From Deltaproteobacteria bacterium (GTDB lineage Bacteria > Desulfobacterota > Syntrophia > Syntrophales > UBA5619): a stretch of 64,000 nucleotides of DNA. The stretch spans positions 62,001-126,000 of the forward strand of contig JAJFTY010000054.1 of the NCBI GenBank assembly GCA_021372695.1, in the 5' to 3' direction. This document shows positions 1-64,000 of the stretch, piece by piece (the first letter of the stretch is position 1; every line of letters starts with the position of its first letter). A program made the translations under genes and the position numbers. The notes below the pieces were generated by a model. It ran no database searches. It was not told the DNA's origin and worked only from the letters and a program-made list of their open reading frames with translations.

Positions 1-162
1 GACGGTGCGGGAGTAGAGATTCCCGGTGATGAACCGGGAAAAGTCATTGGCCAGGTCCCGGTCGAAGGCCTTCCATAATTTGTAAGGGGGATCCATCTTG
101 ATTCCGCCGCCGAAGAGCCTCTTCGCGGTTTCCTGAGTCCTCTGGTCGATCTCGTCTGCCAT
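1..162 (-). CDS. Carboxymuconolactone decarboxylase (CMD/AhpD-like) family protein, N-terminal part
   Basis: Only the first 54 residues lie in the window; the gene runs off the left edge. The start ATG is preceded by AAGGAG at a good distance. The visible part begins MADEIDQRTQE and carries a run like LWKAFDRDLANDF followed by SRFITGNLYSR. From memory this resembles the N-terminal helix region of CMD-fold proteins, which include gamma-carboxymuconolactone decarboxylases and AhpD-type disulfide peroxidases. The CxxC or catalytic region would lie beyond the edge, so the activity cannot be told. It starts 23 bases after the stop of the deacetylase-like gene on the same strand and is probably the third gene of that operon. 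Confidence 0.6.
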   Translation of the reverse strand, partial: MADEIDQRTQETAKRLFGGGIKMDPPYKLWKAFDRDLANDFSRFITGNLYSRTV

Positions 163-185
163 GTTGCGCTCTCCTTGTTGATGGT

Positions 186-1499
186 TCACTTGACCAGGAA
201 GAGGTCCCTCTCCCGGTCCTGAAAATAGATGCGGTTGTGTTTTCCCCGGTTGGTTCGCTCGTAGAACATCTCCCCATAGCTCCGGCACTCGGGGCAGCAT
301 TGCCCCGGGAGAACGACGGCGAAGATCCGGTTTTCGGTGTCGGCGACCGATTCGATCATGACCAGCCCCCCGCAGTCGTCGCAGACGCGGACCGTCTCCT
401 CCTGCTGCTCGCTGATGCCGTCGGTGTCGTAATAGATGTATTTCTTCCGCTTCACGTAAGGGGCGGCGCCGACCAGCTCCGCCTTCATCTCGCGCCGTGC
501 CCGCCAGAGGGCCATGACCTCTTCGCATTCCTCATCGATGATCCGGGTGATCTCGGCCGACTGCCTCTGGGCGATCGGGTCGTAGTCTGGCTCCCGGACG
601 TAGCTGTAATCGAGGCCCGCCATCGCCAGGATAATGCCGACGTTGACATAAGGGAGGGCCCTTTCGATGGAATACCCTCCCTCCAGAACGGCGATGTCGG
701 GCGCGAGCTTTTCATTCAGCAGGGCGTACCCCTGCGCTGAGAAGCGCATGTTCGTGATCGGGTCGGTGTAGTGGTTGTCTTGGCCGGCGGAGTTGATGAT
801 CAGGTCGGGCTTGAACTCGTCCAGGATCGGGAGGACCACCCGGTCGAGAGCCATCAGGAACCCCTGATCCGAGGTCTGCGGGGGGAGGGGGATGTTGACG
901 GTCGCCCCGAGGGCGTTCGGCCCGCCGAATTCGTTGCGGGCGCCGGTTCCCGGATAGAGTGTCCGGCCGTCCTGATGGATGGAGATGCAGAGCGTGTCCG
1001 GGTCGTTCCAGTAGATGTCCTGGGTGCCGTCGCCGTGGTGGCAGTCGGTGTCGACGATGGCGATCCGCTTCGGTCCGAAGTGGCGGCGGATGTATTCGAC
1101 CATGATCGCTTCGATATTCACGTTGCAGAAGCCCCGGGCGCCATGGACGACGAGCATCGCATGGTGGCCGGGCGGCCGGACCAGGGCGAAGGCGTTGTCG
1201 ACTTCGCCCGAGAGAACTTTCTGTGCCGCGGTGATGGCCCCGCCCGCCGAGATGAGGTGCGACTCCGTGACCACGCTGCATGCGTCGGGGACGCAGATGT
1301 GCGCCCGGTTGATATCCTCCGCCGTCGCGATCCCGGGCTTATACTCGCGGATGTTCTCAAAATCAAGCAGCCCCTCCTCAAATACCTGATCCTGGGTGTA
1401 CAGGAGGCGCTCCTCCCGCTCAGGGTGGTTGTGCGAAATGGCCCAGTCGAAGGCCGGGAAGAAGATCAGCCCCGTTCTCTTTTGCCGTTTCATCGTCAT
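186..1499 (-). CDS. Histone-deacetylase-fold amidohydrolase (AcuC/acetylpolyamine-type) with C-terminal zinc ribbon
   Basis: 437 residues. Residues 1 to about 345 form an arginase/HDAC fold. RPPGHHA at 108-114 supplies the catalytic histidine pair, and DTDCHHGDG at 150-158 supplies zinc ligands Asp152 and His154. The third ligand is Asp241 in SAGQD, and Tyr276 in EGGY is the usual transition-state tyrosine. Such bacterial enzymes remove acyl groups from amines (acetylpolyamines, acetyl-lysine, acetoin-linked AcuC). The C-terminal tail (about 350-437) holds CDDC at 373-376 and CCPEC at 401-405, a probable zinc ribbon not usual in the family. The start overlaps the stop of the hydantoinase-like gene as ATGA, so the two are translationally coupled. 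Deacylation of an amide is a safe class-level guess; the substrate is unknown. Confidence 0.8.
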   Translation of the reverse strand: MTMKRQKRTGLIFFPAFDWAISHNHPEREERLLYTQDQVFEEGLLDFENIREYKPGIATAEDINRAHICVPDACSVVTESHLISAGGAITAAQKVLSGEVDNAFALVRPPGHHAMLVVHGARGFCNVNIEAIMVEYIRRHFGPKRIAIVDTDCHHGDGTQDIYWNDPDTLCISIHQDGRTLYPGTGARNEFGGPNALGATVNIPLPPQTSDQGFLMALDRVVLPILDEFKPDLIINSAGQDNHYTDPITNMRFSAQGYALLNEKLAPDIAVLEGGYSIERALPYVNVGIILAMAGLDYSYVREPDYDPIAQRQSAEITRIIDEECEEVMALWRARREMKAELVGAAPYVKRKKYIYYDTDGISEQQEETVRVCDDCGGLVMIESVADTENRIFAVVLPGQCCPECRSYGEMFYERTNRGKHNRIYFQDRERDLFLVK

Positions 1500-3169
1500 A
1501 GGGCATCGCTCCGGCTGAGGTCGGCGGTGCACCCCGGCTTGATCTGGACCTTGACGCGGATATTCTTGCCGGTCGTGCAGTACTCGCGAATCATGTTGAA
1601 TTCCTGGGCTTCGACCACCTCGATCTCCAGATCCTCTTCGGCGGCGCCCATCTTCAGAACCTTTTCCCGGAGCTTTTCCCGGCCGATGCAGACCGCATCC
1701 TCCATCGTGAAGTGTGGCGGGATGGCGGACTGGAAGCCCTCTTCCCCGATCGTCAGGAGACGTCGTTCCGTGTCCGCCAGCAAGGTCATTTCCGCCGTCG
1801 TCCTGGCCAGGGCGGCACCGATGGCATTGGCCACCTCGGCATGGACCGGGGTGCAGGTCTCGCAGTTGAGGAGCAGACCCAGTTCGGGCGCCATGAGGCC
1901 GGCGGGTCCCCCCACGACATAGAGAAGACGGGGATAGAGCCATTTCCCCTCGAGCATCTCATGGATCGTGTACACAGGTTGGTTGTTGATCTCCTCGATG
2001 AACTCCCGGACATGGACGGCGATCATCCGGCATGTTTCCTGAAAGATCGTGAGGGCTGTCTGGACAATGGTGCAATGAAGGGCATCGGCCAGGGGGCGAA
2101 TGGCGGCCGCAGCTTTCTCGGGATTGCCGATGCCGGTCATGCCGAGGACGATCATCGCATCGGTCGGGGTCGGGCAGGGCCCTCCGAAGGCGGCGGCCGG
2201 TCCTTCCCGCTCGGGTCCGACGGAGAGCCTTCCCCCCCGGAGACGGACGACGCTGTCGCCTCCGACGCCGATCGACCGGGTCCGGAGCCCCCGGATCAGC
2301 GTCTTGTGGCCTTCGATCGTGACGCCGAAGGGTTCGAAGAGCGGAACCCCGTCGGCGAAGAGGGCGATATCTGTGGTGGTGCCACCGATGTCCAGGGCGA
2401 TGGCATCGCTTCTGCACCCGGCCGTTGCCAGGATTCCCATGACGCTGGCCGCCGGTCCCGAGAGTATCGTCTGAACGGGAAATTCCATGGATTCCGCGAT
2501 GTCAAAGGTTCCCCCGTCCGCCTTCAGGATATAGATCGGAACGTCGATTCCCCGGGCGCGGACAAAATGGAGCACCTCCTTGACGAACCTCTGGCAGAGG
2601 CTCCAGACCGCCTCGTTGAGATAGGTCGTCGCGATCCGGCGGGGAAAGTTGAGATGACCGGACATCCTGTGGCCTAGGGAGACATGGTCGAGCCGATCCT
2701 GGACAATCTCCTTAAGCGCGGTCTCCTGCCGGGGATTGCGCGTCGAGAATTTTCCCACGATGCCCGCATGCCGGATCCCCTCACTGCGGAAACGGTCCCG
2801 CATGTGGAGGGCCTCTCTCCGGTCGATGGCGGCGATTTCCATGCCGCGGTGGTTGATGTAGCCGGAGAGGAAATAGGTGTCCTGGGGGACGTCGTACAGG
2901 GAAGGCGGGAGTCCGGGGCCGCTGACGACCAGCATTCCCACCCGGTCGACCTTGTTTTGAACGATGGCATTGGTGGAAATGGTGGTGCTGAGGACGACCC
3001 TCTCCAGTTGACCCAGGGTCGATTCATCGACCAGTTCGGTCGTGACTGCGAGCAGGGATGAAAGGAGGTTGTTCCCGTCCGTCATGACCTTGGCCTTTTT
3101 GAATACGGTGAGATGATCGATCAGAACCGCATCCGTATGTGTGCCGCCAACATCAATGCCCAAGATCAT
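1496..3169 (-). CDS. Hydantoinase/oxoprolinase family protein (HyuA-like ATPase)
   Basis: 557 residues. The N-terminus GIDVGGTHTDAVLID is the first phosphate-binding loop of the acetate-kinase/Hsp70 actin-like fold used by hydantoinase A and 5-oxoprolinase. A second loop, ALDIGGTTTDIALF, lies near residue 257, and VVGGPAG near 415. HyuA-type enzymes open cyclic amides or carboxylate ketones using ATP, normally with a HyuB partner. No HyuB is visible here, and the protein is shorter than the typical 680-700 residues, so it belongs to a short subgroup of unknown substrate. It is first in the minus-strand operon, with a GA-rich Shine-Dalgarno and a divergent promoter region upstream. Pairing with a deacetylase-fold amidohydrolase suggests sequential action on one amide, which is an inference. 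Confidence 0.8.
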   Translation of the reverse strand: MILGIDVGGTHTDAVLIDHLTVFKKAKVMTDGNNLLSSLLAVTTELVDESTLGQLERVVLSTTISTNAIVQNKVDRVGMLVVSGPGLPPSLYDVPQDTYFLSGYINHRGMEIAAIDRREALHMRDRFRSEGIRHAGIVGKFSTRNPRQETALKEIVQDRLDHVSLGHRMSGHLNFPRRIATTYLNEAVWSLCQRFVKEVLHFVRARGIDVPIYILKADGGTFDIAESMEFPVQTILSGPAASVMGILATAGCRSDAIALDIGGTTTDIALFADGVPLFEPFGVTIEGHKTLIRGLRTRSIGVGGDSVVRLRGGRLSVGPEREGPAAAFGGPCPTPTDAMIVLGMTGIGNPEKAAAAIRPLADALHCTIVQTALTIFQETCRMIAVHVREFIEEINNQPVYTIHEMLEGKWLYPRLLYVVGGPAGLMAPELGLLLNCETCTPVHAEVANAIGAALARTTAEMTLLADTERRLLTIGEEGFQSAIPPHFTMEDAVCIGREKLREKVLKMGAAEEDLEIEVVEAQEFNMIREYCTTGKNIRVKVQIKPGCTADLSRSDAL

Positions 3170-3198
3170 TTCGGCGCCTCGCCCCTCGAAGTGCCCAG

Positions 3199-3227
3199 TT
3201 TATATAATGAGAAAATTGTCTTGACAA
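3199..3227 (-). promoter_or_regulatory. Sigma-70-type promoter for the hydantoinase operon
   Basis: Read on the minus strand, TTGTCA (3222-3227) and TATAAA (3199-3204) are separated by 17 bases. They lie 30 bases upstream of the hydantoinase start. The -35 hexamer overlaps that of the promoter on the other strand inside the small inverted repeat TTGTC-TTGACAA, so the two directions probably compete. Confidence 0.5.
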
Positions 3228-3248
3228 GGCAAAATAACGGAGTATCGT
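3221..3248 (+). promoter_or_regulatory. Sigma-70-type promoter for the small lipoprotein gene
   Basis: TTGACA at 3221-3226, a 16-base spacer and TATCGT at 3243-3248. It faces the lipoprotein gene about 70 bases downstream and shares its -35 region with the divergent promoter of the hydantoinase operon. Confidence 0.45.
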
Positions 3249-3319
3249 CCGCCGCGACGTTGGCGATGCTTCGGCGAACCTGCGTCGGTTTAAAATCTGT
3301 GAAAGGAGGTGACATGTTA

Positions 3320-3520
3320 ATGAAAAAGGCATTTGCGATCATTCTTTCTCTGCTTTTCTTCGTGACATTGTCGTTTGCGGTCGTCGGCTGCAAGAAGGCA
3401 GAGGAGCAGAAACCTGCGGAAACTGCGGCTCCCGCCCCGGCCCCCGCGCCTGAGGCTACGCCCGCTCCGGCACCGGCCCCTGCCCCTGAGGCGACTCCGG
3501 CGGCCCCTGCTACGAAGTAG
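3320..3520 (+). CDS. Small Ala-Pro-rich lipoprotein
   Basis: 66 residues from the second of two nearby ATG codons. An ATG at 3314 adds Met-Leu, but the strong AAAGGAGGT at 3302-3310 is better spaced for 3320. Residues 1-23 form a lipoprotein signal peptide ending in the lipobox VVGC, so Cys24 should be lipidated. The rest is low complexity: an acidic/basic linker, then alternating Ala-Pro blocks (APAPAPAPE repeated twice). Such tails act as extended spacers in the periplasm, and no catalytic domain is present. It is a single-gene unit with its own promoter and a strong terminator. Function unknown. Confidence 0.75.
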   Translation: MKKAFAIILSLLFFVTLSFAVVGCKKAEEQKPAETAAPAPAPAPEATPAPAPAPAPEATPAAPATK

Positions 3521-3543
3521 GATCAGAAACGCACGTGAAGAAG

Positions 3544-3572
3544 GCCCGGCAGGTAGTCTGCCGGGCTTTTTT
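3544..3572 (+). terminator. Rho-independent terminator after the lipoprotein gene
   Basis: A perfect 9-bp stem, GCCCGGCAG with CTGCCGGGC around a GTAGT loop, is followed directly by six T residues. Confidence 0.9.
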
Positions 3573-3608
3573 CTATCGCTGAGGCGTCCGATTTTACAAA
3601 TATATTTT

Positions 3609-3638
3609 TTGACCGGCGCGGTTCGGCTATTGTATAAT
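3609..3638 (+). promoter_or_regulatory. Sigma-70-type promoter for the YtxH/DUF948 genes
   Basis: TTGACC at 3609-3614, an 18-base spacer and a perfect TATAAT at 3633-3638. It lies 37 bases upstream of the YtxH-domain start and just after the preceding terminator. Confidence 0.7.
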
Positions 3639-3674
3639 CCGGCCGAACGAAAGAAACGACAAGGAGGTCATACC

Positions 3675-4040
3675 ATGAGCAAGAGCGGAGATTTTATCGG
3701 AGGTTTGATTGTCGGAGGTTTGATCGGCGCGGTGATCGGCATCCTGTACGCACCCAAAAGCGGCAAGGAGACCCGCGAGGAACTCGCGCGGAAGGCGGAT
3801 GAAATCCTGGCAAAGGCGAAAGAGGAGTATGATCTTGCCGTCGAGAAGAGCAAAAAGGCATACGATGCAACCGTGGCGCGGTTGAGGGAGTTGGAGGAGA
3901 CGGCGAAGGAGAAGGTGGAGGAGGCCGAAGATTTGGCGGAACGCGGGAGGGAAACCCTCCAGGAGGGGAAGACGCGACTGAAGAAGGCGATCGAGGCCGG
4001 CGTGGAGGCGTTCAAGGAGGAGCAGGGCAAGACCGTCTGA
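3675..4040 (+). CDS. YtxH domain-containing envelope protein
   Basis: 121 residues. Residues 7-26 are a glycine-rich hydrophobic segment (GGLIVGGLIGAVIGILYAP) typical of YtxH/GvpP-like proteins. A Lys/Glu-rich amphipathic coiled coil follows to the C-terminus. The start is fixed by AAGGAGGT seven bases upstream. YtxH proteins are small membrane-anchored helical proteins linked to stress or envelope functions without a defined reaction. The gene is followed at 25 bases by a DUF948-like gene, a common pairing of two membrane-anchored coiled-coil proteins. Confidence 0.85.
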   Translation: MSKSGDFIGGLIVGGLIGAVIGILYAPKSGKETREELARKADEILAKAKEEYDLAVEKSKKAYDATVARLRELEETAKEKVEEAEDLAERGRETLQEGKTRLKKAIEAGVEAFKEEQGKTV

Positions 4041-4065
4041 ACCGTTCAACCGCTGGAGACGACGC

Positions 4066-4482
4066 ATGAATGACCTGGAGATCATACTGATACTGGTGGG
4101 GGTGGTTTTTCTGTTTTTTGCCCTGCTTTCTGTCCCCTTTCTGATCCAGATCTGGAGGACGGCGAAGGGGCTGGCGCAGACCCTTGAGATTCTCAATCGG
4201 GATCTCCCCGCGATCATGCAAAACCTGGAGGAGATCACGACCAACATCAACCGGACGACGACCACCGTGAGCCGGGAGGTCGCGGAGATTTCACTGACGC
4301 TCAGAAAGGTGCAGGGAGTCGTCGGGGTCATGCTTGGGGTGGCAGAGGTTCTCAGACGCCGCGTCAATTTTCCCCTTGCCCGACGGGTGATGACCGTCCT
4401 TGCGGTGGCCAAGGGGGTCCGGACGTTTGCAGGGGTTATGATGGGCAGAGATCCGGGCAGACCGGGCTGCGGGAAGCAATAG
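4066..4482 (+). CDS. DUF948-like membrane-anchored protein
   Basis: 138 residues. An N-terminal transmembrane helix (about 5-28) is followed by a helical region with LNRDLPAIMQNLEEITTNINRTTTTVSREV. That matches the heptad pattern of DUF948 proteins, which resemble the coiled-coil part of chemoreceptors. A second weakly hydrophobic stretch lies at about 85-125. It sits directly downstream of the YtxH gene in the same transcript. Function is unknown; envelope organisation or stress response is a guess from the pairing. Confidence 0.75.
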   Translation: MNDLEIILILVGVVFLFFALLSVPFLIQIWRTAKGLAQTLEILNRDLPAIMQNLEEITTNINRTTTTVSREVAEISLTLRKVQGVVGVMLGVAEVLRRRVNFPLARRVMTVLAVAKGVRTFAGVMMGRDPGRPGCGKQ

Positions 4483-4530
4483 CCGGTCGGCAGGGCGACT
4501 CTTCGATGACCGGGCGATGGAAGACAGGAT

Positions 4531-4992
4531 ATGGCTGGCGTAACGTACGGAAGCAGAGGCGGGCGCGTGGTGGTCCGGAAGGTCCCGGAAAAGACCGGAC
4601 CGACCAGAACAGCCGAGGAGGTTGTCCGGGAGATCAAGGCGGCACAGAGCTCTGCGGGAGAGGAGTATCGGGAGAGGTCGCTTGCCCTGCACGGTCTCGT
4701 CTGCGGCCGCTGCGGCCGCGACTTCGACGCTGAGCACCGCCATCTGCTGACGGTGCATCACAAGGACGGAAATCATCACAACAACCCGGCCGACGGAAGC
4801 AACTGGGAAAACCTTTGCGCTTACTGCCACGAGGATGTGCACAGCCGGGAACTCCTCGGGGATTACCTGGGAGGAAAATCCGCGTCACGGGAGGCCGCCG
4901 TGGTCTATAGGGACGAGGCTGCGGCGGGGGGGATGGGCGCTCTCGCGGAGAAGTTGCAGAAAGCCATGGAGAAGAAGAAATCCGCAAAATGA
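4531..4992 (+). CDS. yajD: HNH nuclease family protein (YajD-like)
   Basis: 153 residues. The core has a zinc knuckle, VCGRCGRDF, then LTVHHKDGNHHNNPADGSNWENLCAYCHEDVHS. These are the HNH residues (HH, N, H) with a second CxxC, as in E. coli YajD, which shares the phrase NNPEDGSNWE. An N-terminal extension of about 45 residues and a Lys-rich C-terminus flank it. HNH proteins cut or nick DNA using a metal held by the histidines; the target of YajD proteins is not known. It is not next to any restriction or phage gene, which fits a chromosomal housekeeping copy. Confidence 0.8.
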   Translation: MAGVTYGSRGGRVVVRKVPEKTGPTRTAEEVVREIKAAQSSAGEEYRERSLALHGLVCGRCGRDFDAEHRHLLTVHHKDGNHHNNPADGSNWENLCAYCHEDVHSRELLGDYLGGKSASREAAVVYRDEAAAGGMGALAEKLQKAMEKKKSAK

Positions 4993-5031
4993 CCGGCGGG
5001 AAACGTCCTTTTCAATGTCCATTATTTGCCG

Positions 5032-5063
5032 CACAATTTGATTGACCCGTCAATCAAATTGTG
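5032..5063. repeat. Perfect 14-bp inverted repeat with 4-base centre; candidate operator
   Basis: CACAATTTGATTGA and TCAATCAAATTGTG are perfectly complementary around CCCG. No T-run follows, so this is not an ordinary terminator. It lies about 130 bases upstream of the acetoacetate-CoA ligase start. The core TTGATTGAC-CC-GTCAATCAA style dyad is like a TetR- or GntR-family operator, which is an inference. Confidence 0.6.
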
Positions 5064-5191
5064 GTTAGAAACCGCATTCACTTTTTAATCCGTATACATC
5101 ACGCCGAATCTCTCTTGTAGCCGGTTTGCGGGCAGCCTGATCCCGCAATGGCGGGGAGATGTATCATTCATTCAAAAAAGGAGGGACTGGA

Positions 5192-7147
5192 ATGGGGAAG
5201 CTGCTGTGGAAGCCTTCGGAGGAGCGCGTCAGAAACAGCAACATGTACTGCTTCATGTCTTTCGTCAACAAGCGGCACCAGCAGGCCTTCACGGATTATG
5301 AAGGTCTCTATGCCTGGTCGGTGAGCCACATCTCCGAATTCTGGACCGATGTCTGGGATTTCGTCGGGATCAAGGCATCAAAGGGCTATGACCGGGTTGT
5401 GGACGATGAACGCAAAATGCCGGGGGCCGAATGGTTTCCCGGCGCCCGGCTGAACTTCGCGGAAAACCTGCTGCGCTTCCGGGACGACTCCGTGGCCTTG
5501 ATCTTCAAGGGCGAGGATCATCCGACAGTCAAGCTGACCTATGCGGAGCTCTACGACGAGGTGGCGAGGCTGGCCAAGAGTTTGAAGGCCTGTGGTGTGG
5601 TTGCCGGCGACCGCGTCGCCGGATTCCTGCCGAACATGCCCCAGGCCGTGACGGCGATGCTCGCCGCAACCAGCCTGGGGGCGGTCTGGTCCTCCTGCTC
5701 CCCGGATTTCGGAATCAAGGGGGTGCTGGATCGTTTCGGCCAGATCAGACCGAAAGTCCTCTTCGTGGCCAACGGATATTTCTTCAAGGGGAAGAGCCTC
5801 GACTCGATCTCCCGCGTGGCCGAGATTCTGAAGGATCTCCCATCAATCGAGAAGGTTGTCGTCATCCCGTATACCGAAAGCAATCCCGATATCAGCTCCC
5901 TGCGCAACGCGGTCCATTACGGATCGTTTCTGGCTGCTGAAAGCGGCCTGCACATCGATTTCGAGCAGCTTCCCTTCAGCCATCCGCTTTACATCATGTT
6001 CACTTCGGGGACGACCGGCCTCCCCAAGTGCATGGTTCAGAGCGCCGGGGGGATCCTGATCCACCACCTCAAGGAACTGGTCCTCCACACGGACCTTACA
6101 CGCAACGACACGATTTTCTACTTCACCTCCTGCGGGTGGATGATGTGGAACTGGCTCGTCAGTTCGCTGGCCGTGGGGGCGAAACTTCTCCTGTTCGACG
6201 GGAACCCCTTTCATCCGCATCCGGGCGCTCTGTGGCGTACCGCCCAGGACGAGGGGATCACGATCTTCGGCACCAGCGCCGGGTACATTGCTGCGCTGAT
6301 GAACGAGGGGGTGCGTCCGGGCAGGGAGTACAACCTTTCCGCCTTGAGGACCCTTCTCTCGACGGGCTCGCCGCTGTCCGAAGAGGGGTTCGAGTTCATC
6401 TACCGGGAGGTGAAGGCGGATCTTCAGCTGGCCTCCATTTCCGGCGGTTCGGACATCAACGGCTGCTTTGCGCTGGGCAATCCGATGGGGCCGGTCTATT
6501 CCGGGGAGCTTCAATGCCGGGGGCTTGCCATGAAAGTCGAAGCCTTCGACGAGAGCGGAAAGCCGGTTATCAACCAGCAGGGCGAACTCGTCTGTACGGC
6601 GCCGTCCCCCTCCATGCCCATCTATTTTTGGGACGACCCGGGGAACAAGAAATATCTGGCCGCCTATTTCGAGGTCTATCCGAACATATGGCGGCACGGC
6701 GACTACATCCTCATCAACGAACGGGGCGGCGTGGTGATTTACGGCCGGTCGGACGCCACGCTGAATCCCGGAGGCGTGCGGATCGGCACGGCGGAGATCT
6801 ACCGTCAGGTCGAGAACATCGAGGGAATTGCCGACAGCATCGTCGTCGGTCAGAACTGGAAGAACGATGTCCGCGTCATCCTCTTCGTGAAGATGGCGCC
6901 CGGGAAGGAGCTGACCGATGAGCTCCGCGACCGGATCCGCAAGACGATCCGGACGAATGCGTCCCCGCGTCACGTTCCGGCCAAGATTATCGCCGTGCCG
7001 GACATTCCCTATACGCTGAACATGAAGAAGGTCGAACTCTCGGTCAAGAAGGTCATCGAGGGACAGGTGGTTCAGAACCGGGACGCCCTGAAGAATCCGG
7101 AAGCCCTGGACTACTACGCAGGCATCCGGGAATTGCATGAGGATTGA
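5192..7147 (+). CDS. aacS: Acetoacetate-CoA ligase (acetoacetyl-CoA synthetase)
   Basis: 651 residues, the usual length for this enzyme. It activates acetoacetate to acetoacetyl-CoA through an acyl-adenylate. The P-loop-like motif YIMFTSGTTGLPK lies near residue 267. The later motif GRSDATLNPGGVRIGTAEIY is characteristic of acetoacetate-CoA ligases rather than acetyl-CoA synthetase, and the C-terminal catalytic lysine region is IPYTLNMKKVE near 608-618. The N-terminus has the family ACS-N domain. The start is set by AAAGGAGGGA just upstream. It stands alone between a palindrome and a downstream hairpin. In a syntrophic fatty-acid degrader it could feed C4 units to thiolase. Specificity for acetoacetate is inferred from whole-sequence resemblance. 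Confidence 0.85.
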   Translation: MGKLLWKPSEERVRNSNMYCFMSFVNKRHQQAFTDYEGLYAWSVSHISEFWTDVWDFVGIKASKGYDRVVDDERKMPGAEWFPGARLNFAENLLRFRDDSVALIFKGEDHPTVKLTYAELYDEVARLAKSLKACGVVAGDRVAGFLPNMPQAVTAMLAATSLGAVWSSCSPDFGIKGVLDRFGQIRPKVLFVANGYFFKGKSLDSISRVAEILKDLPSIEKVVVIPYTESNPDISSLRNAVHYGSFLAAESGLHIDFEQLPFSHPLYIMFTSGTTGLPKCMVQSAGGILIHHLKELVLHTDLTRNDTIFYFTSCGWMMWNWLVSSLAVGAKLLLFDGNPFHPHPGALWRTAQDEGITIFGTSAGYIAALMNEGVRPGREYNLSALRTLLSTGSPLSEEGFEFIYREVKADLQLASISGGSDINGCFALGNPMGPVYSGELQCRGLAMKVEAFDESGKPVINQQGELVCTAPSPSMPIYFWDDPGNKKYLAAYFEVYPNIWRHGDYILINERGGVVIYGRSDATLNPGGVRIGTAEIYRQVENIEGIADSIVVGQNWKNDVRVILFVKMAPGKELTDELRDRIRKTIRTNASPRHVPAKIIAVPDIPYTLNMKKVELSVKKVIEGQVVQNRDALKNPEALDYYAGIRELHED

Positions 7148-7156
7148 TGGATCTTA

Positions 7157-7180
7157 CCGGGGCGGCCCGAGCCGCCCCGG
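7157..7180. terminator. GC-rich hairpin between convergent genes
   Basis: CCGGGGCGGC and GCCGCCCCGG pair perfectly over a CCGA loop, ten bases after the ligase stop. There is no T-run on either side, so termination may be weak; the position between convergent genes fits a transcript end. Confidence 0.5.
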
Positions 7181-7219
7181 ATTCATCCAGCCTCATGACT
7201 GCCCGGAATGGCGAACCGC

Positions 7220-7420
7220 CTATTTGAGGATCAGGGTGAGGTTATCCTGCTCTTTCACGACCTTGTCGCCTACCGAGGTGCCGCAATAGACGCAGCTATA
7301 GTCGTATTTGTCCCCGTTTGAAAGGACCAGCAGGAGTCGCTTCCGCACCGGCACGGCACGCCGGCATTTCGGGCAGAAGAGCTCCGTGGCGTCAAAATCT
7401 CTGTACTGTTCTTTCTTCAT
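7220..7420 (-). CDS. Small zinc-ribbon protein, function unknown
   Basis: 66 residues with two CxxC knuckles, CPKC at 16-19 and CVYC at 43-46, separated by a basic beta-rich stretch (VPVRKRLLLVLSNGDKYDY). This is a minimal zinc ribbon as found in small rubrerythrin-like or nucleic-acid-binding proteins. It starts 12 bases after the nadE stop on the same strand and is likely the last gene of the queD-folE2-nadE unit. No known family was recognised. Confidence 0.65.
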   Translation of the reverse strand: MKKEQYRDFDATELFCPKCRRAVPVRKRLLLVLSNGDKYDYSCVYCGTSVGDKVVKEQDNLTLILK

Positions 7421-7432
7421 CGTTCACATCCT

Positions 7433-9502
7433 TCACTCATCCCGCTCCGGAATTTTCTTTGCATCCTCGAGCCAGACGGCAGCCTCGCTGTCGCTCGGCG
7501 CCCGGTAATCGCCCCGCGGTGACAGGGAGCCGCCCGAACCGACCTTGGGGCCGTTGGGGATGCAGGAGCGTTTGAACTGGCTGGTCTGGAAGAACCGGTA
7601 GAGGTATACCTCGAGCCAGTGGCGAATTTCTTTGATCGTATAGTCATTCCTCTTCGGCTCGGGGATATCCGGCCAATGACCCAGGGTCCGGTCGCGCCAG
7701 GCGCAATAGGCCATGAAGGCGATTTTGGTCGGGAGATAACCGAAGCGGGTTGTGTAGAAGATGTTGAAATCCTGAAGTTCGTAAGGCCCGACAACCTCCT
7801 CCGTCTTCTGGCAGGGCAGGGTCTCCACATCGCCCGGGATCAGCTCGGGGCTGATCTCGGTCTCCAGGATGTCCAGGAGGGTCGCCGAAACCTCGGGAGA
7901 GAACTGCACGGACCGGGCAACCCAGCGGATCAGATGCTGGATCAGAGTCTTGGGGACGCTGGCGTTCACATTGTAATGGGACATGTGGTCGCCTACGCCA
8001 TAGGTGCACCAGCCGAGGGCGAGTTCGCTCAAGTCGCCCGTGCCGACCACCAGTGCGTTTCTCCAGTTGGCGATGCGGAACAGGTGCGAAGTCCTCTCTC
8101 CGGCCTGAATGTTTTCGAAGGTCCTGTCGTAGACCGTTTTGCCCTCGGCAAAGGGGTGGCCGATGTCCGTGAGCATCTGCATGCAGCTCGGCTTGATGTC
8201 GATCTCGTTGACCTCCGCCCCGAGCGCCTCCATGAGGCGGAGGGCATTGCGGTGGGTCTTCTCGGATGTCGCAAAGCCGGGCATTGTATAGGCCAGTACA
8301 TGGGAGCGGGGCAGCGTGAGCATGTCCATGGTCCGGGCGGCGACGATCAGGGCGTGCGTGGAATCGAGGCCCCCGGAGACGCCGATGACGATCTTGTCGA
8401 TCCTTGCAGATTGCAGCCGCTGGGCAAGCCCCTGAACCTGGATGCTGTAGGCCTCGTAGCAGCGCTGATCCCTCTTGGCCGGGTCCGCGGGGATGTAAGG
8501 GAAGCGGGCGTACTCCCGATCCAGGAGGAGTCGGCCCCCGATCGGGTCCAGATTCATCTCTATCCTGCGGAACTTGAGGAGCGCCTCTCTGTGGTTCAGC
8601 GCATTGCAGCCGAAAGTCGTCTGCCGCATCCGGTCCTGGGCAAGGCGGTCGAGGTCGAGATCGGCAAAGGTGATCTGAGACCGGTTCGCAAATCTTTCCG
8701 ACTCGGCAAGGAGGTTGCCGTTTTCACAGATCATGGCGTGGCCGTCCCACGCAAGATCCGTCGTCGATTCCCCGGGGCCGGCAGCGGCGTAGAGATAGGC
8801 TGCGATGCAGCGGGCGGACTGGTTGGCTGCCAGACTCTGCCGGTATTCCGACTTTCCGATCGTAACATTGGAGGCGGAAAGGTTTCCGATGACCGTTGCC
8901 CCGGCCATGGACGCGAAGCAGGAAGGAGGAACGGGGACCCACACATCTTCGCAAATCTCCAGAAAGAAGCAAAAATGGCGGATATTGCCGACCTCGAACA
9001 GGAGGTCCGCACCGAAGGGGATATCCTGCTGACCGCAGAGACGGATGGTTCTCGAAAGCACCTCCCCGGAAGGGCTGAACTGACGGCCCTCGTAAAATTC
9101 CCGATAATTGGGGAGATAGGATTTTACGGCGATTCCCGCGATGTGGCCGCGATAGAGAACGACGCCGCAGTTGAACAGCCGGGAATCGACGCGCAGGGGG
9201 GCGCCGACCGCGAGGATCAGGTTGAGCGATTCCGTTTCACGAGCGATGCGCTCTATGGCGCGGACAACCCCCTGGAGAAGGGCCTCCTGCTGGAAGAGGT
9301 CGTCGTTCGAGTAAGCCGACAGCCCCAGTTCCGGGAAGAGAGCGAAGACGGCCTTCTTTTCGGCGGCTTCACGGGCGAGGCGGATAGTCTCTTCGGCGTT
9401 GAATGCGGTGTCGGCCACCCTGACCGTGGGGGTGCAGACGGCGGCGCGGATGAATCCGTGTCGGTAGAGACTAAAAAAAGAATCTTTTCCTTCGTTTCCC
9501 AT
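7433..9502 (-). CDS. nadE: Glutamine-dependent NAD+ synthetase
   Basis: 689 residues in two domains. Residues 1 to about 290 are a nitrilase-type glutaminase: Glu58 in [10 protein letters not shown], a lysine in the [11 protein letters not shown] region, and the cysteine of [10 protein letters not shown]. The C-terminal half is the ATP-pyrophosphatase synthetase with [12 protein letters not shown]. It converts deamido-NAD+ to NAD+ using ammonia channelled from glutamine. The start MGNEGKD is two bases after the folE2 stop and has a GGAGAAGGA ribosome site. The size and architecture match the long, mycobacterial-type NadE2 rather than the shorter bacterial forms. Confidence 0.9.
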
Positions 9503-9504
9503 GG

Positions 9505-10272
9505 CTATTCCTTCTCCACGCAAGCGTAGGCGCTGTGGTTGTGGATGCTCTCAAAATTTTCGGCCTCCACCCGGTACCAGACGAAGTTCGGATCCTTCCC
9601 GAGCCCTTCCGCCACATTCCGGACCACGTCTTCGACGAACATCGGATGGTCGTAGCCCCGCTCCGTGACATATTTTTCATCGACGCGCTTCAGAAGCGAG
9701 TAGACCTCGCCGCTGGCGGACTGTTCGATCAACCGGATGACCTCCTCGATCCAGAAGAATTTCCGGAACCGGACCATGGCCGTGACGATGCTTCGCTGGT
9801 TGTGGGCGCCGGCCCGGCTGATCTCCCGGGAACAGGGGCAGACGGTCGTGACCGGGACCTCCATGCCGACGATAAAATCCATCCCCTTGCTGTCGCTCGT
9901 GCCCAGAAACCGGCAACGGTACTCCATCAGGCTCTTCGCGCCCGATTTTGGCGCAGCCTTTTCGATGAAGTAGGGAAACTCGATTTCGATATGCGCCGAT
10001 TCCGCATGCAGCTTCGCGCGGATCTTATCCAGGATGCTCTGGAAGGTCCGGATGTTCACCTGCTCCCTGATTTCGTTGAGGACCTCGACGAAGCGGCTCA
10101 TGTGCGTCCCCTTGAATTGATGGAGCAGGCTGACGTACATGTTGATCGTGGCATTGACCGCCTGCGTCCCATGGGCGCGGTCGAGGACGACGATCGGGTA
10201 CTTGAGCCCCTTGACCCCGACCTTCTGGATATTGATGTTGCGCTCGTCTTTCTGGTTCTGGATGTCGATCAT
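9505..10272 (-). CDS. folE2: GTP cyclohydrolase FolE2 (type IB)
   Basis: 255 residues, normal for FolE2/MptA. It opens GTP to 7,8-dihydroneopterin triphosphate, the first step of folate and of queuosine (preQ0) synthesis, and can use metals other than zinc. The motif [11 protein letters not shown] (cysteines near 150) holds the metal-ligand cysteine, and the conserved HNQRSIVTA follows. A C-terminal Glu/His segment ([13 protein letters not shown]) is also typical. The start overlaps the stop of queD as ATGA, so synthesis of the two is coupled. Position beside queD points to pterin precursor supply. Confidence 0.9.
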
Positions 10273-10637
10273 CGGCTGTAGGAGACTCGGGCGCTCTCCG
10301 ATTCCCAGACGGTCACGCGGGTCAAGGGGACCTTGGCCTTCCCCGCCTTTGCGTCGATGCACTCGTAGAGGTAGCGCGCAATGCGTTCGGAAGAGGGGTT
10401 GACGCCCTTGAAGGATTCGAGTTCGTTCAGATATTTGTGGTCAAGTCCGTCGAGGACCTCGTCCGTCCAGCGCTTCAGGAGCCGGAAATCGATCAAAAGA
10501 TCGTCCTCGTTGAGCGCCTCGGCAGCGGCCGACACCTCGACGATGAAGTTGTGCCCATGGAGCTCCTCGCACTTGCCGCCGATCTCCCGGAGCAGATGCG
10601 CAGCCGAAAAGGATTTCCGGATCGTGACTTCGTACAT
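10269..10637 (-). CDS. queD: 6-carboxytetrahydropterin synthase / PTPS family (QueD-like, CExxHGH type)
   Basis: 122 residues. Zinc ligands are His14 (FSAAH) and His27/His29 in the motif CEELHGH at 23-29. The motif has both the catalytic cysteine of QueD (CxxxHGH) and the glutamate of PTPS-III (ExxHGH). That is the combined signature described for enzymes able to serve both queuosine and folate routes. The substrate is dihydroneopterin triphosphate made by FolE2, encoded next. The start has AAAGGAGG five bases upstream. It is the first gene of the operon. Whether it makes carboxytetrahydropterin, 6-hydroxymethyl-dihydropterin, or both cannot be told here. Confidence 0.85.
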   Translation of the reverse strand: MYEVTIRKSFSAAHLLREIGGKCEELHGHNFIVEVSAAAEALNEDDLLIDFRLLKRWTDEVLDGLDHKYLNELESFKGVNPSSERIARYLYECIDAKAGKAKVPLTRVTVWESESARVSYSR

Positions 10638-10664
10638 GGGATCCTCCTTTGCCATCCGGGCCAG

Positions 10665-10693
10665 ACTATACCACAAACGATCCCGATGCATAA
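10665..10693 (-). promoter_or_regulatory. Possible promoter of the queD-folE2-nadE operon
   Basis: On the minus strand, TATAGT (10665-10670) lies 17 bases after a weak TTATGC, about 28 bases upstream of the queD start. The -10 is good, the -35 poor. Confidence 0.4.
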
Positions 10694-10760
10694 ACGGTAA
10701 AATGATCGCGGTCCCGCCACTGGAAAATACACCCGTGCCGCTTTCCCCTGCTCGATCCAG

Positions 10761-12695
10761 TCAGTTCGCCGGGAAGTGAGGCTGTCCGCCCGGAATCGGC
10801 TGCGCCTCATTTATTTCGCCAGGAAGATGAAGGCGGTAGAGTTCAAAGGTCCCCTCCGTCCTGATGACGTGCAGGTAGCGATTCCGGAAGTCACGAAAGA
10901 GGTTCTTCTGCTCTGCCGAAAGGGGGCTGGGGTCGCCGAGGAGAAAGACCGCGTCATAGAGGAGATGGGTGAAACCCATGGCCGCCAGACGGTTGCGCAC
11001 GCCCTCCACGGTGGCTTCATCACGCAGGATTTTCTGCAGGGAATGGGCCTCGAACATGGAATCCGAATAGCAGTCGCGCTCGCAGAGGAAGGTGTAATTC
11101 TTCATATAGATGAGAAATACCCGCGCATCTGGCGGCAGAGTCCGGTTGACGAAAAGATACATGGGGTAGTGCGGCAGGACGCGGGAGAGAAATGCATCCC
11201 GCGATTCAATCCCCGCGGCAACCCGCATGGGGCTGATCTTTATGAAATCCCGGAAGATATGATAACCATTGAAGGCGAGGCTCGCGGTGATGATGCAGAG
11301 CAGAAGGGCAAAGATCCCCCGGCGGCTCCGGTAACGGGTCAAGATCACCCCGGTGATCAGGGCAAGCAGGGGGAAAAGGGGGATCAGGTAGCGGATCTGC
11401 TGGGCGGAGGAGGCCCAGAAGAGGAAGGAGAGAAACAGATAGATCAGCATCATCCGGACGGGCAGTTCCAACCGGCGAAGTCCCGCAAGGAAGGGAAGGG
11501 TCATAAGAAAGATCGGTCCGAGGATCCCGTCGAACTGCGGGTTGTCCATCTTCGCACGAAGGCTCACGTTCCAGGGAATGAGGAGGTAGTCCAAGAGGGA
11601 TCTTCCCATGCCCAGGTTCTGGACGAAAAGATCATAGAGGCGCGCCTGATCGGCATCCCAGCCCCGGCCTCCGAAGATTCCGTAGAGGAAGGGGTGGAAA
11701 GGGTTTCCCGTGGTCATCCAGTTTTTGATATAGAAAGGGCAGCCGGCGATGAGAGCGGCGGCGGCAAAGAGCAGCAGGAGACGCAGGGTGCGAGGAGCCT
11801 CCTCCCTGCGGTGTAGGGCGATCCAAAGGATGCCGAGACCGCAGAGCGGCGTCAGCAGAAGGGCCGTGTATTTGCAGGCAGCGGCCGATCCGGCGAAAAT
11901 GCCGCTGAGGATCAGCCAGGCCGTTGTCCCTTGCTCGGACCAGCGGAAGAACGAGTAGGTCGCCGCAAGCGTGAAAAAGGCGACGAAGAAGTCACTATAG
12001 GCTACGTGCGAAACGGCAAAGACCGAAGGGATCGAGAGGAAAATCAGCAGGCTCAAGAAGGGGAACGCATGCTCCTTGAGCAGAAAGCGGGCAAAGAGGG
12101 CCGTTCCGAGGAGGAGGCCGCAGAGAACGGCAAAATTCATCGCTTTGGCCAGGAGGTCGTTTTGAAGGAATAGCGCGAGGAGGTAGTGCATTTCCGCCAG
12201 CAAGGGGTAGTCGGCAAAAATGTTTCCCGGGATGGAATAGAAGCCTTGATGGAGGAGGTAGAGCTTCGGAACGGCGAGATGGTAGATCAGCGCATCTTTG
12301 CCCGCCTCCGGCGTCAGAACGAGAAGAAGGGCGGCAAAAAGCAGGATGCCCAGGAGAACCTTCGCCGCCCGCTCCCAGGGGGAGGCAGAAGATTCAGCCG
12401 GTGCTGTCGGGAAGCCCTGAAGGGAGCGACACCAACCGGCGATGGAGAGGATCGTCAGCACGATCAGCAGAATCCAGATGCGGAGGGAGTCCAGTGAACG
12501 TGTGGCGCCCAGAATGAAAACGGCATAGCCCGAAATCGTCAGGCCGATGCCCGAGGCAAGGAAAGTTCCCTCACTTCGGGATGCGAAGCGGATGGATGTC
12601 GCACTCAGGCAGAGTCGGCCGATTCCCGCCTGAATCGCACACCACCCGGCCAGCCAGAAGATCATCGCCCCATGCTGCAAAAGTGTCTTTTCCAT
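10761..12695 (-). CDS. Multi-pass membrane protein, GT-C glycosyltransferase-like
   Basis: 644 residues with roughly ten to twelve hydrophobic segments. After the early helices a loop reads GKDALIYHLAVPKLYLLHQGFY, the acidic first external loop typical of GT39/GT83-like GT-C enzymes, which use polyprenyl-phosphate sugars on the periplasmic side. The C-terminal 120 residues form a soluble periplasmic-type domain ending LYRLHLPG. It points away from pilA across the sigma-54 promoter region and may belong to the same glycosylation neighbourhood. The start at 12695 gives Met-Glu-Lys before the first helix. Sugar and acceptor are unknown; a Wzy- or O-antigen-type role is less likely. Confidence 0.65.
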   Translation of the reverse strand: MEKTLLQHGAMIFWLAGWCAIQAGIGRLCLSATSIRFASRSEGTFLASGIGLTISGYAVFILGATRSLDSLRIWILLIVLTILSIAGWCRSLQGFPTAPAESSASPWERAAKVLLGILLFAALLLVLTPEAGKDALIYHLAVPKLYLLHQGFYSIPGNIFADYPLLAEMHYLLALFLQNDLLAKAMNFAVLCGLLLGTALFARFLLKEHAFPFLSLLIFLSIPSVFAVSHVAYSDFFVAFFTLAATYSFFRWSEQGTTAWLILSGIFAGSAAACKYTALLLTPLCGLGILWIALHRREEAPRTLRLLLLFAAAALIAGCPFYIKNWMTTGNPFHPFLYGIFGGRGWDADQARLYDLFVQNLGMGRSLLDYLLIPWNVSLRAKMDNPQFDGILGPIFLMTLPFLAGLRRLELPVRMMLIYLFLSFLFWASSAQQIRYLIPLFPLLALITGVILTRYRSRRGIFALLLCIITASLAFNGYHIFRDFIKISPMRVAAGIESRDAFLSRVLPHYPMYLFVNRTLPPDARVFLIYMKNYTFLCERDCYSDSMFEAHSLQKILRDEATVEGVRNRLAAMGFTHLLYDAVFLLGDPSPLSAEQKNLFRDFRNRYLHVIRTEGTFELYRLHLPGEINEAQPIPGGQPHFPAN

Positions 12696-12926
12696 CGGCG
12701 TTCCTAGTATCGAGTGAACGCGAGTTCTGTAACATGGAGGCCGGGAAGCGTAAAGTGAAATCGGCCGGCATGGGAAAATGCCGACATGAGTCGTGAAAAT
12801 GACAGGAAAAGGGCGAGAGAAGGGAGGAGCAAGAAAACCCGGTCCATCCGGTCAATTTTTGTAAGTTCATGAAAGAATGACGTTATCGTCAAAAGACAGG
12901 CGCCCAAAAAGACGCGGCACGAGGAA

Positions 12927-12942
12927 TGGTACGATCCTTGCT
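12927..12942 (+). promoter_or_regulatory. Sigma-54 (RpoN) -24/-12 promoter of pilA
   Basis: TGGTACGATCCTTGCT matches the consensus TGGYACR-N4-TTGCW at every defined base, with GG and GC at the required spacing. Transcription would start near 12953, giving a leader of about 130 bases before the pilin start. Pilin genes of Pseudomonas, Myxococcus and Geobacter are RpoN/PilR controlled, so the match makes biological sense. The rest of the 390-base gap 12696-13085 is A-rich leader with no other element seen. Confidence 0.8.
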
Positions 12943-13085
12943 CATATGGTGCCAAAACCGAGGAATAGGGGATGCAACTGAAAAGGAGGTGGTTGGAAAA
13001 ACAAATAGGGCCATATTTCGATCAATCAGGGAATCATAAAATACCGACAAACATTAAACGGAAAAAAATAAAAGGAGAAAAAGAC

Positions 13086-13454
13086 ATGATGAAAGCATTC
13101 AGGAAGGGGAACAAAAAGGGCTTCACACTGATCGAACTCATGATCGTCATCGCCATCATTGGCATCCTGGCGGCAATCGCCATCCCGCAGTTCACGGCCT
13201 ACAAGCAGAGGGGTTACAACGCCGCAGCTAAGTCGGACGCGAAGAACGCCTACACGGCAGCACAGGCCTATTTCTCCGACTACCCTGCGGAGACCATCGC
13301 CAACATCGGCAACCTGAACGGCTTTGTGGCCACTAATAGCGTGACCACGACGGCAGCCGGAAATCAAGCCGGCCTTGCGATAACTTCTACACACACCGCC
13401 TCAAACCCGGCCGTTGTTTTTTCGGTGACCTCAACAGGTACGATTACGCCTTAG
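13086..13454 (+). CDS. pilA: Type IV pilin (major pilin-like)
   Basis: 122 residues from ATG at 13086 (a second ATG follows immediately). AAGGAG lies eight bases upstream. A short basic leader ends in KKG, then FTLIELMIVIAIIGILAAIA, the prepilin-peptidase site and N-terminal helix with Glu5. The mature protein would be 110 residues, short for a classical pilin but longer than the roughly 61-residue Geobacter pilin. The helix region is rich in aromatics (Phe24, Tyr27, Tyr32, Tyr44, Tyr50, Phe51, Tyr54). The C-terminal half is Thr/Ser/Ala-rich with no cysteine pair, so no disulfide-bonded D-region; the Ser/Thr content suits O-glycosylation. It is monocistronic, with a sigma-54 promoter and its own terminator. 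Confidence 0.9.
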   Translation: MMKAFRKGNKKGFTLIELMIVIAIIGILAAIAIPQFTAYKQRGYNAAAKSDAKNAYTAAQAYFSDYPAETIANIGNLNGFVATNSVTTTAAGNQAGLAITSTHTASNPAVVFSVTSTGTITP

Positions 13455-13475
13455 AAGGGCCTAAAGATGTTTCCG

Positions 13476-13504
13476 AAGGGCGGGGGCGACCTCGCCCTTT
13501 TTTT
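13476..13504 (+). terminator. Rho-independent terminator after pilA
   Basis: AAGGGCG and CGCCCTT pair over a ten-base GC-rich loop, followed by a run of seven T residues, 22 bases after the pilin stop. Confidence 0.8.
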
Positions 13505-13510
13505 GACCTG

Positions 13511-13529
13511 ACCGGATAAATTATCCGGT
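13511..13529. repeat. Perfect 9-bp-arm palindrome
   Basis: ACCGGATAA and TTATCCGGT are mirrored around a single A, seven bases after the pilA terminator. It may be an operator for the downstream glycosyltransferase operon or part of a second hairpin. Nothing else was recognised in 13530-13718. Confidence 0.5.
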
Positions 13530-13718
13530 AGCAACAACGGGTGCTTCGCTCTACGTTCAGCGAACGGGGCGTGGTGGAAGCGGTGCCAAGCACGTAAGCC
13601 GGGCTTTCTAAGAGTCTCATTCGGTCGTTCAGGTCAGGTTTCATAATCACGAAGATATCCGCAGCTACCCGCGTGGTGTGGTTATCCGTGGCGGGTTGAA
13701 ACAGTGGAATAAACCGCA

Positions 13719-15347
13719 TTGAACGGAAGAATTCGTCAGATCATCATCTGTCTCCTTCTATCCGCTGCCGTCCTGACTGTCTACTGGCCGGTTACGGACT
13801 ATGATTTCATCGCTTTGGATGATAACCTCTACGTCGTTGAAAATGAGCATATTCGAAAAGGCTTCACTTGGCCAGGCGTCAGCTGGGCCATGACCACGTT
13901 CGACGCGACGAACTGGCACCCCTTGACCTGGCTTTCACTTATGGCGGATTACGAGTTGTACGGTCTGAATGCTGCCGGTTTCCACGCCACAAGCCTCTTT
14001 CTGCACATCCTAAACACAATATTTCTCTTCCTTCTTCTGCGACGGATGACCGGCAAGAACGGAAGATGTGCCGTCGTGGCGACCCTTTTCGCTGTCCACC
14101 CGCTCAACATTGAATCCGTGGTCTGGATTGCAGAGAGGAAGAATCTTCTCAGCACCCTCTTCTTTCTCCTGACGATCATGGCCTATGTGCGTTATACGGA
14201 AAGACCTCAATGGGTGCGGTACTGGCCAGTGCTCCTATCCTTTGTTCTCGGCCTGCTGGCGAAACCGATGCTGGTGACACTGCCGCTTGTGCTTTTCCTT
14301 CTCGATTACTGGCCGCTGCGGCGCCTTTCTTTGTCCGATCTAGATCAAGCGGCGGGTATGCCTATTCGTGCAAAGCGAAGGAAACAGGCGATGCGCCTGT
14401 TGCTTGAAAAGGCACCACTTTTCGTCTTATCACTCGTTTCCGCATGGATCACCTTCTATGCGGCCAAGGCAGGCGGTGCGGTAAAGGCAGTTTCCGTTTT
14501 TCCACTCACCGGTCGAATCGAAAATGCCCTCATTTCCTATGCTATGTATGTGCTCAAGGCGTTCTGGCCGACTGACTTGGCCATCTTCTATCCCTATCCA
14601 GCATCTCGCCCTTTCTGGCAGGTTGCGTCGTCCATCCTCTTTGTTGCAGCTGTGACCAGTCTCGTCTGTCTGAAGGGGCGGACGTACCGTTATTTGATCA
14701 CCGGCTGGTTGTGGTATGTCATTACTCTTTTTCCGGTCATCGGAATCGTTCAAGTGGGCTTCCAGTCCATGGCCAACCGGTACGCCTACATATCGCTGAT
14801 CGGAATATTCGTCATTGCCATCTGGGGGGTACCCGATCTCCTGAGAGGATTCTCCTGTCGCCGTTATCTTCCGGCAGTTTGGGCTGCAGTGATTCTCGTC
14901 TTAGCCTCTTTTACACAGGCGGCGCTTCCGGACTGGAAAAATAGCGAACTGGCTTTCAGAAAAGCACTGAAGGCCACGAAAAATAATCACATTGCCGAAA
15001 TGGGGATGGGAAATGTGCGGCTTGGGCAGGGAGACCTGCTGGCAGCGCGGTCCCATTATCAGGAATCGCTACGGATCAAGCCGGATTATTCCGCGGCAAT
15101 GCTTAATCTGGGCATCGTTTATATGAAGCAGGGTCTCTTCGAAGATGCCATTTCCCAGTACCGCAAGGCACTGGAGATAAGCCCGGCGGATGCGAAACTC
15201 CTGAATAATCTCGGCGCGGCCCTGGCCTGCCAAGGAAGGCACGAAGAGGCGGTTATCCGATTTCGGGAAGCCCTCGCACACAGTCCCGGTTACCAGGATG
15301 CCAAGGATAACTTGGCTAAGTCAATGATGGAATTAAATAAAAAATGA
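13719..15347 (+). CDS. TPR-tailed GT-C membrane protein (TMTC-like), paralogue 1
   Basis: 542 residues from a TTG codon; the frame has a stop three codons upstream, so TTG is the first available start and no clear ribosome site is seen. Residues 1 to about 405 hold ten or so transmembrane helices. The first loop (DYDFIALDDNLYVVENEHIRKG) carries the Asp-Asp pair typical of GT-C transferases using lipid-linked sugars. A second signature reads HPLNIESVVWIAERKN. Residues about 410-542 are three to four tetratricopeptide repeats. The layout matches eukaryotic TMTC O-mannosyltransferases and the bacterial TPR GT-C proteins often found near pilins. It is closely similar to the gene at 20149-21855. 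Pilin glycosylation is inferred from position. Confidence 0.7.
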   Translation: MNGRIRQIIICLLLSAAVLTVYWPVTDYDFIALDDNLYVVENEHIRKGFTWPGVSWAMTTFDATNWHPLTWLSLMADYELYGLNAAGFHATSLFLHILNTIFLFLLLRRMTGKNGRCAVVATLFAVHPLNIESVVWIAERKNLLSTLFFLLTIMAYVRYTERPQWVRYWPVLLSFVLGLLAKPMLVTLPLVLFLLDYWPLRRLSLSDLDQAAGMPIRAKRRKQAMRLLLEKAPLFVLSLVSAWITFYAAKAGGAVKAVSVFPLTGRIENALISYAMYVLKAFWPTDLAIFYPYPASRPFWQVASSILFVAAVTSLVCLKGRTYRYLITGWLWYVITLFPVIGIVQVGFQSMANRYAYISLIGIFVIAIWGVPDLLRGFSCRRYLPAVWAAVILVLASFTQAALPDWKNSELAFRKALKATKNNHIAEMGMGNVRLGQGDLLAARSHYQESLRIKPDYSAAMLNLGIVYMKQGLFEDAISQYRKALEISPADAKLLNNLGAALACQGRHEEAVIRFREALAHSPGYQDAKDNLAKSMMELNKK

Positions 15348-17014
15348 GTGACGAGCCGCAGCTCAGAAAAAAGATACTATCTTCAGGACAGAGAATTGCG
15401 ATCCTGTCTTCATATGCAATCCCGGTTTTCTTGTTGTGGATCTTATATTATCCCGTTTTAGGAAACTGGTGGTTATTTGATGATCCCTGTCATTTGTTCT
15501 ATATTTCGCAAAATGGAATATATCCGGCCTTCTTTGAACCTGCGAGAAGTTTTTCGCCCATTAATTTCACGCCTTGGGAACCGCTGTCTTTGGGGATTGA
15601 CTATTTGGCGTTCGGTTTTAATCCTCGTCCTTTTTATTGGCATCAGATGCTGAGCCTATCGATGCTCTTTCTGTGCGCCAATGTGGTTCTGATTCGGTTT
15701 CTGTCACCCCTCGTTACCGCGCTGAGTTTGTCTTTATTTGTGGCTTCTGTGCCTCTCTGTGACGCTGCCAATCATCTGATGACCCGTCATTACATAGAGG
15801 GGCTCCTCTTTGCGTTGGTTTCGGTATATCTTTTCCTGAAAGCGGAGGAAAAGGATGATAAAAACTTTCTCTATGGAAGTGCTTTTTTTTATTTCTTGGC
15901 TTGCCTGGCGAAAGAGGTTTATGTGCCTTTAATCGTTATCATGACGGTCTTGACCCAGGCAAGGAAGAAGTCACGCCTGAAGTCTCTCTATCCATTTCTG
16001 GTGGTTGTCGTTGGCTATGCTCTCTGGCGATTCTATATGCTTAATTCTTCAGGTATGCTATCCGGTTATCCCCACATACCGGTCAGAGGGGAAGATATAT
16101 TATATCTCCCGCTGTCTATCATCAGGGTAATGGGATGGGACACTATATGGCAGTGGATGCTGTCCGGTCTACTGTTTATGGCATTCATTCTTCGGATGTT
16201 CAGGAATAACTGGCGCGACAATGCTCTTATCATAATAATTGCAGGTAGTGTGATCATGCCGATACTGCCCGTTGCCAGCACTCTTTATTCAAGATATCTA
16301 TTTCTTCTTTCCTTTGTCTTCTTTGTTGGAATTGGATTCGGTGTTCAATACTTCTGTGACGCACCCTTTTTCAGGACTCCCAAGACCATGATGATTGCCG
16401 GTATTGCAGTTGCATTCGTGATCGTCAGTGCTTTTCACGTCCAGAAGAACATACGTGGGTGGCAGGCCTATGGAAAAGAAATAAGTGCAGAGGGGAAATT
16501 CCTCCTGTACAATGACAACCCCAATAACCTCCTCTTGACCTCACATGGTCATTGCTACTGGGCATTTTCAGCCTTGAGAAAAACGGTTCTGGGGTTGCCG
16601 CAAGGTCCGAGCTTCTGCGTACGGGATTGTACCTGTACCTATCTTCATCCCGGAAAAAAAGTATTGATTAACGTGAATGGTGAATTGGTGACGAAACGCG
16701 GCGTGATGGAGGAGAAATCCCCCGAGGCCTGCGGAGAAAGACGAGAATTGAAAATTGACTTTTATTATACAAACGGTAAGCTGCAATGGCGGTTTGATCC
16801 TTACCGGAAAGGGAAATATTTCCTTTTTTTAAAAGGTTGGGATTCTGGGTTTATTCAAGTGAAAAGGGAGGGGGACATGAATCTGAGTTTTGATCTGGAA
16901 AATGACTATATCCTTGTCAAATACGAGTCCTATGAGGGATGGCAAACCTATTCCCCGGTTCTCAAACTCAATAGGGTTTCTTCTCATAATGGCGCAGTGA
17001 GTTGGCGGAGGTGA
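15344..17014 (+). CDS. Multi-pass membrane protein, GT-C-like, unknown function
   Basis: 556 residues. The start overlaps the previous stop (ATGA). About ten hydrophobic helices span residues 20-370, and the first loop holds WWLFDDPCHLFYISQ with an Asp-Asp pair in the place expected for GT-C enzymes. The C-terminal 180 residues form a soluble domain with many aromatic and charged residues and a Cys-rich patch (CVRDCTCTY). The gene is visibly richer in A and T than its neighbours (many TTT, AAA and ATA codons), which suggests later acquisition. No confident family match; the glycosylation context is the only guide. Confidence 0.55.
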   Translation: MSDEPQLRKKILSSGQRIAILSSYAIPVFLLWILYYPVLGNWWLFDDPCHLFYISQNGIYPAFFEPARSFSPINFTPWEPLSLGIDYLAFGFNPRPFYWHQMLSLSMLFLCANVVLIRFLSPLVTALSLSLFVASVPLCDAANHLMTRHYIEGLLFALVSVYLFLKAEEKDDKNFLYGSAFFYFLACLAKEVYVPLIVIMTVLTQARKKSRLKSLYPFLVVVVGYALWRFYMLNSSGMLSGYPHIPVRGEDILYLPLSIIRVMGWDTIWQWMLSGLLFMAFILRMFRNNWRDNALIIIIAGSVIMPILPVASTLYSRYLFLLSFVFFVGIGFGVQYFCDAPFFRTPKTMMIAGIAVAFVIVSAFHVQKNIRGWQAYGKEISAEGKFLLYNDNPNNLLLTSHGHCYWAFSALRKTVLGLPQGPSFCVRDCTCTYLHPGKKVLINVNGELVTKRGVMEEKSPEACGERRELKIDFYYTNGKLQWRFDPYRKGKYFLFLKGWDSGFIQVKREGDMNLSFDLENDYILVKYESYEGWQTYSPVLKLNRVSSHNGAVSWRR

Positions 17015-17059
17015 AATCGCCTCCGTACGGTGTTTAATTGACGGAAGGCCAGAGATCAT

Positions 17060-18013
17060 ATGATTAGAATCTCCATTGTGATACCGGCTTGCAATGAAGC
17101 CCTTACGCTGCCCGTATTGATAAAAGAGGTAGACGAGAACCTGTCACCGTCGGGGATAGGTTATGAGATTATCATCGTTGATGATGGGTCTGAAGATGAC
17201 ACCTGGAATGTCCTCAAGTCGTGTTTTCGTGAGAACCAACAGATCAGATGTATCCGCTTTACCAGAAATTTTGGCAAGGAGGCTGCCATCTATGCGGGTT
17301 TAAAAATGTCACTGGGAGCGGCTTCTGTGGTTATGGATGCTGACTTGCAGCATCCTCCCGAGCTACTGGCTGAAATGATCAGCATATGGGAGCGTACGGG
17401 AGTCCTCATGGTCGAGGCAGTCAAAGAAAAAAGGCAAGCAGAATCAAGCCTGAGAGCCATAGGATCCTCTGTGTTTTATCGTTTGTTTTTCAAAATTGCC
17501 GGTTTGAATCTCCGAAATTCCAGTGATTATAAATTGCTAGATAGAAAATTGATTGAGCAATATCTGAACCTGCATGAGAACATCCGCTTCTTCCGTGGCT
17601 TGATGAAATGGTTTGGTTATTCCTCCGCTGTTGTTTATTATTCACCGTCGGATCGTTGGGGCGATCGAAAGAAATCGCGATGGACGATACATGGTCTTTT
17701 TGAATTGGCGCGAAACTCCTTGATATCCTTTTCGGTAATACCATTGAGGTTCGTCACCTGGCTTGGGTTTGCGACCTTCCTCGTGAGTTTGGTGCTGGGT
17801 CTCCAAACCTTGTGGACGAAAATAAGTGGATCGGCCGTAGAGGGTTTTACAACGGTAATCCTCGTGACGCTGGGAATAGGCAGCGTCATCATGATGAGCC
17901 TGGGGCTCATTGGTGAATACATTGCCCGTATATATGAAGAAGTCAAGCATCGCCCCATGTATATTATTGAAGCATTGTTAGAAAGAAATGAAGGGGTGGG
18001 AGTGCAGAGGTGA
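17060..18013 (+). CDS. Family 2 glycosyltransferase, polyprenyl-phosphate sugar synthase type (DPM1/GtrB-like)
   Basis: 317 residues. The GT-A domain (1-220) has the start IPACNEALTLPVLIKEVDE, the nucleotide-sugar site IIVDDGSEDDT and the metal site MDADLQHPPE. Two C-terminal transmembrane helices (about 232-255 and 270-292) are followed by the EYIARIYEEVKHRP tail typical of GtrB, ArnC and DPM-like enzymes. These load a sugar onto undecaprenyl phosphate at the cytoplasmic face, the donor needed by the GT-C proteins next door. Like 15344-17014 it is AT-rich. The stop overlaps the next start (GTGA). Confidence 0.8.
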   Translation: MIRISIVIPACNEALTLPVLIKEVDENLSPSGIGYEIIIVDDGSEDDTWNVLKSCFRENQQIRCIRFTRNFGKEAAIYAGLKMSLGAASVVMDADLQHPPELLAEMISIWERTGVLMVEAVKEKRQAESSLRAIGSSVFYRLFFKIAGLNLRNSSDYKLLDRKLIEQYLNLHENIRFFRGLMKWFGYSSAVVYYSPSDRWGDRKKSRWTIHGLFELARNSLISFSVIPLRFVTWLGFATFLVSLVLGLQTLWTKISGSAVEGFTTVILVTLGIGSVIMMSLGLIGEYIARIYEEVKHRPMYIIEALLERNEGVGVQR

Positions 18014-19995
18014 GCAAGGGCCACTGGGCGGGCGTGGCAGCGGACTTCATGAGTCAGCGCGCCCGGCTGATTAACTTTATTATCGTAATCCTTGTAATCC
18101 TTGCCCTCTCGGCTGTGGCGCTCCTCCTCCGGGCAGATCCTGGATTCAATCTGCTCGTAAACGAAAGCGGAGCGGAATGGATACGGTTTCCAAAACCGTT
18201 CCGCTTGGCGATCCATTGGTCGGAAAATGTGTCCGTAAGTTTCCGTTGCAGTCTCGACGTTCGGGAGACCCCTGAAAAAGCTGTCCTGACTTTCCATGCC
18301 CTGAAAAAAGCAGTTGTTTACCTGGACGGGCAGCTGATTTTCCGCACATCGGAAGATCTGGCGCGATGGAAAGAACCTCATCATCTGGACATGGTCCCAT
18401 GGCTTAAGACAGGCAAACACGCACTACGGATCGACGTGTCAAATTTGAATGGCCATCCGGCGCTCCTGGCGTACTGTAAGTCCTTGGGTCTTTTCAGCAG
18501 CGCGTCTTGGGAGGCAAGCAACGATGGTCAAGAATGGACGCCGGCACTTCCTGTGGACCAGATATCACCCCTATCGATTTCGAGACAATTTCCCCGGTCC
18601 GATCAGGCCATCCGATCGCTATTCCCTCTTTTTCTTTCGGTTTTTTCCCTCTCTTTCTTCTTGAGTCTCCGATCAGATAGCCATCTATCGGCTTTTCCAT
18701 TCAGCAAAGTAACGCTCTCTGCCAGTGCCGTCCGCTGGCTGCTGCTGGCCGGTTGGCTGGTCATGGCCGTCAACAATTTCTGGAAACTTCCGCTGGAGAT
18801 GGGGATGGACGCCAAAGGACATCTTCAGTATATTCAATTCCTGTTCGAAAATGGACGTATCCCTCTGGCCACGGAAGGATGGCAGATGTTCCAGCCGCCT
18901 CTCTATTACCTCCTGGCGTCCGCCGGTTACCAATCTTTCCTCTCTCTTTTCAGCGTGGAAACCGTTATCCGCATACTAAAACTCCTGTCGTTTCTGTGCG
19001 GGATGGTCCAAATCGAGATCTGCTACCGTGCGCTTAGGTATGCATATCCGGGGAAGAAATCACTACAGGTGATCGGGACCCTTCTGGGTGGACTGTTTCC
19101 CATGAACCTCTATATGTCCCAATCCTTGGGAAATGAGCCCCTGGTCGGTTGTCTAACCGCCCTACTCAGTCTGCTTGCCTATCGGGTTTTTTCGGGAGTA
19201 GGGGGGGTGACTCGGGAAACGGCAATCCTTATGGGTTTGACACTTGGGCTAGCCTTGCTGACCAAGGTCACAGGCTTTTTAAGTGTTCCGCTGCTCCTTT
19301 TCTTTGTCTCCGCCCATATTCTTCAGAAGACCGACTCTCCGAGCAAAGGTATCAGCTCCGTGGGACGTTTTGTGGGCACATTCATTGGCATCGCCCTGAC
19401 CGTTGCAGGATGGTATTACCTGAAGAATTGGATTGAGATGGGCAGATATTTCATCGGCGGATGGGATGCCGCTCGGGAGATCGTCTGGTGGCAGGATCCG
19501 GGCTACAGAACCCTAGGGCAATGTTACACTTTCGGTGAATCTATCTTTCATCCGTTCTTTTCCTCAATCTTCGGATTCTGGGACGCCATTTATTCTTCTT
19601 TCTGGGCGGACGGCTATCTGAGCGCATACAATCGCCCTCCCTGGAACTACGGATTCATGCTGAGCGGCGTCTTGCTGTCCCTTTTGCCCTCGACGGCCAT
19701 TCTGATCGGTTTCATCGTGGCTTGGCGCGAAAGACGCGAGCCAATTCGTAGAATCCTGCGATTTTCTGCATGCAGTGCAGTCGTCTATCTCGTGGCCATT
19801 TTCTATATGTTCCTTTCCGTTCCCATTCTAAGTTCCGCCAAGGCGACCTACGCACTTGGGCTGATCCCATGTTTCGCCCTCATGGGCACTGCCGGATTTG
19901 AGGTCCTGTCCAGGCAGCGGTTTGTCAGGGCTGCCACGTACGGCCTTTTCGCTTGCTGGGCTCTCGGCTCATATGTGTCCTATTTTGCGATATGA
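18010..19995 (+). CDS. GT-C membrane glycosyltransferase-like protein with periplasmic N-terminal domain
   Basis: 661 residues from GTG at 18010, overlapping the previous stop by four bases. A first helix (about 20-38) is followed by some 170 residues of beta-rich periplasmic domain (LTFHALKKAVVYLDGQLIFR) that resembles a carbohydrate-binding sandwich. Ten or so further helices run from about residue 205. The loop after the second helix, MGMDAKGHLQYIQF then FQPPLYYLL, is the Asp-plus-PPLYY pattern of GT39/ArnT-like transferases. It probably uses the lipid-linked sugar made by the GT2 gene it overlaps. Acceptor unknown. Confidence 0.65.
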   Translation: MSKGHWAGVAADFMSQRARLINFIIVILVILALSAVALLLRADPGFNLLVNESGAEWIRFPKPFRLAIHWSENVSVSFRCSLDVRETPEKAVLTFHALKKAVVYLDGQLIFRTSEDLARWKEPHHLDMVPWLKTGKHALRIDVSNLNGHPALLAYCKSLGLFSSASWEASNDGQEWTPALPVDQISPLSISRQFPRSDQAIRSLFPLFLSVFSLSFFLSLRSDSHLSAFPFSKVTLSASAVRWLLLAGWLVMAVNNFWKLPLEMGMDAKGHLQYIQFLFENGRIPLATEGWQMFQPPLYYLLASAGYQSFLSLFSVETVIRILKLLSFLCGMVQIEICYRALRYAYPGKKSLQVIGTLLGGLFPMNLYMSQSLGNEPLVGCLTALLSLLAYRVFSGVGGVTRETAILMGLTLGLALLTKVTGFLSVPLLLFFVSAHILQKTDSPSKGISSVGRFVGTFIGIALTVAGWYYLKNWIEMGRYFIGGWDAAREIVWWQDPGYRTLGQCYTFGESIFHPFFSSIFGFWDAIYSSFWADGYLSAYNRPPWNYGFMLSGVLLSLLPSTAILIGFIVAWRERREPIRRILRFSACSAVVYLVAIFYMFLSVPILSSAKATYALGLIPCFALMGTAGFEVLSRQRFVRAATYGLFACWALGSYVSYFAI

Positions 19996-20148
19996 GAATC
20001 GGATCGAAGGTGTGAGGAGATGAAGGATCATCGGGAGCCTTTGACCTTTCAGGATGGTCACAAGATGAAGCTGGGCTGTACAAAGACAATTTTGGAATAA
20101 AAATGCTCTGAGACAGATCCCCGAGCAAAAAGGATTTTTGGAAAGGCG

Positions 20149-21855
20149 ATGATGATCCATCGTATCGCATCCAAATATGCTAGGGAGATTCGGGTTGCTC
20201 TGATGTTGAGTGCCCTGATTCTGGTGTGCTACCAGCCGATAAGCGACTGTGGCTTTGTCAACTATGATGATACGCTTTATGTGACGGATAATGTGCAGGT
20301 TCAGGCGGGCCTGACCCTCGACGGGCTGATCTGGGCCTTCCGGGATATGAAAAGCAGCAGCAACTGGCACCCGGTCACCTGGATTTCCCACATGGTGGAT
20401 TGGCAGTTGTTCCGAGAGAATGCGGGCGGGCACCATTGGACGAACGTCATCTTTCATCTCCTCAACACGATCCTGCTCTTCTTGCTGCTTCGCCTCATGA
20501 CCGGAGCCACCGCGCGAAGCGCCTGTGTTGCCGCTCTTTTCGCGGTCCACCCGCTCAACGTGGAATCGGTTGCCTGGGTGGCGGAGCGGAAGAACGTCCT
20601 CAGCATGTTCTTTGGGCTTTTGACGCTTTTGCTCTACGTCTTCTATACTCGGAAGACTGGATGGAGGAGCTATCTGCCGGTAATGATTTCCTATGCGCTG
20701 GGGTTGATGGCCAAGCCGATGCTGGTTACGCTCCCCTTTGTCATGATCCTGCTTGACTTCTGGCCGCTCAGACGGACTCCGGTCCAAGTGCTGAGGAGGG
20801 GACTGACCGGGCCCGCGAAGGGGGGTTTGTGGGCCCCTGGCCCGCCGGTGGCGTTTTCCGGGCTGCTTCGGGAAAAGATCCCCCTTTTCATGATGGCAGC
20901 GGGTTCCGTCGTAATGACGCTTCTGGCGGCGCGGCAGGGCGGTGCCCTGACGTCGTCGGGTTTTCCGCTGACCCTCCGGCTCGCCAACGGCCTGCATGCC
21001 TATGCGGTCTACCTAGGGAAGTTCTTCTGGCCCGTCGACCTGGCCGTTTTCTACCCTTATCCGGTGAACCTGGCCCCCTGGCAGACAGTCTTGTCGGGTG
21101 CGCTCATCGCGTCCTTGACGGTCCTGGTCCTGAAGCAGGCACGGTCACGCCCCTATCTGGTCGTCGGTTGGTTATGGTTTTTGGGAACCCTGATTCCCGT
21201 GATCGGCCTCGTTCAGGTGGGGCTTCAGGCCATGGCCGACCGCTACGCCTACCTTCCCCTGATCGGTTTGTTCATCATGGCGGTTTGGGGCGCGGCTGAT
21301 TTTTCCAGCCGCTCGACCCGTTGGAGAGTTCTCATCATGGCTGCTCTTCCGCTGCTGCTCCTGGCCGGAGGAATTTTGACTCACAACCAACTCCGGTTCT
21401 GGGAGAGCAGTCGTACCCTGTTTTCGCATGTCCTCTCGGTGACCGAACGGAACGATATCGCCCACAGCAACCTGGCCCGGGCTCTTTTCCAGGAGGGGGA
21501 TTGGGAAGGGGCGGTGTCCCACTACCGGGAAGCAATCCGAATCAATCCGAATTACCCGAATCACTATAACAATCTCGGTACGGTTCTCGTTCATCAGGGA
21601 AAGCCGGAAGAAGCGATCGTCCAGTACGGAAAGAGCCTGGCCCTCAACCCGCGGCATACCGGGGCGCTTTTCAACATGGGGCTGGCGATGGAGTCGATGA
21701 AGAACTTGCCGGAAGCTGATTCCTTCTACGCGCGCGTTCTCCGCGAGGACCCGGACCATCGTGATGCACTCGGGCGAAGAGCGATGCTCGCGATGCAAGC
21801 GGGCAACCAACGCGAAGCAGCCATGCAAAAAACACTTGATCGGACAAGACATTAA
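20149..21855 (+). CDS. TPR-tailed GT-C membrane protein (TMTC-like), paralogue 2
   Basis: 568 residues. Same architecture as the gene at 13719: transmembrane helices to about residue 430 with the loop FVNYDDTLYVTDNVQVQAG and the signature HPLNVESVAWVAERKN. Three or more TPR units follow (residues about 440-560, including NPNYPNHYNNLGTVLVHQG). The ribosome site is weak (GAAAGG). Base composition is GC-rich, unlike the AT-rich genes between the two paralogues. The two TPR GT-C genes bracket the GT2/GT-C block, so either a duplication was split by an insertion or each acts on a different acceptor. Confidence 0.7.
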   Translation: MMIHRIASKYAREIRVALMLSALILVCYQPISDCGFVNYDDTLYVTDNVQVQAGLTLDGLIWAFRDMKSSSNWHPVTWISHMVDWQLFRENAGGHHWTNVIFHLLNTILLFLLLRLMTGATARSACVAALFAVHPLNVESVAWVAERKNVLSMFFGLLTLLLYVFYTRKTGWRSYLPVMISYALGLMAKPMLVTLPFVMILLDFWPLRRTPVQVLRRGLTGPAKGGLWAPGPPVAFSGLLREKIPLFMMAAGSVVMTLLAARQGGALTSSGFPLTLRLANGLHAYAVYLGKFFWPVDLAVFYPYPVNLAPWQTVLSGALIASLTVLVLKQARSRPYLVVGWLWFLGTLIPVIGLVQVGLQAMADRYAYLPLIGLFIMAVWGAADFSSRSTRWRVLIMAALPLLLLAGGILTHNQLRFWESSRTLFSHVLSVTERNDIAHSNLARALFQEGDWEGAVSHYREAIRINPNYPNHYNNLGTVLVHQGKPEEAIVQYGKSLALNPRHTGALFNMGLAMESMKNLPEADSFYARVLREDPDHRDALGRRAMLAMQAGNQREAAMQKTLDRTRH

Positions 21856-21870
21856 GGATATCAAACGCCC

Positions 21871-22623
21871 ATGTTCAAGAATCGTAAAATCGTCGTCGTC
21901 ATGCCGGCCTACAATGCCGCCAAAACCCTGCGGCGAACCTATGACGAGGTCATGGAACAGGAGATCGTGGATCAGGTCATTCTCGTAGACGATGCCAGCC
22001 ATGATGAGACCTCGGCCATTGCCCGCAGCCTGCCCAACACCCGGGTCTTCGTCCATGAAAGGAACAAGGGTTACGGCGGCAACCAGAAAACCTGCTACCG
22101 GATGGCCCTGGAGGCCGGGGCGGATATCGTGATCATGGTCCATCCGGACTACCAGTACACCCCCAAACTGATTCCCGTCATGGCGGCCATGATCGGCAAC
22201 GATCTGTACCCCTGTGTCCTCGGATCCAGGATTCTGGGCGGGTATGCACTCAAGGGCGGGATGCCGCTCTGGAAATACCTTGCCAATCGTCTTCTCACGC
22301 TGGCTGAAAACATCCTGATCGGTGCCAAGCTTTCTGAATACCACACCGGTTACCGGGCTTTCTCACGGAGACTGCTGCAAGATCTTTCCCTGGACGGCAA
22401 TTCCGACGACTACCTCTTTGACAACCAGATGCTGGCCCAGATCATCTGGAAGGGTTACACGATTGCCGAGGTGAGTTGCCCCACGAAATACTTTGCCGAG
22501 GCCTCTTCAATCAACCTCAGACGCAGTATCCGGTACGGTCTGGGCTGCCTCTGGACGGCGATGAACTTCCGTTTGGCCAGAATGGAAATCGTCCGTTCCA
22601 GACTGTTTCCGGTGATCCCGTGA
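21871..22623 (+). CDS. Family 2 glycosyltransferase
   Basis: 250 residues, a single GT-A domain without membrane helices. It has VVMPAYNAAKTLRRTYDEV, ILVDDASHDET and the acidic site MVHPDYQYTP, in which the usual DxD is replaced by HPDYQ. The later YHTGYRAFSR resembles the ExxYR acceptor signature of polyisoprenyl-phosphate glucosyl/mannosyl transferases. It starts 15 bases after the TPR GT-C stop and overlaps the methyltransferase start, so the three are one unit. Likely a soluble or peripheral sugar transferase making a lipid-linked donor. Confidence 0.75.
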   Translation: MFKNRKIVVVMPAYNAAKTLRRTYDEVMEQEIVDQVILVDDASHDETSAIARSLPNTRVFVHERNKGYGGNQKTCYRMALEAGADIVIMVHPDYQYTPKLIPVMAAMIGNDLYPCVLGSRILGGYALKGGMPLWKYLANRLLTLAENILIGAKLSEYHTGYRAFSRRLLQDLSLDGNSDDYLFDNQMLAQIIWKGYTIAEVSCPTKYFAEASSINLRRSIRYGLGCLWTAMNFRLARMEIVRSRLFPVIP

Positions 22624-23399
22624 ATCCCAAAAACAGCAATCGATTCGAGGATTTTTTCGCGGACGATGCCTATGTATCGCTGAAGAACCATCTCTACAAC
22701 TATCTCCTCCGGCGTCGTGCCGTGCGGAAACAGTTGGAAAAGGGACAGGACGGGCTCGTTCTGGAGGTCGGAAGCGGTCTCTCGCCCATGGCCGAGGCTT
22801 CTGACCGTATCGTCTATTCCGAAATCTCATTTCCGGCACTCCGCACGCTCAAAAGAAGGGAGGCGGCGGGTCATTACGTGGTGGCCGACGCGGGATCCCT
22901 CCCGTTCAAGTCAGGCTCCTTTTCGCAGGTGATCTGTTCCGAAGTCCTGGAACATCTTCCGGACGACCGGCAGGCGCTCAAGCAGATCCGGTCGGTCCTG
23001 AAACCGGGGGGAGCGCTTATCCTGACTTTCCCGCACCGCCGCTCCTATTTTGCGGGTGACGATCGGTTCGTGAGCCATTTCCGCCGTTACGACCTTGGTG
23101 ATATGATAACGAATCTCGCTGCTGCGGGGCTGGAGGCCGCGGGGACTCAGAAAGTCCTCGGACCCCTGGAAAAGATCACCATGCTATCGATCATCTCGTT
23201 GGTCCCGTTTTTCGAGCGTTTGCGGAAGATGAAATTGGCGCGCAAACACAAGCAGGGTGCCCTGTCGGAATCTCTCGTCCTGCTATTCGGCTGGGTCAAT
23301 CGTCTCTATTGTTTGCCCGTTTGGCTCGATGCCCGTCTCGCACCCCAATGCCTTTCCTCGGTCCTTCTGATTCAGGCATTCAAGAGAAATGACCGGTGA
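22620..23399 (+). CDS. Class I SAM-dependent methyltransferase
   Basis: 259 residues from GTG at 22620, overlapping the previous stop as GTGA. The SAM fold shows motif I VLEVGSGLSPMAE (about 42-54), an acidic residue in IVYSEISFPAL, the motif II/III region FSQVICSEVLEHLPDDRQAL and motif IV LKPGGALILTFPHR. The C-terminal 90 residues contain hydrophobic stretches that could sit at the membrane. The organisation is that of UbiE-like methyltransferases that cap or modify polysaccharides or lipid-linked sugars. Context at the end of the glycosylation operon favours O-methylation of a sugar. Confidence 0.75.
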   Translation: MNPKNSNRFEDFFADDAYVSLKNHLYNYLLRRRAVRKQLEKGQDGLVLEVGSGLSPMAEASDRIVYSEISFPALRTLKRREAAGHYVVADAGSLPFKSGSFSQVICSEVLEHLPDDRQALKQIRSVLKPGGALILTFPHRRSYFAGDDRFVSHFRRYDLGDMITNLAAAGLEAAGTQKVLGPLEKITMLSIISLVPFFERLRKMKLARKHKQGALSESLVLLFGWVNRLYCLPVWLDARLAPQCLSSVLLIQAFKRNDR

Positions 23400-23782
23400 G
23401 GGCCCGTCCACCCTTCGTCATTCGCGTATCCTGGCCGACCGGCAATGAATCTATGGCATTGAGATGTCAAAACCCCTTAAGAATCAATCACTACGTCGGC
23501 AGCAAATTATTTCGTTCCACTCTATGATTTCCCTTGACAGCAGAAAAATAATGCGATAGGGGTAGTGCCGTGACCAACGGTCATATATTGACCAGAGTTC
23601 ATAATCTGATCGCGGGTCACTCATCGACGTTGGGGTCGCCGGGGTTGTGACCCGTACGAATTGTTCGCTGTCCCCTACCTTATCGCCTTACGGTTGGTTT
23701 TTCGGATTCACTGGAAATCCGAAAGACGCCTGTGCGCAGGCATGACGCGCAGGGCGGATCAATTATCAGAGGTATTCAAATC
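23400..23782 (+). other. Intergenic region, 383 bases, no gene seen
   Basis: The stretch between the methyltransferase and the TetR gene has a perfect TTGACA at 23534-23539 but no convincing -10 at the right distance. It also has an 8-bp inverted repeat CGGGTCAC/GTGACCCG (23613-23620 and 23647-23654) with a 26-base gap. No open frame with a ribosome site and no terminator was found. Confidence 0.5.
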
Positions 23783-24427
23783 TTGGGACTGGAAGAGAGA
23801 CGGAAAAGGGAACGCGAGAATCGGAAGAGCGCCATCCTGAAGGCGGCCCGGAAGCTTTTTTTCGAAAAGGGCTTCAAGACCGTCACGGTCGAGAGTATCG
23901 CCCGGAAGGCGGAACTGAGCAAAGGGTCGATTTACCTCTATTACAACAGCAAGGAAGAGATCTATACGCAGATCCTTCTGAGCGACATCGAAAAGTTTCA
24001 CAACCGTATCTCCGACAGTCTCCAGACGCCCTCCAGCGCTGCCGAGGCCCTCGCCAAGCTTGCACAAATCTACGTGGATTTCTTTTTGAACGATCGGGAG
24101 TTGTTTAGAATTCTGATGACGTTCATGCTTCATACCACCGACATGAACCTGCCCGAGGACCTCAATAGCCACATCATCAAGACCACCAACAAAACCATCA
24201 ATATCATCGAACAGGTTTTCAAATACGGCATCGAACGGGGCGAATTCCCGCCGACGCTCAATCTGCGCCTCAATCGGAACGCCATCTGGGGGATGCTCAA
24301 CGGAATCATATCGCTCCACCTCTTCACCGGCGTTGAAGCCAAGCGGGCAGAGACGATTCACAGCACCATCAAGGCTGGCCTTGAAATCTACATTCGCGGT
24401 ATCCTGACTCCTCTCCCGGTGCGGTGA
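23783..24427 (+). CDS. TetR/AcrR-family transcriptional regulator of the fatty-acid cluster
   Basis: 214 residues from a TTG codon (MGLEERRKRE) with AGAGG ten bases upstream; a longer in-frame start upstream exists but lacks a ribosome site. The N-terminal helix-turn-helix reads AILKAARKLFFEKGFKTVTV then IARKAELSKGSIYLYYNSKEEIY (about 15-62), standard TetR. The ligand domain is all-helical. It lies upstream of, and on the same strand as, an acyl-CoA dehydrogenase, a HAD/crotonase fusion and a thiolase. A role as an acyl-CoA- or fatty-acid-sensing repressor of those genes is likely by analogy to FadR/PsrA-type TetR proteins. Confidence 0.85.
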   Translation: MGLEERRKRERENRKSAILKAARKLFFEKGFKTVTVESIARKAELSKGSIYLYYNSKEEIYTQILLSDIEKFHNRISDSLQTPSSAAEALAKLAQIYVDFFLNDRELFRILMTFMLHTTDMNLPEDLNSHIIKTTNKTINIIEQVFKYGIERGEFPPTLNLRLNRNAIWGMLNGIISLHLFTGVEAKRAETIHSTIKAGLEIYIRGILTPLPVR

Positions 24428-24611
24428 GGTACCGCGCAAAAGTTGCCACAGCACATTCCATGTTACGCGGCCCTCTCATACAGCGCTTCAGTGAGACCGC
24501 GATCGGATCGTTGGTTCTGTAACGGATGACCGGGACGGCACGGCAACGGACAGGACAGTCCTATGGCTCTTAATCTGTTTGCACGCAAAAAAAGGAAAGG
24601 GGGTTCAATGT

Positions 24612-26471
24612 ATGAGCAATTTGTTGGTGAATCAGAGAGATCAGGAGTTCCTTCTTTTTGAACAACTGGGGATCGAAAAGTTGTTCCAGACGGAAACGTT
24701 CAAGGATTTTTCCAAGGAGGACACCTTGATGATGCTCAAGGAGGCCGAGAAGATGGCCCTCAACGAGATCCTTCCGACCTATGCCGTGGGCGATAAGGAG
24801 GGGTGCACGTTGAAGGACGGAAAGGTCTCGGTTCCGAAAGCTTATCACGCGCCGTACAAGAAGTATGTCGAGGCAGGCTGGCTTTGCCCGATACAGCCTC
24901 CCGATGTCGGCGGTCAGGGCATGCCGGTCACCATGGCCACCGCCGCGCTGGAGCACTGCTATGCGGCCAATTTTGCGTTTCTGATGTACCCCGGCTTGAC
25001 CCACGGGGCTGCCACCCTCATCCAGCATTTCGGAACGGAGGAACAGAAGAACACCTACATGTACAAGATGTATGCCGGTCAGTGGACGGGAACGATGTGT
25101 CTCACCGAACCGGGAGCGGGGAGCGATGTCGGGGCGCTGAAGACGACGGCAAAGAGGCTTCCCGACGGAACCTTCAGCATCACCGGGACGAAATGCTTCA
25201 TCTCCTGCGGCGATCACGATCTGGCCGAGAACATCATCCACCCGGTCCTGGCACGGATCGAAGGGGACCCGCCGGGCACGGGCGGGATTTCCATCTTCAT
25301 CGTTCCCAAATATCGGGTAAAGCCGGACGGCACCGTCGGGGAGTTGAACGACGTCCATACCGGGAACATCGAGCACAAAATGGGGATCAAGGGTTCGGCC
25401 ACCTGTACGCTGAATTTCGGGGATGAGGGCAAGTGTGTAGGTGAACTCCTCGGCAAGGAACGCGAGGGGATGAAGGTGATGTTCCTGATGATGAACGAGG
25501 CGCGGCTCGAAGTCGGCATGCAGGGACTTGGCCATGCCTCTGCCGCACTCGAACACGCGATCAGCTACGCCAAGGAGAGGATCCAGAGCGTGCCGGTCTG
25601 GGAGATGAAGAATCCCGATGCCAAGGCGGTTCCGATCATCCAGCATCCCGACGTCCGGAGGGACCTGCTCTGGATGAAGGCCCATGTGGAAGGGATCCGG
25701 GCGCTGAACTATTTTGCGGCCTACGCGATGGACATGGCTAAGTCTTTCCCGGCGGAAAGGGATAAATGGCAGGGGTTCGTTGAGCTACTGACGCCGGTAT
25801 GCAAGGCCTACTCCTCGGACAAGGCCATGGAGGTCTGTTCCAAGGCGATCGATGTCTACGGCGGTTACGGGTATTGCCAGGAGTATCCGGTCGAGCAGTA
25901 CATGCGCGACTGCAAGATTGCCTGCCTCTACGAAGGAACGAACGGGATTCAGGCCCTCGACCTGGTCGGACGCAAACTCGGCCAGAAAAAAGGCATGAAC
26001 GTCATGAACATGTTCGGCGAGATCGCGGCAACCGTGGCCAAGGCCAAGGGCATCGATGAACTGAAGCCCTATGCGGCGCGGCTCGAAGAGGCCTATAACG
26101 CCCTGGTCGACATGACCATGACGCTGGCCCAACTCGGCAAGAGTTCAAGCTTCCTCGTTCCCATCCTCAACGCCTCCCCCTACCTGGACATTCTCGGGGA
26201 TCTGCTGGTCGGACATTTCCTCCTTCAGTCGGCAGCGCTCTGTACCGAGAAACTGAACGCGATCTATCAGGAGAAGGGGGCCGAGGAGTCCAAGGGCAAA
26301 AAGCGGGCGCTCATTCACGAGAATGCGGATGTCGCCTACTACACGGGCAAGATCGCCGCTGCGAAGTTCTTCGCGGTGGAGGTCCTCTGCACCCTGAAGG
26401 CGCGATGCGAGGCGATCAAATCGGAAGAGAAGATCCCCATCGAGATGGCGGACGAGTCCTTTACCTGTTAG
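24612..26471 (+). CDS. Acyl-CoA dehydrogenase (large, DmdC/AidB-like subgroup)
   Basis: 619 residues, about 230 more than classical acyl-CoA dehydrogenases, as in the DmdC-type group with an extra C-terminal helical domain. FAD-binding motifs are MCLTEPGAGSDVGALKT and KCFISCGDHDL. Near the end of the core, IDVYGGYGYCQEYPVEQYMRDCKIACLYEGTNGIQALDLVGRKL contains the conserved YEGT-type signature. It removes two hydrogens from an acyl-CoA, passing electrons to ETF. Start ATG at 24612 follows GGAAAGGGGG; an overlapping ATG at 24608 is out of frame. First structural gene of a three-gene beta-oxidation unit. Confidence 0.88.
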   Translation: MSNLLVNQRDQEFLLFEQLGIEKLFQTETFKDFSKEDTLMMLKEAEKMALNEILPTYAVGDKEGCTLKDGKVSVPKAYHAPYKKYVEAGWLCPIQPPDVGGQGMPVTMATAALEHCYAANFAFLMYPGLTHGAATLIQHFGTEEQKNTYMYKMYAGQWTGTMCLTEPGAGSDVGALKTTAKRLPDGTFSITGTKCFISCGDHDLAENIIHPVLARIEGDPPGTGGISIFIVPKYRVKPDGTVGELNDVHTGNIEHKMGIKGSATCTLNFGDEGKCVGELLGKEREGMKVMFLMMNEARLEVGMQGLGHASAALEHAISYAKERIQSVPVWEMKNPDAKAVPIIQHPDVRRDLLWMKAHVEGIRALNYFAAYAMDMAKSFPAERDKWQGFVELLTPVCKAYSSDKAMEVCSKAIDVYGGYGYCQEYPVEQYMRDCKIACLYEGTNGIQALDLVGRKLGQKKGMNVMNMFGEIAATVAKAKGIDELKPYAARLEEAYNALVDMTMTLAQLGKSSSFLVPILNASPYLDILGDLLVGHFLLQSAALCTEKLNAIYQEKGAEESKGKKRALIHENADVAYYTGKIAAAKFFAVEVLCTLKARCEAIKSEEKIPIEMADESFTC

Positions 26472-26573
26472 CGGACCTGGAGCGTTCAAAGGCCTAAGGG
26501 TGTGACGGGCGCCGATTGGATCTGCGGACATAAATCGGGCGCCCGCTCACAGACCAACAAGAGGAGGAAAATC

Positions 26574-28994
26574 ATGGCATACGAAATCAAGAAAGCGGCC
26601 GTTCTGGGAGCGGGGGTCATGGGAGCCACCATTGCCGCCCATCTGACCAATGCTGGGATCGAATGTGTCCTTCTGGATATCATTCCTTTTGAACTGACGG
26701 AGGCCGACAAGGCGCAGGGACTGACGGAAAAGAGTCCTGTGTGGCGGAACCGGTTTGCGGCGAACGGACTGGCCGGTGTCCTGAAATCGAAGCCGGCCGG
26801 ATTCTTCACCAAGAAGAACGCCTCCATGATCAAGGTCGGCAATCTCGAGGACAATCTGGGTTGGCTGGCTGACACCGACTGGGTCATCGAGGTCGTCATC
26901 GAGAACCTGAAGATCAAACAGGAACTCTTCGCCAAGGTGGAGAAGGTCGTCGGGGCGAATTGCATCGTGACCACGAACACATCCGGGATCCCGATCAAGG
27001 ACATTACCGCGAAACTCGGGGCGAAGTTCAAGGAGCGGTTTCTGGGGACCCACTTCTTCAATCCGCCCCGCTACATGAAGCTGCTGGAAATCATCCCCGG
27101 ACAGGAGACGAAGCCGGATGTCGTCGCCTTCATGACCCGGTTCTGCGAGCAGGTTCTGGGGAAGGGGGTCGTCATCTGCAAGGACGTGCCCAATTTCATC
27201 GGCAACCGGATCGGCACCTTCGATATCTCGAACGCCGTTCGGCTCACCGTCGAGAAGAACCTGCGGATCGACGAGGCGGACGCCATCATCGGCAAGGCGC
27301 TGGGCCGGCCGGGCAGCTCCATCTTCGGGACCCTCGACCTGGTCGGCCTCGACACGGGCCACCACGTCATGACGAACCTCTATAACGCGGTTCCCGACGA
27401 TGAGATGCGGGAGATGTTCGTGCCGAGCGAATTCATGAACAAGATGATGGAGCTCAAGTGGCTCGGCAACAAGACCAAGCAGGGGTTCTACAAGAAGACG
27501 AAGGACGCTAAGGGCAAAAAGTCCAAGCTCATGCTCGACTACCATACGATGGAGTATGTGCCGGCCAACAAGCCGAAATTCGCCTCCGTCTCCGATGCCA
27601 AGAAGAAGAGCGATGAGGGGGCCGCTGCGACGATCAAGGTGATGTTCAACGGGACGGACATCGCGGGCGAGGTCACCCGCGAGTACCTCTGCAACAACTT
27701 CATCTATGCGGCGAACCGCGTTCCCGAGATCTGCGACACGATCGTCGGCATCGACAATGCCATGAAGTGGGGCTACAACCATCAACTCGGGCCCTTCGAA
27801 ACCTGGGATGCGGTCGGCGTCCGCGAGGCCGTCGAGGTGATGAAGAAACTGAAGAAGAAGGTCCCCAAGAAGATCGAAGAGATGCTGAAGAAGGGGTTCG
27901 AGAGATTCTATGAGCGAAAAGAAGACGGCCTCTACTTCTTCGACTTTGAAACCAAGGGATACCTGAAGCTGGAAGCGAATCCCCGGATCATTCTGCTGCC
28001 GGAGCTCAAAGCGCAGAACAAGCTCATCAAGAAGAACCTAAGCGCATCGCTCGTCGACATCGGCGACGGCGTGGCCTGCCTGGAATTCCACACGAAGATG
28101 AACGCCGTCGACGACGGGATGATCGAGATGATTTTCGCCTCGTGCGACATCGTCGAAAAAGATTTCGTCGGGATGGTCGTGGGAAATCACGCGGCGAACT
28201 TCTCGGCCGGCGCGAATATCTTCAAGGTCCTGCTTTGCATCCAGAAGGGGGACTGGGACGTCATCGAGAAACTCTCGGCAGATTTCCAGAACGCCAACAT
28301 GCGGATGAAGTACCTCTCCAAACCGGTGGTAAGCGCCCCGGCCGGGCTGGCCCTGGGCGGGGGCTGTGAAATGGCCATGCATGCGGCCAAGTGCCAGCCC
28401 TGCGGAGAGACCTACATCGGTCTGGTTGAGGTCGGCGTCGGGGTCATCCCGGGCGGCGGGGGCTGCAAGGAGCTGATGGTCCGGATGACGGAAGGCATTC
28501 CCGACGGCGTGATCGACGCCGGCATGAACCTGCAGCAGGTCTACAGCAAGGCCTTCGAGAACATCGCCATGGCCAAGGTGGCCACGAGTGCCGTCGAGGG
28601 GATGGAACTCGGGTACATCCGCAAGACGGAGAACGTCAGCCTCGGGCGCGATCAACAGCTATGGGACGCCAAGCAGGTCGTTCTGGGACTCTCGAAATTC
28701 TACAGGAAACCGCGCCCGGTCCTGATCCCAGTCATGGGCGAGAACTTCCGCGGCATGGCCGATGCCATTCTCTACAACATGAAGCATGGGAACTTCGCAT
28801 CGGACTACGACGTTCATGTTTCCCGGAAGCTGGCCCATATCCTCTCCGGCGGCGACTGCGCGGAGGGGACCCTCGTCACGGAAGAGGAGATCCTCGCCCT
28901 GGAAAGGGAGGCCTTCCTGAGCCTCTGCGGAGAGAAGAAGACGCAGGACAGGATCATGCACATGCTCAATACCGGCAAACCATTGCGCAACTAA
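26574..28994 (+). CDS. Fused 3-hydroxyacyl-CoA dehydrogenase / enoyl-CoA hydratase
   Basis: 806 residues. NAD-binding domain first (AAVLGAGVMGATIAAHLTNAG at about 8-28), then the dehydrogenase C-terminal domain (PNFIGNRIG near 203). The crotonase domain is last, from about 480 to 720. This order is the reverse of E. coli FadB and matches Bacillus FadN-type proteins. Both crotonase glutamates are present, in GGGCEMAM and LVEVGVGVIPGGGG, so hydratase activity should be intact. Start follows GAGGAGG. It carries out steps two and three of beta-oxidation, between the dehydrogenase and thiolase genes. Confidence 0.9.
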   Translation: MAYEIKKAAVLGAGVMGATIAAHLTNAGIECVLLDIIPFELTEADKAQGLTEKSPVWRNRFAANGLAGVLKSKPAGFFTKKNASMIKVGNLEDNLGWLADTDWVIEVVIENLKIKQELFAKVEKVVGANCIVTTNTSGIPIKDITAKLGAKFKERFLGTHFFNPPRYMKLLEIIPGQETKPDVVAFMTRFCEQVLGKGVVICKDVPNFIGNRIGTFDISNAVRLTVEKNLRIDEADAIIGKALGRPGSSIFGTLDLVGLDTGHHVMTNLYNAVPDDEMREMFVPSEFMNKMMELKWLGNKTKQGFYKKTKDAKGKKSKLMLDYHTMEYVPANKPKFASVSDAKKKSDEGAAATIKVMFNGTDIAGEVTREYLCNNFIYAANRVPEICDTIVGIDNAMKWGYNHQLGPFETWDAVGVREAVEVMKKLKKKVPKKIEEMLKKGFERFYERKEDGLYFFDFETKGYLKLEANPRIILLPELKAQNKLIKKNLSASLVDIGDGVACLEFHTKMNAVDDGMIEMIFASCDIVEKDFVGMVVGNHAANFSAGANIFKVLLCIQKGDWDVIEKLSADFQNANMRMKYLSKPVVSAPAGLALGGGCEMAMHAAKCQPCGETYIGLVEVGVGVIPGGGGCKELMVRMTEGIPDGVIDAGMNLQQVYSKAFENIAMAKVATSAVEGMELGYIRKTENVSLGRDQQLWDAKQVVLGLSKFYRKPRPVLIPVMGENFRGMADAILYNMKHGNFASDYDVHVSRKLAHILSGGDCAEGTLVTEEEILALEREAFLSLCGEKKTQDRIMHMLNTGKPLRN

Positions 28995-29078
28995 ACAGGG
29001 ACGGAGGGGCTGGGCCGATTTGGGAGTATATATCCCGGATCGGCCCGGCGCCGATGGCCATCATAAAGGAGGAATACG

Positions 29079-30275
29079 ATGAGCGATGCTGTTATTGTCG
29101 AAGCGGTCAGAAGTCCGGGCGGTCGATACAAGCGCGGCGGTCTTGCCTCTACGCGGGGGGACGAGATCGGAATCCAGGTCATGAAGGGTCTTCTGGCCCG
29201 GGTTCCTGCGCTCAAACCCGAGGACGTGGACGACGTGGTCGTCGGCTGCTCCTTCCCGGAGGGTGAGCAGGGGATGAACTACGGCCGGGTGATCGCCATG
29301 GGCGCCGGTCTGCCGATCTCGACGTCGGGCATGACGGTCAACCGTTTCTGTTCTTCCGGCATTCAGTCGATTGCGGACGCCACGGCGAAGATTCGGGCGG
29401 GCTGGTCCGAGGTGATGATTGCCGGCGGCTGCGAGACCATGTCCCACATCCCGATGGGAGGAGGCATCTTCCGTCCCCACCCGGACTGGGCATTCGACGG
29501 CTCGATGCCGAACGTCTACGTCTCCATGGGCGTGACGGCCGAAAATGTGGCCGCCAATTACAACATTTCCCGGGAGGACATGGACAAATTCGGGCTCGAA
29601 AGCAACCGCAGGGCCTATGAGGCGATCAAGGCGGGCAAATTCAAGGAGGAGATCATCCCGGTCGAGGCCTGCAAGTACAAGGTCCTCAAGAACGGCAAGC
29701 GCGTTCGGGAAAAGGTCGTCTTCGATACCGACGATGGTGTGAGATGGCCGGCCAAACTCGAGGACATGGCCAAACTGAAATCGCCCTTCAAGCAGGGCGG
29801 TACGGTGACGGCGGCCAACTCTTCGCAGATGACCGACGGCGCCGCTTTCTGCCTGCTGATGACCCCCGAAAAAGCGAAGGCCATCGGCGTCAAACCGATC
29901 GCCAGGCTGGCCTACTATGCCGTTGCGGGCTGCAAGGCGGAAGAGATGGGGGTCGGCCCGGCCTATGCCATCCCCAAGGTGCTTAAAATGGCCGGGCTCG
30001 CGACAAAGGATATCGATGTCTACGAGATCAACGAGGCCTTCGCCTCCCAGGCCCTCTATTCCATCAGGGCGATCGGGATCGAGGACCGTTTGAAGGCGGG
30101 CGATATCAACCCCAACGGCGGCGCCATCGCCCTCGGTCATCCCCTGGGATGCACGGGCGCCAAGCTGACCGCACAGCTCCTCCATGAGCTGAAGAGGCGG
30201 AAGGCGAAAAGAGGGATCGTTTCGATGTGCATCGGTGGCGGCATGGGTGCAGCGGGCATCTATGAGATGCTGTAG
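29079..30275 (+). CDS. Acetyl-CoA C-acyltransferase (thiolase)
   Basis: 398 residues. The nucleophile is the cysteine of NRFCSSGIQS near residue 90. The conserved NEAFASQ, GGAIALGHPLGCTGA with its histidine, and the second cysteine of CIGGGMGAA complete the thiolase catalytic set. It cleaves 3-ketoacyl-CoA with CoA to acetyl-CoA and a shortened acyl-CoA. It lies 84 bases after the fused dehydrogenase/hydratase with AAGGAGG before the ATG. A strong terminator follows at 30401-30440, which ends this operon. Confidence 0.92.
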   Translation: MSDAVIVEAVRSPGGRYKRGGLASTRGDEIGIQVMKGLLARVPALKPEDVDDVVVGCSFPEGEQGMNYGRVIAMGAGLPISTSGMTVNRFCSSGIQSIADATAKIRAGWSEVMIAGGCETMSHIPMGGGIFRPHPDWAFDGSMPNVYVSMGVTAENVAANYNISREDMDKFGLESNRRAYEAIKAGKFKEEIIPVEACKYKVLKNGKRVREKVVFDTDDGVRWPAKLEDMAKLKSPFKQGGTVTAANSSQMTDGAAFCLLMTPEKAKAIGVKPIARLAYYAVAGCKAEEMGVGPAYAIPKVLKMAGLATKDIDVYEINEAFASQALYSIRAIGIEDRLKAGDINPNGGAIALGHPLGCTGAKLTAQLLHELKRRKAKRGIVSMCIGGGMGAAGIYEML

Positions 30276-30400
30276 GAATATGCGGAATCTGACCTCATGT
30301 GGAAGCGGAATCTGAATCTCGATCTCTTTTGCTCACGTTCATGCTCACGCTCACGTTGAAGCTGCGCTGACCGCTGTCCTGCACGCCGTAAGCCGAAGTT

Positions 30401-30440
30401 GGAGAGGCCATGATCGCATGATCATGGCCTCTCCTTTTTT
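30401..30440 (+). terminator. Rho-independent terminator after the beta-oxidation operon
   Basis: A perfect 15-bp stem (GGAGAGGCCATGATC with its complement) around GCAT is followed by six T residues. The preceding 125 bases contain short GCTCACG-type repeats and no gene. Confidence 0.92.
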
Positions 30441-30511
30441 GTCCTGTCCGTCCTTTACAATGTGAGAATGCCGGTTTAAGATGCGGCACTATTTCAGATG
30501 GAGGCAAACGG

Positions 30512-31315
30512 ATGAGAGTGGGGTTCCTTCAATACATGCCGGTTCTGGGCGATCTCGACCAGAACATCCTGAAAATATCGCAACTCGTGCAGACGATTGA
30601 CGCGGATCTGCTGGTTCTTCCGGAATTGTGCAATACCGGCTACCATTTCGTCTCCAGGCCGGAGGCCGAGGGATTGGCCGAGGAGGTCCCCCAGGGAAAG
30701 ACCACGGAGGCGCTCTGCCGACTGGCGAAGATAAAAGGCACCCACATCGTTGCCGGTCTGATCGAAAAATCCGGCGGCAGGTGTTACAACGCAGCGGTTC
30801 TGGTCGGTCCGGCGGGCTACGTAGCAACCTACAGGAAGATCCATCTCTTTTATGAAGAGAACCTCTGGTTTGACCCGGGGGAAGAGGAGCCTGCCGTCCA
30901 CGACATCGGCGTCTGCCGGGTGGGTCTCATGATCTGCTTCGACTGGCTTTTTCCGGAAACTGCACGGATCCTGGCCCTCAAGGGAGCTGACGTGATCTGC
31001 CACAGCGCGAACCTCGTGATGCCCTGCTGTCAGGACGCCATGGTCACCCGGTGCCTGGAAAACCGTGTTTTTGCCGTCACGGCCAACCGGATCGGGACGG
31101 AAACGAGGGGAGATAAATCGCTTCATTTCCAGGGGAGAAGCCAGATCACGGCTCCGGACGGGTCGATCCTCTACCGGGCCGCGGAAGAGACGGAGGAGAC
31201 CCGCGTGGTCGATATCGATCCGGCCTCGGCACGGAACAAAGGGATCAACCCTTACAATAACCTCTGGAGCAGCAGAAAGACGGAATGTTACGCGGAGTTG
31301 GTCAAACGGCGGTAG
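30512..31315 (+). CDS. Carbon-nitrogen hydrolase (nitrilase superfamily amidase)
   Basis: 267 residues, one complete domain. The catalytic triad is visible: Glu in LPELCNTGY (about 43), Lys in YRKIHLFYE (about 110) and Cys in MICFDWLFPE (about 144). These enzymes hydrolyse small amides, carbamoyl groups or nitriles; the family alone does not give the substrate. The ATG follows GGAGG. It is alone between the beta-oxidation terminator and tRNA-Val. The tail NPYNNLWSSRKTECY resembles N-carbamoylputrescine or beta-ureidopropionase-like members only loosely. Confidence 0.85.
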   Translation: MRVGFLQYMPVLGDLDQNILKISQLVQTIDADLLVLPELCNTGYHFVSRPEAEGLAEEVPQGKTTEALCRLAKIKGTHIVAGLIEKSGGRCYNAAVLVGPAGYVATYRKIHLFYEENLWFDPGEEEPAVHDIGVCRVGLMICFDWLFPETARILALKGADVICHSANLVMPCCQDAMVTRCLENRVFAVTANRIGTETRGDKSLHFQGRSQITAPDGSILYRAAEETEETRVVDIDPASARNKGINPYNNLWSSRKTECYAELVKRR

Positions 31316-31329
31316 CGGTGATTTTTCAC

Positions 31330-31358
31330 TTGAAAAGGGGAGCTCTTTGGGATATAGG
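31330..31358 (+). promoter_or_regulatory. Promoter of tRNA-Val
   Basis: TTGAAA at 31330-31335, a 17-base spacer and TATAGG at 31353-31358, placing the start a few bases before the tRNA 5' end. Confidence 0.6.
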
Positions 31359-31369
31359 ATACCGCGCTT

Positions 31370-31444
31370 GGGCGGTTAACTCAGCGGGAGAGTGCTACCT
31401 TCACACGGTAGAAGTCACTGGTTCAATCCCAGTACCGCCTACCA
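31370..31444 (+). tRNA. tRNA-Val (anticodon CAC)
   Basis: A full cloverleaf can be drawn. The acceptor GGGCGGT pairs with ACCGCCT (first pair G-U), and the D stem is ACTC/GAGT. The anticodon stem CTACC/GGTAG has loop TTCACAC, so the anticodon is CAC at 31402-31404, reading GUG. The T stem is ACTGG/CCAGT with loop TTCAATC. CCA is encoded at 31442-31444. A promoter lies upstream and a terminator eight bases downstream, so it is transcribed alone. Confidence 0.95.
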
Positions 31445-31452
31445 TGAATATC

Positions 31453-31484
31453 AAGGGCTTGCGGATCATCTGCAAGCCCTTTTT
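31453..31484 (+). terminator. Rho-independent terminator after tRNA-Val
   Basis: AAGGGCTTGC and GCAAGCCCTT pair perfectly over a nine-base loop, followed by a T-run ending at 31484. Confidence 0.9.
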
Positions 31485-31531
31485 ACTTCCGGCCTTTTGG
31501 GTGCGCCGGCTTGAAGCGAAGAACGATTCTG

Positions 31532-32083
31532 TCAGATTTTGCCGGCCCCCAATCTTTCCTTCAGGATCGATTCGACTTTCGCGTATCGCCAGTGCAAAAC
31601 GTTTGCGTCGAACTCATTGAATTCCCGCTCCATCTTGGCGAGCTCTTCATTTTCGAAGTAATCGAGGACGGGATAGAAGAATTGTTCATCTTCTTTCTTG
31701 ATGTGCTGGGAATAGAATTGCGTCAACTCCTTGAGATAGGAGATGATTTCCTGGGAGGTGTCCTCACCTTCGGATAATCGCCGGTTTGCCACCATCCATT
31801 TGCCGACAATCCCTCGTGAATATTGATGTTCGTCTCTGAGTTCACCCATGATCCTCGCGTGCGCGGGGAGGAGCTTCTTCTTGGATAGTTCCCGGAAAAG
31901 AATGTTTTCTTCCTTTCCGTGATGCGCCTGGTCGGTAAAGGTACGGATGAAATCGATGGAGAGATCCATGGAGACGGGATCGATGTTGTTCTTTGCGGTG
32001 ATCTCCTCAACTTCAACGTTAAACGCAGCAAGGATATTTTCGATGATGCGATGCTCCTGTGAAAGGACACCAACGAGTCTCAT
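31532..32083 (-). CDS. Hemerythrin-domain (HHE) di-iron protein
   Basis: 183 residues, a single four-helix HHE bundle. Candidate iron ligands are His11, His54 or His55 with Glu58/59 (HHGKEE), His86 (DEHQ), and His127 with Glu131 (QHIKKEDEQF). Such proteins bind oxygen or nitric oxide or store iron and are common in anaerobes facing oxygen. The start Met-Arg-Leu has GTGAGG upstream. It is a single gene pointing toward the tRNA region. Confidence 0.85.
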   Translation of the reverse strand: MRLVGVLSQEHRIIENILAAFNVEVEEITAKNNIDPVSMDLSIDFIRTFTDQAHHGKEENILFRELSKKKLLPAHARIMGELRDEHQYSRGIVGKWMVANRRLSEGEDTSQEIISYLKELTQFYSQHIKKEDEQFFYPVLDYFENEELAKMEREFNEFDANVLHWRYAKVESILKERLGAGKI

Positions 32084-32322
32084 GACACGGCCTCACTTTC
32101 ATTGTCGGTTGAAGATCCGTCAAGGCGGACTCTTCCCGTGAAGGGATCTGCTTCCCAGACTGAAACTCCCCATGCGAATGATGCAGCCACTGGCTGCCCT
32201 CGAAACATTCTGAAGTTATGATAGTTAGGCTCCGACCATTGTCAAGGGGCGTCGAAAAATGGACGGCCCGAGAGGCATGACGCCGGATCTGTTTAAGGCG
32301 CGGCTTTTTTTCATGAAATGCC

Positions 32323-32351
32323 TTGACAAATGGAATGACCGCTGGTAGAGC
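32323..32351 (+). promoter_or_regulatory. Possible promoter of the panC leader
   Basis: A perfect TTGACA at 32323-32328 is followed 17 bases later by a weak TAGAGC. A transcript from here would run about 90 bases to the terminator-like hairpin before panC. The rest of the 378-base gap (32084-32461) shows no gene. Confidence 0.4.
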
Positions 32352-32417
32352 GTGTCCGACGCTTGGATCCGACAACGGACTGGGACGGCAGGACCTCGGA
32401 AAGATTGATACGTAACG

Positions 32418-32450
32418 AAGCCTCTCGTCTTTGACGCAGAGGCTTTTTTC
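32418..32450 (+). terminator. Terminator hairpin in the panC leader (attenuator or end of a small RNA)
   Basis: AAGCCTCTCGTC pairs with GACG-C-AGAGGCTT (one bulged base) over a TTT loop, followed by six T residues. It ends only 12 bases before the panC ATG, so transcripts starting upstream would stop unless read-through is allowed. Confidence 0.8.
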
Positions 32451-32461
32451 ATGGGGGAAAA

Positions 32462-33337
32462 ATGAAGATTATCCGGTCGGCAGCAGAGATGCAGCAATTG
32501 GCGGAAGCGGAACGATGCCGGGGACGGAGAGTCGCACTTGTACCGACCATGGGATATTTCCACGAGGGGCATCTGGACCTGATGCGGATTGGACGCAGGC
32601 GGGCGGACAGCCTCGTGGTCAGTATCTACGTCAATCCAACGCAGTTTTCCCCGGCCGAGGATTTCGAGGTCTACCCCCGCGATTTCGAACGGGACATCAT
32701 GCTTGCCGAAGGGGTGGGGGTTGATGTAATCTTTGCCCCGGACAACCGGGAGATGTATCCGGATGGCTACCAGACTTATGTCGACGTGCAGGAGGTCACC
32801 AGAAACCTCTGCGGCATTTCGCGGCCCGTTTTCTTCAGGGGAGTGACGACGGTGTGCACGAAGCTTTTCCATATCGTAAAACCCCACGTCACGATTTTCG
32901 GGAAGAAGGATTTCCAACAGTATGTCACGATCAAGCGAATGGTCCGGGACTTGAATATGGACATCGAGGTCGTGGGCATGGATACGACGCGTGAGCCGGA
33001 TGGGCTCGCGATGAGTTCGCGGAATCTCTACCTGAACCCGGAGGAGAGAGCGTCCGCACGGAGCTTGAGCCACGCCCTTGTTCTGGCGGGTGAGCTCTAT
33101 GGCAAAGGAGAACGAAACGCAGATTTGATCCTGGAAAAAGTGCGGGCATTGATTGCAGGATATGCCCGGACGAAGATTGATTACGCCAAGATCTGCGATA
33201 CCGGCACCATGACGGACGTGCCGCGAATCGAGGGTGAATGTGTCTTGGCATTGGCGGTATGGATCGGAAAGACGAGATTGATCGATAACCACGTCTTCGG
33301 CGAAGCCTTGGTCGTCGGTTCGCCGCGCGGCTGTTAG
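32462..33337 (+). CDS. panC: Pantothenate synthetase
   Basis: 291 residues, normal length. It joins pantoate and beta-alanine with ATP, the last step to vitamin B5 and so to CoA. The nucleotidyl-transferase HxGH motif is HEGH at 34-37, within PTMGYFHEGHLDL. FFRGVTTVCTKLFHIVKPHVTIFGKKDFQQ is the pantoate/ATP site typical of PanC, and MSSRNLYLNPEER stands for the KMSKS-like loop. The end IGKTRLIDN is conserved in PanC. The start codon has GGGGGA and lies right after a terminator-like hairpin. No panB or panD is adjacent. Confidence 0.93.
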   Translation: MKIIRSAAEMQQLAEAERCRGRRVALVPTMGYFHEGHLDLMRIGRRRADSLVVSIYVNPTQFSPAEDFEVYPRDFERDIMLAEGVGVDVIFAPDNREMYPDGYQTYVDVQEVTRNLCGISRPVFFRGVTTVCTKLFHIVKPHVTIFGKKDFQQYVTIKRMVRDLNMDIEVVGMDTTREPDGLAMSSRNLYLNPEERASARSLSHALVLAGELYGKGERNADLILEKVRALIAGYARTKIDYAKICDTGTMTDVPRIEGECVLALAVWIGKTRLIDNHVFGEALVVGSPRGC

Positions 33338-33499
33338 CGGTTGTAGCGTACCATCCCCGGTATATTCTGCGCTGGCGCTGTTCTGCGTCTTGCCTGTACG
33401 CCCGCGCGGTTTGGCCCGGGCCAAAAGTAACAATTGAAACGATCTCTTGATTCTGGTATGGATTCGCGCACGCGACGCAATCGCGACAAAAGGAAGGGA

Positions 33500-34201
33500 A
33501 TGTTCAAAAAGAAATTGAAACGGATTTTTGTGACCGGCCTAGCCGTGGTCATACCGGCGGGGCTCACGCTCTATATCCTCTCTTTCATCATCGGTGTGAT
33601 GGACAGCCTGCTGCAGGTGATTCCGACCCATTATCAGCCGGATCAACTGTTGGGCGTCCATATCCCGGGACTCGGCGTCATCGTTACCGTGGCGCTCATC
33701 TTCATCAGCGGCCTCGTGACGGCGAGCTACTTCGGCAACCGGATGGTTCGGTTTGGAGAAGGTCTCGTCGGAAAGATCCCCTTTGTCCGGAGCATCTATC
33801 AGGCCATCAAGCGCATTGCCGACAGCCTGTTCATGGACAAGACGCGGAGTTTCAAGAAGGTGGTCCTGGTCGAGTATCCCCGCAAGGGAATATACAGCGT
33901 GGGCTTTGTTACCGGAACCCCGAATGGCGATATCCAGAAGAAACTGGGCCAGAAGGAGCCCTGCGTCGGTGTCTTCATGCCGCTTGCGCTGACGCCGACG
34001 ACCGGTTTTTTTATCATGGTGCCGCGCAGCGAATTGGTCGAAATCAGCATGACGGTGGAAGAGGCATTCACCCTGATCATCTCTGCCGGTATTGTAACCC
34101 CGTCGGATCGCTCGCCTAACGGGTCGGAAGTCTCCTGTCCCGCTACTCCAGGGTCGCTGCCGGTCCAGGTCGTCGACGCCGGAACCATCCGCCAACCATA
34201 A
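33500..34201 (+). CDS. DUF502 family membrane protein
   Basis: 233 residues from ATG at 33500, which has AGGAAGG upstream; an earlier in-frame ATG exists but has no ribosome site. A basic N-terminus (MFKKKLKRIF) leads into a first helix (about 10-35) and a second (about 60-83). A soluble domain follows with IPFVRSIYQAIKRI and the DUF502 phrase VGVFMPLALTPTTGFFIMVPRSEL. Members are widespread in bacteria and plants (COV-like) with no defined reaction. It precedes ahcY by 15 bases and may be cotranscribed. Confidence 0.85.
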   Translation: MFKKKLKRIFVTGLAVVIPAGLTLYILSFIIGVMDSLLQVIPTHYQPDQLLGVHIPGLGVIVTVALIFISGLVTASYFGNRMVRFGEGLVGKIPFVRSIYQAIKRIADSLFMDKTRSFKKVVLVEYPRKGIYSVGFVTGTPNGDIQKKLGQKEPCVGVFMPLALTPTTGFFIMVPRSELVEISMTVEEAFTLIISAGIVTPSDRSPNGSEVSCPATPGSLPVQVVDAGTIRQP

Positions 34202-34216
34202 ATAAGGAGTACAACC

Positions 34217-35641
34217 ATGAAATTCTTGAAAATAGATCCGAAGCTTCCCTTCAAGATTGCCGATCCCTCCCTGGCTGCCTGGGGAAGGGAGGAGATGCGT
34301 CTTTCCGAGAATGAAATGCCGGGACTGATGGCCGTGCGGGAAAAGTACGGCCCGAAGAAGCCGCTCACCGGTCTGAAGGTCATGGGCAGCCTGCACATGA
34401 CGATACAGACGGCCATGCTCATCGAGACCCTGAAGGAGATGGGAGCCGATGTCCGCTGGGCGTCATGCAACATCTTTTCGACGCAGGACCATGCCGCAGC
34501 GGCCATCGCCGAGGCGGGCTCGGCGGCGGTGTTTGCCTGGAAGGGTGAATCCCTGGAGGAGTACTGGTGGTGCACGGAACAAGCGCTGACCTGGCCTGAT
34601 GGCACCGGACCCGATCTGATCGTCGACGACGGCGGGGATGCGACACTGATGGTCCATGAAGGGGTGCGCGTCGAAAATGATCCCTCGCTGCTGAAACAGC
34701 CGTGCGACAACAAGGAGTTGAAGATCGTCCGGGAACGGCTGGCGCACCGTCTCAAGACGGCGCCCCACCACTGGCACCGGGTGGCGTCCCGCATCCGCGG
34801 GGTTTCCGAGGAGACGACGACGGGCGTGCACCGCCTCTACCAGATGGCGCAGTCCGGAGAACTCCTCTTTCCGGCGATCAATGTGAACGATTCGGTGACC
34901 AAGTCCAAATTCGATAATCTGTACGGTTGCCGGGAGTCGCTGGCGGACGGCATCAAGCGGGCCACGGACGTGATGATCGCCGGCAAGGCCGTGGTCATCT
35001 GCGGTTATGGCGACGTGGGAAAGGGATGTGCGCAGTCGATGCGGGGATTCGGCGCCCGCGTCATCATCGTGGAGATCGATCCGATCTGCGCGCTCCAGGC
35101 GGCCATGGAGGGGTACGAGGTGGCCACGCTCGACGACGTAATCGCCGAAGGGGATATCTTCATCACGGCGACGGGCTGCTGCGATGTCATCACCGGAAGG
35201 CAGATGGAAAAGATGAAAAATGAGGCGATCGTCTGCAACATCGGCCATTTCGACAGCGAGATCGACATGCATTACCTGGAAAATACGCCCGGCTGTGTGC
35301 GCCGCACGATCAAGCCCCAGGTTGACAAATGGACGCTTAAATCCGGCCGAAGCATCATCGTCCTGGCCGAGGGACGTCTGGTGAACCTCGGCTGCGCGAC
35401 CGGCCACGCCAGCTTCGTGATGAGCAACAGCTTCACCAATCAGTGCCTCGCACAGCTGGAACTTGCCGCGGGCAAACTGAAGCCGGGTGTCTACACCCTT
35501 CCCAAGAAACTCGACGAGGAGGTGGCGCGCCTTCACCTGAAGCGCCTGGGCGCGAAGCTGTCGAAGCTCACCAAGAAACAGGCGGACTATCTCAATGTCC
35601 CCGTCGGAGGACCCTTCAAGCCGGACTATTACCGCTATTGA
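34217..35641 (+). CDS. ahcY: S-adenosylhomocysteine hydrolase
   Basis: 474 residues, the long bacterial form. It reversibly splits S-adenosylhomocysteine into adenosine and homocysteine using bound NAD. The substrate domain has [15 protein letters not shown] and [12 protein letters not shown]. The NAD fold has [25 protein letters not shown] near 256-280. The C-terminal HKY-like end is KPDYYRY, which contributes to the neighbouring subunit's NAD site. AAGGAG precedes the ATG. It removes the inhibitor left by SAM-dependent methylation. No SAH riboswitch was seen upstream. Confidence 0.95.
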
Positions 35642-35696
35642 GTGCAGGAATCGGTGACCGGCGTGCGGCGATTCGATCGCCTGTTGCTGTCCGCCA

Positions 35697-36776
35697 TCAG
35701 GTCTTGACCCGGGGAATGAGAATGAGGGAAGCGGTGCAGAAGAGGATGTTGGCGAACCATGCGCCGACCAGCGGGGGAAGGGTGCCGGACCGCCCCAGGG
35801 ACATGCCGAAGGCGTATACGAGCCAGTAGGAAAAACCGATGACCAGGCCGGCCCCGATCCCCTGGGCCACGCCCCCGCTCCGTTCAGACCGGAGTGAAAA
35901 GGCGATGCCGATCACGGCCAGGATGATGCTGACCAGGGGGAAGGCGATCTTGCCGTGGAGATCGACGACGTATCGGGCCGCATCGTAGCCTTCCGACTGG
36001 AGTTTCTGGATATATCGTTTCAGCTCGACATAGCCCATCACTTCCACATCTTTCTGGACGACCTGAAAATCGGCGGGCTTTTCCGGAAGGTCGACCACCT
36101 GCTGTTTGGCCCGGGTGATCTCCGGGAATCCGCGGTCCGAAAAACGGGTGATGAGGAGATTGCGGAAGAGCCAGTGCCCATCTTTCCACTCCCCCTTTTC
36201 CGCATCCATGCGCATCAGCAGATTCATCTGGCGATCCAGGTAGTGGATCGTGATTCCCTGGAGTGTTCCGGTCTTCGCATCGAACAGCTTGAAGTTGTAA
36301 ATGCCCAGCTTTCCCCGGTACCAGATCTGATCCTGTTTGAAAGTTCCCATGGATGGCTGTTTCTGAACGTCGACCAGACGGATGTATTCGGCTCGTTCGT
36401 TCGTATGGGGCGTCACCCATTCGTTCAGCGTAAAAACCAGCAGGGAGGTGAGCGCGGCGATGGCCAGCATCGGGACGGCAATCCGGTACAGGCTGATGCC
36501 GTTGGCTTTCATGGCCGTGATTTCGCTGTGGCGGGAGAGGGTGCCGCAGGTGATCAGAGAAGCGAGAAGCACGGCTGCGGGCAGAATCTGGGAAACGACC
36601 ATCGGAATCCGGAAGAGAAAATAGGAGCCCATCTGCAGCAATGTTGCATGATTGCTGAGAAACATCCGGATCTTTTCGAAGAAATCGATGATCAGGAAGA
36701 GGGAGAGGAAGGAGAGCGTGATGAACAGCATGTTCCTCAGATATTCCCGGATCAGGTAGCGGTCCACGATCTTCAT
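35697..36776 (-). CDS. lptG: LPS export permease LptG
   Basis: 359 residues, matching E. coli LptG (360). It has the YjgP/YjgQ fold: three N-terminal helices (KIVDRYLIREYLRNMLFITL, then about 55-78 and 98-120), a periplasmic beta-jellyroll of about 150 residues, and three C-terminal helices beginning LHGKIAFPLVSIILAVIGIAFSL. With LptF and the LptB ATPase (not in this window) it lifts LPS from the inner membrane to the Lpt bridge. Its start lies two bases after the lptF stop on the same strand. Confidence 0.88.
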   Translation of the reverse strand: MKIVDRYLIREYLRNMLFITLSFLSLFLIIDFFEKIRMFLSNHATLLQMGSYFLFRIPMVVSQILPAAVLLASLITCGTLSRHSEITAMKANGISLYRIAVPMLAIAALTSLLVFTLNEWVTPHTNERAEYIRLVDVQKQPSMGTFKQDQIWYRGKLGIYNFKLFDAKTGTLQGITIHYLDRQMNLLMRMDAEKGEWKDGHWLFRNLLITRFSDRGFPEITRAKQQVVDLPEKPADFQVVQKDVEVMGYVELKRYIQKLQSEGYDAARYVVDLHGKIAFPLVSIILAVIGIAFSLRSERSGGVAQGIGAGLVIGFSYWLVYAFGMSLGRSGTLPPLVGAWFANILFCTASLILIPRVKT

Positions 36777-36778
36777 GC

Positions 36779-37981
36779 CTATCCTTTCCCCTTTAGCGGA
36801 GCGCCTTCTGTCGTGGAGCCCTCGCACAGGGATCGGGTGGAGGTACGTCGAAACCGCTGTCCGAGGGGCGCCTCCCGGGCGGCCAGGACAAAGAGGGTGA
36901 GGCCGGCGGCTGCGAAAATCCAGTTGGGCGTCCAGGTCCCGATGATCGGGGAGAGTCTTCCGGTTTCGACCAGTGCTTCTCCACTCAAACGAAACAGGTA
37001 GTAGACGACGACCAGAAGCAGCCCGATCGTGAAACCGCGCGAGCGGACGGAACGATGGGCACGGATTCCCAGAGGCATGCCGATGAGAGCAAAGACGAGG
37101 CAGGAGACGGGAACGGTCAGCTTCTTGTTCAGTTCGATCGCCAGCTCGCGCAGGGCCTCTTGACCGACGCTGCGGTTTCTGATGACGGCCGCCAATTCGG
37201 ACAGACTCATCTCCGTGCTGGACTTCGATTTGACATCGCCCCCCTTGTCTCCGGCGAGAGGCGTAGCGAGATCCAGCCGGACATCGTAGAAGCGGAAATC
37301 CATCTTCCGGTAGCGGTTCAGGCTGGAATCGACCATATGGGTACTGCCGTCTTCCAGCCTGAGCGTGATCGCCATTGTGTCGGGGTTCGATAGGAGATAG
37401 GCCCGGCGGGCAATGATCGTACTCGGCTCCCGGCCGATCCTGCTGTCCGAGATGAGGACCCCCTCGAGATAATCACCGTTCACCGGGATCCTCTCCGCAT
37501 AGAGAAGAATCCCCTGGAAATCGTCGATGAAGATCTTTTCACGAATCCCGATACTGGCTTTCTGGCGGGCCATTTCGAAGAGGAGGGCCTTCGAAGCGAG
37601 GTTTCCGTAAGGAACGAGGAATACCATCGTCACCAGGGTCATCAGAAAGGCGATCAGCGCCGCACAGGCGACCGGCAGCGACAACCGATAGAGACTGATG
37701 CCGGACATCTTCAGGACGGTCCATTCATTGTCGCCCGAAAGCCTTCCCAGTCCGATCAGGATTGCGATCAGCAGTGATATGGGAATGGTGAACATCAGGA
37801 AGGAGGGCATCAGAAAAAGCATCAGCCGGGCGATCTCCGTGAAGCCGATTCCCTTGTTGATCATCAGATCCATGACCTGCAGGATCTTCCCCATGAGGAG
37901 CACGAAGGTCAGCACAAAGAGGATCATGCAGAACGGAACGGCGATCTCCTTCAGGATGTATCGGTCGATCAGGCGGCGCAT
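36779..37981 (-). CDS. lptF: LPS export permease LptF
   Basis: 400 residues. Same fold as LptG: helices around 12-40, 55-80 and 100-125, a periplasmic jellyroll, then helices starting LNKKLTVPVSCLVFALIGMPLGIRA, the conserved LptF/G coupling-helix region. It carries about 35 extra C-terminal residues, basic and Gly-rich, compared with E. coli LptF. Adjacent lptF-lptG order is the usual one. The pair shows that the organism builds an LPS outer membrane, consistent with the lipid A-modifying arn operon nearby. Confidence 0.88.
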   Translation of the reverse strand: MRRLIDRYILKEIAVPFCMILFVLTFVLLMGKILQVMDLMINKGIGFTEIARLMLFLMPSFLMFTIPISLLIAILIGLGRLSGDNEWTVLKMSGISLYRLSLPVACAALIAFLMTLVTMVFLVPYGNLASKALLFEMARQKASIGIREKIFIDDFQGILLYAERIPVNGDYLEGVLISDSRIGREPSTIIARRAYLLSNPDTMAITLRLEDGSTHMVDSSLNRYRKMDFRFYDVRLDLATPLAGDKGGDVKSKSSTEMSLSELAAVIRNRSVGQEALRELAIELNKKLTVPVSCLVFALIGMPLGIRAHRSVRSRGFTIGLLLVVVYYLFRLSGEALVETGRLSPIIGTWTPNWIFAAAGLTLFVLAAREAPLGQRFRRTSTRSLCEGSTTEGAPLKGKG

Positions 37982-38005
37982 CTTCCCTATCCGTCTTCCC
38001 CGCTC

Positions 38006-38722
38006 CTACATCATCAATTGCAGGGGCTCGATAAAGACCGGATCCTCCTTTTCCATGATTTCGAGGATGTACCCGTACATTCTTTTCTTCATCTCTCCGA
38101 AGATGGGCCGCTTTTTGGTGAAGGTTTTCGCGAAGGCCATGGCCTCCGTCATCAGGGCTGCTTCGTTTTCGCAGGCCTTCACGATCACATGGCCGGCTTC
38201 GAGTTCGGCGGCGCCGGCTCTCTTCCCGCTCAACACCAGTTCCTGGAACTTGTAGCCGGGCATGGCCTTGCGGACGATGGCCATCATGCCGGGGAGGAAG
38301 GGGATGCTGATGTCGATTTCCGGGAAGCAGAAGAACCCCCTGTCGGCCTTCATGAAGCGGAAGTCACAGGCGCAGGCCATGATCGTCCCGTCGCCGAAGG
38401 CGTGTCCGTTGATGGCGGCGATGATCGGCATCGGGTAGAGGAGGATCCGCCTGAAGATCCGGTTCAGGCCATACATGAACTCCCGGATCGCCGGCAGATC
38501 GTTCCTGGCCATGGCGTCCATCATCCATGCCAGATCGATCCCCTGCGACCAGTTTTTCGGATCGCTGGAGGTGACCACGACCGAAGAAATCCCGGCATCC
38601 GCTTCGATTTCATCGAATGCCGTCAATATGGCGCGGATAAAATCGGGATTGTGTCTGTTCTCGCCGTTATTCATCGTGATGACGCCGACCGTTTCCACCT
38701 TTTTCCACTCGACGATGGACAT
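38006..38722 (-). CDS. Crotonase-family protein (enoyl-CoA isomerase-like)
   Basis: 238 residues. The acyl-CoA fold is clear: oxyanion-hole segments NWSQGIDLAWM and AINGHAFGDGTIMACACDFRFM, then FCFPEIDISIPFLPGM. The first catalytic glutamate of enoyl-CoA hydratases (GGGxE) is replaced (GDGTI), while the second (PEI) is kept. That is the pattern of delta3,delta2-enoyl-CoA isomerases rather than hydratases, so a role in unsaturated fatty-acid breakdown is suggested. AAGGAGG lies before the ATG. It is a single gene convergent with nothing close, downstream of the Lpt pair on the same strand. Confidence 0.8.
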   Translation of the reverse strand: MSIVEWKKVETVGVITMNNGENRHNPDFIRAILTAFDEIEADAGISSVVVTSSDPKNWSQGIDLAWMMDAMARNDLPAIREFMYGLNRIFRRILLYPMPIIAAINGHAFGDGTIMACACDFRFMKADRGFFCFPEIDISIPFLPGMMAIVRKAMPGYKFQELVLSGKRAGAAELEAGHVIVKACENEAALMTEAMAFAKTFTKKRPIFGEMKKRMYGYILEIMEKEDPVFIEPLQLMM

Positions 38723-38894
38723 TGCAGAGACCTCCTTGGCATGGGATGAAGTGAGAAGGGCACGATCTTGACGTTGTCAGATTGCACAGATCGCTTTTCC
38801 TGTCAAGGAGGTTGCATTCCCATTCCGCACGATGAATCGGACGGCGCCGCTTCCCCGGTCGGTGAGCCCGGCCGGACGGCCGGAGATTAAACGT

Positions 38895-38924
38895 TTGACA
38901 ATCCCGGCGGAACTGTGGAATAAA
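38895..38924 (+). promoter_or_regulatory. Promoter of the arn operon
   Basis: A perfect TTGACA at 38895-38900, an 18-base spacer and AATAAA at 38919-38924, about 45 bases before the arnT start. No PhoP- or PmrA-type box was recognised. Confidence 0.5.
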
Positions 38925-38969
38925 CACGCGCTAAAACTGTCGGATGATTGAGGTCTCGGGGCAACCGTG

Positions 38970-40637
38970 ATGCAGGAAAGATCCATCAAAATCGTCGTTC
39001 TTTTTCTTCTTCCTCTGCTGCTCTATGTGGTTCCGCTTCCCTTCACTCCGCTCATGGAGCCGGACGAAGGGCGCTACAGCGAGATTCCCCGTGAGATGAA
39101 CATGACCGGCGACTACGTCACGCCAAGGCTCAAGGAGGCGGTCTATTTTGAAAAGCCGCCCCTGGCCTACTGGGTGACGGCGGTCTTCTTCCGGCTTTTC
39201 GGAGAGAACGAGTTTTCCTCCCGGCTTTTTACAGCCCTCTGCGCCTGGGGGTGCATCCTGCTGGTCTATCGCATGGGGTTCTTCTTCCATGATGCGAGGA
39301 CCGGCCTCTATTCGGCGGCCGTGCTGACGACCTTCCTGTTCCATGTGGCCATCGGCCGGATCAACATCCTCGACATGCCGGTGACCTTTCTCGTCTGTAT
39401 GGCGATCTGGTCCGGTTTCCGCTATTTCGCTGCTCCGGAAAAGAAGAAGAGATGGATTTACCTTCTCTACCTGTTCAGCGCGCTCGCATTTCTGGCGAAG
39501 GGGCTGATCGGGATCGCCTTCCCATTCGGCGTCATGGTGATCTGGCTGCTCGTTTCCGGTCGCTGGCGGGAGATCCTGAGGCTTTTTTCACCCGTCGGGA
39601 TTCTGCTCTTTTCATTGGTTTCGCTCCCTTGGCTCATCCTCGTCCAGCAGGCAAACCCCGATTTCTTCCGGTTCTTCTTCATTCAGGAGCACCTGCTGCG
39701 CTATGCCACCCGGATGCACGACCGCTATCAGCCCTTTTACTTCTATGTTCCCATCCTCCTGGCTGGGACGCTTCCTTGGTGCGCCTTTCTGCCGGAGGCC
39801 ATCCGCGGGGTCGCGAGGAAGGAGCCCTGGTTCGGCGGCGATGAAAAGCGATTTCTTTGGACCTGGTTCGGCCTGATACTCCTCTTTTTCTCGATCTCTT
39901 CCTCCAAACTGATCCCCTACATTGCGCCGGTCTTCCTTCCCGTCGCTCTCCTCTTCGGCCATCTTTTCCGCCGGTACGAAGAGCGGCTTAAGACGGGAGA
40001 GATGGGGAATTTCGTTCCACTCCGATACCGATGGCCGGGGATCTTCCAGGCCGCACTTTTCATGGCCGTTCCGTTCGTTCCCCTTTTTCTCCGGGAGAGG
40101 GCGGTGGCCTGGGAAAACTGGTGGCCTGGCATCATCGCGCCGTTTCTGATTCAAGGCGTGATGATCTTCCTCCCGGATCGGATCCGTGTGAAGAGCGGCC
40201 GGGGATGGTTCGCCGCGGTCTATCTTCTCTTCGCGATATTTATCCTTTCGCTCACGGTCCCCGTTGCACAATACCTTGCCCCTTACAAGTCGGCGTATCC
40301 GCTGTCGCAGGCGATCCGGCAGCAAGTCCCCGCTGACGCCATGCTGTACCAGTACGGCATGTCGCTCTATGGCATCGACTTCTACACCCACCGAAGGACG
40401 CCGATCGTCGATGACATCGGAGAGGTCAGGTACGGCAGCGAGCAGCTTCATGCGGCGGAGCGGGAACGGTTCTTTTTGACCTCCGACGCTTTTTTCCGCC
40501 TGGTCCATGCGACGAACGGGATCTACTGTGCGACGGAGAACGATGAAAAGCTGGAGAGATTGAAAAAAGAGATGCCGGGCCTCCGGGTATTGTGGCATAA
40601 TGATGCGTATTCGCTGATACAATTGACCAGGTCCTGA
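38970..40637 (+). CDS. arnT: Lipid A 4-amino-4-deoxy-L-arabinose transferase (ArnT-like)
   Basis: 555 residues from ATG at 38970 (a GTG lies directly before). It is a GT-C enzyme of the GT83 family with about 12 helices. The catalytic loop after helix 1 reads FTPLMEPDEGRYSEIPREM, and YVTPRLKEAVYFEKPPLAYWV follows; both are hallmark ArnT residues. The C-terminal periplasmic domain starts after residue 440. It moves L-Ara4N from undecaprenyl phosphate to lipid A phosphates on the periplasmic side, giving resistance to cationic peptides. It is first in the operon, unlike enterobacteria where it is fourth. Confidence 0.85.
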   Translation: MQERSIKIVVLFLLPLLLYVVPLPFTPLMEPDEGRYSEIPREMNMTGDYVTPRLKEAVYFEKPPLAYWVTAVFFRLFGENEFSSRLFTALCAWGCILLVYRMGFFFHDARTGLYSAAVLTTFLFHVAIGRINILDMPVTFLVCMAIWSGFRYFAAPEKKKRWIYLLYLFSALAFLAKGLIGIAFPFGVMVIWLLVSGRWREILRLFSPVGILLFSLVSLPWLILVQQANPDFFRFFFIQEHLLRYATRMHDRYQPFYFYVPILLAGTLPWCAFLPEAIRGVARKEPWFGGDEKRFLWTWFGLILLFFSISSSKLIPYIAPVFLPVALLFGHLFRRYEERLKTGEMGNFVPLRYRWPGIFQAALFMAVPFVPLFLRERAVAWENWWPGIIAPFLIQGVMIFLPDRIRVKSGRGWFAAVYLLFAIFILSLTVPVAQYLAPYKSAYPLSQAIRQQVPADAMLYQYGMSLYGIDFYTHRRTPIVDDIGEVRYGSEQLHAAERERFFLTSDAFFRLVHATNGIYCATENDEKLERLKKEMPGLRVLWHNDAYSLIQLTRS

Positions 40638-40651
40638 GGAAAGGGGTCTTG

Positions 40652-41812
40652 ATGAAGATCAGAGAAGATTTTTTGCCGCTCAATCGGCCGTCGATCGGCG
40701 AGACGGAGATCGCAGGCGTAACCGCCTGCCTGCGATCGCGCTGGATTACGACAGGCCCCCTCTGCAAACGATTCGAGGAGAGCTTTCAGGAGATGACCGG
40801 GGCGCGTCACGCCGTTTCCCTCTCGTCGGCGACGGCGGGGATGCATCTGGTGCTTGCCGCGCTCGACATCGGTTCGGGGGATGAGGTGATCACGCCCTCG
40901 CTCACCTTTGCCTCGACGGTCAATATGATAGCCCTTTGCGGCGCCCGGCCGGTCTTTGCGGATGTTCACTATGACACCCTCAACGTCGATGCTGGCGATG
41001 TTGAAGCCAGGATCACTCCCAGGACGAAGGCGATCATCCCCGTCCACTTTGCCGGCGCCCCGGCGGAGATGGACCTGATCCTGGCGATCGCCGACCGTCA
41101 TCGTCTGACCGTGATCGAGGATGCCGCCCATGCCGTCGGGACTCGCCAGCGGGGCATCCATGCCGGCGGATTCGGACGGATCGCCATCTTCTCGTTCCAT
41201 CCCCTCAAGAACATTACGACCGGCGAGGGGGGGCTCGTCACCCACAGCGACGATGAACTCGAAAGGAGGCTTCGCCTTCTAAGGTTTCACGGCATCGAGC
41301 GGGATGCCTGGAAGCGGTACGGCAAGGGCGGCAATCCGGAGTATGACATCGAGACGCCGGGGTGGAAGTACAACCTGACGGATATCCAGGCCGCTCTGGG
41401 GATCGCCCAGCTTTCCCGCCTCGATGAATTCAACCGCCGCCGGGCGGAACTTGTCAGGCGGTACCGCGACGGCCTCGAAGGGGTCCCGGGCCTAGAGCTT
41501 CCGGGCGATCCGCCCTATCCCCACGAACATGCCCACCACCTCTTTGTGGTGAAGATCGCGGGCATGGAACGGGAGAGATTCATGCAGCGCCTCTCCGATT
41601 ACAACATCGGCTATGGGCTCCATTTCCCGGCGTGCCACCTGCTGGCCTACGTGAGGAACCGTTTCGGGACGGTGAGTCTGCCGGAGACAGAGCGCGCTGC
41701 CGCGAGGATCCTGTCGCTTCCTCTCTTTCCGGATATGACCGACGGGGATGTCGACTACGTCTGCGAAGCGGTCGGGGAAATCCTCCGCGGCGTTCGGGGA
41801 GGTGGGAACTGA
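40652..41812 (+). CDS. arnB: UDP-4-amino-4-deoxy-L-arabinose aminotransferase
   Basis: 386 residues, DegT/DnrJ/EryC1/StrS family. FLPLNRPSIGETEIAGVTACLRSRWITTGP is close to the ArnB N-terminus. Cofactor residues include EDAAHAVGT and the PLP lysine in SFHPLKNITTGEGG (about 187). It converts UDP-4-keto-pentose plus glutamate to UDP-L-Ara4N. The start ATG follows GAGGAAAGGGG. It lies between arnT and arnC, and its last base is shared with the arnC start. Other members of the family act on other keto-sugars, but the full arn context makes ArnB the best call. Confidence 0.9.
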   Translation: MKIREDFLPLNRPSIGETEIAGVTACLRSRWITTGPLCKRFEESFQEMTGARHAVSLSSATAGMHLVLAALDIGSGDEVITPSLTFASTVNMIALCGARPVFADVHYDTLNVDAGDVEARITPRTKAIIPVHFAGAPAEMDLILAIADRHRLTVIEDAAHAVGTRQRGIHAGGFGRIAIFSFHPLKNITTGEGGLVTHSDDELERRLRLLRFHGIERDAWKRYGKGGNPEYDIETPGWKYNLTDIQAALGIAQLSRLDEFNRRRAELVRRYRDGLEGVPGLELPGDPPYPHEHAHHLFVVKIAGMERERFMQRLSDYNIGYGLHFPACHLLAYVRNRFGTVSLPETERAAARILSLPLFPDMTDGDVDYVCEAVGEILRGVRGGGN

Positions 41813-42795
41813 TGGCAACATTCGCTGCAGGCGGTCTCGGGAGGATGGTTTCGCTCGTGATCCCGGTCTTCAACGAAGAGAAGAATCTCTCGGCGCTGAT
41901 GGGCCGCATCCTGCCGGTCATGACCGCCCTGGGGAGACCCTGGGAGGTCATCCTGATCGACGACGGCAGCCGGGACGCTTCACTGGAGATGTTGAAGCAA
42001 TTCGCGGCAGATCCGAACGTCAGGGTCGTTGAACTCACCAGGAATTACGGACAGCACGCGGCCATCATGGCCGGTTTTTCCATCGTCCGCGGCGGCATCG
42101 TGGTCACGCTGGACGCGGATCTGCAGAATCCGCCCGAGGAGATTCCCCGGCTGATTGCCACGATGGAAGAGGGCGGCTACGACGTGGTCGGCACGATCCG
42201 CAAGGGAAGGAAGGATTCCCTCCTGCGAATCATTCCCTCCCGGATCATCAACATGGTGGCACGCAAGATCACCGGCGTCCGGATGACCGACTGGGGGTGC
42301 ATGCTCCGGGCCTACCGCCGCCCGGTGGTCAAGCGGATGATTGACTGCCACGAGCATTCCACCTTCATTCCGGCGCTGGCGACCCATTTCGGAAAACGGG
42401 TGACGGAGATCGAGGTCGCCCATGAGGAACGGTATGGGGGCAAATCCAACTATCCGCTGCGGAAACTGATCAACCTCCAGTTCGATCTGGTGGCATCCTT
42501 CTCCGAGCTCCCGATCAAGCTGATCATGTACGGCGGTGTCCTTCTGGCGACACTCGGCGTCTGCTTCGGCGCATTTCTCGTCATCGCCCGCCTGCTTTAC
42601 GGTGCCCTCTGGGCGGCACAGGGGGTGTTCACCCTCTTCGCGATCCTTTTCGTCTTTGTGGGGCTCCAGTTTTTCGCCCTGGGTCTGATCGGCGAGTACA
42701 TCGGCCGGATCTATCGCGAGGTCCGCAAGCGGCCCGAATACGTGATCGAGCGTATCTACGGGGATCATCCCGATTCCGCAGGAGGGGCGTCATGA
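41812..42795 (+). CDS. arnC: Undecaprenyl-phosphate 4-deoxy-4-formamido-L-arabinose transferase
   Basis: 327 residues. The GT2 domain has LVIPVFNEEKNLSALMGRI, VILIDDGSRDAS, LDADLQNPPEE and the ArnC-like NYGQHAAIMAGF. GVRMTDWGCMLRAYRR then shows the acceptor signature. Two C-terminal helices (about 238-262 and 275-297) and the EYIGRIYREVRKRPEYV tail complete it. It moves the formamido sugar from UDP to undecaprenyl phosphate. The start overlaps the arnB stop by one base (TGATG). Confidence 0.9.
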   Translation: MATFAAGGLGRMVSLVIPVFNEEKNLSALMGRILPVMTALGRPWEVILIDDGSRDASLEMLKQFAADPNVRVVELTRNYGQHAAIMAGFSIVRGGIVVTLDADLQNPPEEIPRLIATMEEGGYDVVGTIRKGRKDSLLRIIPSRIINMVARKITGVRMTDWGCMLRAYRRPVVKRMIDCHEHSTFIPALATHFGKRVTEIEVAHEERYGGKSNYPLRKLINLQFDLVASFSELPIKLIMYGGVLLATLGVCFGAFLVIARLLYGALWAAQGVFTLFAILFVFVGLQFFALGLIGEYIGRIYREVRKRPEYVIERIYGDHPDSAGGAS

Positions 42796-43727
42796 GGGTT
42801 ATCGCCTTGGCTTACCACAACATGGGTCTCGCGGGCCTGAATGCTCTTGAGCGCGCCGGGTACGAGATTGCCATGATCCTGTCCCATGAAGATGACCCTG
42901 GAGAGAACTGCTGGTTCGGCTCGGTGAGGGAATGGGGAGAGAAGCGGGCGATTCCCGTGGAATGTCCTTCCGATATCCGGACGCCGGAATGGCACGAGAG
43001 GATTGCGGCCCTCCGGCCCGATATGATCTTTTCCTTCTATTACCGCCAGATGATTCCGGAAGCGATCCTGCGGATTCCACCGCAGGGGGCGTACAACCTC
43101 CATGGATCGCTGCTCCCGGCCTATCGCGGCCGCTGTCCCGTGAACTGGGTTCTCATCCGGGGCGAGTCGCAGACCGGCGTCACCCTTCATCACATGGTCC
43201 GGAAGGCCGATGCGGGGGACATCGTCGGCCGAGAGGTTGTGCCCATCTCCATCGAGGATACGGCCTTCACCCTGTACGGCAAGCTCTGCGACGCGGCCGG
43301 GATCCTGCTCGACGAACTCCTGCCGCGGATGAAGTGCGGTCACGCGCCCCGCCTTCCCCAGGATATCTCCCAGGGCTCCTACTTCGGAGGCCGACGGGCT
43401 GAGGACGGCCGCATCGATTGGGGTTGGCCTGCCGAAAGGATCTACAACCTGATCCGGGCGGTTACGGAACCCTATCCCGGCGCCTTCTGCGGGTGGGAGA
43501 ACGGTGAGCGGTTGATGATCTGGTGGGGAACGCCGGAAGAGGAAGGGGAAGGGGAAGGGGAGGCCGCGAAACCGCCCGGGAGCGTCGATGTCGAGGGCGA
43601 CCGGGTTTTTGTCCGAACCGGACGGGGAAAGATTCGCCTCTGGGATGTGCAGACCGGATGCGAGAGAATGACCGGCCGCGAGCTGGTACGCTATTTCAGA
43701 AACAGGGAAGGAAAACGGTTATCATGA
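42792..43727 (+). CDS. arnA: UDP-L-Ara4N formyltransferase (stand-alone ArnA N-terminal domain)
   Basis: 311 residues, the Fmt-like half of ArnA as a separate gene. IALAYHNMGLAGLNALERAG is the ArnA start. The formyl-tetrahydrofolate site includes NLHGSLLPAYRGRCPVNWVLIRGE with the catalytic Asn-His pair, and the ligand Asp in MVRKADAGDIV. The C-terminal OB-like domain ends GRELVRYFRN. It formylates the amino group of UDP-L-Ara4N. A Glu/Gly-rich low-complexity insert lies at about residue 251-258. The start overlaps arnC as ATGA. Confidence 0.88.
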   Translation: MRVIALAYHNMGLAGLNALERAGYEIAMILSHEDDPGENCWFGSVREWGEKRAIPVECPSDIRTPEWHERIAALRPDMIFSFYYRQMIPEAILRIPPQGAYNLHGSLLPAYRGRCPVNWVLIRGESQTGVTLHHMVRKADAGDIVGREVVPISIEDTAFTLYGKLCDAAGILLDELLPRMKCGHAPRLPQDISQGSYFGGRRAEDGRIDWGWPAERIYNLIRAVTEPYPGAFCGWENGERLMIWWGTPEEEGEGEGEAAKPPGSVDVEGDRVFVRTGRGKIRLWDVQTGCERMTGRELVRYFRNREGKRLS

Positions 43728-44767
43728 AGATATTGATCCTGGGGGTGAATGGTTTTATCGGTCACCATCTGACGCAGAGAATCCTGTGCGAAACGGACTG
43801 GTCCGTTTTCGGGATGGACCTCTCCGATGATCGTCTGGGCAAAAGCCTGCAGAATCCGCAGTTTCATTTCATCGAAGGGGACATAGCGATCAACCGGGAG
43901 TGGATCGAATATCATGTCAAGAAGTGCGATGTGATTCTTCCGCTCGTGGCGATCGCGACGCCGAAACTCTACGTCGAAGATCCAATCAGCGTCTACAACC
44001 TCGATTTCGAGATGAATCTCAACGTGATCAAGCAGTGCGTCAAGTATCACAAACGGGTCGTCTTCCCCTCCACGTCGGAGGTATATGGGGCGTGCCCGGA
44101 TCCGGAATTCAAGGAGGACGAGAGCTATCTGGTCGTGGGGCCGATCCAGAAGGAGCGCTGGATCTACTCCTGCTGCAAGCAGCTCCTCGACCGGGTGATC
44201 TATGCCTACGGTACCCGGGGGCATCTGGAATTCACGCTTTTCAGGCCTTTCAACTGGGTCGGTCCCCGTCTGGATTCGCTCTATACCGCGAAGGAGGGGA
44301 GCTCCCGCGTGGTGACGCAGTTCATCGCCGAGCTGCTGATGAAGAGGCCGATCAGCTTGGTGGACGGCGGCAGCCAGAAGCGCTGCTTCACCTATGTGGA
44401 TGACGGCATCGCCGCGCTGATTCGCATCCTCGCGAATCGCAATGACGCCTGCAAGAACCAGATCATCAATATCGGCAACCCGGACAATGAGTGCTCCGTC
44501 CGGGAACTGGCCCATATGCTCAAGAGACTCTTCATGGAGCATCCGGACCATCGCCGGGATGACGCCTACTCCGAAATCATCGAGGTCCCGGCCGAGGCCT
44601 ACTATGGGAAGGGGTACCAGGACATCTACACCCGAAAACCGAGCATCGAAAAGGCCCGAACCCTCCTCGGCTGGTCTCCGGCCATCAATCTGGAGGACTC
44701 CCTGAGGATGACGCTGCACTCCTTCCTCGCGGAGAACGAGCCCGCCCTCCGCGAATCGGGCCTGTGA
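43724..44767 (+). CDS. arnA: UDP-glucuronate oxidative decarboxylase (stand-alone ArnA C-terminal domain)
   Basis: 347 residues, an extended SDR enzyme. It has the NAD motif ILGVNGFIGHHLTQRIL at 5-21, and the ArnA-type phrase DVILPLVAIATPKLYVEDP. The catalytic Ser-Tyr-Lys are PSTSEVYG and the YSCCKQLLDRV region, and FRPFNWVGPRLDSL is the decarboxylase-specific part. It oxidises and decarboxylates UDP-glucuronate to UDP-4-keto-pentose, the ArnB substrate. In E. coli this is the C-terminal half of the 660-residue ArnA; here it is a separate frame that overlaps the formyltransferase stop as ATGA. No ugd (UDP-glucose dehydrogenase) is in the window. Confidence 0.9.
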   Translation: MKILILGVNGFIGHHLTQRILCETDWSVFGMDLSDDRLGKSLQNPQFHFIEGDIAINREWIEYHVKKCDVILPLVAIATPKLYVEDPISVYNLDFEMNLNVIKQCVKYHKRVVFPSTSEVYGACPDPEFKEDESYLVVGPIQKERWIYSCCKQLLDRVIYAYGTRGHLEFTLFRPFNWVGPRLDSLYTAKEGSSRVVTQFIAELLMKRPISLVDGGSQKRCFTYVDDGIAALIRILANRNDACKNQIINIGNPDNECSVRELAHMLKRLFMEHPDHRRDDAYSEIIEVPAEAYYGKGYQDIYTRKPSIEKARTLLGWSPAINLEDSLRMTLHSFLAENEPALRESGL

Positions 44768-44804
44768 CCGGTTTGCGGCAGGCGACGGTCCGGAAGAGGG
44801 GGGA

Positions 44805-45668
44805 GTGGTGACCAGGATCCTTGGGCTGAAGATCGACGTCGATACCTATCAGGGGATGAAACGGGGCGTCCCCTGCCTCCTTTCGCTGCTGCGCCAGGAG
44901 GGGCTCAAGGCCACTTTCTTTCTCAGCATCGGGCCGGACGCCTCGGGCCGCGCCGTTCTGCAGATGCTGAAAAACCCCCGCTTCCTGAAGAAGATGGTGC
45001 GGTCGCGTGCGGCCACACTCTATGGTTTCAGGACGGCCCTGTACGGAACACTCCTCCCGTCACCGAAGATCGCGCTCTCCTTCCCCGGCCTCGTTCGGCA
45101 GATCATGACGGAAGGCCATGAGGTGCAGTTTCACGCCTGGGATCACCGGCGCTGGCAGGACGAACTCCTGGAACGGCCGGAAGCCTGGATCGGAGAGTGG
45201 TTCAACCGCGGCATCGATGGGTTCGCAGCGCTGACGGGAAAGAGGCCCACCGCCTTCGGCGCTCCGGCCTGGCTGATCGATGACCGTGTTCTCGACCTGG
45301 TCCGGGGACGACATTTCGATTATCTCAGCTGCACGAGGGCAAAAGAGCCCTTTATCCACCTGGGAGCGGATCTGGTCGAGATCCCCTCCGATCTTCCCTG
45401 TTTCGAGGAGGTGGGGATCGAGGAGGGTGAACGGAGGATTCTGGATGAGCTCTCTGCGGGAGGCATCCATGTGCTGCCGGTCCATGCCGAGATGGAGGGC
45501 GGGATCGGCGGTGAGGCTTTCCTTCGGCTTCTCCGGGCCGCCGTGAGAGCCCGCTATGAGATCCTCCCGCTCCAGGCGATCCTCTCTCTTCTGCCGAAAA
45601 ATCAACTCGCTTCCCGAAAGTTTCGCATGGCGCTCCTGCCGGGTCGCGCCGTTCCCTGTGCCGTTTGA
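44805..45668 (+). CDS. arnD: 4-deoxy-4-formamido-L-arabinose-phosphoundecaprenol deformylase
   Basis: 287 residues from GTG. It is a NodB-fold polysaccharide deacetylase: LKIDVDTYQGMKRG gives the Asp-containing motif 1, then GHEVQFHAWDHRRWQDEL motif 2 with two metal histidines. GAPAWLIDD and a later His in VLPVHAEMEGG follow. ArnD removes the formyl group from the undecaprenyl-linked sugar so that ArnT can transfer free L-Ara4N. GAGGGGGG precedes the start. It is the last gene of the operon; no ArnE/ArnF flippase genes follow. Confidence 0.88.
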   Translation: MVTRILGLKIDVDTYQGMKRGVPCLLSLLRQEGLKATFFLSIGPDASGRAVLQMLKNPRFLKKMVRSRAATLYGFRTALYGTLLPSPKIALSFPGLVRQIMTEGHEVQFHAWDHRRWQDELLERPEAWIGEWFNRGIDGFAALTGKRPTAFGAPAWLIDDRVLDLVRGRHFDYLSCTRAKEPFIHLGADLVEIPSDLPCFEEVGIEEGERRILDELSAGGIHVLPVHAEMEGGIGGEAFLRLLRAAVRARYEILPLQAILSLLPKNQLASRKFRMALLPGRAVPCAV

Positions 45669-45786
45669 TCGAGCAATACCCGCTGCCTTCGCCGGTCCGA
45701 TGGTCCGGATCCCACCGTCCGTCCGAAGGCCTCCCTCGTCTAATCCCGGGATATTCCGAGGGATGCAAACAAAACGCATATCTTTG

Positions 45787-45815
45787 TTGACCGGGAATGG
45801 TAAATCTGATATCAA
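45787..45815 (+). promoter_or_regulatory. Possible promoter of the first ABC importer
   Basis: TTGACC at 45787-45792, a 17-base spacer and TATCAA at 45810-45815, giving a leader of about 145 bases. The remainder of the 299-base gap after arnD has no recognised element. Confidence 0.35.
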
Positions 45816-45967
45816 CGTTCCGCATAGCAAAAGCTTCCGATTTCTCCTTTCAAGAACAGAACCAGGGATGAACAGATTGGCTGTAGCGATGTTGCAGTGA
45901 CCTAGCATCCGGTATTGTATCTCAACAGCGGCTTAAGAACATAAATTTAACCATGGGAGGTTGGCGT

Positions 45968-46975
45968 ATGAAACGTTCAGGTTTTGTATGTGTTGTTGTG
46001 TTCATGGCCATGTGTCTGGCAATCAGCGCATTCGCCGCTGAGAAAGTGACCGTTTATACGTCCCTCGAAACGGACGAGACGGTCAAATATCTCGAGGTTG
46101 CCAGAAGGGAGTTGCCGGACTTGGATATCAATGTCATCCGTCTTTCCACCGGTGAACTGGGTGCCCGCATGCTGGCGGAAAAGGACAACCCCCAGGCGGA
46201 TCTGGTGTGGGGCTGGGCCGTGACCGACATGGAACAGTTCGTCCCGAGGGGCCTTCTGGTGCCCTACAAACCCAAAGGCGTGGAGAGGCTCGAAAAACGT
46301 TTCGTTCATCCCCAGTTCATGTACACCGGCATTGACATGTACATTGCCGCCTTCTGCGTGAACACCAAGGTCATGCAGGAGAAGAACCTTCCCATGCCCA
46401 AGGGGTGGAACGATCTTCTTGATCCCAGATTCAAAGGCCTCGTCACCATGCCCAACCCGGTCGCCTCCGGCACGGGTTTCCTCCAGATCGCGAGCATCCT
46501 CCAGATGTACGGCGCGAAAGAGGGCAAGGAAGACGGCTGGGAATTCCTGAAAAAGCTGGACAAGAATATCGGCCAGTACATCAAGAGCGGATCGCGTCCG
46601 GCCAAGATGACGGCTGCAGGCGAGTTTGCCGTGGGGGCCTCTTTCGAATTCGTGGTGGCCGAATTGATCAAGCAGGGCTTCCCGGTGAAGTTCGTCTTCC
46701 CGATCGAGGGCGCGGGGTATGAAGTGGAGGCCAATGCCCTGATGAAGGGTGCGAAGAATCCCAATGCGGCCAAGAAGTTCCTGGATTGGGCCATTACGGA
46801 CAATGCCATGAAAGCCTACTCCGCATTCAAACACGGGGTGACCCTGCCCGGGATCCCCTCCCGCCCGGATCTGCCGAAACTCTCCGAAATCAAACTCTAC
46901 CCCATGGATTTTGCATGGCAGGCCAAGAACGCCCCCGACATCAAGAAGAAGTGGGAGACCCTCTTCTCCAAGTAG
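45968..46975 (+). CDS. ABC transporter substrate-binding protein, iron/2-aminoethylphosphonate type (1)
   Basis: 335 residues from ATG at 45968, with GGGAGGTT upstream. Signal peptide residues 1-24, cleavage likely AFA|AEK. The mature protein begins VTVYTSLETDE. GWNDLLDPRFKGLVTMPNPVASGTGF and IKSGSRPAKMTAAGEFAVGASFEF are the segments that, from memory, mark the AepX/PhnS-like group of the Fe3+-type family. That family holds proteins for phosphonates, amines, thiamine and iron. No iron-ligand tyrosine pair was evident, so an organic ligand is more likely. It begins the importer operon; a strong hairpin separates it from the ATPase gene. Confidence 0.85.
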   Translation: MKRSGFVCVVVFMAMCLAISAFAAEKVTVYTSLETDETVKYLEVARRELPDLDINVIRLSTGELGARMLAEKDNPQADLVWGWAVTDMEQFVPRGLLVPYKPKGVERLEKRFVHPQFMYTGIDMYIAAFCVNTKVMQEKNLPMPKGWNDLLDPRFKGLVTMPNPVASGTGFLQIASILQMYGAKEGKEDGWEFLKKLDKNIGQYIKSGSRPAKMTAAGEFAVGASFEFVVAELIKQGFPVKFVFPIEGAGYEVEANALMKGAKNPNAAKKFLDWAITDNAMKAYSAFKHGVTLPGIPSRPDLPKLSEIKLYPMDFAWQAKNAPDIKKKWETLFSK

Positions 46976-46982
46976 CATGAAA

Positions 46983-47029
46983 TGCCGGTCATCCTGCTGT
47001 AGTCAGGATGACCGGCACGAACTTTTTTT
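46983..47029 (+). terminator. Strong hairpin between binding-protein and ATPase genes
   Basis: A perfect 14-bp stem (TGCCGGTCATCCTG with its complement) has a seven-base loop. Five bases after the stem comes a run of seven T residues. It starts seven bases after the binding-protein stop. Such hairpins usually raise binding-protein output by partial termination or by protecting the 3' end. Full termination is possible. Confidence 0.8.
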
Positions 47030-47036
47030 ACCCCTG

Positions 47037-47050
47037 GTTCTGTATAGAAC
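47037..47050. promoter_or_regulatory. Short palindrome before the ATPase gene, possible GntR site
   Basis: GTTCT-GTAT-AGAAC is a perfect 5-4-5 dyad 26 bases before the ATPase start. It shares CTGTATA with the better site upstream of the transaldolase gene, so both could bind the GntR protein of this cluster. Confidence 0.35.
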
Positions 47051-47076
47051 TCTCAACATCTATGCGAGGATAGACG

Positions 47077-48162
47077 ATGGCCAGAGATCTCAAACTGGAA
47101 AATCTCACCAAGCACTACGGGAATCTCACAGCCGTGGATCATGTGAACCTGGAGATCAAGGAGGGGGAGTTCATCTGCTTTCTGGGACCCAGCGGTTGCG
47201 GAAAAACCACGATCCTCAGGATGATCACCGGATTCGAGACGGTCACCTCGGGGAGCGTGATTTTCAACGATCGCGTGATCAACGATCTCATCCCCAAGAA
47301 GCGTGAATTCGGGATTGTGTTCCAGTCCTACGCGCTTTTCCCGAACATGACCGTGGAGGAGAACATCGCCTTCGGCCTGAAGATGCGGAAGATGCCGAAG
47401 AAGTTCGTCGCGGAACGGGTGGACAAGATGCTCGAACTGATCGGCCTCTCCGACTGGCGCAGACTCTATCCGGCCCAACTCTCCGGAGGGCAGCAGCAGC
47501 GCGTCGCCCTGGTCAGGGCTCTGGCCCCGGATCCCCAGGTCCTGCTCCTTGACGAGCCCCTGAGCGCCCTTGATGCGAAAATCAGGCTCCGCCTGCGGGC
47601 GGAGATCAAGCGCCTGCAGCAGGAGTTGAAAAAGACGATGATCCATGTGACCCACGACCAGGAAGAGGCGCTCTCCATTGCCGACCGCGTCGTCGTCATG
47701 GAGAAGGGTGAATTCCGTCAGGTCGGACGGCCGATCGACATCTACAAGAATCCGAGCTGCAACTTCGTGGCGGACTTCGTGGGGACCTCCAACTTCTTCG
47801 AAGGCCGCCGCAACGCCGATGTCGTCGATATCGGCTGCCGGAAGATCCGGGTGACCCGCAACGGCAACGGTGCGCAAGAGAGGGTCACGCTGGCCATCCG
47901 TCCGGAGAATGTCGAGGTTTTCAAGCAGGATTCCGCCCCCGAGGTGCCCGAACCGATGAACCTCCTGACCGGCCGCATCGCGGTCGTGGTCTTCCAGGGG
48001 GCGGCCGTCCGGCTTCTCATCCAGGCGGGGCAGGAGGAGATCATCTCCGACATCATCGAAAAGGAGTTCGAGCAGCGCGGACTGAAGCAGGGGGATCAGG
48101 TCTATGTCTACTGTTCGCCCGAATCCTACCTGGTGTTTCCCGAAGGAGGGGGAAAGCAATGA
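47077..48162 (+). CDS. ABC transporter ATP-binding protein (1), MalK/PotA-like
   Basis: 361 residues. Walker A GPSGCGKT at 37-44, signature LSGGQQQRVALVRAL, Walker B LLLDEPLSALDAK and switch His in IHVTHDQEEAL. The C-terminal 120 residues are a TOBE regulatory domain (LAIRPENVEVF). It powers uptake through the fused permease whose start overlaps its stop (ATGA). It pairs with the binding protein at 45968. Closest overall type is the Fe3+/spermidine/phosphonate importer ATPase. Confidence 0.92.
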   Translation: MARDLKLENLTKHYGNLTAVDHVNLEIKEGEFICFLGPSGCGKTTILRMITGFETVTSGSVIFNDRVINDLIPKKREFGIVFQSYALFPNMTVEENIAFGLKMRKMPKKFVAERVDKMLELIGLSDWRRLYPAQLSGGQQQRVALVRALAPDPQVLLLDEPLSALDAKIRLRLRAEIKRLQQELKKTMIHVTHDQEEALSIADRVVVMEKGEFRQVGRPIDIYKNPSCNFVADFVGTSNFFEGRRNADVVDIGCRKIRVTRNGNGAQERVTLAIRPENVEVFKQDSAPEVPEPMNLLTGRIAVVVFQGAAVRLLIQAGQEEIISDIIEKEFEQRGLKQGDQVYVYCSPESYLVFPEGGGKQ

Positions 48163-49907
48163 GCCCTGTCGTTCCTTCCGGAAAGGGAATATCCGGCTGG
48201 TTCACGGCCGACAACCTCTTCACCTGGGTGATCATGGTCATCCTGATGGTGATCCTGACCGTCTTTCTGCTCTATCCGGTGGTGGACATCTGCCGGCTCA
48301 GCTTCATCAAGGACGGGGCTTTGACCCTGAGTAACTATACCGACTATTTTTCCGATCCCAGGATCTTCCGCTCCTTCTACAACAGCATGTATGTCTCTCT
48401 GGTGACGATGGTCGTCACGACGGTGCTGGCTTTTCTGTTTGCCTACGGTCTGACGCGCACGACCATGCCCGGGAAGGGGTTTTTCTACACGGTCTCCACG
48501 CTTCCCCTGATCGCGCCGACGATCATCCAGGCCCTGGCGCTGATCCTGCTTTTCGGTCGCAACGGCGTGATTACGCGCTACATGCTCGACACGAGCTGGA
48601 ACATCTACGGTGCCACGGGCATCATCGTGGGAGAGGTCCTCTACTGTTTCCCCAACGCCCTCTTCATCCTCTATACGACCCTGTCCGCGGTCGACACGCG
48701 GCTGGACGAGGCCGCCCAGAGCCTGGGCGCCTCGGCCATGAAGACCTTCTTCAAGGTGACCCTCCCCTCGGCCAAATACGGCATCGCCAGCGCCGCGGCG
48801 CTTTGTTTCAACCTGACCATCACCGACTTCGGCATCCCTGTGGTGATCGGAGGGGACTATTCGGTTCTGGCGACGGAAATCGTCAACAAGGTCTTCGGCA
48901 TGCAGCGGTTCGATCTGGGAGCGACGATCAGCGTGATTCTCCTGATCCCCTCCATCTCGGCTTTTGCGATCAACTACTACCTGACCCGGAAGAGCTATGC
49001 GATGATCAGCGGCCAGGCCCGCCCGTTCATCCAGCCTTCCCGGCCGCTCAAGAAATGGGGCTTCACCATCTACTCGGCGCTCATCTGCGCCAGCATCCTG
49101 CTGGTGTTTGTTACGGTCTTTCTGGGATCCTTCGTCCGGACTTGGCCTTACGATTTCTCCCTCACCCTCAAGCATTTCGACTTTCCGTCGCTCGGGGCGA
49201 GCGTGCCCATCTGGACCGCGTTCTGGAACAGCGTCCTGGAGCCGGGGCCGGTGCGGGAAATGATCGCCATCAAATACGCCCCCATCTGGACCAGCCTTCT
49301 GGTCTCCCTGGTGGTGGCCGTGATCGGGGCCTCGATCACGCTCGTGGCTTCATACATCATCGAAAAGAAGAAGCCCAAAGGTGAACAGCTTCTCTACGCC
49401 CTCTCCGTTCTGCCGGCGGCCATTCCCGGCGTGGTGCTCGGTCTGGGATACGTCCTGGCCTTCAACAAACCCTACTTTCTGATCTACGGAACCATCTGGA
49501 TCATCATCATCAACGTCGTCATCGCCAACTTTACGCTGGGGGTGCTCTCCGGGACCGCGAATCTCAAACAGATCGACAAATCAGTCGAGGAGGCCGCGGT
49601 CAGCCTGGGTGCGGGTCCCGTAACGACGTTCACGAAGATCGTCTTTCCGCTCTCCAAGGTGGCCTTCTTCTCGACGACCACCTTCTACTTCATGCGCTCG
49701 ATGACCACGATCAGCGCAGTTCTGTTCCTGGTATCGGCGCAAATCAAACTGGCCGCCATCGAGATCATCTTTCTCGACGTAGACGGCCGCACGGCGAGTG
49801 CCAACGCCATGTGTACCGTGGTCGTGCTGATCGTCGCCCTGTTTCTGATCGTCATGCGGATTACGACGGGCACTTCGGGCCTTTCCGGGATGAGTGCGAC
49901 GAAATGA
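48159..49907 (+). CDS. ABC transporter permease (1), two fused membrane domains
   Basis: 582 residues with about twelve helices and two permease units in one chain, as in FbpB/ThiP and phosphonate-type importers. Each unit has an EAA loop that docks on the ATPase: DEAAQSLGASAMKTFFKVTLP near 183 and EEAAVSLGAGPVTTFTKIVFP near 476. The first periplasmic loop is short. It starts inside the ATPase stop codon. With the ATPase and binding protein it forms a complete importer. Confidence 0.9.
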   Translation: MSPVVPSGKGISGWFTADNLFTWVIMVILMVILTVFLLYPVVDICRLSFIKDGALTLSNYTDYFSDPRIFRSFYNSMYVSLVTMVVTTVLAFLFAYGLTRTTMPGKGFFYTVSTLPLIAPTIIQALALILLFGRNGVITRYMLDTSWNIYGATGIIVGEVLYCFPNALFILYTTLSAVDTRLDEAAQSLGASAMKTFFKVTLPSAKYGIASAAALCFNLTITDFGIPVVIGGDYSVLATEIVNKVFGMQRFDLGATISVILLIPSISAFAINYYLTRKSYAMISGQARPFIQPSRPLKKWGFTIYSALICASILLVFVTVFLGSFVRTWPYDFSLTLKHFDFPSLGASVPIWTAFWNSVLEPGPVREMIAIKYAPIWTSLLVSLVVAVIGASITLVASYIIEKKKPKGEQLLYALSVLPAAIPGVVLGLGYVLAFNKPYFLIYGTIWIIIINVVIANFTLGVLSGTANLKQIDKSVEEAAVSLGAGPVTTFTKIVFPLSKVAFFSTTTFYFMRSMTTISAVLFLVSAQIKLAAIEIIFLDVDGRTASANAMCTVVVLIVALFLIVMRITTGTSGLSGMSATK

Positions 49908-49923
49908 CGGGGGGCATGAGAAC

Positions 49924-50694
49924 ATGAATGTCATCGATCCGAACAATCCCATTCCCAAATACCTGCAGATCAGCGCCTGGATCAGGGAACTGATCCAGTC
50001 GGGGAGATACGAGAAGGGGGCCTCGCTGCCTTCGGAGGTGGAGCTGGCAAGGATCTGTCAGGTGAATCGCAATACGCTCCGGCAGGCCATTTCGGAGCTG
50101 AGTACGGCGGGGGTGCTGCGGCGGGAAAAGGGACGGGGGACTTTCGTCTGCGCAGAGACCCCCCTGGCGATCACGCACAAGCTCAAGAGCATTTCCAGCT
50201 TCAGCGCCGATCTGCACGAACTGGGGATCAGAGAGAAGACCCGGATCGTCAAGAAGGGCCAGGAAGAGGCGAAGGAGCAGGTGGCCAAGAAGCTGATCCT
50301 GGGACCGAACGCTAAGGTGGTCGCCATCCGCCGACTGCGCACGGGTAACGATGTGCCCTTCATTTACGAGGAGAGTTTTCTCCCCGCAACGAAATTTTCG
50401 GAGATTCTGAAGATGGACCTGACCGGCTCCATGTATCAGATCATCGACGAATGTTTCAACGTCACCCTGGCCCGGTCCGACCAGACCATTCGTGCGATCA
50501 ATCTCAAGGGCCGCATCGCCTCATACTTGGGTCTTCCCGAGAACTCGGCAGCCTTCTTCATGGAGAGCCTGACCTTCGACGAGAACAATATCCCCGTGGA
50601 ACTGCTCCATTCTTATTACCGGGGTGACAAGTACGTCTTTGAAGTTGAGCTGGGGCGCTACCATATTGAGGAAGACAAGGTTCATCACGATTAG
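49924..50694 (+). CDS. GntR-family (HutC/UTRA) transcriptional regulator
   Basis: 256 residues from ATG at 49924. Winged helix at about 7-75: IPKYLQISAWIRELIQSGRYEKG, then SLPSEVELARICQVNRNTLRQAISEL, then GVLRREKGRGTFV. A UTRA effector domain follows (about 95-250), with the usual RLRTGNDVPFIYEESFLP. UTRA domains sense small sugars, amines, histidine-pathway intermediates or phosphonates (PhnF). It lies 16 bases after the importer permease and before the catabolic genes, so it likely controls both in response to the imported compound or a product. A matching operator-like site lies 22 bases after its stop. Confidence 0.9.
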   Translation: MNVIDPNNPIPKYLQISAWIRELIQSGRYEKGASLPSEVELARICQVNRNTLRQAISELSTAGVLRREKGRGTFVCAETPLAITHKLKSISSFSADLHELGIREKTRIVKKGQEEAKEQVAKKLILGPNAKVVAIRRLRTGNDVPFIYEESFLPATKFSEILKMDLTGSMYQIIDECFNVTLARSDQTIRAINLKGRIASYLGLPENSAAFFMESLTFDENNIPVELLHSYYRGDKYVFEVELGRYHIEEDKVHHD

Positions 50695-50716
50695 GTTGCG
50701 TTTCCGGTGGACATCC

Positions 50717-50743
50717 TGTATATACATCTAAACAATGTACAGG
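50717..50743. promoter_or_regulatory. Candidate operator of the GntR/UTRA regulator
   Basis: TGTATATACA at 50717-50726 is a perfect dyad that fits the HutC-family consensus GT-N-TA-N-AC. It lies in a larger inverted repeat, CCTGTA (50715-50720) with TACAGG (50738-50743). It lies directly upstream of the transaldolase-like gene and downstream of the regulator gene. Confidence 0.55.
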
Positions 50744-50767
50744 AATCCAGTTTGACAAGGAGGAATA

Positions 50768-51970
50768 ATGAATAAGGTTAATATGTTGGAGAAACTGGTC
50801 GCGGTCAGCCCCGGCATGGAAATTTGGTGGGATTCCTCGCCGGTCATCTTCGAAAACTGGTGCCGGAAGTTGCTCGTCAAAACCCCGGAGGAAGGCGAGC
50901 AGGAGGTGCTCCAGTGCCAATTTGCGAGGATGTACGACGGGAAGAATCCTGACGCCTGGCTCTTCCGCGGCGTAACGACCAATCCCTCCCTCTCCCTCCA
51001 GGCGATCAAGGATAACGAGCCCTACTGGAAGGGTGTGGTGAAGGGAATGATCGAGGAGAATCCGGGAATCGACAAGGAGTCCCTCTTCTGGCTCCTCTAC
51101 AAGGAGATCATCCGGCGTGGCTCGACGATGTTCCTCCCACTCTTCGAGAAGAGCGGCCACAAGGAGGGGTACCTTTCCGGACAGGTGGACCCGCGCAAGT
51201 GCTACGACCGGGACGTCATGCTCAAACAGGCCTACGATCTGGCTTCCATCAATCCCAACGTCATGATCAAGGTCCCGGGCACCAAGGAGGGGTACGAGGT
51301 GATCGAAATCCTCACGGCCCAGGGGATCGCCACGAACAACACCCTGACGTTTGTGCTATCGCAGCTCATGGACTGCGCCAAGTCCGTGCAGCGGGGGCTG
51401 GAGAAGGCCAAGGCCAATCACGTGGATCTGACCCGCTGGCGCTCCGTGATCACCCACATGGAGGCGCGCTACGGCGATCTGGGAGGGCTGCGTGATTTTG
51501 CCAAGGAAAAGGGCGTCGAGCTTTCCGAGGGCGAGGTCCGCTGGGCGGAACTGGCGATTTTCAAGAAGGCCTACCGGCTCATCAAGGAGAGGAAGTACCC
51601 GAGCAAGCTCCTCTCCTGTTCGCTCCGGGTGGGGCCGAAGGTGGACGGTACGCTGCGGGTCTGGCACCTTGAGGAGAAGGCGGGTGCCAACATCGTGGTC
51701 ACCTGCCCGCCGGGCTTCATCGACGAGGTGATCCATTTCCCCGGCCAGGAGAACATCGTCTTCGAGAAGGGGAGGATCGACCGGGAGATCCCGAAGGAAA
51801 CGCTGGAGAAGTTGCTTCGGATCCCCTATTTCGCGCGGGCCTACGCCGAGGACGGCTATACCCGCGACGAATACAGGACCCTTCCTCCGCTGATCAAGAC
51901 AGCGGAACAGTTCAGCAAGGCAACCGACGACATGGTGGCGTTTGTCGGGAAATGTATCGATGAAAAATAG
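50768..51970 (+). CDS. Transaldolase-family protein of unusual context
   Basis: 400 residues. Transaldolase (beta/alpha)8 signatures are intact: FRGVTTNPSL at 66-75, SGQVDPR near 137-143 and NVMIKVPGTKEGYEVIE with the Schiff-base lysine Lys168. GIATNNTLTFVLSQ follows, where the second T of transaldolases would lie. It is longer than the TalA/TalB (about 317) and FSA-type (about 220) proteins, with a 20-residue N-terminal extension and a larger C-terminal part. A three-carbon ketol or aldol transfer through a lysine imine is therefore expected, but no sugar-phosphate gene is nearby. AAGGAGG precedes the ATG. Confidence 0.82.
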   Translation: MNKVNMLEKLVAVSPGMEIWWDSSPVIFENWCRKLLVKTPEEGEQEVLQCQFARMYDGKNPDAWLFRGVTTNPSLSLQAIKDNEPYWKGVVKGMIEENPGIDKESLFWLLYKEIIRRGSTMFLPLFEKSGHKEGYLSGQVDPRKCYDRDVMLKQAYDLASINPNVMIKVPGTKEGYEVIEILTAQGIATNNTLTFVLSQLMDCAKSVQRGLEKAKANHVDLTRWRSVITHMEARYGDLGGLRDFAKEKGVELSEGEVRWAELAIFKKAYRLIKERKYPSKLLSCSLRVGPKVDGTLRVWHLEEKAGANIVVTCPPGFIDEVIHFPGQENIVFEKGRIDREIPKETLEKLLRIPYFARAYAEDGYTRDEYRTLPPLIKTAEQFSKATDDMVAFVGKCIDEK

Positions 51971-51999
51971 GAGGACTCACTGAAAGGAGAGGAAAAAGT

Positions 52000-53094
52000 A
52001 TGAAACCCCTGAAGGATTGGTTTGTTCCATGGCTTCTGACCGCCCGGGAGTACAACACCGCCATACTCGACAAGGCCTGGGCGAAGCCCGATTACGGTCG
52101 TCTGATGCTCAATGAGAATCCGGTGCCCCCGTCGGACAAGGTGATCAAGGCGGTGACCGATATCCTCTCCAAGGGGAACCGTTATCCGGACAGCATGCTC
52201 CGGCTGCGGACCAAACTGGGAAAGCTCCACAACCTGGGACCGAACAACATCGGCCTGTGCAATGGCTCTTCCGAGATCATCGACTGCATGATGCGGATCT
52301 TCCTGGAACCCGGAGATGAATTCATCGTTTCCAATCCGACGTTCGGACTCTTCCCCCCGCGGGCGGAACTGGTCGGCGGGAAGGTGATTTCTGTGCCCCT
52401 GCGCAAGGAGGACCTCCAGTACGACACGGATGCCATGCTCAAGGCCATCACCCCCAAAACCAAGCTGATGCTCGTCATCAACCCCAACAACCCAACAGGC
52501 ATCTTCATCGACGACAAGGACCTGATCCGTTTCTGCGAGACGGGGATCCCCCTCTGCGTCGACGAGGCCTACCTGGACTACCACCCCCAGATTCCCTCGA
52601 AGGACTTCCTGCTCAAGAAGTATCCGCAGGTGTTCCTCTCCCACACCTTCTCGAAGGCTTACGGGTTTGCCGGCATCCGCTTCGGGTATGTGGTCGGTAC
52701 CGAGGAGATGGTCGCTGCATTCAACCGGATGTTCCTGCCCTGGAACGTGAGCCTGATGGCGATGGCCGCGGCCGAGGCGATCCTCGACAACCCGGAGGAA
52801 CTGGCCGCCAAGGTGAAGCACAACAACCGCTGGATGGAGATCTTCACCAAGGAACTGGTCCAGGTGGGATTGAAACCTTTCCCGGCCCACGGCAATTACA
52901 TGCTCATCGACGCCACCATGACCGGCAAAGCCACCGCCCAGATTCTGGCGGCAGCATTGGAGATGGAGCATATCTTCCTCAAGAGCATCTCTCCGATCCA
53001 CGGCAAAGACGGTTATTTCCGGGTGACGCCGGGCGTGGACGCAGAAAACGAGCGCTTTATCCGTTTCGTCCACAACTACTTCGGGAAACGTTAA
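52000..53094 (+). CDS. Class I/II aminotransferase, HisC/CobD-like
   Basis: 364 residues. PLP enzyme fold type I: LNENPVPPSDKVIKAV start, GSSEIIDCMMRIFLEPGDE, cofactor Asn in NPNNPTG at 161-167, DEAYLDY at 188-194 and PLP lysine Lys219 in SHTFSKAYGFAGIRFGY. This is the histidinol-phosphate aminotransferase / threonine-phosphate decarboxylase group, many members of which act on phosphorylated or otherwise anionic amino compounds. AAAGGAGAGG precedes the ATG, 29 bases after the transaldolase stop. With the transaldolase it suggests processing of an amino-aldol skeleton, which is an inference. Confidence 0.85.
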   Translation: MKPLKDWFVPWLLTAREYNTAILDKAWAKPDYGRLMLNENPVPPSDKVIKAVTDILSKGNRYPDSMLRLRTKLGKLHNLGPNNIGLCNGSSEIIDCMMRIFLEPGDEFIVSNPTFGLFPPRAELVGGKVISVPLRKEDLQYDTDAMLKAITPKTKLMLVINPNNPTGIFIDDKDLIRFCETGIPLCVDEAYLDYHPQIPSKDFLLKKYPQVFLSHTFSKAYGFAGIRFGYVVGTEEMVAAFNRMFLPWNVSLMAMAAAEAILDNPEELAAKVKHNNRWMEIFTKELVQVGLKPFPAHGNYMLIDATMTGKATAQILAAALEMEHIFLKSISPIHGKDGYFRVTPGVDAENERFIRFVHNYFGKR

Positions 53095-53106
53095 AAACAG
53101 GCTCCA

Positions 53107-53138
53107 CCCTGACCTCCCCGTCACGGGGGAGGTCAGGG
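53107..53138 (+). terminator. Hairpin between the aminotransferase and etfB
   Basis: CCCTGACCTCCCC and GGGGAGGTCAGGG pair over 13 bases with a six-base loop. It lacks a T-run, so it may mark a processed transcript end or a weak terminator dividing the cluster into two units. Confidence 0.6.
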
Positions 53139-53216
53139 CGATTCGGGATTTCCCCGGATGAAGGTGGAGAGAATTTCGTCTGATACCGGTCCGACAAGAA
53201 TGCAGGACTCCCTTCC

Positions 53217-53984
53217 GTGAAGATTTACGTATGCATGAAACACGTCCCCGACACGGCTGCCAACATCAGGCCACTGGGGGGAGTCGAATTCGATGAGTCG
53301 GTCAAGTTCATCGTCAATCCCTATGACGAATACGCGATCGAACAGGCACTCCTGATCCGGGAAGTTGAATCCGGGGCGGAGATCGTCGCGGTGTCGATCG
53401 GAAAGGCCGCGGCCGCCTCCACGCTGCGGACCGCCCTCGCGGTGGGCGCCGACCGCGGTATCCTGGTCCAGACGGATGCCTATTTTACCGAGCCTGCCGA
53501 AACGGCGCGGCTGCTGCACCGGGCCATCTCACTGGACGGCGCTCCGGATCTCATCCTGACCGGCCGCCAGTCGGTCGACTCGGAGGGGATGCAGACCCCG
53601 TACCGGCTGGGCGTTCTCTTCGATATGCCCGTGGCCGTCAACGCGACGGCCTTCGCCATGGCGGAAGGGATGGTCACGGTGGAACGGGAGATCGAAGGGG
53701 ATGTCTGTGAGGTGATCGAGATGCCCCTGCCCTGCATCGTCGGCGCGACCAAGGGTCTCAACCGCCCGCGTTCGGCCACCCTTCCGGAGATGATGAAGGC
53801 CAGGAAAAAGGAGATCCGGGTGATTCCCGCGACGGATTTCGGCCCTGCGCCTGCCATGCCCGGTGTGGAACTGCTGGAGCTTGAGGCAGTCCCGGACCGT
53901 GGTCGCGGGCGCATCCTGAAGGGCCGTCCGGAAGAGATGGTGAAGGCGCTTCTGGATGCCCTCGAGACGTGCCGGATGCTGTAG
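53217..53984 (+). CDS. etfB: Electron transfer flavoprotein beta subunit
   Basis: 255 residues from a GTG codon (MKIYVCMKHVPD). Signature KHVPDTA and NPYDEYAIEQALLI near the start, then LILTGRQSVDSEGMQTPYRLG, and the family motif MPLPCIVGATKGLNRPRSATLPEMMKARKK. It binds AMP (or a second flavin in bifurcating types) and forms a heterodimer with the EtfA encoded next. Here the likely electron donor is the dimethylglycine-dehydrogenase-like flavoprotein encoded at 55158. Confidence 0.92.
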   Translation: MKIYVCMKHVPDTAANIRPLGGVEFDESVKFIVNPYDEYAIEQALLIREVESGAEIVAVSIGKAAAASTLRTALAVGADRGILVQTDAYFTEPAETARLLHRAISLDGAPDLILTGRQSVDSEGMQTPYRLGVLFDMPVAVNATAFAMAEGMVTVEREIEGDVCEVIEMPLPCIVGATKGLNRPRSATLPEMMKARKKEIRVIPATDFGPAPAMPGVELLELEAVPDRGRGRILKGRPEEMVKALLDALETCRML

Positions 53985-54050
53985 CGGCCAGAGAAAGAGC
54001 CTCATATAAACAATCGTTTCAGCGGTTCGCGGTCAAGGGAGTCGGGGAAG

Positions 54051-55013
54051 ATGGCGAAAATCGGCGTTCTCATCGAGACGAGTGGCGGTGAGGTCAAGAA
54101 GACCACCCTAGGCATCCTGGCGGCGGCAAGGCAGGAACCGGAGGCGGAGGTGTTTGCGATCCTTCTGGAGCCTTGCGCGGAGGAGTGTGACGGGGTGCTG
54201 CGGCAGTACGGTGCGGATCGGATCGTGCAGATCCAGACGCCGGAGCCGGATATCGCCTCTTTTCCGGAGGGGCAGGCCGCGCTCTTGGCCTCGGCTGTTG
54301 ATCATTTCGCACTCGACGCCCTTCTCGGCATCTCCGGTCAGAAGGGAAGGGACCTGCTGGCGCGGGTCGCCGCGCTTCTGTCGGCGCCCCTGGTCCTCGA
54401 TTGCCTGCACGTCGATCTCTCCCGGGGGATCGTCCGGAAATCGCATTTCTCCGGCCGGACAACGGCCATTCTCCGGTTGAACGTACGGCCCTGGATTCTG
54501 GGAATTCGGCCCAACGTCTTTCCCGAGCGCATCGATCCCCGGCCAGGGGAGGTCATTGTCCATGAAGCGCCCATTCCGATCCCGAAAAGGGTGGCCATCC
54601 GCCAAATCCGGCGGGGCGATGCCGGAGGCCCGGACGTTTCCGAAGCCGAGATTGTCATCTCCGGAGGGCGGGCCCTGGGATCGGCGGACAATTTCCGATT
54701 GCTGCGGGAGTGCGCCTCCCTCCTCGGCGCGGCGGTCGGAGCTTCCCGGGCGGCAGTGGATGCCGGGTACGCGCCGCATGCGATGCAGGTCGGTCAGACC
54801 GGAAAAACCGTCAGCCCCAGACTCTACATCGCCTGCGGCATCTCTGGGTCCGTCCAGCACTTCGCGGGAATGAAGACCTCCAAGGTGGTCGTGGGCGTGA
54901 ATACCGATCCGGACGCTCCCATTTTCCAGAAATGCGACTACGGCCTTCTCGGCGATCTGTTCGAAGTCGTGCCCGCGCTGACGAAGGCGCTCGGTTCGAA
55001 ACAAGCGGGATAA
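54051..55013 (+). CDS. etfA: Electron transfer flavoprotein alpha subunit
   Basis: 320 residues. N-terminal alpha/beta domain, then the FAD domain with VISGGRALGSADNFRLL, GASRAAVDAGYAPHAMQVGQTGKTVSPRLYIACGISGSVQHFAGM and VVVGVNTDPDAPIFQKCDYGLLGDLFEVVP. All are ETF-alpha hallmarks. It carries one FAD and accepts electrons from acyl-CoA or amine dehydrogenases. The gene follows etfB by 66 bases and precedes the flavoprotein dehydrogenase, the usual arrangement for dedicated amine ETFs. No ETF:quinone oxidoreductase is in the window. Confidence 0.93.
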   Translation: MAKIGVLIETSGGEVKKTTLGILAAARQEPEAEVFAILLEPCAEECDGVLRQYGADRIVQIQTPEPDIASFPEGQAALLASAVDHFALDALLGISGQKGRDLLARVAALLSAPLVLDCLHVDLSRGIVRKSHFSGRTTAILRLNVRPWILGIRPNVFPERIDPRPGEVIVHEAPIPIPKRVAIRQIRRGDAGGPDVSEAEIVISGGRALGSADNFRLLRECASLLGAAVGASRAAVDAGYAPHAMQVGQTGKTVSPRLYIACGISGSVQHFAGMKTSKVVVGVNTDPDAPIFQKCDYGLLGDLFEVVPALTKALGSKQAG

Positions 55014-55157
55014 GACGATTACGGACGGAATAGGGCTTCCTGAAAGCGCATCGGGACCTTCGGCCCGAATTTCCCGGCCTGCGGAGCGATAACGATGCCT
55101 TTGCGATCCGTCGACTCAACCAGGAGGTCTCCTGGAAAAATGCGAAAGGAGTGAATC

Positions 55158-57578
55158 ATGCGTGACAGTGCACGGGTTGTGATCATCGGCGGAGGCATCG
55201 TCGGCTGCAGCATCGCCTATCACCTGACCAGGATGGGGTGGCGGGATGTGCTCATCCTGGAAAAGGGGGAATTGACCAGCGGCTCGACCTGGCATGCGGC
55301 GGGTCTTGTAGGACAGCTCCGCTCTCACCGGGACGTCACCCGGATGCTTCAGTACAGCGTCAGCCTCTACAAGACCCTGGAGGCGGAGACGGGACTGACC
55401 ACGGGCTGGAAACAGAGCGGATGTCTCCACCTGGCCAGCACCCAGGAGCGGATCCTCGAATTGAAGAAAGGGGCCACCACGGCCCGCAGCTTTGGCCTCG
55501 ATCTTCACATGATCACCCCGGAAGAGGCGCGGAATCTCTGCCCGATTCTCAACATGGACGGGATCATCGGCGCGGCCTTCATGCCGTCGGACGGCCAGGC
55601 GGACCCCAGCGGTCTGACCATGGCCATGGCCAAGGGGGCCTTGAACCGCGGTGCCACGATAGAGCAGAAGACCCTGGTGACGGGATTCGAGATCCGCCAC
55701 GACCGCGTCGAGGCCATCCTGACGGACAAGGGCAGGATCCGCTGCGAAACGGTCGTGAACGCCGCCGGCATGTGGGGCCGCGAGATCGGCCGGATGATGG
55801 GCGTCAACATTCCCCTGGTTCCCTTCCAGCACCAGTACCTCGTGACCGAGGCGATCGAGGGGGTACCGCCGAACATGCCGACGCTCCGCGACAAGGACAG
55901 CCTCCTCTACTACAAGGAGGAGGTGGGGGGGCTCGTCATGGGCGGTTACGAACGCGACGGCATCCCCTGGTCCATCCGGGGGATTCCCAAGGGGTTTACC
56001 CAGGAGCTTCTGGAGCCCGACTTCGACCATTTCGAGTCCATATCACAGGCGGCCGTGAACCGGACCCCCTGCCTCGGGACGGCCGGGATCGCACGTCTGG
56101 TCAACGGACCGGAGGCCTTTACCCCGGATGGGAACTGCATGCTGGGGCCGGCCCCGGAACTTGCGAACTGCTTCGTCGCCGTCGGGTTCAATGCATTCGG
56201 AATCGCGGCCGGCGGCGGCGCCGGCAGGATGGTAGCCGAATGGATCGTCGAGGGGGAACCGAGCCTCAACATCTGGCCCCTCGACATCCGCCGTTTCGGC
56301 CAGTACCACCGGAGCCTCAACTACAATGTCGAACGGACCAAGGAGATCTACGGCAAGCACTACACCATCTCCTGGCCCCATGAAGAGCACGATTCGGCAA
56401 GGCGGGTAAAACGGTCGCCGCTCTACTGGCTCCTGAAGGAGAAGGGGGCGGTGTACGGGGCCAAGTACGGCTGGGAGCGGGCCAACTGGTTCGCCCCGGC
56501 CGGGGTGGAAGCGAAGGACGTTCCGACCTTCGGGATTCCCAACTGGTTCCAACATGTGGCCGCGGAGCACAAAGCGGCCCGAGAGGCGGTGGTCCTGATC
56601 GACCAGAGCTCGTTCAGCAAGTTCGAGGTTTCGGGAGCGGGGGCCCTGGCGTTCCTCAATCGCGTCGCCGCGGCCAACCTGGACCGGCCCGTGGGATCGA
56701 CGGTCTATACCCAACTCTGCAACGAACGGGGCGGGATCGAGGCGGACATCACCATCTCCCGGACGGCGGAGCAGACCTTCTTCCTGATCACGGGGACAGC
56801 CTTCGGGGTGCACGATTTCCAGTGGCTCAAAAGGCACCTGCCGACGGACGGGTCCGTTCTTCTTCGCGATGTGACCTCTGCCTTTGCGATGATCAATGTC
56901 TGCGGTCCCAAGTCGCGCGAGCTCCTGCAGCGCCTGACCGAGGATGATTTTTCGAACGAAGCCTTTCCCTTCAGTCGGTGCCGCCAGGTCGTGATCGGCT
57001 ACGCGCCGGTGCTGGCACTCCGGGTGACCTACATCGGAGAACTCGGCTACGAACTCTACACGCCGCCGGAGTATGCCGCCGGCCTCTACGAGGCCCTCTG
57101 GGAGGCGGGGCACGATGTGGGCATCCGCAACGCGGGGTATCGGGCCATCGACTCGCTCCGACTGGAGAAGGGCTACTGCTACTGGGGCGCCGAGGTGTCG
57201 CCCGATTACACCCCTTACGACGCGGGCCTCGGCTTTGCCGTGAGCCTGGACAAGGGGCCTTTCGTGGGGCGTGATGCCCTCATGAAGATCAAAAAGGATG
57301 GGCCGGCCTGGAAACTCTGCCTCTTCACGCTGGAGGCCGACCGGCCGATGCTTCTCTACGGAGGGGAAACCATCACCTGCCGGGGGAACGTCGTGGGCGT
57401 CGTTTCCAGCGGCGGCCACGGTCACACTGTGGGAAAGACCATCGCGCTCGGTTACCTGTCTGCTTCCGATGCGAAGGCGTCCGACGGTTTTGCCGTTGAA
57501 GTCTTCGGGGAATCCTTCCCGGCCGTCCGTTGGTCCCGGCCTCCGTACGATCCGGAACGGCGGCGGATTTTCTTGTAG
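55158..57578 (+). CDS. Dimethylglycine/sarcosine dehydrogenase-like flavoprotein
   Basis: 806 residues in the order of mitochondrial DMGDH. The N-terminal DAO/FAD fold has VVIIGGGIVGCSIAYHLTRMG at 7-27. TSGSTWHAAGLVGQ follows; His46 sits where DMGDH holds its FAD covalently. The FAO central domain comes next, then a GcvT-like tetrahydrofolate domain (about 430-800) with LNRVAAANLDRPVG, YIGELGYELYTPPEYAAGLY and GYRAIDSLRLEKGYCYWGAEVSPD. It would oxidise an N-methyl group to the formaldehyde level on tetrahydrofolate, passing electrons to the ETF encoded just before. AAAGGAG precedes the ATG. Substrate could be dimethylglycine, sarcosine or another methylamine. Confidence 0.88.
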   Translation: MRDSARVVIIGGGIVGCSIAYHLTRMGWRDVLILEKGELTSGSTWHAAGLVGQLRSHRDVTRMLQYSVSLYKTLEAETGLTTGWKQSGCLHLASTQERILELKKGATTARSFGLDLHMITPEEARNLCPILNMDGIIGAAFMPSDGQADPSGLTMAMAKGALNRGATIEQKTLVTGFEIRHDRVEAILTDKGRIRCETVVNAAGMWGREIGRMMGVNIPLVPFQHQYLVTEAIEGVPPNMPTLRDKDSLLYYKEEVGGLVMGGYERDGIPWSIRGIPKGFTQELLEPDFDHFESISQAAVNRTPCLGTAGIARLVNGPEAFTPDGNCMLGPAPELANCFVAVGFNAFGIAAGGGAGRMVAEWIVEGEPSLNIWPLDIRRFGQYHRSLNYNVERTKEIYGKHYTISWPHEEHDSARRVKRSPLYWLLKEKGAVYGAKYGWERANWFAPAGVEAKDVPTFGIPNWFQHVAAEHKAAREAVVLIDQSSFSKFEVSGAGALAFLNRVAAANLDRPVGSTVYTQLCNERGGIEADITISRTAEQTFFLITGTAFGVHDFQWLKRHLPTDGSVLLRDVTSAFAMINVCGPKSRELLQRLTEDDFSNEAFPFSRCRQVVIGYAPVLALRVTYIGELGYELYTPPEYAAGLYEALWEAGHDVGIRNAGYRAIDSLRLEKGYCYWGAEVSPDYTPYDAGLGFAVSLDKGPFVGRDALMKIKKDGPAWKLCLFTLEADRPMLLYGGETITCRGNVVGVVSSGGHGHTVGKTIALGYLSASDAKASDGFAVEVFGESFPAVRWSRPPYDPERRRIFL

Positions 57579-57722
57579 GCCGAATGAACGATTGATGCTA
57601 GCATACCGCGCAAAGAGCGCCTGACGCTGGGAGAGAAACGGGCGGAAGCCCGGGGAAACGAAGATGGAAAGGGGGATCGTGCCATAGCCTAAACCAGTTT
57701 TTCTTGAAGAAGGAGGGAACAT

Positions 57723-58724
57723 ATGACCGGCAAGAGAAGATTCATCGGTTTTGTCCTGCTCGCGGCCCTGCTGTGCGTGATGATGGCAGCGGCTCCTCTC
57801 TGTTGGGCGCAACCGGAGCTGCGCGTCTACACCCACAATGAGACGGCCGAGATGGAAAAATGGGTCCCGGTGGCGGAAAAGGCGATCGGCATGAAGATCG
57901 TCTGGAGTCCCCGCCTGGCGTCGAATGAACTGTGGACCCGTGTCCTGACGGAAAATCCCAACTTCAACGCCGACGTGATCTGGGGTTTCCTGAACTCCGA
58001 CGCCCAGGTAGGCGCACAGAGGGGGTTCTTTGTGCCCTACGCGTCGCCGGCATGGGCCGATATCCCGGCAGAATTCAAGGATCCGGATCATCAGTGGTAC
58101 GGCTACAACTACTGGTTTTCCGCCATCGCCGTGAACCCGGACCTGCTGAAAAAGAAGAACCTGCCCAAGCCCCAATCCTGGGTCGACCTGACCAATCCCG
58201 TCTACAAGGGCGAAATCGTGATGCCCGATCCGGCCACCAGCGGCACGGCCTTTATCTTCGTCTCTGCGGTCATGCAGATTTTCGGCGAGAACAAGGGATG
58301 GGAGATCCTCGAGAAGATTCACAAGAACGCCGGACAGTACACCAAATCCGGTTCGGCGCCGGCCCAATCCGTAGCCCAAGGGGAGTACGCGATCGGGATC
58401 AGCTGGGACCAGGCCGTCTATGGCAGGGTCGAGCAGAAATTCCCCATCGAGGGGCTCATCCCCTCGGAAGGCACCGCGTTTGACCTGGAGTCCGTGGCGA
58501 TCCTGAAAGGGACCAAGAACCTGGTCGGCGCCAAGAAACTGGTCGATTGGCTCGGTACCAAGGAAGGCCAGACCCAGATCGGTCTCCTTCGCTCGAAGGT
58601 GACACGGCCCGGCGTTCCCGGGAAGGTTCTCGTCGATCCCAAACTGATCAAGTATGACGCGCTCTGGGCCGGGGAGAACAAGAAGCGGATCATGGGCGAG
58701 TGGGCCAAACGTTTCTCCAAATGA
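57723..58724 (+). CDS. ABC transporter substrate-binding protein, iron/2-aminoethylphosphonate type (2)
   Basis: 333 residues. Signal peptide 1-29, cleavage likely CWA|QPE. The mature protein starts ELRVYTHNETAEMEKW and contains WVDLTNPVYKGEIVMPDPATSGTAFIF and YTKSGSAPAQSVAQGEYAIGISW, the same family signatures as the first binding protein but with clearly different sequence. It therefore probably sees a related, not identical, ligand. AAGGAGGG precedes the ATG. It opens the second importer, 144 bases after the flavoprotein dehydrogenase. Confidence 0.85.
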   Translation: MTGKRRFIGFVLLAALLCVMMAAAPLCWAQPELRVYTHNETAEMEKWVPVAEKAIGMKIVWSPRLASNELWTRVLTENPNFNADVIWGFLNSDAQVGAQRGFFVPYASPAWADIPAEFKDPDHQWYGYNYWFSAIAVNPDLLKKKNLPKPQSWVDLTNPVYKGEIVMPDPATSGTAFIFVSAVMQIFGENKGWEILEKIHKNAGQYTKSGSAPAQSVAQGEYAIGISWDQAVYGRVEQKFPIEGLIPSEGTAFDLESVAILKGTKNLVGAKKLVDWLGTKEGQTQIGLLRSKVTRPGVPGKVLVDPKLIKYDALWAGENKKRIMGEWAKRFSK

Positions 58725-58856
58725 TCGTTGGGCCCCTTTGAAGTCTTCATCCCCCGGCAAGCGGGATATCGTTTCGACCCGATGCGCGCCCCGGGGATGA
58801 AGATTTCAAAATCGGCCAGGTTTCTCTCCCGTCCAAACAGTCGTCGAGGCAACAGG

Positions 58857-60794
58857 ATGCCATTTCCGGGTAGTGTAGCCCTGAAGCAGCAGGTGGATGA
58901 CTTTCGCCATCTCTTCCGTCGTCCGGGTCTGCTCTTCGTCACCACTGTCGCGGTGCTGTTGATCTTTCTGTTCATCGTTTTGCCGATCGGATCGGTCCTG
59001 ACCAAGAGCTTCACGGTCAGCTACCCGACGGTGACCATCGCCTATCCGGACGCCGGGGGCGGGGAGGCGGAGAAAAGGGCCGCCGAGTCCCTCCGCCAGA
59101 TTCTGCAGGGAATACAGGGCATTGAACAGACCCGGTTCCAAAAAGAGGATGGGACGGCCGTCCATACCGTCCGCTTCCGCAAGGAATGGGACGATCTCAA
59201 GGGTTTCAACGACATCAAGCGGGCGATCAAACGAAACAAGGCTAACCTGGACCCGCTCGTCGCGGGAGCCAAACTCTCGCTCGGCAAGGAGGCGACGGCG
59301 AGCCTCGCCACCTACGGGGATTTCTTCTCCGGCGGGCGGTATTACCGGGCCCTGAAAAACAGCATCGTCGTCGCCATCGTCACCACGCTCCTGGTGATCC
59401 CGCTCGCCTTCTGCTTTGCCTATCTGGGACTGAAGGGGCCGGGCGTGCTGAAGTTGCCTCTGAGGATGCTCGGGCTCATTCCGCTGGTCGCACCCCCCTT
59501 CATCTTCTCGCTCGCCCTGATCATCATCGGCGGTCGCCACGGAATTCTGACGCAGTTTCTGAACCTGCCCTTCAACATCTACGGCTGGCGGGGGGTGATC
59601 ATCGCCCAGGTGATCACCTTCCTGCCGCTGGGCTACCTGATGATCGAAAACGTTCTGCGCTCCCTGGGCTCCAACCTGGAGGAGGCCGCCTATGACATGC
59701 GCGCCTCGGATTGGCAGATCCTCTACAAGATCACGATCCCCCTCGCGGCCCCGGGGATTCTGAAGGCCTCGCTCCTCGTGTTCATCCTTTCGATTGCCGA
59801 CTTCGGAAATCCGATGCTGATCGGGGGGGATGTCCCTTTCCTCTCCACAGGCGCCTATCTTCTGTGGGTCAGTGACAACAACCTGGAGATGGCGGCGGTC
59901 TTCTGCGTCTTCCTGGTGCTGCCCAGCATGATCATCTTCGTGGTGAACGAGTATCTCCTCAAGGGGAAGGCCTACACCACGATCGGCGGCAAGCCTCAGC
60001 AGACGGAGCGCCGTCCGATCGCCCCGAACATCCTCTACCCGATGCTGGCGCTGGCGGCCCTCGCCTCGGCGGTCATCCTGGTAAGCTTCGGTGTCATTTT
60101 CTTCGGGGCCTTCACCAAGATCCTGATGGTGGACAACACCTGGACGCTCGACCATTTCCGGAGCCCCAACGGCTTCCGGACGCTGATCACGAGCCTCAAG
60201 TTTTCGCTGGGGGCCGCCATGGTCGCCCCCGCGGTCGGCGTCACGCTCTCCTACATCCTGGTCCGCAAAAGGATCCCGCTGAAGAAGGTTCTGGAGTCTC
60301 TGGCCCTATTGGGTTTTGCCGTTCCCGGGACGGTCATGGGGATCGGCTATATCCTGGCCTTCAACCACCCGCCCCTGCAACTCACCGGGACCTTCATCAT
60401 CCTGATCGTCAACGAGGCGTTCCGCAACCTCTCGGTGAGCCTCGAAGCCGGCGTCGGCAAGCTGCATCAGATCGACGTGGCCATCGAGGAGGCGGCGGCG
60501 GACATGGGCGCGGGCTCTTTCCGGATATTTTTCAAAATCGTTCTGCCCCTGATCAGCTCCGCCTTTGTCGCCGGCTTCATCTACACATTCATGGTCGGCA
60601 TGATCGCGGTGAGTGCGGTGATCTTCCTGATCACCCCGGGCAATGACCTAGCGGCGCTGTACATCCTGAACGTCGCCGAGCAGGGGTATCTGGGGATGGC
60701 CTGCGCGATCTCGACGATGCTGATTGCGGTCGTCCTGGCCTGCATGGGTGGCCTGAAGCTTCTGCTCAAATACACGAAAACCGAGGTGTTCTGA
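58857..60794 (+). CDS. ABC transporter permease (2), two fused membrane domains with a long first periplasmic loop
   Basis: 645 residues from ATG at 58857 (GAGG seven bases upstream); longer in-frame starts exist at 58797 and above but lack spacing. Two permease units, with EAA loops EEAAYDMRASDWQILYKITIP near 275 and EEAAADMGAGSFRIFFKIVLP near 543. Between the first helix (about 23-45) and the second (about 165) lies a hydrophilic segment of roughly 120 residues, about 80 more than in the first permease. It is rich in Lys/Arg/Glu (KRAIKRNKANL). It pairs with the binding protein and ATPase on either side. Confidence 0.88.
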   Translation: MPFPGSVALKQQVDDFRHLFRRPGLLFVTTVAVLLIFLFIVLPIGSVLTKSFTVSYPTVTIAYPDAGGGEAEKRAAESLRQILQGIQGIEQTRFQKEDGTAVHTVRFRKEWDDLKGFNDIKRAIKRNKANLDPLVAGAKLSLGKEATASLATYGDFFSGGRYYRALKNSIVVAIVTTLLVIPLAFCFAYLGLKGPGVLKLPLRMLGLIPLVAPPFIFSLALIIIGGRHGILTQFLNLPFNIYGWRGVIIAQVITFLPLGYLMIENVLRSLGSNLEEAAYDMRASDWQILYKITIPLAAPGILKASLLVFILSIADFGNPMLIGGDVPFLSTGAYLLWVSDNNLEMAAVFCVFLVLPSMIIFVVNEYLLKGKAYTTIGGKPQQTERRPIAPNILYPMLALAALASAVILVSFGVIFFGAFTKILMVDNTWTLDHFRSPNGFRTLITSLKFSLGAAMVAPAVGVTLSYILVRKRIPLKKVLESLALLGFAVPGTVMGIGYILAFNHPPLQLTGTFIILIVNEAFRNLSVSLEAGVGKLHQIDVAIEEAAADMGAGSFRIFFKIVLPLISSAFVAGFIYTFMVGMIAVSAVIFLITPGNDLAALYILNVAEQGYLGMACAISTMLIAVVLACMGGLKLLLKYTKTEVF

Positions 60795-60809
60795 AAGGGT
60801 AGGGCAAAG

Positions 60810-61946
60810 ATGGGTTTAAACGGCTCCTCCATACTGGAATTGCAGAATATCGTCAAGCGCTTCGGTACGATGACGGCGGTCAACCATGTCTCCCTGGATC
60901 TGGAAAAAGGGAAACTGATCACCTTCCTGGGCCCCAGCGGCTGCGGCAAGACCACCCTGCTTCGCGTGGTCAGCGGATTTACCGTTCCTGATGAGGGGAG
61001 GGTCCTTCTCGACGGGGAGGACATCACGGAGGTCCAGCCCAACGCCCGGGACACGGCCATGGTCTTTCAGAACTACGCCCTCTTTCCGCACATGACCGTG
61101 GCCGACAATATCGCGTTCGGCCTCAGAATCATGAAGAAACCGAAACGGGAGGTCGCCGACGAGGTCGAACGGCTGCTTTCGCTGGTCCAGATGGAGGGGC
61201 TAGGGGGAAGGCGTCCCCATGAGCTCTCCGGCGGCCAGCAGCAGCGGGTGGCCCTGGCCCGGGCGCTCAGCCTCCACCCGAAAATCCTCCTTCTGGACGA
61301 GCCGCTCTCGAACCTCGACGCCAACTTGCGCCTGCTGATGCGGGGCGAGATCCGCAAACTCCATCGCCGCCTGGGCCTCTCCATCATTTTCGTCACCCAC
61401 GATCAGGAAGAGGCGATGTCGCTTTCGGATCAGCTCGTGGTGATGGATCAGGGGGTGGTGAAACAGATCGGCTCCCCGACGGAGATCTACGAGACCCCGG
61501 TCGACGAATTCGTCGCGCGGTTCATCGGTCACATCAACTTCCTGCCGGGCGAGGTCACGGCAGTCCGGGAGGGCCGGATCACTTTCCGGACCTGCCACGG
61601 CGACTGGTCGGTCGCGCAGCCCTCCTTTCCCGTTGCTCCGGGCGAACGGATGGAGGCGGTGGTGCGCCCCGAATCGATCGGCATCCGCGCAGCGGACGAG
61701 CCGCACGGTGAGGAAGAGACCAACGTCATCGAAGGCCGCGTGGAATTTGCGATGTACATCGGTGCGATCATCCGCTATACGGTGCTCTGCGGAGAGCAGA
61801 CGATGTACATCGATGAGACCGATCCCCAGTATACGGGGATCCTGAAGGAGGGGACCCGGGTCCGGCTCTCCTTCAAAGACCGGATACACATGCTCCGGTT
61901 GGGGGCCGCCGTTCCAGGGCCGGAACGGGGAGGGGATCACTCATGA
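60810..61946 (+). CDS. ABC transporter ATP-binding protein (2), MalK/PotA-like
   Basis: 378 residues. Walker A GPSGCGKT at 41-48, signature LSGGQQQRVALARAL, Walker B LLLDEPLSNLDAN and His switch IFVTHDQEEAM. The C-terminal TOBE region (VVRPESIGIRAADEP onward) is present. It is similar in layout to the first ATPase of the cluster but differs throughout. Its stop overlaps the MttB start (ATGA), so import and demethylation are coupled in translation, a strong sign that the importer carries the methyltransferase's substrate. Confidence 0.92.
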   Translation: MGLNGSSILELQNIVKRFGTMTAVNHVSLDLEKGKLITFLGPSGCGKTTLLRVVSGFTVPDEGRVLLDGEDITEVQPNARDTAMVFQNYALFPHMTVADNIAFGLRIMKKPKREVADEVERLLSLVQMEGLGGRRPHELSGGQQQRVALARALSLHPKILLLDEPLSNLDANLRLLMRGEIRKLHRRLGLSIIFVTHDQEEAMSLSDQLVVMDQGVVKQIGSPTEIYETPVDEFVARFIGHINFLPGEVTAVREGRITFRTCHGDWSVAQPSFPVAPGERMEAVVRPESIGIRAADEPHGEEETNVIEGRVEFAMYIGAIIRYTVLCGEQTMYIDETDPQYTGILKEGTRVRLSFKDRIHMLRLGAAVPGPERGGDHS

Positions 61947-63403
61947 ACTGGGCGGAATTCCTGACAGCGCAGGAGGTGGAGCGGGTGCACGAGGCGTCGC
62001 TTTCCATCCTGGAAGAGACGGGCATCCTGGTGCGCAATGAAAAGGCGCGCAAGATCTTCGCGCAGGCGGGATGCCGTGTGGAGGGCGAAACGGGGGTGGT
62101 CAAGATCCCCGGGAAGGTGGTCGAAGCATACAGCAAGGCTTTCCCTCACTCCTTCACCTTCCGCGGCCGCGACCCCCGGTACGACCGCACCATTCCGGAA
62201 GAGGGGCCGATCATGATTACCGCAAGCTCCGCACCGGACATCATCGATCCGGAAACGGGCGAACGGCGGAGGGCCACTGCCGGGGACATAGCCCGGATTG
62301 CGGCGCTTGTCAACGAACTGCCGGGATATGACGTCTTTTCGATCTCGACCCTGGCCGCCGATGCGCCGCCCGGGCTCGGGAGCGTGGCGCGGTTCTACCC
62401 GGCCCTGAAGAACTGCCTGAAACCCGTTCGCAGCAACACGCCGAACATGAGGGAGCTTCAGGAGGTGCTGGAACTGGGGGCCCTCATCGCGGGCGGCGAA
62501 GAGGCGTACCGGGAGAGGCCCCTCATCAACCACCACTACTGTCCCGTGGTCTCTCCCCTCACCATGGATGTGGAGTCCACGGAAGCGGTGATTCATCTGA
62601 CCGGGAAGGGGCTGCCGGTCTACGGAACGATCTGTCCCAACGCCGGGATGAGCTCGCCGCTCAGCCTGCTTGCGACGCTGGCCCAGGGAAATGCGGAGTT
62701 TCTGGCGCTCGCCGTGCTGATGCAGATGATCAAGAGCGGCGCCCCGCTGATCTATGCCGTTCTGGCCACCGTGGCCGACATGAGGACCGGAAATTACGCC
62801 CCCGGTGGGATCGAGACGGCCATGCTTCAGATCGGATTCAGCCAGATGGCCCGCCGCTACCGTGTCCCTTCGGGAGGGTATATCGGCCTGACGAACGCGC
62901 ATATGAACGATGCGCAGTCCGGCTATGAAACGGGGATGGGCACCACGGCGGCCCTGCTGGGAGGGGCCGACATGCTCAACATGGGCGGGCTCCTGGGAAG
63001 CCTGATGGTGTTCGACTTTGCCAAGGCGATGATCGATCATGAAATCGCGATGATGCTGAAGCAGCTGCGCAGGGGCATCCGATTCCAGCCGGACGATCTC
63101 TGCCTGGGGCTTATCGGCGAGGTCGGACCGGGCGGCACCTTCATGGATCAGATCCATACGCTGGAGAAGATGCGCACGACGGCCTATCTGCCGAAGATTG
63201 CGACGCGGGAGATGGGGGAACGCTGGGAACAGGAGGGGCGAGCGGAGATCGGATCCCGCGCCCTGAAAGAGGCAAAACGGATGTGGGCACCGAAAGGCCC
63301 CGCCCTCTTCGGCGCAGAGCTGGACCGGAAGATCCTCTCCCGGTTTCCCGGATTGGGATCGGTCGCGGATTCGGGGGCACAGGGGCGTCATTTAAAGGGG
63401 TGA
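61943..63403 (+). CDS. mttB: MttB-family corrinoid methyltransferase, non-pyrrolysine type
   Basis: 486 residues, close to the 495 of trimethylamine methyltransferase, with no in-frame amber codon. It therefore lacks the pyrrolysine of true MttB and belongs with the MtgB (glycine betaine), MtpB (proline betaine) and MtcB (carnitine) branch. The N-terminus LTAQEVERVHEASLSILEETGILV and the core MQMIKSGAPLIYAVLATVADMRTGNYAPGGIETAMLQIG are family hallmarks. It would move a methyl group from a quaternary amine to the Co(I) corrinoid protein encoded next. Which betaine cannot be read from the sequence. The start overlaps the ATPase stop. Confidence 0.9.
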   Translation: MNWAEFLTAQEVERVHEASLSILEETGILVRNEKARKIFAQAGCRVEGETGVVKIPGKVVEAYSKAFPHSFTFRGRDPRYDRTIPEEGPIMITASSAPDIIDPETGERRRATAGDIARIAALVNELPGYDVFSISTLAADAPPGLGSVARFYPALKNCLKPVRSNTPNMRELQEVLELGALIAGGEEAYRERPLINHHYCPVVSPLTMDVESTEAVIHLTGKGLPVYGTICPNAGMSSPLSLLATLAQGNAEFLALAVLMQMIKSGAPLIYAVLATVADMRTGNYAPGGIETAMLQIGFSQMARRYRVPSGGYIGLTNAHMNDAQSGYETGMGTTAALLGGADMLNMGGLLGSLMVFDFAKAMIDHEIAMMLKQLRRGIRFQPDDLCLGLIGEVGPGGTFMDQIHTLEKMRTTAYLPKIATREMGERWEQEGRAEIGSRALKEAKRMWAPKGPALFGAELDRKILSRFPGLGSVADSGAQGRHLKG

Positions 63404-63408
63404 TTCCA

Positions 63409-64000
63409 ATGGCTGTTCGGGAGATATACGATGCGGTGTTGGCGTTCGACGGGAAGCGGGCCGCCGACAGGGTCCGGGAGGAACTGGACCGAGGTACCGA
63501 TGTTCAGACCATCCTGAATGCGGGACTCATCAGCGCCATGGATGAGGTGGGCCGGCGCTTCAGCGAGGGCGACCTCTTCCTGCCGGAGATGCTCCTCGCC
63601 GCGAAGACGATGAAAGCGGGGCTGGAGGTTTTGCGGCCGCGCCTCTCGGCCGCTGCCGGAGAGCTTCTGGGAACCGTCGTCATCGCCACCGTGAAGGGAG
63701 ATCTCCACGATATCGGCAAGAACCTGGTGGCCATGATGCTCGAAGGGGCCGGCTTCAAGGTGATCAACCTGGGCGCCGACGTCGATGCGGACGGTTTCGT
63801 CCGGGCCGCTAAGGACAACAAGGCGGACCTCGTCTGCCTGTCGGCCCTGCTGACCACCACCATGCCGGCCATGGCTGCGACGGTGAAGGCCGTTCGCGCC
63901 TCCGGCTGCCCGGCGCGGATCCTGGTGGGCGGCGCGCCGGTCACGCAGGGCTTCGCGGATCAGATCGGCGCCGATGGGTATGGCACCGATGCACCCGGAG
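63409..64000 (+). CDS. Corrinoid (cobalamin-binding) methyl-carrier protein, C-terminus cut off
   Basis: The first 197 residues are in the window. A helical cap domain (about 1-85) leads to a Rossmann-like B12 domain with KGDLHDIGKN; His100 is the lower axial cobalt ligand in DxHxxG. LSALLTTTMPAM and LVGGAPVTQGFADQIGADGYG are the usual later segments. It is the MttC/MtgC-type partner that carries the methyl group from the MttB protein to a second methyltransferase (to tetrahydrofolate or CoM), which must lie beyond the right edge. It starts five bases after mttB. Confidence 0.92.
   Translation, partial: MAVREIYDAVLAFDGKRAADRVREELDRGTDVQTILNAGLISAMDEVGRRFSEGDLFLPEMLLAAKTMKAGLEVLRPRLSAAAGELLGTVVIATVKGDLHDIGKNLVAMMLEGAGFKVINLGADVDADGFVRAAKDNKADLVCLSALLTTTMPAMAATVKAVRASGCPARILVGGAPVTQGFADQIGADGYGTDAPG

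Follow-up and report, generated by a model that had tools for sequence, protein, structure and literature searches.

The island of 14 genes at positions 45968-64000 of the window (the whole stretch of 64,000 nucleotides that was analysed, forward strand, contig JAJFTY010000054.1 positions 62,001 to 126,000, in whose numbering the coordinates are given) is, with a probability of about 0.62, a catabolic route for phosphorylated choline and ethanolamine head groups. As the preliminary description had stated, all 14 genes lie on the + strand and belong to the families it named, i.e., two ABC importers, a GntR regulator, a transaldolase (TAL), a HisC-like transaminase (HISC), an ETF, a DMGDH-like flavoprotein, an MttB-superfamily methyltransferase and a corrinoid protein, with intergenic gaps of -4 to 144 bp; its view of a single pathway that runs from uptake through methyl transfer to a corrinoid and flavin/ETF-dependent N-demethylation to transamination and handling of the carbon skeleton is judged right. 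The reading rests on these gene families, their recurring linkage, the phosphate-contact motifs, and neighbouring genes in relatives (kinase, phospho-lyase, transketolase, CbbY-like), and this gene context supports phosphocholine/phosphoethanolamine as the substrate class.

The substrates and products of the route, including the HISC and TAL chemistry, are those that we infer. The importers would take up phosphocholine, phosphoethanolamine and the N-methylated intermediates between them; one methyl of phosphocholine would be passed by MttB to the corrinoid protein, and those left on the nitrogen would be oxidised onto THF by the DMGDH-like enzyme and its dedicated ETF; HISC would transaminate phosphoethanolamine to glycolaldehyde phosphate, the acceptor probably being pyruvate; and TAL would move dihydroxyacetone from a ketose phosphate (e.g., fructose-6-P) onto glycolaldehyde phosphate, yielding xylulose-5-phosphate. 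The methylated, zwitterionic or anionic substrate proposed earlier is retained, but its anionic group is probably that of a phosphate ester rather than that of a phosphonate or carboxylate betaine, and, instead of the suggested skeleton cleavage after transamination, TAL probably builds a pentose phosphate. The odds are about even that this represents a phosphate-conserving whole-head-group pathway of at least three phyla, in which the methyls enter the C1 pool, nitrogen is removed by the HisC-like enzyme (and alanine dehydrogenase), and glycolaldehyde phosphate, the C2-phosphate, is combined with a triose unit into xylulose-5-phosphate by a dedicated TAL or by an aldolase and a CbbY-type phosphatase. 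Nothing relevant to the proposed route was found in the limited set of papers searched. Few lipid head groups are as common as the phosphates of choline and ethanolamine; if the route is true, a head group would be converted to C1 units, ammonium and pentose phosphate, with a new use of transaldolase and of a HisC-like enzyme, the TAL subfamily of several phyla would gain a function, and some importers named for AEP or iron would carry phosphate esters of amines.

The TAL-anchored survey covered 80 loci, many of them incomplete, mainly of Desulfobacterota, Chloroflexota and Actinomycetota, and the recurring module in them was TAL with HisC, GntR, DMGDH and ETF, to which subsets add alanine dehydrogenase, transketolase, a choline/ethanolamine-type kinase, or FBP aldolase with a CbbY-like phosphatase. 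Among these 80 loci, HISC was present in 51, GntR in 35, DMGDH in 24, transketolase in 19 (plus a divergent form in 8), any choline- or APH-type kinase in 19, and alanine dehydrogenase in 15. The first half of the island is not a chance grouping, because relatives repeat identical genes in identical order. The solved relatives of a representative neighbour kinase are choline/ethanolamine kinases. FBP aldolase and the HAD protein share exactly 7 of the 80 loci, an identical set; the best match of a representative HAD was the xylulose-1,5-bisphosphate phosphatase AtCbbYA (4uav, E 2e-63), but RuBisCO, which weighs against the reading, was present in 2/5 genomes with the CbbY-like gene.

The lyase part of a kinase-M23-aminotransferase fusion best matches the ethanolamine-phosphate phospho-lyase 6tor (E 3e-141). 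The fusion was found at 72-100% identity in 5/22 genomes searched, namely the five Desulfobacterota genomes with an MttB orthologue, and in 3 of them it lies on the cluster contig. The phospho-lyase occurs together with TAL/HISC or DMGDH in three clusters, and therefore HISC/TAL may serve another purpose: demethylation would proceed to phosphoethanolamine as proposed, the phospho-lyase would provide the exit, and the substrate of HISC/TAL would be another compound, the phosphate of an amino sugar or amino alcohol. The presence of both gene sets in Desulfobacterota genomes and the TAL-HISC pairs of Roizmanbacteria, which stand without other module genes, agree with such an exit, which is nevertheless unlikely, as the search of Syntrophales-like and Chloroflexota genomes gave no lyase copy over 46% identity, and the Chloroflexota clusters place TAL and HISC beside kinase and DMGDH genes. 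The phosphate-conserving route resembles the ethanolamine kinase/ethanolamine-phosphate phospho-lyase route in its phosphoethanolamine intermediate and in the kinase-lyase fusion of related clusters, but the HISC and TAL of the window would keep the phosphate and yield a sugar phosphate.

TAL (50768..51970) belongs to a distinct transaldolase subfamily found in several phyla. It scores 109.8 bits against Pfam TAL_FSA (cut-off 27); in the alignment with 3r5e, Lys168 takes the place of the lysine conserved in transaldolases and is invariant in 23/23, and in a search with the predicted fold the transaldolases rank first. The adjoining HISC (52000..53094), a candidate phosphoethanolamine:pyruvate transaminase, scores 256 bits, under the TIGR01141 cut-off of 276.55 for the histidinol-phosphate transaminase HisC; the locus copy fell under this cut-off in 13/13 relatives searched, and another gene exceeded it in 11/13.

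Downstream of ETF beta (ETFB, 53217..53984) and ETF alpha (54051..55013), the DMGDH-like flavoprotein with a folate (GCV_T) domain (55158..57578) may be a phospho-(di/mono)methylethanolamine dehydrogenase. Its best solved match, over the full length, is dimethylglycine dehydrogenase, and the DAO, FAO_M, GCV_T and GCV_T_C domains and the motif GSTWHAAG, which we take to have a flavin role, are all present; a second DMGDH paralogue lies inside the cluster in several relatives. The FAD and folate domains are thus shared with the known ETF-linked dimethylglycine dehydrogenase, while the gene context of the island points to a phosphorylated substrate. MttB (61943..63403), of the type without pyrrolysine, is proposed as a phosphocholine:corrinoid methyltransferase; as a trimethylamine methyltransferase (TIGR02369) it was rejected (339 against 525 bits, in-frame TAG absent). 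In its model (mean pLDDT 76), R163, H197 and H198 fall on predicted strands. The corrinoid protein (63409..64000) is cut by the window end.

Quite unlikely is a glycine betaine route, with an MtgB-type MttB, a true dimethylglycine/sarcosine dehydrogenase and glycine as the end product, TAL and HISC serving another purpose. It agrees with the best solved matches, MtgB for MttB and dimethylglycine dehydrogenase for the flavoprotein, and with MtgC_2 as the best, though below cut-off, NCBIfam model of the corrinoid protein. However, three of the four betaine contacts of MtgB, which are docking predictions (Y94, N199, R309, H345), are replaced in the island MttB: Y94, R309 and H345 become S95, G311 and N346, each invariant in 16/16 aligned orthologues, and N199 falls opposite P201 next to a gap. 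Moreover, this route leaves TAL, HISC, the kinases and the phospho-lyase unexplained.

For phosphocholine as the demethylated form, a precedent exists in Eubacterium limosum, where an MttB-family enzyme (MthB, WP_341455952.1, of the mth cluster MthK/MthB/MthC/MthA) demethylates phosphocholine, choline being demethylated to N,N-dimethylaminoethanol (2025 paper, PMC12155760). Like the Mth system, the island pairs an MttB-family enzyme with a corrinoid protein and would act on the same form, and the MttB orthologue of locus L147 stands in a kinase-EamA-MttB-kinase arrangement, whose gene kinds are those of the mth cluster. Unlike it, the island has a DMGDH-like enzyme, HISC and TAL, which point to consumption of the complete head group, and phosphate-type importers in place of a linked kinase. 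No choline- or APH-type kinase was found in the window; such kinases were found in 7/13 MttB-orthologue stretches over 5 kb (one via the adjoining stretch L116). Only 2/13 stretches have a gene for a corrinoid protein close to the MttB orthologue, and in one of these two, L119, it is beside another MttB.

The joining of the two halves, regarded as the novelty of the locus, holds in part: TAL has an MttB orthologue (54-64%) no more than 17 kb away in 5/36 searched genomes (G021, G027, G031, G033, G036), the five belonging to two phyla, so the halves do co-occur, but they are separable. No MttB match above 35% identity was found in G001-G010, the ten genomes whose TAL most resembles that of the island (titled Syntrophales, Syntrophaceae or Syntrophus in seven cases and Deltaproteobacteria in three), nor in G023, and on the complete chromosome of G024 more than 2 Mb separate the MttB orthologue from the closest TAL. 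In a phylum sample of 395 genomes, 20 had TAL (E <= 1e-50), 1 had the MttB orthologue (E <= 1e-110) and none had both; therefore, MttB is no constant member of the module.

The first importer comprises the periplasmic binding protein SBP1 (45968..46975), the ATPase ATP1 (47077..48162) and the fused double permease PERM1 (48159..49907), followed by the GntR/UTRA regulator (49924..50694; PhnF-like, below cut-off); the second comprises SBP2 (57723..58724), the fused double permease PERM2 (58857..60794) and ATP2 (60810..61946). The uncertain start of PERM2 is more likely the ATG at 58857, an in-frame TTG at 58728 also being open. The earlier label of AEP-type importers stands as similarity, not as family membership: the best matches are PhnS2, PhnU2 and PhnT2, but all six proteins fall under the curated NCBIfam cut-offs of the AEP importer models (TIGR03261/TIGR03262/TIGR03265), with 325.8 (SBP1) and 254.7 (SBP2) bits against 392.75, 493.5 (PERM1) and 263.4 (PERM2) against 593.25, and 434.5 (ATP1) and 372.2 (ATP2) against 457.7. 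The solved relatives of SBP1 include AfuA and P5PA, binders of phosphate esters, whose phosphate contacts are Ser37 and Thr150 in AfuA and Thr37, Ser147, Gly148, Thr149 and Ser183 in P5PA. Judged by sequence alignment and converted numbering, both island proteins appear to retain these contacts, with Thr61, SGT and KSG in SBP1 and Ser, SGT and KSG in SBP2. The island thus shares the binding-protein family and the phosphate contacts with AepXVW, AfuABC and P5PAB, but differs in the AEP scores and in the AfuA residues His205/Asp206, which align with Phe/Val in SBP1 and Gln/Ala in SBP2, and hexose-phosphate binding of the AfuA type is not supported. The main text of the AepX paper (PMC8316502) does not contain the words "phosphoethanolamine" or "phosphocholine".

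A route for methylated aminophosphonates (N-methylated 2-aminoethylphosphonate), with HISC resembling an AEP transaminase, matches the similarity of the importers and GntR to phosphonate systems but is very unlikely given these scores, the absence of C-P lyase or phosphonatase among the representative neighbours scanned, the HAD score of 41 where the phosphonoacetaldehyde hydrolase model requires 220, and the choline-kinase and ethanolamine-phosphate phospho-lyase relatives, which indicate phosphate esters; it is ranked, as is the betaine route, below the phosphocholine/phosphoethanolamine reading.

A kinase was present in 1/22 loci with an AEP-type importer (the exception being L037) versus 13/17 with an APC or OpuAC importer, as expected if the former takes a phosphorylated amine and the latter the free amine, although this exclusion tracks lineages, loses strength when all 98 loci are taken (p 0.028) and does not reach significance among the first 80 (p 0.16). 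Against it, too, four genomes (G001, G002, G003, G006) carry a choline-kinase-family gene elsewhere. Close relatives of SBP2-PERM2-ATP2 beside an MttB orthologue were found in 0/13 stretches over 5 kb; the importer next to the orthologue in L122 is of another subtype than the second importer, and the binding proteins adjoining MttB in L115 and L122 are without the phosphate motifs.

A tblastn search of the module proteins against the remaining window gave nothing at E <= 1e-5 beyond the island, an Rfam search of 42000-64000 gave zero matches, and promoter-like sites (2 found, 3.8 expected) were uninformative. The consensus scan found 20 terminator-like sites against 15.8 expected; among the hairpins it gave were a terminator- or attenuator-like one of 14 pairs with a T-run between SBP1 and ATP1 (46983..47017, + strand) and one of 16 pairs between HISC and ETFB (53104..53141, entered there on the - strand).

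The 14 genes encoded on the forward strand at 45968-64000, with intergenic gaps of -4 to 144 bp, were confirmed by gene calls and by Pfam and NCBIfam families as the same-strand island of the preliminary description, in the 5' to 3' order SBP1, ATP1 and PERM1 (importer 1), GntR, the transaldolase TAL, the HisC-like aminotransferase HISC, ETF beta, ETF alpha, the dimethylglycine-dehydrogenase-like flavoprotein with a folate domain (DMGDH), SBP2, PERM2 and ATP2 (importer 2), MttB and a corrinoid protein. None of the six importer proteins reached the 2-aminoethylphosphonate (AEP) equivalog cut-offs, HISC did not reach the hisC cut-off, and MttB, with no TAG in its gene, scored under the trimethylamine cut-off. 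The proposed logic of uptake, methyl removal by MttB and DMGDH/ETF, and processing by HISC and TAL appears to be mostly right, the likely substrate, however, being a phosphate ester of (methylated) ethanolamine; whatever is read from the island beyond gene family and context, we infer. Directly upstream of SBP1 (42792-45668) lie Ara4N lipid A pathway-like genes for a formyltransferase, a UDP-4-keto-pentose/UDP-xylose synthase and a deformylase, and a protein resembling this deformylase immediately precedes TAL in the locus L129 (8416-9276).

The closest solved relatives of the binding proteins were AfuA (4r72 and others), 8x1a and the pyridoxal-phosphate binder P5PA (6wce) for SBP1, and 8x1a, AfuA and P5PA for SBP2. 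Among the phosphate contacts described for these proteins are Ser37 and Thr150 in AfuA and Thr37, Ser147, Gly148, Thr149 and Ser183 in P5PA (PMC4546632, PMC8427247). In the alignment, such places are occupied by T61, SGT and KSG in SBP1 and by S, SGT and KSG in SBP2, and the AfuA residues His205 and Asp206 are kept in neither. The representative of the kinases adjoining TAL/HISC matches choline/ethanolamine kinases, and a kinase was found in 1 of 22 loci with an AEP-type importer versus 13 of 17 with an APC- or OpuAC-type importer (Fisher p 3.5e-6, the lineages being non-independent; p 0.028 over all 98 loci and 0.16 among the first 80). This is most simply explained if the phosphorylated compound enters through one importer type and the free amine through the other; against it, four genomes (G001, G002, G003, G006) carry an above-cut-off kinase-family gene elsewhere. 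A kinase-M23-aminotransferase-III fusion is present on the cluster contig of three Desulfobacterota genomes, together with TAL, HISC and DMGDH (G018, contig C273), with these three and MttB (G021, C299), or with DMGDH and MttB (G022, C1253). Its lyase part, whose best match is the ethanolamine-phosphate phospho-lyase, was found at 72-100% identity in 5 of the 22 genomes searched (22 of the 36 with TAL), other copies being at most 46% identical, and these are the five Desulfobacterota genomes with an MttB orthologue. In L122 (4569-6192), genes for a PhoU-like protein and a phosphate transporter of the PHO4 family separate an ABC importer from the MttB orthologue, an arrangement that would suit a need to handle phosphate.

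The protein search with TAL found 3224 matches at E <= 0.001; of the 120 best-scoring, which were considered further, 23 were aligned. The genome-collection scan with this alignment yielded 91 confirmed places, the best 80 being retained, with ORFs labelled by BLAST against the window proteins and representatives, and neighbour families named by Pfam or NCBIfam on one representative each. Since many loci end at contig ends, the counts among these best 80 of 91 are minima: HISC was found in at least 51, GntR in 35, DMGDH in 24, transketolase in 19 (plus a divergent form in at least 8), any choline- or APH-type kinase in 19, alanine dehydrogenase in 15, ETF alpha in 15, ETF beta in 14, the AEP-type importer in 12, and FBP aldolase and a CbbY-like HAD in at least seven each, both together in seven. 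The TAL-HISC pair occurs without the rest of the module in Candidatus Roizmanbacteria, at about 40% identity on contigs L063, L064, L066 and L067, with no recognised demethylation, kinase or importer gene nearby. In nine loci (L050, L051, L057, L060, L061, L069, L070, L075, L076), a 263-aa protein (U263), whose representative has no Pfam match, and a four-CBS-domain protein lie 5' of DMGDH. In L141 (262-10328), the genes after TAL encode, in turn, a kinase, an OpuAC-type binding protein, the ATPase and permease of an ABC transporter, another kinase and a ferredoxin-domain radical SAM protein; a shorter ORF there also matches OpuAC.

HISC as a histidine-pathway enzyme was rejected, because the locus copies fell under the hisC cut-off in all 13 relatives searched and 11 of these have a separate gene above it. 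Enzymes of the HisC type use 2-aminoalkyl phosphates as substrates, and phosphoethanolamine, the simplest of these, would be converted by HISC to glycolaldehyde phosphate; pyruvate is suggested as the amino acceptor because alanine dehydrogenase stands beside HISC in 15 of the best 80 of 91 loci. TAL would then transfer a dihydroxyacetone unit to glycolaldehyde phosphate, an addition that by the known stereochemistry of transaldolase would give xylulose-5-phosphate. Transketolase neighbours in many loci, and FBP aldolase with HAD in seven, fit this route: an aldolase would join glycolaldehyde phosphate and DHAP into xylulose-1,5-bisphosphate. The HAD representative has as its best match CbbY, described as converting xylulose-1,5-bisphosphate to xylulose-5-P (PMC10212915). 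RuBisCO was matched in two (G028, G031) of the five aldolase/CbbY-like genomes searched, with no match in G027, G029 and G033. Structure prediction for TAL reached good confidence (mean pLDDT 88.5), with transaldolases as the best fold matches. In G001 and G003, where no other TAL_FSA gene was found, TAL may have a role in the ordinary pentose phosphate pathway as well. Because some genomes hold HISC/TAL and the phospho-lyase alike, phosphoethanolamine may have two exits, or HISC/TAL may do something else.

MttB orthologues of 54-64% identity were found in 15 of the 36 TAL genomes searched (the next copies among the matches listed being at most 35%), that of G015 reading as two pieces. No more than 17 kb separates TAL from MttB in G021, G027, G031, G033 and G036, DMGDH and MttB share a contig in G022, and TAL and MttB are more than 2 Mb apart on the single chromosome of G024. 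On the 13 fetched MttB-orthologue stretches over 5 kb, a DMGDH-family gene was present on nine, a kinase with seven (one on an adjoining stretch) and a corrinoid-protein gene on two; a second DMGDH paralogue (about 40%) was common and would fit two oxidation steps. Between such a paralogue and the MttB orthologue in L121 lies a gene (10231-11493) for a putative Rieske oxygenase, perhaps an oxygen-dependent alternative demethylase, and a PfkB-family kinase adjoins the orthologue in L114 (1613-2713), L115, L122 and L124. No genome among 395 of the phylum had both TAL (20 genomes) and the MttB orthologue (one genome, G374; locus L147, with the order kinase-EamA-MttB-kinase). In Eubacterium limosum, the MttB-family enzyme of choline demethylation is reported to act on phosphocholine, and its mth cluster likewise holds kinase and EamA genes (PMC12155760). 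By alignment, three predicted betaine contacts of MtgB are replaced in the window's MttB clade, which has its own invariant residues R163, H197 and H198, placed on strands in a predicted model of modest confidence. The MttB family had 44 matches in G015 (the genome of L022), several with in-frame TAG of the pyrrolysine type, and 14 to 31 in each of G012, G018, G021 and G022.

Since the genomes with the most similar TAL are without MttB, the island looks like a module from importer 1 to DMGDH with an added unit of importer 2, MttB and the corrinoid protein. No close relative of importer 2 was found beside MttB in the fetched stretches, and the binding proteins adjoining MttB in L115 and L122 belong to a different subtype that lacks the phosphate motifs. 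Nothing relevant to the combined pathway was found in the literature searched. In L143 (6896-8386), an MtmB-family (monomethylamine methyltransferase) gene adjoins a corrinoid-protein gene and TAL.
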